Of a stretch of DNA of 32,299 nucleotides, positions 1-32,299 are shown one piece after another (positions within the stretch are counted from its first letter, which is position 1; each line of letters starts with the position of its first letter). Origin of the DNA: Nitrospira sp. CG24C (GTDB lineage: Bacteria; Nitrospirota; Nitrospiria; Nitrospirales; Nitrospiraceae). The stretch lies in contig NEWR02000009.1 in the NCBI GenBank assembly GCA_002869885.2, positions 668,873 through 701,171 of the forward strand, written 5' to 3'. The notes under the pieces are model-generated. The model made no database searches and was not told the DNA's origin. It saw only the letters and a program-made list of their open reading frames with translations. The position numbers and the translations under genes were made by a program.

Positions 1-69
1 CGGCCGTCGAACGAGGCCCTTCTCAGGGCGCGCGTTCCGGGAGCACAGGACCAACGTGGGTGCCCTTCC
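1..69 (+). repeat. Palindromic repeat family 1, copy A (cut by window edge)
   Basis: Core at 7-45 carries the family pattern TCGAACGAG, stem GCCCT-TCTC-AGGGC, GCGCGTTC, GGGAGCA. The right outer arm (48-69) is visible; the matching left arm lies outside the window. The inner stem GCCCT/AGGGC differs from other copies on both sides, so pairing is kept. Confidence 0.75.
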
Positions 70-156
70 TCTTTTTCATCGTGCAGGGTGCTCAAGCACA
101 GAAAACCATCTAATCTACCTTCTCACGCTCCTCCCACACTCTCACCGCCTCTCACA

Positions 157-254
157 GGAGGGTGGTCTGTTTGGCCTCCCACTGCGCGCGTCCAACGAGG
201 GCCTTCTGAGGCCGCGCGTTGCGCGAGCACAGGAGGCCAACAGGCCACCCTCCC
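157..254 (+). repeat. Palindromic repeat family 1, copy B
   Basis: Complete 98-nt imperfect palindrome. Outer arms 157-179 and 232-254 pair almost along their whole length. The core (181-231) has TCCAACGAG, the stem GGCCT-TCTG-AGGCC and GCGTTGCGCGAGCA. In this copy CAACG pairs with CGTTG, whereas copies A, C, D and E have GAACG with CGTTC. The stretch 1-370 holds this copy, copy A and no convincing gene; the short reading frames across it are products of the repeat. Confidence 0.85.
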
Positions 255-370
255 ATTCTTCCTTTGACAGAGCCCCCCCTTCCTGGCTATGATTCCTGTC
301 ACCCGATTCAACCTTGAAGTTAAAAACGTATGTTTCCCAGCCACCATTTCTTTATCAAAGGAGTAGGCAT

Positions 371-736
371 ATGAAGCTCGTAATCGGCACTGTTGCAACC
401 GTCTCCGGTGTCTTATTTGCGCTCTCGATGGCCTCGGCGAATCCATCACTCCTCCCCAAACATGAAGGCTACCCGATGAAGAACAGCGGAAGCCCTGTGA
501 CCGGCCAGCCGACCGCCAACGATCCTGGCCAGTCGGATGCGCGTGGTGAGAATACGCTGATGAAGTCAGCCGACTCTGTTAAGAGTGCCCAGCAGAGCCT
601 CATGAAGTCGGACAATGCTCGGATTACCACAGGTCAGGGAGCGAATCAGCTCCCGACCGTGCAGGGGCCACAGATCAAGATCGCGCCTCCGGTAACCTCC
701 GCCACAAAGATCACCGGCAATCGAAAGATCGAGTAG
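371..736 (+). CDS. Small secreted protein of unknown function
   Basis: A 121-residue protein. The ATG at 371 is chosen because AAAGGAG (357-363) sits 7 nt upstream and the product then begins with a typical signal peptide: MKLV, a hydrophobic stretch and an ASA cleavage-like site near residue 22. The reading frame stays open upstream to 314 but that extension has no ribosome site. The mature part is polar and rich in Gly, Ser, Asn, Pro and Lys, and contains a repeated LMKS motif (LMKSADSVKSAQQS then LMKSDNAR). I see no catalytic motif and do not recognise a family. It is probably periplasmic. It stands alone, transcribed against the next gene, and ends in a strong terminator. Confidence 0.75.
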   Translation: MKLVIGTVATVSGVLFALSMASANPSLLPKHEGYPMKNSGSPVTGQPTANDPGQSDARGENTLMKSADSVKSAQQSLMKSDNARITTGQGANQLPTVQGPQIKIAPPVTSATKITGNRKIE

Positions 737-745
737 TCACGCAGT

Positions 746-1357
746 TCAGCGAGTTTCAACAAGGGGCACCGGATTTATCCGGTGCCCCTTTGTTTTTTTC
801 CTGCGTTCAGCCCGAGTAAGAACTGTGTCCCTCTCTAGCCGGAACCGCCAGGGCTTCTTGGCCCAGACACCCGCATAATCGACGCCGATTCGAGGGTGAG
901 CTCCCACATTGCCTCTCTTCACCGATGCCCCTCGATCCTCGAACCAGAGGGATTCGCCCATTGTGAGATCCGCACGATTGAGGCTTCGATCGATCTGCAT
1001 TGCGCGACAGAGCCGCCCAGGACCATCGATCAACTTCCCATCCAGTTCAATCGCCCTGATCAAAACGGCTGCAGGAAACTCTTCACGCTCTGTCACGACG
1101 TTCAGACAATGATGCATCCCATAGATGAGATAGACATACGCAATTCCTGCCGGACCAAACATGACATCCGTCCGTCGAGTTCTCCCTTTCGACGCATGGC
1201 AGGCCTTATCTTCTGACCCGACATAGGCCTCGACCTCGATGATCTTCCCCGCTATCTCTCTCCCGTCAATGCAACGGATAAGATATTTCCCCACAAGCGA
1301 CCGCGCCACGGTCAGCGTGGGACGATTGAAGTAGGTGCGTGACAGAGTACGGCGCAT
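746..1357 (-). CDS. mpg: DNA-3-methyladenine glycosylase (Mpg/AAG family)
   Basis: Removes alkylated purines from DNA to start base-excision repair. From the ATG at 1357 it has 203 residues, the usual size of bacterial members, and starts RRTLSRTYFNRPTLTVARSLVGK. Family signatures visible are IIEVEAYVGSEDKACHASKGRT, with the Glu-Ala-Tyr region that holds the catalytic Glu, then MFGPAGIAYVYLIYGMHHCLNVV, and a late GVDYAGVWAKKPWRF. A start 17 codons further upstream (1408) is open, but that stretch runs through a 7-bp repeat and lacks a ribosome site. The C-terminal tail after PWRF (about 30 residues, including KGHRINPVPL) is longer than expected and is read through the terminator hairpin of the convergent upstream gene. 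Confidence 0.88.
   Translation of the reverse strand: MRRTLSRTYFNRPTLTVARSLVGKYLIRCIDGREIAGKIIEVEAYVGSEDKACHASKGRTRRTDVMFGPAGIAYVYLIYGMHHCLNVVTEREEFPAAVLIRAIELDGKLIDGPGRLCRAMQIDRSLNRADLTMGESLWFEDRGASVKRGNVGAHPRIGVDYAGVWAKKPWRFRLERDTVLTRAERRKKTKGHRINPVPLVETR
761..799 (+). terminator. Rho-independent terminator of the 371-736 gene
   Basis: A perfect 13-bp stem, AAGGGGCACCGGA (761-773) with TCCGGTGCCCCTT (778-790), has a TTTA loop and is followed by TGTTTTTTT (791-799). It is oriented for the + strand. The opposite strand of the hairpin is coding for the end of the glycosylase gene. Confidence 0.93.
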
Positions 1358-1360
1358 GGC

Positions 1361-1444
1361 AATTTCGAATGATAAATGTTGAATGTTAAATGATCTGAAA
1401 CGAGTCATTCAATCCAAAATTTACCATTGACCATTCACCATTAG
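1361..1444. repeat. Heptamer hairpin repeat (AATGTTR / CCATTNA)
   Basis: Between the receptor stop and the glycosylase start lies a run of 7-bp units: AATGTTG, AATGTTA, AATGATC on one side and CCATTGA, CCATTCA, CCATTAG on the other, loosely complementary. A separate small hairpin AGCCGC-AGA-GCGGCT (1443-1457) follows the receptor stop directly and could end that transcript, although it has no T-run. Confidence 0.6.
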
Positions 1445-1458
1445 CCGCAGAGCGGCTG

Positions 1459-3501
1459 CTAAAAGTACCAGGCAATGCCGCCCATAACCATCCGCGGACT
1501 TCCCGGCACGAAGTGGATGTCATTGCGCGGCGCGCCTTCGTTCCGCAATTGCGACTGGAAGAAAAATGTCGCCTGTTCCCATTTCGTATTGAAGAGATTC
1601 TGCACAAAGAGGAAGGCCTCCATACGTCCATAGGGTAACGTAACGGGGAGCTGGTAGCGTTCCGACAGGTCGAAGTTGAGCCAAGACGGGGCGTTGGCGC
1701 TGCGATCTTCGATGAGAGGTCTAACTCCAAGATAGGTCGCCTGCAATTGCGACGTGAGGCCCTCCGGCCAGGTCAAGAGCACTGCCCCATAGGCCGTCAC
1801 TTCAGGGGCGAGTGGAATCGCATCTCCATTGCGAAACTCCGCCTTGGTATAGGTCACGCTGCCGTTGACATACAGTGGTCCCCAGACTTGGCCACGGGCC
1901 GCCACCTCTACGCCGCGCCGCCGGCTGGCCCCTCGGATTTCTGTCGTGCCACCGTCGCCACGAAAGACCAGCTCAGACTGAAGATCCAATTGCCAGGCGG
2001 TTGCAATGAGTTCGATGCCGTCAGGCCCCCAAGGCTTCGATCTGAGTCCCGCCTCGTAATTCTTAGACCGAGCCAGCGGCGAAGCCGCTTGTGCCACGGC
2101 AGAGCGAGCATCGTTGCTGTGAAAGCCCTCACCATAGTTTATGAACAACTCGGTGGAGGCCCAGGGTCCGAGGATAAGATTGGCTTTCGGGAGGATCAGC
2201 CAAGAGGTGGTACGCCCGGCTGGTTGTTCCGCACAGGTCTCGCATCGATTACGGACATCGAAGGTGAACAGCTCGCTGCGCACACCGCCGACGAATTTCA
2301 TCCATGACGTCGGCTGGACCTCTGCCTTCAAAAACGGCGAATAGGAGGCCTCCAGGACATCCGTGTCGACGGTCGTTCCCAGAGAGTTGCGCCGGAATTG
2401 CGGTCCCAGCCTGACGTGAGTCTTGTCGACCCGGCTCTGAACTCCGACGGTCGCAACACTCGGCATATCAAGGATCTTGCCCTCTTGCTGATAGCCAATG
2501 TCGCCTCCGTAGATCACGCGGCGATCGGATTGCTGAAACCCGTCCCCGTTCACCGGGTCGCTTCGAAAGAAGGTGAAATTCGAATAGAGATCGAATGTGT
2601 AGTATTGCGCATAGGCGTTCGCGAAGAAGCGTCCTCCCGAGAGGGTATCGTAGTGGTAATTGAGTTTGGCCGTGGACCGGGCCGTTCTCCCGCCTTCGGA
2701 TGGATCGATCGACCCAAAGCGATCGACCGTGCCGTCCGTCACCGCGCGAAGCGGGATTTCGCCCGATCCATTCCACTGTGATTTGTGAAAGGTTCCGGTG
2801 ATGCTCAGCTCGTCGCGCCCGGAGGGATTCATCGTCACCTTGCCCAGCAGATTGCCCCTGAAATAACGGTTATCGTTCTGGAACGGCCCATTCGTGTAGT
2901 AGCCTTCCGCGGCGAACAACGTCCGGACCTTCTCCTTGGTCGGCGAGAACATGAGCAGATGCCGTTGCGTATCGAATTGTCCCCCTGCCGATTGCACCAC
3001 ACCTTCCTTGACCGTCTCGCGAGTACGGAAATTAACCGCGCCCGCCGTGGCGAAATCTCCATACTCGGGCAGATAAGATCCCTTGTGCACATCAATCCCT
3101 TCAATCGTCTCCGGAATGATGAAGTTCAAGTCGGTATAGCCCTGGCCATGCGCATGGGAGCGCAGATTAATCGGCATGCCGTCGGAAAAGAACGCGACAT
3201 CGGTGCCGTGATCCGCATCGAATCCACGCAGAAAATATTGATCGGCCTTGCCTGCGCCGCCGGAGTGCTCGACTGCGATGAACCCTGGAATCAAACGCAG
3301 CACCTGCGCCGGACGCCCTTGCGGTTGAAGCAGAAGCTCTTTGTCCGGGATAAACTGTTGGGAAGACGCGGCCACAGGACGCGTGCCAACGATGGACACC
3401 TCCGGCACGTCGACGATGTCGTCGTCAGGAGCGTGGGCGAACGCAGAGGAGACAACGAGCAGAAGCGCGGCGAGATGGAAGAAGAGGCTGATGACACTCA
3501 C
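1459..3501 (-). CDS. TonB-dependent outer-membrane receptor, probably for nickel
   Basis: Energy-dependent uptake of a scarce metal or metal complex across the outer membrane. I place the start at GTG 3501, 8 nt after the NikR stop, because the product then opens with a clean signal peptide (SVISLFFHLAALLLVVSSAFAHA). The frame is open to 3639, but that part lies inside nikR. The length is 680 residues. A plug domain follows at about residues 30-160 (EVSIVGTR, QVLRLIPGFIAVEHSGGAGKA, YFLRGFDADHGTDVAFFSDG, GIDVHKGSYLPEYGDFATAGAVNF), then a beta-barrel ending in the aromatic terminus GGIAWYF. His-rich stretches (NLRSHAHGQGY) lie near the plug. Tight linkage to nikR points to nickel, but the substrate is inferred from context. 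Translation is likely coupled to nikR. Confidence 0.9.
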   Translation of the reverse strand: MSVISLFFHLAALLLVVSSAFAHAPDDDIVDVPEVSIVGTRPVAASSQQFIPDKELLLQPQGRPAQVLRLIPGFIAVEHSGGAGKADQYFLRGFDADHGTDVAFFSDGMPINLRSHAHGQGYTDLNFIIPETIEGIDVHKGSYLPEYGDFATAGAVNFRTRETVKEGVVQSAGGQFDTQRHLLMFSPTKEKVRTLFAAEGYYTNGPFQNDNRYFRGNLLGKVTMNPSGRDELSITGTFHKSQWNGSGEIPLRAVTDGTVDRFGSIDPSEGGRTARSTAKLNYHYDTLSGGRFFANAYAQYYTFDLYSNFTFFRSDPVNGDGFQQSDRRVIYGGDIGYQQEGKILDMPSVATVGVQSRVDKTHVRLGPQFRRNSLGTTVDTDVLEASYSPFLKAEVQPTSWMKFVGGVRSELFTFDVRNRCETCAEQPAGRTTSWLILPKANLILGPWASTELFINYGEGFHSNDARSAVAQAASPLARSKNYEAGLRSKPWGPDGIELIATAWQLDLQSELVFRGDGGTTEIRGASRRRGVEVAARGQVWGPLYVNGSVTYTKAEFRNGDAIPLAPEVTAYGAVLLTWPEGLTSQLQATYLGVRPLIEDRSANAPSWLNFDLSERYQLPVTLPYGRMEAFLFVQNLFNTKWEQATFFFQSQLRNEGAPRNDIHFVPGSPRMVMGGIAWYF

Positions 3502-3509
3502 GAGGGCGC

Positions 3510-3926
3510 TCAGCTCAAACCTTTTCCCGTAGTGGTGGTCGCCAGCTTCCCGTGCTTGACACCCTTGGTCCCGATGAGGGTGTCGGCAACTTTCTTGATG
3601 GCAGAGCCTTTCCCCTTCACGACCAACACTTCTAAGCAATGGTCATGGTCGAGATGCACGTGCATCCCCGACAAAATGAGAGGCTGATAGCGGTGCTGAA
3701 TATCGGTGAGCTTTCTGGTCAAATCGCGCACATGATGGTCGTACACAAACGTGATCGTGCCGACCGTCTCTTTATCGTCATCCCATTCCTGCCCGACCAG
3801 GTTGTCCCGGATCAAATCTCGTAGCGCCTCAGAGCGGTTGGTATATTTTCGCTTCTTGATGTGCAGATCGAAATCATCGAGCAGATGATGGTCCAACGAC
3901 ACTCCGAACCGAATAAGCTTCTTCAT
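3510..3926 (-). CDS. nikR: Nickel-responsive transcriptional regulator NikR
   Basis: A 138-residue protein with an N-terminal ribbon-helix-helix DNA-binding domain (KLIRFGVSLDHHLLDDFDLHI, then NRSEALRDLIRDNL) and a C-terminal ACT-like nickel-binding domain. All four residues of the high-affinity square-planar nickel site of the family are present: His78, His89, His91 and Cys97 (IQH, then MHVHLDHDHC). The metal-bound tetramer represses or activates metal-transport genes. It is the first gene of a two-gene unit with the TonB-dependent receptor, so it probably controls its own operon. An inverted repeat lies just upstream of the start. Confidence 0.94.
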   Translation of the reverse strand: MKKLIRFGVSLDHHLLDDFDLHIKKRKYTNRSEALRDLIRDNLVGQEWDDDKETVGTITFVYDHHVRDLTRKLTDIQHRYQPLILSGMHVHLDHDHCLEVLVVKGKGSAIKKVADTLIGTKGVKHGKLATTTTGKGLS

Positions 3927-3943
3927 GGCCGCCTCGCAGTAGC

Positions 3944-3960
3944 ACGTTTATGTGAAACGT
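3944..3960 (-). promoter_or_regulatory. Inverted repeat upstream of nikR (candidate operator)
   Basis: ACGTTT-ATGTG-AAACGT, a perfect 6-5-6 palindrome 17 nt before the nikR start codon. Wider imperfect half-sites GTAGCACG and CGTAACAC (11 nt apart) flank the same centre. On the minus strand TTGATT and TACGTT with a 17-nt spacer could be the promoter, so a bound protein would cover the -10 region. It does not match the E. coli NikR operator; the assignment rests on position only. Confidence 0.4.
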
Positions 3961-4135
3961 AACACTTCACAAAGCGCAAATCAATTCAGCATCAACACAA
4001 TCGAGCAGGGGGAATACTTGGCTGGAATCTATTCTATCAACAGACTGGAGGGCGGAGACTGACTGGTCTAGCGGACATCCGTGGAGGACTTAAATTCTTC
4101 TCGCTTTCAAAGGAGGGAGTGGCCGGGCTGCCCTT

Positions 4136-4195
4136 CACTGCGCGCATCGAACGAGCCGCATCCATCAAAATGATCCCTCCAAGCTTGCTCGTTTC
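4136..4195 (+). repeat. Degenerate fragment of palindromic repeat family 1
   Basis: CACTGCGCGCATCGAACGAGC (start 4136) matches the left half of the family core. The right half is replaced by other sequence, with AACGAGC (4150-4156) still complementary to GCTCGTT (4187-4193). The rest of the 3961-4202 gap shows nothing I can name; the 70-codon minus-strand frame over it is not supported. Confidence 0.45.
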
Positions 4196-4202
4196 TCTCT
4201 CA

Positions 4203-4298
4203 GGAATGGCACCCGTGCAGATTCCACTGCGGCCGTCGAACGAGCACATTCTGATCGTGCGCGTTCCGGGAGCAAGGGATCAGCACGGGTGTCATTCC
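4203..4298 (+). repeat. Palindromic repeat family 1, copy C
   Basis: A 96-nt palindrome ending one base before the htrA stop codon. Outer arms 4203-4225 and 4276-4298 pair at about 20 of 23 positions. The core has TCGAACGAGCAC-ATTCTGATC-GTGCGCGTTCCG and GGGAGCA. It forms the 3' flank of htrA. Confidence 0.87.
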
Positions 4299-4299
4299 A

Positions 4300-5712
4300 T
4301 TATTCGCCTTGGACAGGGATATACATGACGTTCCCCTGCCGATTGATCAGCAGGAGGGCCATGCTGGATGGCTTGATCGCGTCAGCCAGTCGCTGGAACC
4401 CGTCGAAGTTGTGAATGGGCTGACGATTGAGCTCCATCACCACATCGCCGGGCTGGAGGCCGGAAGATTCGGCCAGGCTGCCTTCTTCGATGTCAGTCAC
4501 CACCACCCCGCTGGTGACAGACAGATCCATCTGCCGGGCCAACGGCGTGGTGACATCGTCAAAAATGACGCCGGAGAGGGGATGGGCCGTGGCAGCCGAG
4601 GCTGATGCTGATTGGCTCTTCTTGGTCCGTTCACGCGGCGCCTCCTGCACAACCAGGTCAGCCTGGTACGGTTTACTCTCGCGCATGAGATCCAGCCGGT
4701 GCTTGCTCCCGATCGTAGACGCGGCCACGAGGTTCCGAAGATGTCCGCTGTCCATCACGTCGCGCCCATCGAATCGCACAACCACATCCCCGCGCTTGAG
4801 TCCGGCTTTTTCGGCAGACCCTTTCGGCTGCACATCGGTCACGATCGCACCCTTCACATCGGGGAGACGAAAGACCTTGCCTAACAGGGGCGAAACATCT
4901 TGTGTCGAGGCGCCGAGGAACCCGCGGACAACATGACCGGTCTTGAGCAGGCTCTGCATGGCAGACCGGGCCATATTGCTTGGGATGGCAAAGCCCACAC
5001 CGACGCTCCCGCCTGTGGGGCTGGCAATGGCGGTATTGATCCCCACCAATTCTCCATTGAGGGTCACCAGGGCCCCGCCGGAATTGCCTGGATTGATGGG
5101 GGCATCGGTTTGAATGAAATCTTCGAAGTCGGCGACACCGACATCGGCGCGACCGACAGCACTCACGATGCCGAACGTCACACTGCGACTTAACCCAAGC
5201 GGGTTCCCGATCGCGAGCACAAATTCGCCGACGGCGAGCGTGCTCGAATCCCCCCACGTGACTGTCGGGAGATTGGTCGCCTGAATTTTTACCACAGCCA
5301 CGTCTGTCTTTGGATCGGTAGCCACCACTCGCCCTTTGAATTGCCGCCGGTCGGCAAGAATCACTTCCACATCGACTGCATCGGCAATGACATGGTTGTT
5401 CGTCATAATGTAGCCGTCCGGCGAAACAATGACGCCGGAACCCTGGCCATATTGCCGCCGCGACGGGACATCCTTGAACAGTCCGAACGGCAGCGCTTCG
5501 TCGCTGAATGCTTGATCGCGGACCATCACCGTGGAGGCAATGCTGACAACAGCGGGGATCACTTTCGTCGCGGTCGACTTGATTTGCGCCTGGAGTTCAC
5601 CTCCCCCGGCCACAGGGATCACGCGGCTCGCGGCCAGAGCTGTTCCAGCAACCATCGAACTCCCAACAAGAAGCCCAAGCACGATCCGCAATAGACAATT
5701 GGGTCCTAACAC
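4300..5712 (-). CDS. Periplasmic serine protease, HtrA/DegP/MucD family
   Basis: Degrades or refolds damaged envelope proteins. Start: GTG 5712, with AAAGGA 7 nt upstream; the product (470 residues) then begins with a signal peptide (LLRIVLGLLVGSSMVAGTALA). The trypsin-like domain has the complete triad: His107 in TNNHVIA, Asp137 in TDVAVVKI, Ser211 in GNSGGAL. Two PDZ domains follow (about residues 280-370, with GAIVTDVQPKGSAEKAGLKRGDVVV, and 390-470, with GVVVTDIEEGSLAESSGLQPGDVV). The frame stays open upstream to 5829 because a 9-bp repeat there carries no stop; that extension (FILFIWLVWL) is not a plausible start. It is downstream of the copper ATPase on the same strand, separated by a hairpin repeat. 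Confidence 0.93.
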   Translation of the reverse strand: MLGPNCLLRIVLGLLVGSSMVAGTALAASRVIPVAGGGELQAQIKSTATKVIPAVVSIASTVMVRDQAFSDEALPFGLFKDVPSRRQYGQGSGVIVSPDGYIMTNNHVIADAVDVEVILADRRQFKGRVVATDPKTDVAVVKIQATNLPTVTWGDSSTLAVGEFVLAIGNPLGLSRSVTFGIVSAVGRADVGVADFEDFIQTDAPINPGNSGGALVTLNGELVGINTAIASPTGGSVGVGFAIPSNMARSAMQSLLKTGHVVRGFLGASTQDVSPLLGKVFRLPDVKGAIVTDVQPKGSAEKAGLKRGDVVVRFDGRDVMDSGHLRNLVAASTIGSKHRLDLMRESKPYQADLVVQEAPRERTKKSQSASASAATAHPLSGVIFDDVTTPLARQMDLSVTSGVVVTDIEEGSLAESSGLQPGDVVMELNRQPIHNFDGFQRLADAIKPSSMALLLINRQGNVMYIPVQGE

Positions 5713-5750
5713 GCCACGGTCCTTTCTAACGGATGCTGAACAAGTTCGCC

Positions 5751-5842
5751 AGTCTGTCTTGTTCATTTGGTCTCTCTGGTCTATCTGGCTCAACCAAACC
5801 AACCAAATAAACAAAATAAACCAGACCAACTAGATGAACCAG
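5751..5842. repeat. Nonamer hairpin repeat H1
   Basis: The left arm has degenerate 9-bp units of the type TTTGGTCTC / TCTGGTCTA, and the right arm has complementary units (AACCAAATAAAC, AAACCAGACC). It fills the gap between the copper ATPase stop and the htrA leader. The segment 5731-5752 (GGATGCTGAACAAGTTCGCC) resembles the end of palindromic family 4 and recurs at 13658-13684. Confidence 0.75.
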
Positions 5843-5877
5843 CCATGTAGCCTAACACGCGTGCGCCAGAGGCGCAC

Positions 5878-8418
5878 TTACAATTCTACATGGCGCAGGC
5901 GCAGGGCATTGGAGATCACGGAGACAGAACTGAAGGTCATGGCGGCGCTGGCAATCATGGGACTCAAGAGGAGCCCCCAGACCGGATAGAGCGCACCAGC
6001 CGCGATCGGAACGCCGATTACGTTATAGAGAAAGGCAAACAAAAGATTTTGCCGAATATTCCTCATCGTGGCTTGACTGAGCCTCCGCGCACGGAGCAGC
6101 CCGCGCAGATCGCCCTTCACCAGCGTCATCCCCGCGCTCTCAATGGCCGTATCGGTTCCCGTTCCCATGGCAATCCCGACATCGGCTAAGGCCAACGCTG
6201 GGGCATCGTTAATGCCGTCGCCGGCCATCGCCACCACACGGCCTTGCGACTTGAGACGGGCAACGATCTGTCCCTTTTGGTCCGGCAAGACCTCAGCCAT
6301 GACCTCCTCAATGCCGAGTTGCCTGGCCACGGCATCTGCCGTATCGCGATGGTCACCTGTCACCATGACGACGTGAATGCCTTCGGCCTTGAGCGCCTGC
6401 ACCGCGTCGCGGGTGGAGGCTTTGATCGGATCTGCCACGCCAAGCACACCGGCAGCCTGCTCATCGATGGAGACAAACAGGATCGTTTGCCCTTCACGTC
6501 GAAGCGAAGCAACTTCGTCATCCAACTGCGTGAGGCTCTGGCCGGATACTCGAACCTCGTTTCGCATGAATGCTGCCGTCCCAATAGCGACACGACGGCC
6601 CTCGACCGTCCCGGTCACACCCTTCCCCGTCACCGAACGAAACTGCTCGACCGGGACAGAGGCGATCCCTCGCCCTTCCGCTCCCGCCACTACCGCTGAA
6701 GCCAGCGGGTGTTCGCTACTCCGCTCAAGGCTCGCCGCAAATCGCAACAGATCGACTTCGGACCAAGGTGGCACAGCCAGCACCGACAATAATTTCGGCT
6801 TGCCCTCCGTGAGGGTTCCAGTCTTATCGATGACGAGCGTATTCACTTTGCCGAATACCTCCAACGCTTCAGCCTTCTTCACCAAGACGCCAATCGTCGC
6901 CCCACGACCGGTCCCAACCATGATCGACATCGGCGTCGCCAATCCCAGCGCGCAGGGACAGGCAATAATCAGGACCGCCACGGCATTGACCAGCGCATAG
7001 GCCAACTTCGGCTCCGGACCCCAGATCGCCCAGGCCGCTGCCGTAATCAGCGCCGCAGCCACAACCAGTGGGACAAAATACGCCGCGGTCACATCGGCGA
7101 GGCGCTGGATCGGCGCCCGGCTCCGTTGCGCCTCACTGACCATCTGCACAATCCGAGCAAGCATCGTGTCTCGCCCGACTCGTTCGGCGACCATCACCAT
7201 CCCGCCTGTGCCGTTGATGGTCCCTCCGGTCACCCGTATCCCAACTGATTTTTCGACCGGGATCGATTCCCCCGTGATCATGGATTCATCCACAGCAGTC
7301 GTACCTTCTTCGACCATCCCGTCTACCGGCACTCGCTCTCCCGGCCTGACGCGCAGCCGATGGCCCACTCGAATGTGCTCGAGCGGCACATCTTCTTCCT
7401 GTCCCTCCGGCATGATCAGCCTGGCTGTCTTTGGCGCAAGCCGAAGCAAGGCACGAATCGCGGAGCTCGTCTGACTTCGAGCCTTCAACTCAAGGACCTG
7501 GCCAAGTAGGACGAGCAGCGTAATGATGGCCGCGGCCTCGAAATAGACCGCGATTGAGCCGTCATGCAGCCGAAATGAACTGGGAAGCAGCGTCGGCGCG
7601 ACCGTGGCAAGCGCGCTGTAGCCATAGGCCGCGCCCGTTCCCATGGCAATGAGCGTAAACATGTTGGGAGCCCTGTTTATCACCGAGCTCCATCCTCGCT
7701 GAAAAAACGGCCAGCCGCCCCAGAGTACCACCGGCGTTGCCAGCAGCCATTGCACCCAGTTCCTCGTCGAACCGGTGAGGGCCTGCGGAAGTGACAAGCC
7801 GGGCACCATATCGACCATGGCCAGAAGCATGACCAGAAGGGAAGGTCCGAGACAGATCCAAAACCGCCTGGTCATGTCCTCAAGCTCGGGATTCTGTTCA
7901 TCTTCAAGCGAGACGACTTTTGGTTCCAACGCCATCCCGCAAATCCGGCAAGCTCCCGGTTCGGTCTCAAGCACCTCCGGGTCCATCGGACAGATGTACT
8001 CGACCACTCCACCGGATGGAACCGGCACGACAAGCGAAGTGCGCTGCTCAGGAGGTGTCAGATAGTGGATCGGATCGATCCGAAACTTGGCGAGACAGCT
8101 CGTCGCGCAGAAGTAATAGGTCTTTCCTTGATACTCATAAAATCCGGCTGCCGTGGCCGGCTGCACGGTCATCCCGCACACGGGGTCGATGGAGGCAGGC
8201 CCAGTCACAGCCGGAGCAGGCTGCATCATCGGAAGGGGTCTTCTTGTGGTCGGCTTAGCTGAACTAGCCGACCGTGGCTGGAGCGCTCGCTCCGGATTTG
8301 CCTTGAATCGCTCCAGACAGGATAGGCCGCAAAAGTAATAGCGCTGTCCTTGATGGTCGTGACTTCCGGCTGCCGTAGCCGGATCGACCGTCATCCCGCA
8401 AATTGGATCAATCGCCAT
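5878..8418 (-). CDS. copA: Copper-exporting P-type ATPase (CopA-like, P1B) with two YHS/TRASH domains
   Basis: ATP-driven export of Cu+ through the inner membrane; 846 residues. The N-terminus is two similar metal-binding YHS domains (about 4-46 and 78-120, each DPxCGMTV...YYFCxxSC), then a heavy-metal-binding CPMDP...CRICGM segment (143-162). No classical GMTCxxC HMA domain is present. Core motifs are complete: TGES (382-385), [10 protein letters not shown] (487-496), phosphorylation Asp531 in [17 protein letters not shown] (569-574) and GDGINDAP (733-740). The membrane motifs CPC, YN (in FLYNVIG) and M..SS (MTFSSVS) fit the Cu+ subgroup. It ends just upstream of hairpin H1 and htrA. Confidence 0.93.
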
Positions 8419-8424
8419 GATCAG

Positions 8425-8526
8425 CTGACGGGGTAGAGGGGAAGCGGGATAACGGGGTAATCGGACAGATCGATAGATACCTCGTGCGCCCTTCCCTCTA
8501 TCCCGTTACCCCCATCCCCCATCTCG
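8425..8526. repeat. Hairpin of 7-8 bp G/C-rich units between copA and the DsbA-like gene
   Basis: The left arm (about 8428-8460) has units such as GGGTAGA, GCGGGATAACGGGGTAA; the right arm (about 8491-8526) has CTATCCCGTTACCCCC and CATCCCCCAT. The arms are imperfectly complementary. The right arm begins directly after the stop of the DsbA-like gene. The same motif style returns at 23020-23099. Confidence 0.65.
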
Positions 8527-9183
8527 TCACCTCTTCGCATCGTTTTCAAGAATGCTGCGAATGACCGTAAAGACATTTTCTTGTGTCATGTTCACGCCAT
8601 CGACTTTGATATTGCCGTCCAACAAGATCGACGGAGTGGATGATACCTTAATCCGCTCTCCCCACCGCTTGCCGTTGTCAACAGCCTTGGCCGGCTTTCC
8701 ACTGGCCATTCCTTCTTCAAACGCTTTCGGATCGAGTCCCACTTCCTTAATCAGAACTTCCCGTAGCGAACGATCCAACACTCCGTCGATTTTGTCTTTA
8801 TGGATCGTGCGAAATAAGACCGTCTTCATTTCGTTGCCTTTACCCATCATCTTGGCCTGCTCATACATATCGAATGCCGTCGGGAGCTTTCCGCGAATGA
8901 CGGGAAACCCGACCATCGTGATCTCTAACTTGTCACCGAATTCTTTCATGAGCAGCGGCACCGCTGTCTCATCGAAGAGGTGACAATGCGGGCAATAGAA
9001 GTCGGCGAATTCCATCAACTTCACTTTGCCGGGCGTATGCGTCGATACTTCACCCGTCAGAATTTCGAACTTGCCATTCAAAGCAAGCGGCACGGCGGTG
9101 GCCGGCGAGACCCAGAAGACGGCAACCGTCCATACAACCGCACAGACTGCCAAAACCCATTGCATACACCGTCTGTTCACCAT
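8527..9183 (-). CDS. Periplasmic DsbA-like thiol:disulfide protein
   Basis: A 218-residue thioredoxin-fold protein. AAAGGAG lies 5 nt before the ATG at 9183. The N-terminus is a signal peptide or anchor (WVLAVCAVVWTVAVFWVSPATA). The active site is Cys64-Pro-His-Cys67 within EFADFYCPHCHLFDE, the CPHC motif of DsbA oxidases. The helical insertion is at about 100-160, and a probable cis-proline loop (SSTPSILLDG) lies near residue 190. Likely role: disulfide formation or isomerisation in exported proteins. It sits upstream of the copper ATPase on the same strand, so a link to copper-damaged thiols is possible but only inferred. Confidence 0.88.
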   Translation of the reverse strand: MVNRRCMQWVLAVCAVVWTVAVFWVSPATAVPLALNGKFEILTGEVSTHTPGKVKLMEFADFYCPHCHLFDETAVPLLMKEFGDKLEITMVGFPVIRGKLPTAFDMYEQAKMMGKGNEMKTVLFRTIHKDKIDGVLDRSLREVLIKEVGLDPKAFEEGMASGKPAKAVDNGKRWGERIKVSSTPSILLDGNIKVDGVNMTQENVFTVIRSILENDAKR

Positions 9184-9248
9184 ATCGACTCCTTTCTTAG
9201 ATCAGCGTTGATCGGCCATTATATCGAATGTGTCCCCAACTTACTCTC

Positions 9249-9257
9249 TGTTATACT
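9249..9257 (+). promoter_or_regulatory. Extended -10 promoter element of the Slp-type lipoprotein gene
   Basis: TG-T-TATACT, with TATACT exactly 6 nt before the ATG at 9264. A start of transcription 6-7 nt after the -10 box would fall on the start codon, predicting a leaderless mRNA. No Shine-Dalgarno sequence is visible. The same arrangement is found at 29895-29903. Confidence 0.5.
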
Positions 9258-9263
9258 GAGGCC

Positions 9264-9806
9264 ATGTCGGACAAGCTCTTAGCTCGCACGCTGCTCTCTG
9301 CCGTAGCCTTGCTCGTGACTCTTGCAGGTTGCGCCTCGACGCAAGAGGCGGAAGACAGACAGGGGCTCACCTTCCTCCAAGTCAAGGCAACACCGGACTC
9401 CTTTCAAGGTCAATCGGTAGTCTTCGGTGGGAAAGTCTTGACGGCTCGACGGCAAAAAGACGGCACGAGGATCGAGATCTTACAGTTACCCCTCGATCAA
9501 TCCATGCGCCCCGGATACGACTTGACCCAATCACAAGGCCGTTTCATCGCCCTCTACCGAGAATTCCTCGATCCTGCGACCATTCCACCGGGAACCAGAG
9601 TCACTGTGAGAGGTGAGGTCTCCGGTTCCGTTACCCTGCCATTGGATGAAACGGACTATACCTATCCCGCCATCAGCATCAAGCATGTGCAAGTGTGGCC
9701 CGCCTCGGAAGACATGGCCCCTCGCATCCGCCCCTATATGGGACCGGGGCCCTCTTGGGGGCCTTATTGGAGCCCCTCGTGGCGTCCGTGGCCATATTAT
9801 TGGTAA
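9264..9806 (+). CDS. Slp-family outer-membrane lipoprotein
   Basis: A 180-residue protein from the ATG at 9264. The signal peptide ends in a lipobox LAGC, with Cys23 as the acylation site (LLVTLAGCAS). The body fits the Slp family: a beta-rich region with FLQVKATPDSFQGQSVVFGGKVL, GRFIALYREFLDPATIPPGTRVTVRGEVSG and ISIKHVQVWP. The C-terminus is an unusual Trp/Pro/Tyr-rich tail (GPSWGPYWSPSWRPWPYYW). It is likely anchored in the outer membrane; the molecular role of the family is unclear. An earlier ATG at 9228 would cost the lipoprotein signal its normal position. It is convergent with the TPR gene; the whole gap is one hairpin. Confidence 0.87.
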   Translation: MSDKLLARTLLSAVALLVTLAGCASTQEAEDRQGLTFLQVKATPDSFQGQSVVFGGKVLTARRQKDGTRIEILQLPLDQSMRPGYDLTQSQGRFIALYREFLDPATIPPGTRVTVRGEVSGSVTLPLDETDYTYPAISIKHVQVWPASEDMAPRIRPYMGPGPSWGPYWSPSWRPWPYYW

Positions 9807-9931
9807 GCGAGACAGGCGGGACTTGCGCGATGAGCGAGACTGAGGACGGTTCGAGGTCCGAAGTTCGAGGTTTTGGGAACTTCGAACCCTGAACTTCGAA
9901 CTTCGGATCGCGCAAGTCGAGCCTGCCTTGC
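9807..9931. repeat. Composite heptamer hairpin filling a convergent gap
   Basis: A 125-nt nested palindrome between two stop codons. Outer arms 9807-9830 and 9908-9931 pair at about 20 of 24 positions. The inner arms are 7-bp repeats: GTTCGAGGTCCGAAGTTCGAGG on one side and GAACTTC/GAACCCT units on the other. + strand exit is TTGTTT, so it may act as a bidirectional terminator. It shares its inner sequence with the element at 22085-22147. Confidence 0.8.
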
Positions 9932-9935
9932 TTGT

Positions 9936-11000
9936 TTACTGCCCCGACGTTCCGACGATTCGTTTCACACGATCGTCGCGTCCACCGAGATCCAGGTACG
10001 CGTGATATTGGGCGAGCGCTTTCGGCAAATCTTTCCGATGTAACTCATAGAAGACACCCAGGTTATAGTGCGCTTCGGCATAATTCGGTTTCAGCGCAAC
10101 GGCTCGCTCATAGGACTGCTCTGCCTCGTCAAGCCTATTCAATCCTGTGTAGATCACACCCAGGTTCATATGCGCTTCGGCGTACTCGGGCCGGTACCGC
10201 AAGACCTCGAGGAATTCCCGCTCCGCCTCCCCCGACCGGCCTTGGCTCCGATGAATAAACGCGAGGTTATAGTGCGCATCCACGAACGAGGGCTTCACTG
10301 CGATAGCCTGGCTATATGAATGGGCGGCTTCAGCCGGCACATTGCTCTTCTCCGCCATCCGCCCGGCAAGGTACCAGGCGTCGGCATATTTGGGATCGAG
10401 CTTGAGCAGCTGGCCCACCGTCTCTTGTGCCCGGTGCCCCTCTCCCTGCGCCTCATAGAGCAATGCGAGATTATATAAAGCATCACGGTGGCCAGGATGA
10501 GCGGCCAACAACGCTTGATAGGTTTGGGTGGCCGCTGCGACATCACGACGTCGCTCATACAGCTTGGCTAAGTAGAGATACGAATCGGCATGGCGTGGAT
10601 CGGCCTCGATGGCCCGCTTCAGAGCCTGCTCCGCTTCAGCCAATTTCCCTTGGATCCGATAGATTTTCGCCAGATCGTTCAATGCGTCGGGATAGGTAGG
10701 CTTCAGCTTGAGCGCCTGGTTGAAGGCCTCGACAGCCTGAGCCGGCTTCCTCTCTTTGAAATAGATCATACCGAGCAGATGGTGCGCTTCAGCTGAGGAA
10801 GGATTGAGTTCGATCGCTTTCCGGGCAGCCTCGGATGCTGCGGCCAGATCGCCTTTCTTCAGCAGCGCCATGCCTCGCTCATAGTGACGTTGCGCAGCAT
10901 CCGGTAGCTCAGCCGCCGCCACGACCGAGACAAGAGGGCAAAGCACAACCAGGCACAGGGAGAACAGCACGATGGCACTATGTTGGATGAGGCGATTCAT
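9936..11000 (-). CDS. Secreted TPR-repeat protein (nine repeats)
   Basis: A 354-residue protein. From the ATG at 11000 it starts with a signal peptide (NRLIQHSAIVLFSLCLVVLCPLVSVVAAA). The mature part is an unbroken array of nine 34-residue tetratricopeptide repeats, with the usual W/L-G-Y-A-F-A-P pattern (for example AEAHYNLGVFYE, PSSAEAHHLLGMIYF). Such arrays bind partner proteins, often in envelope assembly. The partner is unknown. No Shine-Dalgarno sequence precedes the start: the 9-bp repeat H2 runs up to 4 nt from the ATG and is open in the same frame to 11087, giving a PNK/QNK-rich extension if a start upstream were used. Confidence 0.87.
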   Translation of the reverse strand: MNRLIQHSAIVLFSLCLVVLCPLVSVVAAAELPDAAQRHYERGMALLKKGDLAAASEAARKAIELNPSSAEAHHLLGMIYFKERKPAQAVEAFNQALKLKPTYPDALNDLAKIYRIQGKLAEAEQALKRAIEADPRHADSYLYLAKLYERRRDVAAATQTYQALLAAHPGHRDALYNLALLYEAQGEGHRAQETVGQLLKLDPKYADAWYLAGRMAEKSNVPAEAAHSYSQAIAVKPSFVDAHYNLAFIHRSQGRSGEAEREFLEVLRYRPEYAEAHMNLGVIYTGLNRLDEAEQSYERAVALKPNYAEAHYNLGVFYELHRKDLPKALAQYHAYLDLGGRDDRVKRIVGTSGQ

Positions 11001-11003
11001 CGT

Positions 11004-11104
11004 CAGTTTGTTTGGTTTGTCTCGTTTATTTGGTTTGTTTTGTTTGTTTGGTTGAATCAGACCAACTCGACGAACTAAACAAACCAAATAAACAAAACAA
11101 ACTG
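11004..11104. repeat. Nonamer hairpin repeat H2
   Basis: Left arm: units such as TTTGGTTTG, TTTTGTTTG, TTTATTTGG. Right arm: AAACAAACC, AAATAAACA, AAACAAACTG. It directly abuts the TPR gene start. From 11105 to about 11299 I see no gene or repeat; a short open stretch on the minus strand is not convincing. Confidence 0.8.
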
Positions 11105-11299
11105 AGCCGCAATGGTTAGCAAACTATAGACGGCAGCAACCGTGAAATCAACGATGCGCGCAATAACGAGAAATCGAAGCGCACAGGGGGCACCACCTGG
11201 CTCGACGAGAGAGCAGCGATCACCGGAAGCGCGTGTTCAGATGTATGGTGGCAAGATCTCCTCCCACTTTGATGAGCGCGTCGATCGCCGGACAATCCA

Positions 11300-11339
11300 T
11301 TGACTCACTCTGTAGGTCCGTATATCGTCTCGTATATAC
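11300..11339 (+). promoter_or_regulatory. Promoter/operator region of the decayed vapBC locus
   Basis: TTGACT at 11300-11305 is a possible -35 box, with TATATC/TATATA -10-like boxes downstream. A palindrome GTATAT-CGTCTCGT-ATATAC (11320-11339) overlaps the -10 region, the position expected for an autoregulating antitoxin operator. Spacing to the -35 is not ideal (15 nt to TATATC). Confidence 0.45.
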
Positions 11340-11365
11340 AAATGGGATTAGAGGAGGGCGCCTTC

Positions 11366-11521
11366 ATGGCTACAAAGAAAACACGACTCTTTATGAACGG
11401 CAATACCCTAATCATTCGTCCCGAAAAACTCTCGTGGGCACCGCTCATGGACAGTCTAAAGAAGTTCACAGCAGACTTCATGGAGCAGGAGCGTCGTCAA
11501 CCTGCCGTTCAAAAGCGGTGA
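11366..11521 (+). pseudogene. VapB-type antitoxin with internal deletion
   Basis: A 51-codon frame with AGGAGG (11352-11357) 8 nt before the ATG. The first 13 residues (ATKKTRLFMNGN) match the start of VapB/AbrB-type antitoxins, and the rest (PLSW-type motif KLSWAPLMDSLKKFTADFM, then RRQPAVQKR) matches their toxin-binding C-terminus. About 25 residues normally between these parts, which form most of the swapped-hairpin DNA-binding domain, are missing, so the remaining protein should not bind its operator properly. The reading frame is intact, so it may still be translated. Directly downstream are fragments of the toxin gene. The family call comes from motif memory, not a search. Confidence 0.62.
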
Positions 11522-11631
11522 CGTCGAAATCTCCAGCATCACCGTCTCTCAGCCTCGTTGTACGTCACGTGACGAACAGTGCGAGAGAATTTCGGCTCGC
11601 CCACGGGTTACGAGTTGAGAACTGGGTCTAG
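11517..11631 (+). pseudogene. VapC (PIN-domain toxin) remnant in two pieces
   Basis: Two VapC-like segments remain. The first (from 11517) reads GDVEISSITVSQ, like the second beta strand and following helix of PIN toxins. The second (11566-11631), in another frame, reads VTNSAREFRLAHGLRVENWV and a stop, the typical VapC C-terminus. The N-terminus with the first catalytic Asp (LDTN region) and the middle with the other acidic residues are absent. The toxin must be inactive. Together with the shortened antitoxin this is a dead TA locus. Confidence 0.65.
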
Positions 11632-11804
11632 CCCGCCATTCCACACCGCGCGCATATCTTCGATACAAGGGTGAGCAGCCCGACAAGATAGGGGAGGGTA
11701 TCACCACCAGCGAGTGTCCCAATGTATGATTGCCAGACGTGGCCCCATTTCTTATTGTGTTCTTCGCCTACAAGGGCATGGGTCTTGGTGAATGCCGCGG
11801 CTGA
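11628..11804 (-). pseudogene. C-terminal fragment of an unknown gene, without start codon
   Basis: An open frame of 58 codons between a stop inside the attC-like site and a stop at 11628-11630, with no ATG, GTG or TTG before its last three codons. It reads SAAFTKTHALVGEEHNKKWG, then a more hydrophobic part (YLVGLLTLVSKI) and CARCGMAG. Composition looks protein-like rather than random. Its stop overlaps the stop of the VapC remnant on the other strand (CTAG). I do not recognise the family. It may be the tail of a gene cut off by insertion of the neighbouring unit. Confidence 0.3.
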
Positions 11805-11865
11805 CTAACGGTTTTCCTCTCAGCCGCCGCGCGTCTCGGCGGTCAGCTGCAGCGGCGGGTTAGGT
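11803..11865 (-). other. attC-like recombination site or hairpin downstream of the Mrr-type gene
   Basis: Read on the minus strand, the 63-nt stretch starts with ACCTAAC (matches RYYYAAC) and ends with GTTAGTC (6 of 7 of GTTRRRY). Between them is an imperfect hairpin with the stem CCGCCG/CGGCGG. The TAA stop of the endonuclease gene lies inside the first box, as is common in integron cassettes. The flanks next to the central stem pair poorly, and no integrase is present, so this is a candidate only. Confidence 0.4.
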
Positions 11866-12732
11866 TTCACTTGGCAAGAAGCCAGCAAAGAAGGAGTGGT
11901 CAAGTTCATACACGGTCCTCGGCTTGAGACCGAGCTTTGCTCGCTCAAACATCTCGACGAGTTTTTCGCCATCGACAAGCTCAACGGGTGGAGCTCCGTC
12001 TCGATCCGCTTCCCCGCGGGCGTCCAAGGTAAAAGAGCCAGTTGTGATTATGATGCCTTTGTCTGCTCGACCAATCATGGCATTGCGGAAATCACCAACC
12101 TGAGCTCGTGAGACTGAACCTTTGTAGCGTTTACACTGAAACAGCACCTTGAAGCTGACAAACGGATTGACCTGCAAAATGCCAATTCCATCAATACCCC
12201 CATCCTTGGGGCGGCCAGTGACCGTTACTTTTTCAAAGCCGGATTCCCGGAGTAGGCGTGCACAGACTCGCTCAAAGCCTTCTGGCGTAACCTTTTTCAA
12301 AATCTCCAAGAGAAGATATCTGTGGTCCTGATCCCCGACAGCGTCGGCGTCATCTGCCGTAGCGCCGTCGTCCTCTTCACCACCGCCTTTTCGTTTCGCT
12401 GCAGCGTGAATCTTAACCCACTTTAGGAAAAGGTTTCGAGCGGCTGTATCATCTAGCGTAGTCTCGTAGCCTGTCGGTGTCAGTGCCCAAACGCCATGCG
12501 TAGAGCCATCCAACAACCCTTCCCAAACTAAATATTGTCGAGCCCAGTGGACTTGGTTGTAGTACCGCGTCTGGCCCGACTTCAGAGACTCTTCAAGCCT
12601 TTTGTCGGTAACAGCAGAACGTTCCGCAATGAGATCGCACACTTCACGGGGTTTGCCAGAGCCACCTAATTCGCGAATCGCATCGAGGATAGGCCCCATC
12701 CACTGGACAAATTGAGATTGACGCTTAGCCAT
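11860..12732 (-). CDS. Mrr-type restriction endonuclease (type IV-like)
   Basis: A 290-residue nuclease likely to cut modified foreign DNA. Residues 1-105 form an Mrr N-terminal winged-helix domain (PILDAIRELGGSGKPREVCDLIAE, YLVWEGLLDGSTHGVWALTPTG). An acidic linker (EEDDGATADDADAVGDQD, 119-136) follows. The catalytic domain (about 140-285) has the PD-(D/E)xK pattern: GFEKVTVTGRPKDGGIDG with Asp181, then Gln199-Cys200-Lys201 in FQCKRYKG, and the SRAQVGDFRNAM helix of the family. No methylase or specificity gene accompanies it, as expected for type IV enzymes. It lies beside the dead VapBC locus and the attC-like site, a typical accessory setting. Confidence 0.9.
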   Translation of the reverse strand: MAKRQSQFVQWMGPILDAIRELGGSGKPREVCDLIAERSAVTDKRLEESLKSGQTRYYNQVHWARQYLVWEGLLDGSTHGVWALTPTGYETTLDDTAARNLFLKWVKIHAAAKRKGGGEEDDGATADDADAVGDQDHRYLLLEILKKVTPEGFERVCARLLRESGFEKVTVTGRPKDGGIDGIGILQVNPFVSFKVLFQCKRYKGSVSRAQVGDFRNAMIGRADKGIIITTGSFTLDARGEADRDGAPPVELVDGEKLVEMFERAKLGLKPRTVYELDHSFFAGFLPSET

Positions 12733-12770
12733 GGTTCATCTCGTGAGGCGGGACTTAAGGAGTCTGACCC

Positions 12771-12859
12771 CTTTGTTTTCTTCCTGGTTGATTTTGTTTA
12801 TCTGGTTACTTTTGTTCAACCCCAAAACCAGACAGACCAAATAAACCAAATGAACAAGA
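12771..12859. repeat. Nonamer hairpin repeat H3
   Basis: Arms of TTTGTTTTC, TTTTGTTTATCTGG units face AACCAGACAGACC, AAATAAACC units. It fills the gap between the oxygenase stop and the endonuclease start. Confidence 0.7.
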
Positions 12860-12879
12860 CAGCGCCTACGAGCGCTGTC
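12858..12879 (-). terminator. Hairpin overlapping the end of the 2OG oxygenase gene
   Basis: GACAGCGC (12858-12865) pairs perfectly with GCGCTGTC (12872-12879) around a 6-nt loop. On the minus strand it is followed by TTGTTCATTT. The stem contains the last codons and the stop (12866-12868) of the oxygenase gene. It is a weak, T-poor terminator candidate. Confidence 0.4.
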
Positions 12880-13633
12880 GATTCGAACCAGTAAGAGCCT
12901 GCTTAAACACCGTGCGGAGGCCGAAGTAGGCGACGGAGTCTTTGAGGTTGGAATAGAGCCGCTTGAAGGTTCCCATGTCAGGGTTGGTGACGTACTCCAT
13001 CGTGAGGGCAATCCGTTCTTCTCCCTCACCAAGCGGAGTCACTGCATGCCAGAGTTTATCGCCATTGAAGATGACGAGATCGCCAGGCTGCGTGATCAGC
13101 TCAAGATGCTTGGGCTGTTTCACAGGATCATCCTTAAACAGCTCGCAGACCAGCTTGCATTGTGTAGACTTATCGACGAGCCCCATCAGAATGGTATAGC
13201 GAGCCCCCTTGTAGTAGGACGTATCATAGTGAAACCCGATATGGTCCCCCGGCTCCGTATAGTAGTAGAGCGCACAGGAATGGGGGTCGTTCTCAGGGCA
13301 TAGACTCAGCTTGGCCCGTACCAGACGGCTCAAAAAGTCGATGAAGGCCTCGGATCGATAGAGATCGAGAAAGCGCGGGGCCTTCTCCATTACCGTGTAG
13401 TAGCTCACGCTCCCGCCTTTTTTGTGGCCGGGAATGTAGTTGCGATTCAGCAGGCTCTTCACCCCTTGGGCCTGAGGAACGAGATGCTCTTCCACCACCG
13501 ACCGAGGAAGAAACTGTGGAATAAACAGGAACTCGTTCTGATCCCAATAGTCCCGCGAGACTCGATCGAGATCCAACCGCTTGACTGCTTCATCGACCGT
13601 TTCAACGAAGGAGCCGACCATTGACTGATTCAT
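12866..13633 (-). CDS. 2-oxoglutarate/Fe(II)-dependent oxygenase family protein
   Basis: A 255-residue protein; AAGG lies 7 nt before the ATG at 13633. The double-stranded beta-helix fold is recognised by the iron-binding facial triad His135-x-Asp137 (GFHYDTSYY) and His196 (GDKLWHAVTPLGEGEE), followed by Arg207 (RIALTMEYV), which would bind the 2-oxoglutarate carboxylate. The intact Asp137 argues for hydroxylation rather than halogenation. The substrate is not evident; the family includes enzymes acting on free amino acids, lipids and peptides. It follows lolA on the same strand, 197 nt away, with a hairpin repeat between, so it may be its own unit. Confidence 0.82.
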   Translation of the reverse strand: MNQSMVGSFVETVDEAVKRLDLDRVSRDYWDQNEFLFIPQFLPRSVVEEHLVPQAQGVKSLLNRNYIPGHKKGGSVSYYTVMEKAPRFLDLYRSEAFIDFLSRLVRAKLSLCPENDPHSCALYYYTEPGDHIGFHYDTSYYKGARYTILMGLVDKSTQCKLVCELFKDDPVKQPKHLELITQPGDLVIFNGDKLWHAVTPLGEGEERIALTMEYVTNPDMGTFKRLYSNLKDSVAYFGLRTVFKQALTGSNRQRS

Positions 13634-13657
13634 AGATTCACCTTTTCCTCAATCATC

Positions 13658-13795
13658 CATCAGGCGGCTGAACAAGTCCGCCAGAGCTGCGGCGCGCGAC
13701 TTGCGCGAAACGCGCGACTTGAAGTTTCGAAACCTAGAACTTCGAACCCTCATTTGTCCCTCGTGTCTCGCCTGCCCCACCAGTCTCGCTCGGCT
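13658..13795. repeat. Composite heptamer hairpin downstream of lolA
   Basis: Contains CAGGCGGCTGAACAAGTCCG (13658 on), a likely end-fragment of palindromic family 4; then GCGCGACTTGCGCGAAACG, and a heptamer core GAAGTTTCGAAACC / TAGAACTTCGAACC. It ends in TTGTCCCTCGTGTCTCGCC. Read on the minus strand it resembles the composite element at 9807-9931. The 61-codon frame across it is a repeat product. Confidence 0.6.
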
Positions 13796-13830
13796 GTCCA
13801 TGCGCACTCTCGTGCCGGGTTCCATCACAT

Positions 13831-14577
13831 TCATTTTGGGGCGACGATTGGGGCGCTGAGCACCGGAGCCTTCACCACTTCCACATCGGCCGGCAACTTC
13901 AGAGTGAAGACCGAATCGCTGAGACCCATGTTGGCTTGGAGCGACGAAAATTCAAAACTCGCGACATTACCGCTGTTTTCGTAGAGAGAAAGCTTCCGAA
14001 TGTAGTAGGTCTTGGGAAAGACTTCGAGCACGATTCGTTTCAATGATTTCTCCGCCTCACCTTCATGCGACTTCGGCAGGAGAGTCAGTAGCCGGATTCC
14101 TCCCAGGCCACGCCCTTTCCCCGGTGTCGGCTCGATGTTGAACGACTCCTCCAACGTGGCCGCCCCCTGCAAGAGCTCCAACGGGGCCTTGGAGGCCGCC
14201 ATCTGCGTGAGCTTCCCGACCAGCACTTGTTTGTGCTCCGGCACATACACTTTGATATCGTCCTGATTGACTTGGATGTCTTCGACCGAAGGATCGAGAT
14301 AATTCCACCGTAATCGCCCAGGCTTTTTGATATAGAGCTTCCCCGAGGACATGATAGGCCGCTCGAACCCCTCGATCATGGTCTTCTGCGTAAAGTCCGC
14401 CTGGAGATCTTTCGTCCTCTCATACCGCGCCTGAAGCTGCTTCACCACCTCCCGCACTTCCGTCAAGGCATTCTCATCAAAATCGCTTTCAGCGGCAAGA
14501 GCGGGTAACGGGAATAGGCTCCACGCACAGACGAGTACGCCCCCGGCAACACATGTCCAATTCAATTTCTTCACCAT
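13831..14577 (-). CDS. lolA: Outer-membrane lipoprotein carrier protein LolA
   Basis: Periplasmic chaperone that ferries lipoproteins from the LolCDE transporter to the outer membrane. It has 248 residues, with a signal peptide (KLNWTCVAGGVLVCAWSLFPLPALA). Family features: ARYERTKDLQADFTQKTM, SSGKLYIKKPGRLRWNYLDPSVEDIQVNQDDIKVYVPE (the classic G.....KPG..RW.Y), and a late SLYENSGNVASFEFSSLQAN. The C-terminal tail (LPADVEVVKAPVLSAPIVAPK) is longer than in E. coli. It follows ftsK, as in many bacteria. Repeat copy D lies 14 nt before the start, and no good ribosome site is visible. Confidence 0.92.
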   Translation of the reverse strand: MVKKLNWTCVAGGVLVCAWSLFPLPALAAESDFDENALTEVREVVKQLQARYERTKDLQADFTQKTMIEGFERPIMSSGKLYIKKPGRLRWNYLDPSVEDIQVNQDDIKVYVPEHKQVLVGKLTQMAASKAPLELLQGAATLEESFNIEPTPGKGRGLGGIRLLTLLPKSHEGEAEKSLKRIVLEVFPKTYYIRKLSLYENSGNVASFEFSSLQANMGLSDSVFTLKLPADVEVVKAPVLSAPIVAPK

Positions 14578-14591
14578 ATCAATGCATTTTC

Positions 14592-14687
14592 AAGGGTAAC
14601 CTGGTCGATCCTCGATTGCGCGCGTCGAACGAGCACATTCTTATCGTGCGCGTTCCGCGAGCAGGAGGACAATCAGGCTACCCTTCC
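14592..14687 (+). repeat. Palindromic repeat family 1, copy D
   Basis: A 96-nt palindrome between ftsK and lolA. Outer arms 14592-14613 and 14664-14687 pair imperfectly. The core has TCGAACGAGCAC-ATTCTTATC-GTGCGCGTTCCG and CGAGCA. It would form the 5' leader of lolA in an ftsK-lolA message. Confidence 0.82.
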
Positions 14688-14690
14688 CAT

Positions 14691-14721
14691 CCTTCTGAGA
14701 CCGCGCGTTGCGCGAGCACAG
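14691..14721 (+). repeat. Half copy of palindromic repeat family 1
   Basis: CCTTCTGAGACCGCGCGTTG then CGCGAGCACAG matches the right half of the core of copies B and F. The left half and arms are missing. It is followed by a low-complexity run of TACCCCTATACCCCGCCATA type that contains the ftsK stop codon (14749-14751). Confidence 0.65.
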
Positions 14722-14748
14722 CAGTACCCCTATACCCCGCCATACCCC

Positions 14749-17163
14749 TCATACCCCTTCTTCAGCCCCCACCGCCCCTCGCCGCCCTACAACCTCTCTC
14801 CGTCCATCCCGGCCAGCCGCGCCCACGAGGCCATCCGCCTCCATTTGCTCGATCATCCGAGCCGCACGAGGGTAGCCCACCCGTAGCCGGCGCTGAATCA
14901 GCGATGCCGAAGCTTGACCGGTAGTCAGAACCAACTCTTTCGCCTGCTCATACACTTCGCCCAGCCCCTCTTCCTCTTTCGCACCTTCCTGCTTCAGTGC
15001 AATCTGCAATTCCTGATTGTAGGCAGGCTTGGCTTGATCCTTCACGAACTCGACCACACGGCGAACATCGTCATCCGACACAAACGATCCGTGCAGCCGC
15101 ATGACACGTCCGGTCCCCGAAGCCATATAGAGCATATCCCCACGACCGAGGAGCGCCTCCGCGCCGTTGGCATCCAAGATCGTGCGTGAATCGGTCTTCG
15201 ACGACACTTGAAAGGCAATGCGGGCCGGGAAGTTTGCCTTGATCAAACCGGTCAGCACATCGACCGACGGGCGCTGAGTCGCCAACACGAGATGGATGCC
15301 CGACGCGCGAGCCATCTGCGCCAAGCGCGCAATTCTGTCTTCCACTTCCTTCGGCGCCACCATCATCAAATCCGCTAATTCATCGATCATCACCACGATA
15401 TAGGGCAAGGGCTCCGGCGGAGTCGCCGGCGGCGTGAACGATCCGGGGCTGCCGTCCGGAAGCGCGGTTTCTCCGGCAGAAAGCCGCTCCTCTTCCGACA
15501 GAAATTGGATGGGCAATTCCGGCTGGTCTAACTTCGCCGCCGATTCCGCTTCCAGCACACCCTGAACCCCGGCGACTTTTCGATTATAGGCATCGATGTT
15601 TCGCACCCCTGCATCAGCCAACAATTTGTAGCGCCGCTCCATCTCAGCCACCACCCAACCGAGCCCCCGCGCCGCCGACTTGGCATCGGTGATGACCGGC
15701 CGTAGCAAATGAGGAATACCGTCGTACGATTGGAATTCGAGCATCTTGGGGTCGATCAGGAGCAGCTTGACCTCATCTGGTCGAGCCGAAAACAGCAGGC
15801 TCAGGAGCATCGTATTGAGACTGACGCTTTTCCCTGCGCCTGTCGCGCCGGCAACCAGCAAATGCGGCATCGTTTTCAGGTCGGCGATCGTGGGGGCTCC
15901 GAAAATGTCCTTCCCCAAGGCCAGGCTGAGTTTCGATCTGGCGCGCGAAAAGGCCTCGCTCGTCATCACTTCCTTCATCGACACCGTCTCGCGATAGAGA
16001 TTCGGCACTTCAATGCCAACCACCGATTTTCCCGGAATCGGCGCCACGATCCGGAGACTGATCGCCTTCAGCGCCAATGCCAGATCGTCGGCGAGGTTCA
16101 CAATGCGCGCGACCTTGGTTCCCGGCGCCGGCTCGAACTCATACATCGTCACGACTGGTCCGGGACGAACTTCCGTCACCTTTCCGGCGATGCCGAAACT
16201 GAGCAGCGCGCGGGTCAGTACATCAGATTGCGCCTTGATTTCTTCTTCCGTCACACGCCCTAGGGGACCTGACGGTTCGCTCAAGAGCAGGGCCGGATCC
16301 GGCAAGATATAGTCCCCGGCCTTCGCTTGGGCGACGATGATCTGCTTGTCCGACTCGGATTCGATCGGCTCATCCGGTTCGAGAGTCGGTTGTCGTGATG
16401 GCTGGATGACCGGCCAGTCCAATTCCGGCTCCGCAGCCGCGTCAGGAAGCGCCTCCTCGATCACCGCACGGATGGATGCAGCGGATTTCTGCCTGGCCTT
16501 CCGTGGTGACTCAAGAACGGCTTCTTCCACCGATCGTTCAGGGGCCAAGGCACGAGCCCGGTTGAACATCCAACTGCCCCAACCAGGAATCCGCCGAGCG
16601 ATCTCCGACAGAGAGATAGGGGTTGTGAAAAGGAGGGAGACCAGCAGCCCAGCCACAATGAGAATGTGTGCGCCGGTACTCGCGAAATAAGCTCGTAAAC
16701 TCTCGGCCACTACTTGCCCGAAGAAGCCCCCCGCCATCCCTCGATTAATAAGGCCGCTTGAGATGGTCGGCACCGCCATGATTTCAAGGTGAAACAGGCC
16801 GCTGAGAAACAGCAATGCCGCCAGCGAGGCGCCGGCGTTCCGCAGACGGATAGACAAATTGCTCTGAGTGAAACAGCGGACACCCATGAGGCCAAGGAGT
16901 ATTGGGAACATGTATCCGGCCCCGCCGATCGACCAGAATAGAGCAGACGCGAAAAACGCGCCGACCGACCCGATAAGATTTCTGGATGGAACGGTCGCAG
17001 ATAACCCGGCCCTGACCTCTCCCGAGACAAAGGACACCATGCTGAGAAGCGTCAAGAGCGCCAATGCGATCAGGACAACTCCGATCACTTCTCGTTTGAT
17101 GTGTGAAGAGGGAGAAGCGGCGCCGCGAGCCTCGCCCCGCTTGGCCGAAGTGGATGCACCCAT
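14749..17163 (-). CDS. ftsK: DNA translocase FtsK
   Basis: Septum-bound ATPase that clears chromosome dimers and terminus DNA at division. It has 804 residues. Membrane segments fall between about 25 and 185 (four visible hydrophobic stretches), followed by a short linker (200-290) and the motor domain: Walker A GATGAGKS (439-446), Walker B KLLLIDPK (466-473), then PYIVVMIDELADLMM and HLVLATQRPSVDVLTGLIKANFPARIAF. The C-terminal winged-helix gamma domain (RRLRVGYPRAARMIEQMEADGLVG) reads the orienting DNA motif. The last residues (GRRGAVGAEEGV) are read from a low-complexity stretch. A rsmA-ftsK-lolA order fits a conserved housekeeping run. The start ATG 17163 lacks a strong ribosome site. Confidence 0.95.
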   Translation of the reverse strand: MGASTSAKRGEARGAASPSSHIKREVIGVVLIALALLTLLSMVSFVSGEVRAGLSATVPSRNLIGSVGAFFASALFWSIGGAGYMFPILLGLMGVRCFTQSNLSIRLRNAGASLAALLFLSGLFHLEIMAVPTISSGLINRGMAGGFFGQVVAESLRAYFASTGAHILIVAGLLVSLLFTTPISLSEIARRIPGWGSWMFNRARALAPERSVEEAVLESPRKARQKSAASIRAVIEEALPDAAAEPELDWPVIQPSRQPTLEPDEPIESESDKQIIVAQAKAGDYILPDPALLLSEPSGPLGRVTEEEIKAQSDVLTRALLSFGIAGKVTEVRPGPVVTMYEFEPAPGTKVARIVNLADDLALALKAISLRIVAPIPGKSVVGIEVPNLYRETVSMKEVMTSEAFSRARSKLSLALGKDIFGAPTIADLKTMPHLLVAGATGAGKSVSLNTMLLSLLFSARPDEVKLLLIDPKMLEFQSYDGIPHLLRPVITDAKSAARGLGWVVAEMERRYKLLADAGVRNIDAYNRKVAGVQGVLEAESAAKLDQPELPIQFLSEEERLSAGETALPDGSPGSFTPPATPPEPLPYIVVMIDELADLMMVAPKEVEDRIARLAQMARASGIHLVLATQRPSVDVLTGLIKANFPARIAFQVSSKTDSRTILDANGAEALLGRGDMLYMASGTGRVMRLHGSFVSDDDVRRVVEFVKDQAKPAYNQELQIALKQEGAKEEEGLGEVYEQAKELVLTTGQASASLIQRRLRVGYPRAARMIEQMEADGLVGAAGRDGRREVVGRRGAVGAEEGV

Positions 17164-17210
17164 AGAGCGGATGCTAGCACAGGGAATGGGTCATTTCAAA
17201 CAAATGGGGC

Positions 17211-17306
17211 GGAGGTAGTCTGGATCATCCCCCTTGCTCCCGGAACGCGCACGATCAGAATGTGCTCGTTCGACGGCCGCAGTGGGGGACAATCCAGACC
17301 ACCTCC
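17211..17306 (-). repeat. Palindromic repeat family 1, copy E
   Basis: A 96-nt palindrome between rsmA and ftsK. Outer arms 17211-17233 and 17284-17306 pair at 20 of 23 positions. Read on the minus strand the core is nearly identical to copy C, while the outer arms are different in sequence from those of copy C. Confidence 0.88.
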
Positions 17307-17369
17307 TTGGAGCGATGAGGGGAATGCGAAGTAGCGTGGATGGGCACCACGGCATACACGTGGACCTCA

Positions 17370-18164
17370 TTAACCAAGGGCATGCGCGAGCCGGAGGAAG
17401 TCCTCAACCGACAAGGTCTCTGCCCGGCGAGTCGGAGCAATATCCAATTGCTTCAATCCCTCGGCTACGGAAAGAAGCTCATACCCTTCATCTCGCAGAG
17501 AATTGACCAGCGTTTTTCTTCGATGGGCAAAAGCCGCCTTCACGAGTGCGCGAAATTCGACTTCTTCTTGCTGGCTGAGCCTCGTGCGCTCTTTCGTGCG
17601 CAGTAAGACTACTGCCGAGGCGACTTCTGGCCTGGGACGGAAACACTGGGCTGAGACACGAAACGATTTAGTGATCTCGGCTGCATACTGCGCCATGACC
17701 GAGAGCACGCCATAGTCCGAGCCGCCGGGTTTTGCCACGAGACGATCTGCCACTTCGGCCTGCAACATGAGCACCATGCGGAGAAACCGGCCCCGCTGGT
17801 CGAGTAATCGAAAGAGCAGCGGAGTTGAAATGTAGTAGGGCAGGTTAGCCACGACGACCGTCCCGATCGGCAGGCTCTCGACCGGATAGGCCAGCGCGTC
17901 TTCACAAACCAACTCTACATTTGGAAGTTCCGCTTGCCTGGTTTCGAGATAGGCATGGAGCCGTGAGTCCACTTCGATCGCCGTCACACGACCGGCTGCG
18001 CGGCTCAGCGCCTCTGTCAGGATGCCGCGGCCCGGACCGATTTCCAACACGTGGTCGCTGGGTTGCAATTCTGCCAACGCAACGATTTTACGCACGATGT
18101 TGGGGTCGATCAGAAAGTTTTGACCGAGCCGTTTGTTCGGCGGAGGGAGATCAGGAATCGACAC
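17370..18164 (-). CDS. rsmA: 16S rRNA dimethyladenosine transferase RsmA (KsgA)
   Basis: Dimethylates two adjacent adenines in the 3'-terminal hairpin of 16S rRNA using S-adenosylmethionine. It has 264 residues. The start is GTG 18164, 3 nt after the stop of the preceding small gene, so translation is probably coupled. Motifs: KRLGQNFLIDPNIVRKIV (11-28), SAM site EIGPGRGILTEAL (41-53), catalytic NLPYY (107-111), CFRPRPEVASAVV, and KAAFAHRRKTLVNSL. The length is normal for the family. The pdxA - small gene - rsmA order keeps the common pdxA-rsmA linkage. Confidence 0.95.
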   Translation of the reverse strand: MSIPDLPPPNKRLGQNFLIDPNIVRKIVALAELQPSDHVLEIGPGRGILTEALSRAAGRVTAIEVDSRLHAYLETRQAELPNVELVCEDALAYPVESLPIGTVVVANLPYYISTPLLFRLLDQRGRFLRMVLMLQAEVADRLVAKPGGSDYGVLSVMAQYAAEITKSFRVSAQCFRPRPEVASAVVLLRTKERTRLSQQEEVEFRALVKAAFAHRRKTLVNSLRDEGYELLSVAEGLKQLDIAPTRRAETLSVEDFLRLAHALG

Positions 18165-18167
18165 CGG

Positions 18168-18494
18168 TCAATTCCCACTGGAAGAAGGAGGAGCTGCTTG
18201 CGCCAACTTCTTGGCCAAGTCTGTAAGCGGAATTTTGAAATAGTCGGTGAGATCGGTAAACTCTTCCACGAAGTCGTTGGTAAAAGAGGGCCCCGGCTGC
18301 AGGGCGGCAAACTTCTGCCCTTCTTTCTGGCCCAGAGATTCGGTGATGAGCGCACTCGTTCTGGCCTTCCACTTGGCCATTCGTTCGGCTCCGGCAACGG
18401 TATTGAGAGTTTCCATGGTCTCCTGGAAAATCTGATCCAATTCCTTCAGCTGCTTCTGAATCATGATATAAGCCGCACCCGATTGGTTGGTCAT
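18168..18494 (-). CDS. Small helical protein of unknown function between pdxA and rsmA
   Basis: A 108-residue protein. AGGAG lies 7 nt before the ATG at 18494; a GTG one codon earlier is also possible. It is predicted largely alpha-helical and charged (IQKQLKELDQIFQETMETLN, GAERMAKWKARTSALITESLG), with a central Gly/Pro break (LQPGPSFTNDFVEEF) and a Pro/Ser tail. It has no signal peptide, Cys or obvious active site. Coupling to rsmA (3-nt gap) and the good ribosome site make it a real gene. I do not recognise the family. Confidence 0.75.
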   Translation of the reverse strand: MTNQSGAAYIMIQKQLKELDQIFQETMETLNTVAGAERMAKWKARTSALITESLGQKEGQKFAALQPGPSFTNDFVEEFTDLTDYFKIPLTDLAKKLAQAAPPSSSGN

Positions 18495-18510
18495 CACTAG
18501 GCTCCTCTTG

Positions 18511-18631
18511 AGATGGTCTATCTGGTCTATTCGGTCTGTCTGGTCTGTCTGGTCTGTCTGGTGCCGCCTTTATCGACAGAGGCTCGACTCAGTCTAGATA
18601 GACCAGAGAGACGAGATAGACCAGACAGACC
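18511..18631. repeat. Nonamer hairpin repeat H4
   Basis: The left arm (18511-18572) has exact 9-bp repeats GGTCTGTCT in a row; the right arm (18594-18631) is complementary (TAGACCAGAGAG, TAGACCAGACAGACC). It spans the gap between the pdxA stop (18634) and the ribosome site of the small gene. This is the clearest case of 9-bp periodicity in the window. Confidence 0.85.
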
Positions 18632-18633
18632 CT

Positions 18634-19668
18634 TCACCGTCTTTTTGCCAGCTGGGCGGCCAGCGTGATCGCCTCGATCAGACTGCCAGGGTCTGCGATG
18701 CCTTTCCCCACGATATCGAACGCGGTCCCGTGATCGACCGAAGTACGAATGATCGGCAGACCCACCGTCAGGTTCACACAAGTGCCGAAGGCGACAAGCT
18801 TTAAGGGAATGAGCCCCTGGTCATGATAGAGGGCCACGACACCGTCGTAATCACCTCTTGCCGCCTTACCAAATAGCGTATCGGCCGGTAAAGGATCGCT
18901 GGCGCGAATGCCCTGGGCCTGTGCCGCACGAGCTGCCGGGAGAATGACCCGCGCCTCTTCGTCCCCGAACAGTCCATGTTCTCCAGCATGGGGGTTCAAC
19001 GCGGCAACACCAACCCTCGGTTTCTTAATTCCAAATAGGTCCCTCAAGGCCAGATGAGCCAGCCTGATGGCTTTTTCGATCTTGGCCTGGGTCAGGAGCG
19101 TTGGCAAATCCTTGATCGCGACATGGGTTGTCACAAACATGATGCGGAGCGGTCCTCCGATAATCATCATGCCGGACTCCTCGGTCTTGGTCAGGTCTGC
19201 CAGCAGTTCCGTATGGCCGGGGAAATGACAGCCGGCCATGTTGATCGCTTCTTTATTGATCGGTGCTGTGACGATGCCGTCGATACAACCGAGCTGGGCC
19301 AGTTCAACGGCCTTTTTAATGAACAGCACGGAGGCCGCTCCGGTTTCAACCGCCGCAACTCCACGCGGGAACCGCCCAAGGGGACGATCGAGCGGGTCCA
19401 GCACGGCCAGGTCACTCAGGCGCGGTGGCTTAGGATCGTGGCCCTCCACACGAATCACGTTCACCTTGAGTTTCAGACTCTTGACCGCCTGCTGCATCAC
19501 CGGAAACGAGCCGATGACAATTGGACGACACAGGCGCCGCAATGCCGGTCTTACCAGGGCCTTCGCAATCACCTCCGGGCCAATCCCTGCCGGATCTCCC
19601 ATGGTGATCCCGAGAAGAGGTTTGTTTTGTTTATTTGGTTTCTTTGGTTTGTTTTGTTGTGTCTTCAT
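18634..19668 (-). CDS. pdxA: 4-hydroxythreonine-4-phosphate dehydrogenase
   Basis: An NAD-dependent step of pyridoxal 5'-phosphate synthesis. It has 344 residues. The ATG at 19668 has GGGAG 7 nt upstream. Family motifs: PLLGITMGDPAGIGPEV, ITAPINKEAI-type TAPINKEAINMAG, PGHTELLADLT, NPHAGEHGLFGDEE, PLPADTLF, ALYHDQGLIPLK and SVDHGTAFDIVGKG. The first 16 residues (MKTQQNKPKKPNKQNK) are not family sequence: they are read from the right arm of hairpin repeat H5. A start further in (the Met of GITMGDP) would remove conserved residues, so the repeat appears to be translated. In the mRNA the ribosome site and ATG would lie in the hairpin loop. Confidence 0.93.
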   Translation of the reverse strand: MKTQQNKPKKPNKQNKPLLGITMGDPAGIGPEVIAKALVRPALRRLCRPIVIGSFPVMQQAVKSLKLKVNVIRVEGHDPKPPRLSDLAVLDPLDRPLGRFPRGVAAVETGAASVLFIKKAVELAQLGCIDGIVTAPINKEAINMAGCHFPGHTELLADLTKTEESGMMIIGGPLRIMFVTTHVAIKDLPTLLTQAKIEKAIRLAHLALRDLFGIKKPRVGVAALNPHAGEHGLFGDEEARVILPAARAAQAQGIRASDPLPADTLFGKAARGDYDGVVALYHDQGLIPLKLVAFGTCVNLTVGLPIIRTSVDHGTAFDIVGKGIADPGSLIEAITLAAQLAKRR

Positions 19669-19738
19669 TAACCTACTCCCCATTGAACCAAACAAACGAA
19701 ACAAACCAGACAAACCAGACAAACCAAATAAACCGTCT
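19621..19738. repeat. Nonamer hairpin repeat H5, overlapping the pdxA start
   Basis: Arms 19621-19657 (TTTGTTTTGTTTATTTGG type) and 19684-19738 (ACCAAACAAACG, AACCAGACAAACC type) are complementary. The loop, 19658-19683, contains the pdxA ribosome site and start codon. One arm is coding for the PdxA N-terminal tail. Confidence 0.85.
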
Positions 19739-19745
19739 TAAGCGG

Positions 19746-20753
19746 TTACCAACCATAGAGATACACCACATACCCTATATAAAGGATGGCGCTCCCGCTC
19801 AGCAACCAGGGTCGCCAGAGAGCGCCCCAGGCAGCCTGCGCCAATAAGAAGGTGGCAGCGGTCACGGCAAGTACCATGGTGATCAATGCCGTCGGCGCCA
19901 GCGTCCAGTCCGTACCCAGGAGCCCGATCGAGACTGGGATTGTACCCTGAAAGACGATCGCGCCGGTGACATTCCCTACCGCCAACCGATCCTTCTTCCG
20001 GTAGAGCCAGAGAAAACTGTTCGACATCTCAGGTAGCTCGGTCGCCAGGGGCGCGACAAGAAGGGCCAGGATCAATGGAGATATCGACAGGGCTCGCGCG
20101 ATCGTTTCTGCAGCGAGCACAAAGAGATGCGCTCCGAGCGCGAGACCAGCCAAGCCGATGAATGCTTGAAGACCTATGAGTCCAAACGACGGGGTTGCCG
20201 CCTTCCTGGCAAAGAGCAGCGGCTCAAGCCCACCACCCTCGCCTCCCTCCTCATCAGTCTCACTAAACTTCAGTTTGACGTAATAGAGATAGAGCCCTAT
20301 CAACCCGACGGCGGCGACGGCATGCGCCAGTCGAGACGGAATAAACACACAGGCCAGCGCGACGCTGTAAGCCGCCACAAAGAAGGAGAGATCGCCCCTC
20401 ACATCACGATAGTTCAATCGGAAAGCGGCGGTTCGCTTCCCAAGTTTGGCGTAGACCACCAGCAAGATGGCCAAGATGGGGATCACCAGCGTGGTCAACA
20501 TGAAGGGAGCGCCGAGGATCGCGCCCAACCCCACCTCCGCTTCGGCACGGCTGGCCCCGAAAAAAATGGCAATGACTGGGATGGAGGTTTCAGGAAGTGT
20601 GGTGCCGATGGCCGCCAACACGCCGCCGACCGCGCCTTCGGACAAATTGAATCGCTTGCCCACCCACTCGATGGCATTCGTGAAGAGCGTGCAGGCGCCC
20701 AGCGTCACCGCGACAGAAACGAGGAAGAGAAGAGTATAGAGGAGAACCGTCAT
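19746..20753 (-). CDS. Sodium/calcium exchanger family membrane protein (CaCA)
   Basis: A 335-residue inner-membrane cation antiporter with about ten membrane segments. The two inverted alpha repeats of the family are visible: GGVLAAIGTTLPETSIPVIAIFFG (about 42-66) and LILALLVAPLATELPEMSNSFL (about 226-247), each with the acidic Glu that binds the cation. An acidic cytoplasmic loop (SETDEEGGEGGG, near 167) lies between the halves, a possible cation-sensing loop. The start overlaps the larC stop by ATGA (4 nt), so it is translationally coupled to larC. The transported ion is not certain; members exchange Ca2+ for Na+ or H+, and the partner gene leaves a role for another divalent metal open. 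Confidence 0.88.
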   Translation of the reverse strand: MTVLLYTLLFLVSVAVTLGACTLFTNAIEWVGKRFNLSEGAVGGVLAAIGTTLPETSIPVIAIFFGASRAEAEVGLGAILGAPFMLTTLVIPILAILLVVYAKLGKRTAAFRLNYRDVRGDLSFFVAAYSVALACVFIPSRLAHAVAAVGLIGLYLYYVKLKFSETDEEGGEGGGLEPLLFARKAATPSFGLIGLQAFIGLAGLALGAHLFVLAAETIARALSISPLILALLVAPLATELPEMSNSFLWLYRKKDRLAVGNVTGAIVFQGTIPVSIGLLGTDWTLAPTALITMVLAVTAATFLLAQAAWGALWRPWLLSGSAILYIGYVVYLYGW

Positions 20754-21955
20754 CCCCGGCCCGTTGGCCTAGCGACTCGCTGTTTGGCATAGGCGAGGGC
20801 CGCGTCTTCGAGCACGTCTTTTACGGGGCGGCCCGTTCGTTCGGCTATCCGCCTGCAATCGAGATATTCCGGAGCCGTTTTGGCCGCAGTCTTGCTCACA
20901 TCGGCAATCTTCATCCGGACAATTCCACCGCGCACCTTCACCGAGACAAACCGCCGGGGAAGGATCTGTCGCATGACCTCACGAATCCGGACTCCCAACG
21001 TGGTCGTTTCCTGAAACAAGACGTCAAGAATCCGATCCAGCTGCGCCGAAGCCGCGAGACAGGTCAACACGATGCCGGGCCGTCCACGTTTCATGATGAC
21101 CGGCGTCAGCGTCACATCGAGCGCCCCGCGCGCGAATAACTGTTCCATCACATACTCATACGTTTGCGGGTTTACATCGTCAAGGTTCGTTTCAACCTGC
21201 AGCACCGTATCCCGTTCTCGCGCTCCTCGGGATGACGGTTGCGCGAGAAACACCCGCAACGCGTTCGGCCAGCCGTCAGGATCGGCATCGCCCGCTCCAT
21301 AACCGATGGCCGTCGGCGTCATCACCGGCATGGGACCGAACTCAGATGTCAGCGTACGCAACAGAGCCATGCCGGTCGGCGTGGTGAGCTCACGGGAAGG
21401 GCCTGCGCTGTAAATCGGAATTCCCTTCGCCAGAATGGCGACCGCGGGACCAGGCGCCGGCAGGATACCATGAGCCGATTGCAGCGTCCCGGCTCCCACG
21501 TTGACAGGGGAAGACGTCACACGCGTGACGCCCAACAGATCGCAGCAGATCAGCCCTCCGACAATATCGACAAACGAATCCAGCACCCCCACTTCATGGA
21601 AATGGACGTGATCCTTGGCCACGCGATGGGCATGTCCTTCCGCTTCGGCCAATCGATCGAACACCGATCGGCTTTGCCGCTTGATCTTGTCGGGAATCCG
21701 ACTTGCGGAGAGGATGGCGTGGATCCGATGAAGCGAGAGTGGCTTACGCAATCCTGACGTGATCACGACATCCACTTTCGTAGCGTGGATCGCCCCTCGA
21801 TGCACCCGCCGCTTCTTTAGCGTAAACCCTGAAAGCTTGAGCCGTTTCAGCCCGCTCACCAAGTCGGGAAACGGGGCTCCCGCGTCTACAAGCGCGCCGA
21901 GGATCATGTCGCCGCTGATGCCGGAATAACAATCGAAATGGAGATGCGCGCCCAC
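20750..21955 (-). CDS. larC: LarC, nickel insertion protein for the nickel-pincer cofactor
   Basis: CTP-dependent nickel chelatase in the synthesis of the NPN cofactor of lactate racemase and relatives. The start is GTG 21955, 5 nt after AAAGGA, giving 401 residues beginning GAHLHFDCYSGISGDMILGALVDAGA; the frame extends to a TTG at 21976. Other signatures: KDHVHFHEVGVLDSFVDIVG, ELTTPTGMALLRTL, GYGAGDADPDGWPNALRVFL, ETNLDDVNPQTYEYVMEQLFARGALDVTLTPVIMKRGRPG, and the closing DCRRIAERTGRPVKDV. It is a single continuous gene, unlike the split/frameshifted larC of Lactobacillus. It is followed by an overlapping cation exchanger. larB is about 2 kb away; larE and larA are not seen. Confidence 0.92.
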   Translation of the reverse strand: MGAHLHFDCYSGISGDMILGALVDAGAPFPDLVSGLKRLKLSGFTLKKRRVHRGAIHATKVDVVITSGLRKPLSLHRIHAILSASRIPDKIKRQSRSVFDRLAEAEGHAHRVAKDHVHFHEVGVLDSFVDIVGGLICCDLLGVTRVTSSPVNVGAGTLQSAHGILPAPGPAVAILAKGIPIYSAGPSRELTTPTGMALLRTLTSEFGPMPVMTPTAIGYGAGDADPDGWPNALRVFLAQPSSRGARERDTVLQVETNLDDVNPQTYEYVMEQLFARGALDVTLTPVIMKRGRPGIVLTCLAASAQLDRILDVLFQETTTLGVRIREVMRQILPRRFVSVKVRGGIVRMKIADVSKTAAKTAPEYLDCRRIAERTGRPVKDVLEDAALAYAKQRVARPTGRG

Positions 21956-22084
21956 GTGCGTCCTTTCCCTACTCAATACTTACCGCGCCCATATTACCCA
22001 AGCTGCGCGCGAACGGCAATCGGCCAAAATGGCGCGCGAGGAGCGCGACTTTTGAGAAAGGCGAGACATGTGAGACGAACGACG

Positions 22085-22147
22085 GTTCGAGGTTCGGCGT
22101 TCGAGGTTTTCTGAACTTCGAACTCGGAACTTCGAACTCAGAACCTC
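22085..22147. repeat. Heptamer hairpin repeat upstream of larC
   Basis: Left arm GTTCGAGGTTCGGCGTTCGA (22085 on), loop TTTTCT, right arm of 7-bp units GAACTTC, GAACTCG, GAACTTC, GAACTCA, GAACCTC. The inner sequence nearly matches 9848-9905. Upstream (22031-22080) are GCGCGAGGAGCGCG and GGCGAGACATGTGAGACG, also like the composite element at 9807. Confidence 0.78.
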
Positions 22148-22184
22148 TAATCCCCGCCAGCCCCGCCCGTCACGCTTGAATACA

Positions 22185-22213
22185 TTGACAGCCTACCGAC
22201 GCTGTGTTATCCA
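22185..22213 (+). promoter_or_regulatory. Promoter-like sequence facing the 190-nt palindrome
   Basis: TTGACA (22185-22190), a 17-nt spacer, then TG-T-TATCCA (22205-22213). The -35 box is perfect; the -10 box is weak but has the TGn extension. The expected transcription start, about 22220, coincides with the first bases of the palindrome at 22219. A consensus DnaA box TTATCCACA (22207-22215) overlaps it. Confidence 0.45.
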
Positions 22214-22218
22214 CACAA

Positions 22219-22408
22219 GCCCGCATTGTTCATGACGGTTCGTCGCGAAATCGCTGAGCCGTGTCGCGAGACCGGTGCGCGGAGCCGTGAGGCCCCGAGG
22301 CGTACTCGTGCAGTACGTCGAGGATCCGCAGGGCGAGCCCGTCGGCCGAAGGTTCGTCGCAGCAGCGGATCGGCGATTGCAGCAGAAGCGCTCATGAATA
22401 ATGCGGGC
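22219..22408 (+). repeat. Palindromic repeat family 4, copy 1 (190 nt; possible structured RNA)
   Basis: Outer arms 22219-22235 and 22392-22408 are complementary at 16 of 17 positions (the odd one a G-T pair). The centre is GAGGCGTACT-CGTGC-AGTACGTCGAGG (22297-22323). Intermediate stretches (for example 22248-22260 with 22372-22384) also pair. Short frames across it are by-products. A further small hairpin TGCCCA-CTGTC-TGGGCA lies at 22415-22431. It occupies most of the 21956-22467 gap. Confidence 0.75.
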
Positions 22409-22467
22409 CGGACTTGCCCACTGTCTGGGCACTTCGCAACAATAGGCTGGTGACGCGCTAATCCCTT

Positions 22468-23019
22468 ATGACAATCTGCCGGTCCCTCCTCACGCCCTGC
22501 TCAGAGTCATTCGGATCGTGGAGTGGTCGGGTCATCTGGGTACTGCTCTGCGCCACGCTGTTACTCTGGACCCCGCCTTACGCCTCAGCAAAATCGAAAC
22601 CCCACCGGGCTCCGCGCCCAGAGCCTGAGCTCAAGATTCTCGATCTGAACGTCTCCCCCAACCCCTACATAGCCTCATCCGGTCCGTTGCAGTTTTCCGC
22701 CTTAGTCCAACTGCCCAAGGAACTGGATGGCGCAACACTGCTGGAGGTCTCTTCGTTCATTACGTCACCATCGAAAAACTCACTGCGTTTTCTGACCGAG
22801 CGTAAGCCACTCGAGCCGCACACCGCCTCAACCAACGGCGCAGCCCCTCCACACGTTTCTGTCCTCCTGACGTGGGATGGGTTGGATCAGAAGAAAACCC
22901 CGGCGGGAGCGGGACTCTATCACTACGAAGTGCGGGCCAAGTTGTTGGCGAACGGCGAGAAAGGTCCCAGGACGCAGATGGTTGCCTGGCCGAAACGGGG
23001 AACGATCGAAGTGAAATAA
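22468..23019 (+). CDS. Secreted protein with an Ig-like/FlgD-type fold, function unknown
   Basis: A 183-residue protein from the ATG at 22468. The N-terminus is a signal peptide (SGRVIWVLLCATLLLWTPPYASA). The mature part begins with a basic Pro-rich stretch (KSKPHRAPRPEPELKI) and then looks like one beta-sandwich of the kind found in FlgD-type Ig domains: LDLNVSPNPYIASSGPLQFSALVQLPK, a central VSVLLTWDGLDQKKTPAGAGLYHYEVRAKL, and a last strand. The motif WDG...AGxYxYxV is typical of that fold. No ribosome site is seen; GCTAAT lies 5 nt before the ATG and could be a -10 box of a leaderless message. It is convergent with larB. Confidence 0.72.
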   Translation: MTICRSLLTPCSESFGSWSGRVIWVLLCATLLLWTPPYASAKSKPHRAPRPEPELKILDLNVSPNPYIASSGPLQFSALVQLPKELDGATLLEVSSFITSPSKNSLRFLTERKPLEPHTASTNGAAPPHVSVLLTWDGLDQKKTPAGAGLYHYEVRAKLLANGEKGPRTQMVAWPKRGTIEVK

Positions 23020-23099
23020 AGGGATACACGGGACAGCGGGATAAGGGGGTAACCGGACTGTTTCACTATCCCGCTATCCCTTTACCCCGCTGCCCCCTA
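23020..23099. repeat. Hairpin of 7-8 bp G/C-rich units between a secreted protein gene and larB
   Basis: Left arm GGGATACACGGGACAGCGGG (23021 on) and ATAAGGGGGTAACC; right arm ACTATCCCGCTATCCC, TTTACCCCGCTGCCCCC. It begins directly after the stop at 23017-23019. The right arm codes for the end of LarB, including its stop codon (23074-23076). It is similar in style to 8425-8526. Confidence 0.72.
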
Positions 23100-23838
23100 G
23101 CGTATTAATCCGGTGCGCAAGACAGCCGGCCCCGAACCCGTTGTCGATGTTCATCACCCCGACCCCCGCCGCGCAGGAGTTCAACATCGTCAGCAACGCG
23201 GCAAGCCCGCCGAAGCTTGCGCCGTAGCCCCGGCTCGTCGGCACGGCCACGACTGGGCAGGGAACCAACCCACCGACCACGCTGGGTAACACCCCGTCCA
23301 TCCCTGCCACCACCACGACCACCCGGGCTTGCAGCAGCCGGCTCTGACGCTCCAATAACCGATGAATGCCGGCCACACCCACATCATAGAGCGTCTCAAC
23401 CCGACTCCCCATTACCTCCGCTGTGACTTTCGCTTCCTCCGCAACTGGAATATCCGAAGTGCCGGCGGTGATCACCAAGATATGCCCCTGTAACTGCCGC
23501 TTAGGGTCTCGGATCGAGACGATGCGCGCCTCGTCATGATAGACCGCTCGACGATCAAGCCGTTTGATAAGCGTGGCCACCTGGCGGGTCGCGCGCGTCG
23601 CCAACAGCGGGCGATGATGTTTCAACAACGCTTTCGCGATGGCACGAATCTGGGCCGATGTCTTTCCCTCGCAGAAAATGACCTCAGGGAACCCCTGCCG
23701 TAACGACCGGTGGTGATCGATCGAGGCAAATCCAAGATCTTCATAGGGCAAGGTACGGAGCTGCCCGATAGCCGCCTCTACAGGCAAGGTACCTGCCCGC
23801 ACTTCGGTCAGTAGACGTGTCAGCGCCTCAGGATTCAC
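23074..23838 (-). CDS. larB: LarB, pyridinium-3,5-biscarboxylic acid mononucleotide synthase
   Basis: First enzyme of nickel-pincer cofactor synthesis: carboxylates and hydrolyses nicotinic acid adenine dinucleotide. It has 254 residues; the C-terminal half resembles PurE. Motifs: DHHRSLRQGFPEVIFCEGKT, ILVITAGTSDIPVAEEAKVTAEVMG, LYDVGVAGIHRLL, VVVVVAGMDGVLPSVVGGLV, PVVAVPTSRGYGASFGGLAALLTMLNSCAAGVGVMNIDNGFGAG. The start is GTG 23838, overlapping the gpsA stop by GTGA (4 nt), so the pair is coupled. The C-terminal LGGSGVKG is not family sequence; it is read from the hairpin repeat at 23020-23099. Confidence 0.93.
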   Translation of the reverse strand: MNPEALTRLLTEVRAGTLPVEAAIGQLRTLPYEDLGFASIDHHRSLRQGFPEVIFCEGKTSAQIRAIAKALLKHHRPLLATRATRQVATLIKRLDRRAVYHDEARIVSIRDPKRQLQGHILVITAGTSDIPVAEEAKVTAEVMGSRVETLYDVGVAGIHRLLERQSRLLQARVVVVVAGMDGVLPSVVGGLVPCPVVAVPTSRGYGASFGGLAALLTMLNSCAAGVGVMNIDNGFGAGCLAHRINTLGGSGVKG

Positions 23839-24854
23839 GGCTGTCCTTTCTCCGGCTTTGCATCACGCTCCATCAGGTCCGTCACCGCCTTCCGGCACGA
23901 CTTCCCCTCAAACAACGCCGCGTTGATCTCCTGCACGATCGGCATGTCGACCCGGTGGCGTCGCGCAAGCCCTAACGCCGCTTTCGCCGTCCGCACGCCT
24001 TCGGCCACGGCCTGCATGTTTCCGAGAATCGTCTCCAGCCGCTCGCCCTTTCCCAGGCTTACGCCGACCATGTGATTCCGACTCAAGGATCCGGTGCAGG
24101 TCAACACCAAGTCGCCGACGCCGGACAGTCCGTAGAACGTTCGTGGATCAGCACCCATTGCGACGCCCAACCGCACCATTTCAGTTAAACCACGCGTAAT
24201 CAACGCAGCCCGCACATTATGACCGAGATCCAATCCATCCACCACGCCGGCTGCAAGCGCCATCACGTTTTTGAGCGCGCCGCCGAGCTGGACGCCCAAC
24301 ACATCGTTGTCGGCGTACACCCGAAAGGCCGGAGTCATCAACACAGTCTGGAATGTCTTGACCAGCTCCTCGTCACTCCCGGCTAAACAGAGCACTGCCG
24401 GCTTCCCTGCGCTGACTTCAGTCGCGAAGCTCGGACCGGACAACACCATGAGATCCCGGTGCATAACAGGAGGAAGTACGTCGGTCATGACTTGAGTCAT
24501 CAAGTTCAATGTATCTTCTTCAATCCCCTTCGTCGCGCTGACGAACGGGATCGGGATGGAAATGGACCGGACCAACTCGCGCAGCACAGGACGCGCCACG
24601 TGGGACGGCACCGCAAAAATCAGCCCCTCGCACTGCTCGGTAAGTTCCGACAACGATCCGGTCGCAACGAGCGATGGGGGAAGCGCCACACCGGACAAGA
24701 AGACCGGATTCTCGTGTTTCCCGTTGATCGCAGCCACGACCTCTCGCTCATAGGCCCAGAGCCGAGTTTCAAGGCCTTTCTCCGCCAGATGTTTTGCCAA
24801 GGCGGTGCCCCAGGCACCGGCCCCGATGACCCCTATTCGGTTAATAGTCTGCAT
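23835..24854 (-). CDS. gpsA: Glycerol-3-phosphate dehydrogenase [NAD(P)+]
   Basis: Reduces dihydroxyacetone phosphate to sn-glycerol 3-phosphate for phospholipid synthesis. It has 339 residues. The nucleotide-binding motif is IGAGAWGTALA (10-20). Other signatures: IFAVPSHVARPVL, SATKGIEEDT, LSGPSFATEV, the catalytic lysine in GGALKNVMALAAG, LITRGLTEMVRLGVAMGADPRTFYGLSGVGDLVLTCTGSLSRN, and the closing MPIVQEINAALFEGKS. Length and order are normal for the family. It overlaps larB and is preceded by hairpin H6. Confidence 0.96.
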   Translation of the reverse strand: MQTINRIGVIGAGAWGTALAKHLAEKGLETRLWAYEREVVAAINGKHENPVFLSGVALPPSLVATGSLSELTEQCEGLIFAVPSHVARPVLRELVRSISIPIPFVSATKGIEEDTLNLMTQVMTDVLPPVMHRDLMVLSGPSFATEVSAGKPAVLCLAGSDEELVKTFQTVLMTPAFRVYADNDVLGVQLGGALKNVMALAAGVVDGLDLGHNVRAALITRGLTEMVRLGVAMGADPRTFYGLSGVGDLVLTCTGSLSRNHMVGVSLGKGERLETILGNMQAVAEGVRTAKAALGLARRHRVDMPIVQEINAALFEGKSCRKAVTDLMERDAKPEKGQP

Positions 24855-24879
24855 ATCGTGAACCCTAACAGGCGGTTAA

Positions 24880-24967
24880 AACTGGTTCATCTGGTTTATT
24901 TGGTTGATTTCGTTGATTTGGTTCAACCAAATGAACAAGACAAACCAAACAAACCAAAGCAACCAAG
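24880..24967. repeat. Nonamer hairpin repeat H6
   Basis: Arms of TTCATCTGGTTTATTTGG, TTGATTTCGTTGATTTGG units face AACCAAATGAACAAGACAAACC, AAACAAACCAAAGCAACC units (each described from 24880 and 24923 on). It lies in the divergent gap between gpsA and the zinc-ribbon gene. The rest of that gap (24968-25099) shows nothing I can name. Confidence 0.75.
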
Positions 24968-25099
24968 AGCGAGCGGATTATAGGAACCGGTTCTTTCACC
25001 TGTCAATGAACGAGAGGCGGTCTTTGAAATCCATCACGACATGAGAGACTCCACTACGCTAGCAAACCGGCGCACTTCCGTGTAGCCTAGGAACCATCC

Positions 25100-25465
25100 A
25101 TGAAACTCTGTCCTTCTTGCCGACGTGAACTCCCGGAGATTAGCCGCTACTGCTCGCAGTGCGGTCAGCGGCTGCACGCAGACCCAGTTGAACTCCCCAC
25201 ACCACCTCCGCCACCCGCGACATCTGGACCGGGACAGCTCAACATCGAAGTGCTGTATGGCATGGTGGCAATGCTATCCCTCGCGATCCTCTTCCCACCC
25301 TGGGAAACTCCGCCGTCACAGGCCCCCGAATTCCTCGGCCTGCATTTCATCTTCTCGCCTCCCACAACGGATGCCATAGTAAGCCGGCTGCTGCTGACAA
25401 TCGAGCTCGTCACCATCGCCATCGCAGGGCTGTATGGATCGTTCTTCTTCCGGCAAAAACCCTGA
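25100..25465 (+). CDS. Zinc-ribbon membrane protein of unknown function
   Basis: A 121-residue protein. AGGA lies 7-8 nt before the ATG. The N-terminus is a zinc ribbon with two CxxC knuckles (LCPSCRRELPEISRYCSQCGQRL; Cys4, Cys7, Cys18, Cys21). A Pro-rich linker (VELPTPPPPPATSGPG) leads to two predicted membrane segments (about 53-70, MVAMLSLAILFPPW, and 96-117, LLLTIELVTIAIAGLYGSFFF). The zinc ribbon would face the cytoplasm. I do not recognise a named family. It is alone on the + strand and convergent with the receiver protein. Confidence 0.78.
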   Translation: MKLCPSCRRELPEISRYCSQCGQRLHADPVELPTPPPPPATSGPGQLNIEVLYGMVAMLSLAILFPPWETPPSQAPEFLGLHFIFSPPTTDAIVSRLLLTIELVTIAIAGLYGSFFFRQKP

Positions 25466-25530
25466 GCAGGATGCTTAGAAACCGTGAGGTGTAAAACTCG
25501 CGAGAAAAGCGGAACGGGCGAGATCGAGTG

Positions 25531-25575
25531 AATGTTCTAGTGTTCGAACTCCCAACCTTCAACCTTCAACCTGGG
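25531..25575. repeat. Short heptamer repeat in a convergent gap
   Basis: GAATGTTCTAGTGTTCGAAC then CAACCTT, CAACCTT, CAACCTG units. Part of the left side is complementary to the right. It lies between the zinc-ribbon gene and the receiver gene, where both transcripts end. Confidence 0.5.
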
Positions 25576-25600
25576 CCAGGATGCGGCTTGGAGCGTGAGG

Positions 25601-26107
25601 CTATCCATACCACCGAACGTCTTGCTTGGCGGTAGACTTGGCGGCAGAATCGTCGCAGGAGAGCGGAGCGGCTGCGAGCACGGTATGGACCAGCTCTGTC
25701 AGAGCCTTAACTGAGAAAGGTTTCTGGAGAAACGGGACGTGATCGGTGACAACGCTGTGCGCCTTCCTCTCATGGTACGACAGGCTCGACATTAAGATCA
25801 CGCGGAATGTCTTCTTCATGGCCAAGGTGCGTTGGATGACATCCTGACCATGGACCCGTGGATAGGGATTTTTGTCGGTGGCAAATTCAAAGCCGGGCGG
25901 AGCCAGCATGAGATCGGTCAGCAGCAGATCGATTGGCTCTTGATGGGTCGCCAATATCTTTAACGCCTCCGAACTGCCTTCCGCTTCAAGAACAGTAAAC
26001 CCTTCGGCACGAAGCGTCTTGACGCAGATCAACATCGTTGATGGATCGTCGTCGACGACCAGGATCGTTTTCGTATCGGACGAGGAGAGAGGCGCTTGAG
26101 TATCCAT
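25601..26107 (-). CDS. Stand-alone response-regulator receiver protein
   Basis: A 168-residue CheY-like protein without an output domain. GGAG lies 7 nt before the ATG at 26107. Conserved receiver residues: acidic pocket Asp19-Asp20-Asp21 (ILVVDDDPST), phosphorylated Asp65 (LLLTDLML), Ser107 or Ser108 (VILMSSLS) and Lys129 (FLQKPFSV). Between the phospho-Asp loop and helix 3 is an insertion of about 15 residues (APPGFEFATDKNPYPRVHG) that is unusual for a receiver and could be a contact surface. The C-terminal tail (about 25 residues, rich in Ala, Ser and Lys) is probably flexible. No histidine kinase lies nearby; the partner is unknown. Confidence 0.88.
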   Translation of the reverse strand: MDTQAPLSSSDTKTILVVDDDPSTMLICVKTLRAEGFTVLEAEGSSEALKILATHQEPIDLLLTDLMLAPPGFEFATDKNPYPRVHGQDVIQRTLAMKKTFRVILMSSLSYHERKAHSVVTDHVPFLQKPFSVKALTELVHTVLAAAPLSCDDSAAKSTAKQDVRWYG

Positions 26108-26159
26108 ATACGATCTCCAGGCTAGACAGATACCGACTGTCTGAACTGACCGTCGTTCT

Positions 26160-26187
26160 GTATATATTCAACGTTCTAGGTATATAT
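26160..26187 (-). promoter_or_regulatory. AT-rich direct repeats upstream of the receiver gene
   Basis: GTATATAT occurs at 26160-26167 and 26180-26187, exactly 20 bp apart (about two helix turns), in the otherwise GC-rich leader of the receiver gene. A hairpin AGACAG/CTGTCT with a 7-nt loop lies closer to the gene. Plausible promoter and regulator site; no protein can be named. Confidence 0.35.
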
Positions 26188-26244
26188 CGGTCTGAGTTGA
26201 AAAAACTTAAATCAGGAGATTGTGCGGGCTGACGCTGACCCTCT

Positions 26245-27045
26245 TCAGTCGAGAGCCAGCGTGAGACACTTCGCCGAGCCGCCCGATTTCATGAATTCAT
26301 CGAGCGGGACCGGATGGGGAAGATAGCCGCGCGAGGCCAACACAGATTCTGTTTCCGGACAACCTGCCGGCAACACAACGTGTTTCCCGACACATACGGC
26401 GTTACAGGCAAACATGAGAGCCTCAGCTTCCGGCGGCACGAGCCGTCTGGCAGGAGCAATCCGTTCGGCAAGAACCTCCTGCCCATAGCGATCGAATGCG
26501 GGAGGGAAATAGAGGAGTTCACCACCGCTTAAGGGGCACAAACAGGTATCCAGATGATAGAACCGGCTGTCGACCAATTCGAGAGGAATGATCTCCCGGT
26601 GAAACCAGTCGCTGAGCGTCGGGTAGACACGAATATCCGATCGTTGTCGGTAACCTCCGAACCAGATGTCGGGAAATCCCAAGAGGTCTCCGGCTCCCTC
26701 GAAGAAGCTGCCAGGATCCAGCGTAAGGACTTCGTACCCTTGCCCACGAAACCAGTCCGCAAAGTAAACCTCTTCCTTCTGCCGCTCGACATAACGGAAA
26801 CGGCTTGGCACCGCTCTGCCTCCAGCGACGATGCCGGCATTCGCCGTGAACACCAGATCGGGCAGTCCGGGCACCGGCTTCATCCGCTCCAGGACAGCAC
26901 CCACGTCTTGTTCAAGCACCTGCATGAGGTGATGCCACTGGGTGACGGCCCGGTCCGAATTGACGGCGTTCGAGCGGCGCATCCAGGGATTGATCTCATA
27001 TTCGATGCTGAAATAGTCCGGCGGACAGACCAGCAGGCGACTCAT
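26245..27045 (-). CDS. Arginine dihydrolase-like enzyme (amidinotransferase/DDAH superfamily)
   Basis: A 266-residue guanidino-group modifying enzyme. The start ATG 27045 is preferred over a GTG two codons upstream. Motifs: MSRLLVCPPDYFSIEYEINPWM, LPDLVFTANAGIV (62-73), FFEGAGDLL (114-122), catalytic His164 in RFYHLDTCLCPL, and Cys260 in SGGSAKCLTLALD. It resembles the N-terminal domain of cyanobacterial AgrE/ArgZ, which turns arginine into ornithine, CO2 and ammonia; in those proteins a LOR/SDH domain is fused at the C-terminus. Here the LOR/SDH gene is the upstream neighbour (27158-28487), supporting an arginine-ornithine-proline pathway. The exact substrate (arginine or a methylated form) is inferred. 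Confidence 0.82.
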   Translation of the reverse strand: MSRLLVCPPDYFSIEYEINPWMRRSNAVNSDRAVTQWHHLMQVLEQDVGAVLERMKPVPGLPDLVFTANAGIVAGGRAVPSRFRYVERQKEEVYFADWFRGQGYEVLTLDPGSFFEGAGDLLGFPDIWFGGYRQRSDIRVYPTLSDWFHREIIPLELVDSRFYHLDTCLCPLSGGELLYFPPAFDRYGQEVLAERIAPARRLVPPEAEALMFACNAVCVGKHVVLPAGCPETESVLASRGYLPHPVPLDEFMKSGGSAKCLTLALD

Positions 27046-27059
27046 GGCCACACCAGAAA

Positions 27060-27143
27060 GTTGGCTGGTTGCTTTGGTTTGTTTTGTGTATTTGGTTGAA
27101 CCAGACTGACTAAATCAACCAAACAAACCAAATGAACCGTAGC
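27060..27143. repeat. Nonamer hairpin repeat H7
   Basis: Arms of TTTGGTTTGTTTTGTGTA and TTTGGTTGAACC units face AAATCAACCAAACAAACC and AAATGAACC units. It fills the gap between the LOR/SDH gene and the dihydrolase gene. Confidence 0.78.
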
Positions 27144-27157
27144 AACGAGGGCGACAC

Positions 27158-28487
27158 TCACAGACGCGCTCCCAGCTCCCGCGCCAGCTCGCGCAGAAAC
27201 GACGCGGCATCCATGACCAGCCCGACAGCCTGAAAACTTCCTCGATCCGCAAGTTTCGTCGGGACGGCTGGATTGACATCGACGCAGACGGATGGAATCG
27301 TGGCAGGCAACAAATTGCCCGTCGCCACCGCGTGCAATGTCGAAGCGACGAGCAGGGCCAGTCCGATACCGGGGATTGCCCTACGCATGGCTGCCTGGGC
27401 TTCCAACGAATCCGTGATCACGCCGGGCAAGGGGCCGTCATCGCGAATCGTGCCGGCCATGACGACCTGGACACCCCGCCTGACACAGGCCGCCATAATT
27501 CCGGTCTTGACGACTCCCGACCTGACCGCCGCTTCGATGCTGCCGATGGCCCTGATCCGATTAATGGTTCGCAGATGGTGTTCATGCCCATGCGGCACGA
27601 CACGACCAGCCGCATGCCCATAGCCGAGGGACGTGCCGTAGAGATCGACTTCCATATCATGAGCCGGCAGCGCATTTCCGCAGAATAAGACATGGATGAA
27701 TTCTTCATCGATGAGCCATGCCAAGGCCTCACGCCCTCCGGCGTGAACAATCGCCGGGCCACCAGCCAGCAGCACCTTGCTGCCAATTTTCCCCTCTCGG
27801 AACCCTGTTCGCAACTGCACGAGGCGCTTGGCGATGTCGCCGATGACGCGCCCATGGGGACGTTCGGATGAGACCTGCGATTCCATGAAGCTGAATACGT
27901 CGCGGTCACGTGGCCGTTGGAGCGGAATGACCCGCACACCCTCACGACCGATCACAACCTGATCTCCCTGCTTCACCTCTCCCATCGGAACAGTCCTGCC
28001 GTTGGAGCGGAATGACCCGCACACCCTCACGACCGATCACAACCTGATCTCCCTGCTTCACCTCTCCCATCGGAACAGTCCTCGCAGTCAGACGAACCGG
28101 GTCCACGAGAATTCCCAGATCCATCTCGATCCCCTCCACCTCCACCCACTGGTCGCGCACTCGTACTTGGGTCGGTAAATGCGTCGTCGCATAGAACTCG
28201 TCAGGAAAGATGCCGTCCGCCGGCGCTGCCGCCAGCCGGCAATCCCGTTCATTCTCGACTGACGCACCGTGAGGTTGAATGGCATGGAGAATCTCGCTGA
28301 GCAGCTTCGCAGAGGAAGCCTGCACGACGATTCTGGCGCGCGAGGGTTCCTCGCGAGTCTTGCCGATCTGCATATCTTGAAGATCGAAGGTTCCGCCCAT
28401 CATCAGAATCGTGTCCAGAACCTTCGCCAGGATCAACGAATCGATGATATGGCCTTGGAGTAGGACGGTTTCTTGGTCATGCATCAT
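27158..28487 (-). pseudogene. LOR/SDH family gene (TIGR00300-like, ornithine cyclodeaminase type), frameshifted by an 85-bp tandem duplication
   Basis: The gene starts at ATG 28487 (MHDQETVLLQGHIIDSLILAKVLD) and reads well to VRVIPLQR, then shifts frame and stops at 27942. A second frame (to 27158) carries the remainder: RPRDRDVFSFMESQVSSERP, LLAGGPAIVHAGG, GNALPAHDMEVDLYGTSLG, and a glycine-rich end. Removing one copy of the exact 85-bp repeat restores a single protein of 414 residues, the normal size of the family, which converts ornithine to proline and ammonia in characterised members. As drawn the gene makes a 181-residue N-terminal product; the second frame has its own ATG (28030), but no good ribosome site. 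It is either a recent mutation or an assembly error. Confidence 0.85.
27913..28082. repeat. Exact 85-bp tandem duplication
   Basis: 27913-27997 and 27998-28082 are identical over all 85 bases, starting GCCGTTGGAGCGGAATGACC and ending CATCGGAACAGTCCT. Neither flank extends the match. Because 85 is not a multiple of three, the host gene is shifted by one base. Confidence 0.95.
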
Positions 28488-28662
28488 ACGTCAGACTCCC
28501 ACTCTCATATGGAGAAGCTCCGCACAGATTCTACCACCCAGTCTCAACCGCCCGCGATCCGACTCCGCCGAGGCTCATCATCCCAAATATGTCCCTTGTC
28601 TTCACTTCTCCTTAAGGGGTGGCTGGGGGTAATCCCCACTGCGCACCAGAGACTCACAAAGC

Positions 28663-28789
28663 GCAGGCGGTTCAAAATGCTCCGCTAGCAAGGCCGCAGG
28701 CGAATGAAAACCGGAGGCGTACCCTCTGGGGTACGTTGAGGATTTTCACGAGCAGAGAACGAAGCTAGCGGGCATTTTCAGCCGCCTGC
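28663..28789. repeat. Palindromic repeat family 4, copy 2 (127 nt), overlapping the truD 3' end
   Basis: Outer arms 28663-28689 and 28764-28789 pair almost perfectly. A second pair (GAATGAAAACC with GGATTTTCACG) and a central CGTACCC-TCTG-GGGTACG (28718-28735) are nested inside. The centre GGAGGCGTAC...GTACGTTGAGGAT matches copy 1 at 22297-22325. The right arm codes for the last residues and stop of TruD. The remaining part of the gap (28488-28662) shows nothing I can name. Confidence 0.82.
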
Positions 28790-29814
28790 GAGTCGGTCTT
28801 CATGAGTTCGCGGAGCACGCTCGTCGCATAGGCGCCGGGTGGAAGGGAAAAGGAGAGCGTGAGCACAGTGCCTTCCAGAGCCCACTCTAAATCGGCAAGG
28901 GGGATTCGGAAGGAACGCCGTTCACCGCGAAACCCGCAGGACTTTGCGGCTTCGGTCAGACTCTCCGGCGTCGCCCCACTCTCGGCAACCACAGTCCGTT
29001 CGATTTCTCCCGGTTCTCCGCTGGCCCATGAGGCGCGTGACCCGAACAAGATACCGGTAGGACTGATCTCGAACCGGTCGGCCCGTGGCTGTTCCGCCGT
29101 GGCATCCTCAACCAGAAAGCAGGCGCCGTTCTCCATTTTCATGGCCCAATCTCCGACCAGGATACGATCGAGTCGATCCAGTCGGCGGGCCAACATGTCA
29201 TTAAAGAAATGCGATTGGTAGGCGTTGAGATACCACATGCGCTTGGACCGACTCAGCCTGTTTCGGCGGGCTGGGTCTACCAGGAGTTCAGCTCCGGTCT
29301 GGTAATTCTGTCCACTTCGCCCTTGCCGTTGCGGGCCAAAATAATTCGGCACGCCTCGTTGCACCAATATGTCTGTGACCAGGGGCACCGTCTCACGGGC
29401 GTGTGTGGCGACATCCCGAATCACCAACCGAAAGTGATTGCCTGCATGATGCCCTGGGCGCAGACGATTGCGATGCCGGCCCAGCACTTCCACAGACAAG
29501 AGCTGCTCGTCCAATTTCAGCCGTTCCAGCCGTTCGGGCGTGACGCCGAGAAGCGAGATCATCTGTGTGGTCACGGCTCGGGCGTCTTTGAGACCCGCTA
29601 CTCCGATCGCTTGCGCTTTCATCCCCAAGACCGAGGACAATCGCAGGACAAGATCCGGAGTCGAGAGCAGGCGCTTCCTGATTTTGATGTAGAGATGCTC
29701 CCCCTCTCCGCAGGGGAGATAGAGCGGACGTTCTTCGACCTGGAAATCTTCCGGAATCGCCCGCATCTGTCCACCGATGCCGGGCAATGTCGCTGTCAAA
29801 AAAGGCATAGTCAT
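28765..29814 (-). CDS. truD: tRNA pseudouridine synthase TruD
   Basis: Makes pseudouridine at position 13 of tRNA (Glu-type). It has 349 residues. Signatures: AIPEDFQVEERPLYLPCGEGEHLYIKI (19-45), catalytic Asp77 in VAGLKDARAVTTQ, RPGHHAGNHFRLVIRDV, GVPNYFGPQRQGRSGQN, and the SRSKRMWYLNAYQSHFFN segment of the TRUD domain. The final residues (QAAENAR and the TAG stop) are read from the arm of palindromic repeat family 4, so the original terminus may have been slightly different. It is divergent from the EF-hand-like gene. Confidence 0.93.
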   Translation of the reverse strand: MTMPFLTATLPGIGGQMRAIPEDFQVEERPLYLPCGEGEHLYIKIRKRLLSTPDLVLRLSSVLGMKAQAIGVAGLKDARAVTTQMISLLGVTPERLERLKLDEQLLSVEVLGRHRNRLRPGHHAGNHFRLVIRDVATHARETVPLVTDILVQRGVPNYFGPQRQGRSGQNYQTGAELLVDPARRNRLSRSKRMWYLNAYQSHFFNDMLARRLDRLDRILVGDWAMKMENGACFLVEDATAEQPRADRFEISPTGILFGSRASWASGEPGEIERTVVAESGATPESLTEAAKSCGFRGERRSFRIPLADLEWALEGTVLTLSFSLPPGAYATSVLRELMKTDSQAAENAR

Positions 29815-29840
29815 GGTGCAATGGGCTTCTTCATTTGCTG

Positions 29841-29868
29841 CACATAATCGCCCTTACCGTTCAGTCAA
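29841..29868 (-). promoter_or_regulatory. Candidate truD promoter
   Basis: On the minus strand TTGACT (29868-29863), a 16-nt spacer and TATGTG (29846-29841). It lies 27 nt before the truD start codon. The -35 box is good; the -10 box is only fair. Confidence 0.4.
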
Positions 29869-29894
29869 TCTGGATAGGGATGAGACGACTCGCA

Positions 29895-29903
29895 TGATAT
29901 ACT
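29895..29903 (+). promoter_or_regulatory. Extended -10 promoter element of the EF-hand-like gene
   Basis: TG-A-TATACT with TATACT 6 nt before the ATG at 29910, identical in layout to 9249-9257. It predicts a leaderless message for the 29910-31402 pair. No ribosome site is visible. Confidence 0.5.
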
Positions 29904-29909
29904 TTTCCC

Positions 29910-30551
29910 ATGTTATTGCGCCCCATGATAGTCCATTGGCCTAAAGTCTTCTTGTTAGCGGCAGGAGCGTTCTTCATTGCTCTGATGTGTGTGCTGTTCC
30001 CAGGAGGTTCGTGGGGCAAAGACAATACGATCTTTCAACAATTTACCCAGCACATCAGCCGGCAGATTCACAAAGACAAACAGGCCTTTGTGCAAGCGAA
30101 CACTTGCGTCTCATGGTTTTATAAAGCAGGAAAGACACCTCCCCCGACCGCGCAAGGAATCGTGTGGACGCCCGCTTCTTCATCCCAACTCGAAGTTGAT
30201 TGTCTTCGCAACTACCCAAGCGGAATGGACGATGCGCGAAACGATCTTGCCAAGACACAGGGGCTGCTTTCCGTCAGTCTGACTTTCTACGAATTTGCCC
30301 TTGTCGCAGACCGGAATGACGATGCCATCTACAGTCCCGTCGAACTTCAAGACTTGCTCCGCTCCCTCACTCTCTCATACCATGACGCGGAACCGACCCT
30401 GAAGCAAGTCGCAGCGCTCACGGAGCGGTTCGATAGCTGGTACCGCAACCGCAACATGGATGCCTTGATGCAAGGCATGAGCGATCTCTATGAACGAGGC
30501 TATCGCGTAACCCCTTCCGATCGCGTTGAGCTGGATCGGGTGATGGGATGA
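29910..30551 (+). CDS. Membrane-anchored or secreted protein with one EF-hand-like loop
   Basis: A 213-residue protein. Residues 10-33 form a signal peptide or anchor (WPKVFLLAAGAFFIALMCVLFPGG). The rest is mainly helical and predicted periplasmic. Residues 134-145 (DRNDDAIYSPVE) fit a 12-residue EF-hand calcium loop: Asp, Asn and Asp at positions 1, 3 and 5, Ser at 9, Glu at 12. It is preceded by a helix (LSVSLTFYEFALVA) and followed by another (LQDLLRSLTLSYHD). Two Cys (66 and 99) could form a disulfide. It overlaps the next gene by ATGA, so both are probably made together. The family is not recognised. Confidence 0.78.
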   Translation: MLLRPMIVHWPKVFLLAAGAFFIALMCVLFPGGSWGKDNTIFQQFTQHISRQIHKDKQAFVQANTCVSWFYKAGKTPPPTAQGIVWTPASSSQLEVDCLRNYPSGMDDARNDLAKTQGLLSVSLTFYEFALVADRNDDAIYSPVELQDLLRSLTLSYHDAEPTLKQVAALTERFDSWYRNRNMDALMQGMSDLYERGYRVTPSDRVELDRVMG

Positions 30552-31402
30552 CCAGGCACGAGAAATCCTGGCCTGATCAAGCCCGCTCCTTCATCGGATA
30601 TTGTCTGAGCGAACCCCTCTACCGACTCTTTAGTCTCGTTCCCCACTTGGAGATCGGACTCTCTACGCAAGAAATTTCACGGCTCACCTATGCGCACAGC
30701 CTCTTAGCCGGTCACCGGGCCGTTCATCTGAGCGATCTGCACCTCGACCGCTATCAACCACGGCACGATCGCGTCGTCGCCACCATCGGCGAACTCCGCC
30801 CTGACTGGATCTTTATCACCGGTGACCTGATCAACGTCCCGGAGGGGCTACCGCATGTCTTTCGGTTTCTCGCCGGCTTGCGCGAGATTGCGCCGGTCTT
30901 CATCACGTTGGGCAACCATGACCATTACAGCGGCGTGCCGATCGATCGGTATTGCGAACTCGCCGATCGCCACAAGATCACCCTCTTGATCAATCAGACT
31001 ACCTTCATTCGCACGGACTGCGGCGAGATCGCCATTGTCGGCGTGGACGATCCTTCGCTGCATCGGGCCGACTTGAGCTGCCTGCCGCCGAGCGCACAGA
31101 ACCGTTTCACCCTCTTGCTGGCCCATGCGCCGAACATCCTCGATCAGCTGGAAAACCACCATGCCGTCGATCTGATCCTTTGCGGGCACAGCCACGGAGG
31201 CCAGTGGCGCATTCCCGGCGTGCCGACGTTCTGGCTCCCCCCTGGATGCAATGGGCGGATCGATGGGCATCACGGAGAACCTGGCCGCCGGCTCTATGTC
31301 AACCGTGGGCTCGGATGGTCGTTTCTTCCTCTGCGATTGAATTGCACACCGGAAATCGCCTGTATTGAATGGGTCGACGAACAGGCCCACCCAGAAAACT
31401 GA
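30548..31402 (+). CDS. Calcineurin-type metallophosphoesterase (YkuE/LpxG-like)
   Basis: A 284-residue dinuclear-metal phosphoesterase. Metal-ligand motifs in order: Asp63-x-His65 (HLSDLHLDRY), GDLI with Asp93, GNHDH (122-126), a histidine in LLLAHAPN, and GHSHGGQWRIPG. This set is complete. The N-terminal ~55 residues (GYCLSEPLYRLFSLVPHLEIG) may lie on the membrane. Relatives include YkuE and the UDP-2,3-diacylglucosamine pyrophosphatase LpxG, so a role in lipid or envelope metabolism is possible; substrate not shown. Translationally coupled (ATGA) to the EF-hand-like protein. It is convergent with the HEAT-repeat gene. Confidence 0.88.
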   Translation: MTRHEKSWPDQARSFIGYCLSEPLYRLFSLVPHLEIGLSTQEISRLTYAHSLLAGHRAVHLSDLHLDRYQPRHDRVVATIGELRPDWIFITGDLINVPEGLPHVFRFLAGLREIAPVFITLGNHDHYSGVPIDRYCELADRHKITLLINQTTFIRTDCGEIAIVGVDDPSLHRADLSCLPPSAQNRFTLLLAHAPNILDQLENHHAVDLILCGHSHGGQWRIPGVPTFWLPPGCNGRIDGHHGEPGRRLYVNRGLGWSFLPLRLNCTPEIACIEWVDEQAHPEN

Positions 31403-31460
31403 AGTTCGGAGTTCCGGGTTCGAAGTTCTGAATACCTCGAACGTCGAACCTCGAACTCTT
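31401..31460. repeat. Heptamer hairpin repeat in a convergent gap
   Basis: Units GAAGTTC, GGAGTTC, CGGGTTC, GAAGTTC are followed by CTCGAAC, GTCGAAC, CTCGAAC. The two sides are complementary. It starts at the stop codon of the phosphoesterase gene. Beyond it, 31461-31511 has CGCGCAAGTCTCGTGCC and TTCGCGCG, like the outer parts of the composite elements at 9807 and 13658. Confidence 0.75.
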
Positions 31461-31511
31461 CCCAATGTCTCTCATCACGCTTTTCGCGCAAGTCTCGTGC
31501 CTTCGCGCGAT

Positions 31512-32144
31512 TTACTTGATCCGCTCCAACGCTTCCTTCGATCGGCTCCTGACAGTTTGATCCCAATCCTCCTTCATAACAGTCGTCAGCTTCTCCTTCG
31601 CCTCATCGGCGCGCAAACGGCCCAATCCCAACGCCGCACTGGAACGAACATAGGCATGCTCGTCCTCCAACGCCTTCAGCAGAAGAGGGATCACAGTTCT
31701 ATCGTTCAGAGCCCCAAGGTAACTGGCCGCCATCCCTCGAATCCGGTGCTGCTCGTCACTCAGCGCCCGCTGCAGCGTCGTTGCAAAAAGATCTCGTAAC
31801 GCGGGCGCCACGGATTCCAACCCCTCGGCCCGATACCCATTGATTTCCATCAATGTAAAGGCGATCTCCAGCCTCTTCTCCTGTACCGTGGCCCGTTCGA
31901 ACGCAACCAACAACTTCGCACGTTCACGCCGCTGCGTCCTCCGACGGTTGAACGCCCGAACCAGGATGAAGAGCCCCGCCGCGACCACCAATCCCGCAAA
32001 CGCCACGGGAATGGCTTGATCGATCACATAATCCTGGGTATCGAACGACAGGCGCTTCCACACCCAGACGCCGGTAATGACGACGCCGACAAGGATCACG
32101 ATGGCAACTATATTGGTCTGGCCCGATTCAGAACGATTGCTCAT
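31512..32144 (-). CDS. Membrane protein with HEAT repeats
   Basis: A 210-residue protein. Two membrane segments (about 11-29, NIVAIVILVGVVITGVWVW, and 43-64, AIPVAFAGLVVAAGLFILVRAF) are followed by a basic stretch (NRRRTQRRERAK) that should stay in the cytoplasm. The C-terminal half holds HEAT/PBS-lyase-type repeats: RIRGMAASYLGALNDRTVIPLLLKALEDEHAYVRSSAALGLGRL and KEDWDQTVRSRSKEAL. These usually bind other proteins. No partner is evident. The start at ATG 32144 has no ribosome site; a TGCTAAGAT extended -10 lies 9 nt upstream, so the leader would be very short. Confidence 0.85.
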   Translation of the reverse strand: MSNRSESGQTNIVAIVILVGVVITGVWVWKRLSFDTQDYVIDQAIPVAFAGLVVAAGLFILVRAFNRRRTQRRERAKLLVAFERATVQEKRLEIAFTLMEINGYRAEGLESVAPALRDLFATTLQRALSDEQHRIRGMAASYLGALNDRTVIPLLLKALEDEHAYVRSSAALGLGRLRADEAKEKLTTVMKEDWDQTVRSRSKEALERIK

Positions 32145-32153
32145 GGGAAGAGC

Positions 32154-32162
32154 ATCTTAGCA
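32154..32162 (-). promoter_or_regulatory. Extended -10 element of the HEAT-repeat gene
   Basis: TG-C-TAAGAT on the minus strand, 9 nt before the ATG. TAAGAT matches 4 of 6 of the consensus. It would give a nearly leaderless message, like 9249-9257 and 29895-29903. Confidence 0.35.
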
Positions 32163-32212
32163 GGAAGAAAGGAGGAGCGGCCAGGTGCCCTTTTTGCTCG
32201 CAGAACAGAAGG

Positions 32213-32299
32213 GGGATGGAGCCTGATGATCTTCTGTGCTCGCGCAACGCGCGGCCTCAGAAGGCCCTCGTTGGACGCGCGCAGTGGAAGATCAATCAG
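32213..32299 (-). repeat. Palindromic repeat family 1, copy F (cut by window edge)
   Basis: Read on the minus strand the core is like copy B (TCCAACGAGGGCCTTCTGAG, then GCCGCGCGTTGCGCGAGCA). The outer arm 32213-32235 is complementary to the visible start of the other arm (32285-32299). The window ends inside the second arm. Confidence 0.8.

Follow-up and report, generated by a model that had tools for sequence, protein, structure and literature searches.

Genomes of Nitrospira and its kin carry a repetitive hairpin element that is nearly private to this one bacterial family, often lies right behind stop codons, there nearly always in one polarity, and is kept foldable on the strand antisense to the gene that it follows. 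The family-wide distribution, the stop-codon polarity and the excess of G.T over A.C mismatches on the element's written strand (the strand given for each copy in Table 1) are new here. The reading that we favour, with a confidence just short of even, is a REP-like repetitive hairpin element of one family that has spread strand-specifically and been kept at gene ends.

Copies of the hairpin in the Nitrospira sp. CG24C window

The stretch of DNA analysed, here called the window, comprises 32 299 nt of Nitrospira sp. CG24C (contig NEWR02000009.1, positions 668 873 to 701 171). A sequence-only reading of it had listed at least six copies of a palindromic repeat and two fragments between genes, and a profile search of the window recovered all of them, as four complete copies, two cut by the edges and two fragments (Table 1). 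The 5′ half of the core occurs five times in the window and in none of 100 shuffles. Both window edges are runs of N in the assembly that fall inside copies, and N runs often start or stop inside copies elsewhere as well (L010, L011, L017, L018, L038; C22:324635), so that scaffold gaps track the repeat.

Table 1. Hairpin copies and other repeats, with window positions unless a contig handle is given
Feature	Position	Strand	Context
Hairpin copy, 5′ arm missing	1..69	+	Window edge is an assembly gap
Complete hairpin copy	157..254	+	116 nt upstream of start of called gene 371-736(+)
Fragment, 5′ half of another copy	4120..4156	+	Outer half of a likely nested pair
Complete hairpin copy	4203..4298	+	Directly behind stop codon of opposite-strand htrA-like gene 4300-5655(-)
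Complete hairpin copy	14592..14687	+	61 nt behind stop codon of opposite-strand ftsK 14749-17088(-)
Fragment, 3′ half of another copy	14691..14724	+	Between copy 14592-14687 and ftsK stop codon
Complete hairpin copy	17211..17306	-	63 nt behind stop codon of same-strand RrnaAD-family gene 17370-18164(-)
Hairpin copy cut by window edge (assembly gap)	32213..32299	-	Upstream of start of called gene 31512-32144(-)
9-bp-period hairpins	5750-5849, 11003-11121, 12783-12874, 18503-18631, 19618-19752, 24874-24973, 27057-27165		
Third dispersed repeat	9806-9902, 13737-13791, 22042-22138, 31401-31497	both orientations	
85-bp tandem duplication	27913-28082		Called gene region
145-147-nt matches (CG24C)	C2:406001, C2:301116, C22:628730, C12:16592, C2:209963, C21:101614		

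Three other repeats were noticed in the window. A second type of long imperfect hairpin has a 9-bp period (GGTTTGTTT / AACCAAACA type) and occupies seven sites; a third dispersed repeat carries GAACTTCGAAC motifs in both orientations; and a perfect 85-bp tandem duplication is either real or an assembly error.

Structure is kept rather than sequence

A complete copy is a hairpin of about 97 nt whose inner core is conserved and whose outer arms vary in sequence yet stay paired. Moving inwards from the arm of 22-23 bp, the fold passes through a small internal loop and the pairs TGC/GCA to a G-A mismatch and a stem of 4 bp. Beyond an unpaired TC come the SAACG/CGTTS stem of 5 bp, an A-G mismatch and, at the tip, a short helix. 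Positions T27-G30, T35-C36, A38, G41-A42, G58, G60, T64 and the 3′ GAGCA are invariant in 36 aligned copies, and the mismatched purines of the core are among them. The arms, put at 23 bp in the sequence-only reading and described there as widely different yet paired within each copy, indeed run from almost the same sequence among members of a sub-family to sequences that are unlike. That reading was also right to place the repeat well above the size of classical REP sequences, typically 20-40 bp, of which it has three to five times the length.

The written strand of the four complete window copies folds at -48 to -72 kcal/mol (z -5.9 to -9.3), and either strand folds better than every shuffle. 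For three of these copies the written strand gives the more stable fold; for the fourth, 14592-14687, the other strand reaches -52.4 and the written strand -48.4 kcal/mol. Up to E = 1, the covariance models of Rfam 15 matched no window copy; six weak matches fell elsewhere.

Covariation was judged against shuffles and against pairs with slid partners. Two-sided changes were found in 32 of 39 pairs among the 36 copies, standard pairs made up 80.7% of cells, and the covariation score was 0.377, compared with 0.181 ± 0.010 in 500 shuffles and at most 0.234 for slid partners. Because paralogues could mislead, the comparison was repeated at orthologous sites, with rows that we chose from the 20 ftsK and 19 htrA-like loci holding a match, nested or odd copies excluded. 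Copies behind ftsK (7 rows) scored 0.493, with 0.213 in shuffles and at most 0.145 for slid partners, and those behind the htrA-like gene (10 rows) scored 0.399, with 0.166 and at most 0.137. The count of further pair types did not rise above shuffles in either of these small sets (A4, 421 of 500 shuffles as high; A3, 55 of 500).

It is therefore strongly supported, genome-wide and at orthologous sites, that structure rather than sequence has been maintained, as the sequence-only reading had proposed from paired changes in the stem. One of its examples, CAACG/CGTTG against GAACG/CGTTC, is a clean double change (C-G in 25 and G-C in 11 of the 36 copies). Pairing is kept in each of the tip types GGCC, GCCC and GCAC, in the last of them in a shifted register. 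The GCGGCCG/GGGAGC swap alone holds only in part: one pair is compensated (G-C 32, C-G 4), but its neighbour is unpaired in 4 of 36 rows.

Paired arms could also arise neutrally, if template-switch correction during replication kept the two arms of a palindrome alike with no selection on structure. Arms of unrelated sequence do pair near-perfectly, and both sides of a pair could change in one such event. We regard this as improbable, as the correction should erase the core mismatches and the unpaired TC, yet these are invariant in the 36 copies, and it predicts neither the mismatch bias nor the stop-codon polarity set out below.

The element is confined almost entirely to one family

In the CG24C genome, model R1 gave at least 134 matches at E<=1, from 150 of 1043 first-look candidates scored. 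All 25 genomes of the genus sample (up to 100 candidates scored) held matches, as did one of 16 other genomes of the order (G037, E 3e-10). In the phylum sample, where 13 candidates were scored in each genome, the model matched 74 of the family's 79 genomes and none of 216 others; the totals of 79 and 216 rest on a kinship-ordered listing that shows all but the last 201 unmatched genomes. As a limited number of candidates was scored in each genome, the copy numbers are lower bounds, and the absence outside the family holds at that depth. All 80 loci listed for the core pattern, among at least 111 stretches, come from records titled Nitrospira, Nitrospiraceae, Nitrospirae or Nitrospirota, and viral contigs held no exact match to the pattern.

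Copies face stop codons in one polarity

Gene positions were taken from our own codon-usage caller, not a published program, with 11 of the 134 CG24C copies skipped; an overlap of more than 30 nt with a called gene was seen for four of the 134. Distances of 0-10 nt from the preceding stop codon are frequent, and the polarity there is fixed. A facing stop codon on the opposite strand lay within 30 nt for 46 of 83 copies in CG24C, and a same-strand stop codon for 1 of 47. The corresponding counts were 35 of 70 and 1 of 30 in other Nitrospira records (122 of 160 matches, the set left once antisense echoes, truncated or partial matches and the weakest ones had been removed) and 25 of 41 and 1 of 16 in the closed genome G272. 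When the three sets, which share ancestry and so are not independent, were pooled, 106 of 194 opposite-strand and 3 of 93 same-strand copies lay within 30 nt of the nearest stop codon (Fisher p 5e-20, kinship ignored). Between tandem genes, 62 copies were on the opposite strand vs 26 on the same strand in CG24C, and 49 vs 13 in other Nitrospira. The window copy at 17211-17306 is on the same strand as its gene, against this rule, but stands beyond 30 nt. The element is thus REP-like in the broad sense: high-copy, intergenic, palindromic and near gene 3′ ends.

Same-strand copies ahead of a following gene come at the nearest to 28-58 nt from the start codon, and within 60 nt of it in 7 of 40 cases in CG24C and 10 of 36 in other Nitrospira records, which is perhaps a second, weaker placement rule.

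Replication was considered as the cause of orientation and rejected. In G272, with the terminus taken as the antipode of dnaA, strand broadly follows replichore, and all 17 matches at 2.33-3.87 Mb are on the + strand. However, the near-stop opposite-strand copies lie behind co-directional genes in 21 of 25 cases and behind head-on genes in the other 4, so the polarity goes with the gene.

Orthologous gene ends and the age of copies

The htrA-like and ftsK genes, behind which window copies lie, are ordinary chromosomal genes present in 28 and 26 of 32 genus genomes. At least one match lay within about 330 nt behind the stop codon at 19 of 28 htrA-like loci and 20 of 26 ftsK loci, and, apart from faint echoes that the hairpins themselves give, none of these matches shares the strand of its gene; locus L375 ends ahead of the stop codon and allows no verdict. 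Arms, copy number and nesting vary by lineage.

In a tree of the 3′ part of ftsK, midpoint-rooted with a root for drawing only, hairpins with alike arms (L392 and L401; L394 and L400) flank the deepest split, which suggests that one ftsK hairpin is as old as the genus. Overall, the copies behind ftsK look old and vertically kept. Six ftsK loci are without a match (L381, L387, L393, L396, L397, L404). We weighed at three of them (L393, L396, L397) whether arms are inverted copies of the target flank; with alike arms on both sides of the deepest split, the root again being a drawing root, loss is the simpler reading. The sequence behind ftsK in G240 (L387), GGGGAGTGGCCACTCCCC, resembles two arm ends remaining after the hairpin interior was lost.

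The antisense strand is the one kept foldable

A fold that is kept on one strand tolerates G.T mismatches there and not A.C, and the two swap on the other strand. The G.T:A.C ratio on the written strand was 149:38 in CG24C and 156:37 in other Nitrospira, 82:18 and 67:21 when alike arms were collapsed, and 185:94 in a coarser count; the wobble counts took in 107 of 134, 108 of 122 and 30 of 55 copies. Orthologous htrA/ftsK copies gave 53:14. Pooled over the three sets, the ratio was 55:13 for convergent, 41:8 for divergent, 170:32 for tandem-opposite, 57:20 for tandem-same and 37:18 for locus-edge copies, a two- to five-fold excess in every pooled gene context. In G272 alone the bias is absent from five same-strand tandem copies (4:5) and two divergent copies (2:4).

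Since the bias is present in every pooled gene context, it is a property of the element rather than an effect of transcription next to it. If mutation linked to transcription were its source, same-strand copies should show the reverse ratio; in the pooled counts they do not, and this source was rejected. As the written strand, with its excess of G.T, is antisense to the gene whose stop codon it abuts, the antisense strand is the one kept foldable, which counts against a plain mRNA hairpin and leaves single-stranded DNA or antisense RNA.

A host element at mRNA 3′ ends, in which a hairpin of the sense transcript after the stop codon ends transcription or blocks 3′ exonucleases, nevertheless has evidence on its side. 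It fits the fixed polarity and the distance of 0-10 nt from the stop codon, hairpins are kept across the genus at the htrA-like and ftsK gene ends counted above, and the sense strand also folds far better than shuffles. Effects of REP sequences on mRNA stability and termination are cited in the available portion of the HUH survey PMC6006769. The mismatches in a sense RNA are mostly A.C and not G.U, however (149:38 and 156:37 reversed), and the wobble bias is unchanged by gene orientation. Flank composition points the same way. Across 252 copies, a stretch rich in pyrimidines, where T reaches 0.43-0.52 at some positions, lies downstream of the hairpin on the written strand, and the flank upstream of the hairpin is T/C-rich, so that the sense side behind the hairpin is A/G-rich, with no U tract right after the hairpin in sense RNA. 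We hold an mRNA role of this kind to be possible but doubtful.

The same flanks bear on an antisense RNA element, whose written-strand transcript would end in or carry the hairpin, for example stopping antisense transcription into the 3′ end of the gene. The written strand is the foldable one and the pyrimidine-rich stretch follows it, but the T enrichment is modest and present upstream too, and copies show no excess between convergent genes (21 of 123 classed copies vs 27 of 162 gaps), which makes this reading unlikely.

Signs of spread and the search for an enzyme

Several patterns are consistent with spread. There are sub-families of alike copies with alike flanks, and tandem copies with a common arm (L024, L029). 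Interrupted hairpins make up 11 of 86 parsed copies: where the tip normally measures 18-19 nt, these have 51-223 nt; at C17:14873 the letters that flank a whole foreign copy join into a normal tip. Parsing of 251 complete copies gave 14 nested cases, which share a single orientation; the weakest of them may be chance, as 1312 of 20 000 random half pairs also reached the arm score required. Other hairpins also sit in the core or tip of the element, one of them 9-bp-periodic and one with TGGCACGCCGAGACGTGCCA.

Further composite forms were seen. A relative of the 9-bp-period hairpin lies in the element tip at L035, L132 and C2:299573. In six CG24C matches of 145-147 nt, the same extra small hairpin (TGGCACG..CGTGCCA type) replaces part of the 5′ side of the core. 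At L022, L023, L024, L026, L030, L037 and L039 the element lies within a larger repeat with ends GGATGCTCAAAA... and ...TTTTCAGCATCC.

A linked TnpA-REP (RAYT) transposase, to which the sequence-only reading had looked, was not found. On the contig with the single PF01797 (Y1 transposase) gene of CG24C, the closest model match is some 45 kb away from that gene, and in the genus a copy lay within 1.5 kb at 1 of 20 Y1 loci scanned, among 25 genus matches. At E<=0.001, PF01797 matched in 14 of 25 genus genomes, all 25 of which carry the element, and gave no match in the other 11; G001 and G018, at 99% completeness, hold 86 and 96 model matches and no PF01797 match. The proposed RAYT link was rejected on these counts, Y1 genes being rarely near copies and not in all element-bearing genomes. 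The sole Y1-type gene product of CG24C (L046, C20) has a weak C-terminal helix-turn-helix match, and the frame after its gene has what we take to be YD/RHS-like repeats. Integron integrase was above cut-off in 2 of 32 genus genomes and reverse transcriptase was found in 8 of 32, neither in CG24C; other tyrosine recombinases matched below the integron integrase cut-off in all 32. The suggestion that the element copies itself as a folded strand fits the strand-specific wobble bias and the same-orientation nesting, but no enzyme was found and movement was not observed.

Comparison with known systems

Integron attC sites also follow stop codons, and it is their bottom strand that recombines, in folded form; the Nitrospira element shares their placement, their structure over sequence and their folded antisense strand. 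In attC sites the conserved part is outside and the variable part inside, the reverse of the arrangement here. The sites examined hold no cassette arrays, and the two gene ends followed across the genus belong to ordinary chromosomal genes. Dispersed attC sites are extremely improbable, a reading largely refuted by how rare the integrase is.

Like an intrinsic terminator, the element is a stable G+C-rich hairpin right behind stop codons; unlike one, it has no sense-side U tract, and it has a long conserved core and an antisense-strand wobble bias.

With REP, BIME and REPIN sequences and their RAYTs the element shares high-copy intergenic hairpins, sub-families with compensated stems, a position near gene 3′ ends and, probably, being acted on as a folded single strand. 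It differs, besides its length, in having the core inside and variable arms outside, no linked RAYT and a measured stop-codon polarity, and the flanks of 252 copies show no GTAG consensus at either hairpin end that could serve as an unpaired GTAG (GTRG) head. RAYTs flanked by REPs are described in the available part of PMC2817692. The accessible text of PMC3733652 reports REPs near 3′ ends, sub-families whose stems show compensation, G.T pairs and longer palindromes that contain REP dimers, and defines CGTC REPs by an unpaired CGTC, a stem of 8-9 bp, a loop of 4-5 nt and a CCA tail. CGTC beside the stem, the lack of a dedicated transposase and some members in longer palindromes are common to both, as far as that text goes. 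By the same definition the Nitrospira element falls outside the CGTC class: only TC is unpaired, the CG being paired in the fold, the stem is longer and interrupted, the loop is longer, and no CCA tail was identified. Nitrospira does not appear in that text. Nitrospira moscoviensis stands in a REP-candidate table in the available part of PMC12306157, where the default palindrome limit is 32 nt. A small check of titles and abstract starts in the open-access literature on Nitrospira palindromic repeats returned no description of the element. As REP-like traits are shared but no RAYT link was found, we call it REP-like and not a RAYT-REP.

Proposed retention of a REP-like element at gene ends

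Our favoured reading draws on the two-sided pair changes, the wobble bias, the stop-codon polarity, the sub-families, the tandem and nested copies and the matches in 74 of 79 family genomes. A candidate nuclease or transposase would recognise the written strand in its folded form, in all likelihood single-stranded DNA, by way of the core, where the G-A and A-G mismatches and the unpaired TC lie. Spread would be strand-specific, with some copies entering the tip of one already present, and a hairpin that arrived at a gene end may then have been retained for long by punctuating the transcription unit.

Some observations count against a mobile reading. The ftsK copies look old and vertically kept, so that selfish spread alone is inadequate; the stop-codon polarity follows transcription, which a DNA element does not need; no enzyme was found; copy 14592-14687 folds better on its other strand; and G272 holds the exceptions to the bias. 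A more elaborate possibility, to which we give rather less credence than to the REP-like reading and slightly less than to the mRNA one, is a hairpin system of gene ends shared across the family. Here the mobile element would have a strand-specific enzyme of its own that reads the folded antisense strand and places copies behind stop codons in one polarity and into the tips of the element's hairpins; the host would since have adopted the copies as transcript-end punctuation, which compensatory change maintains.

REP-like repeats are common, and the Nitrospira element offers strong handles on their spread without a linked transposase and on their role at gene ends, in its stop-codon polarity, measurable folding strand, compensated orthologous copies and nested copies, within an environmentally important group of nitrite oxidisers. 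The by-strand test of G.T against A.C mismatches is applicable to further REP families.
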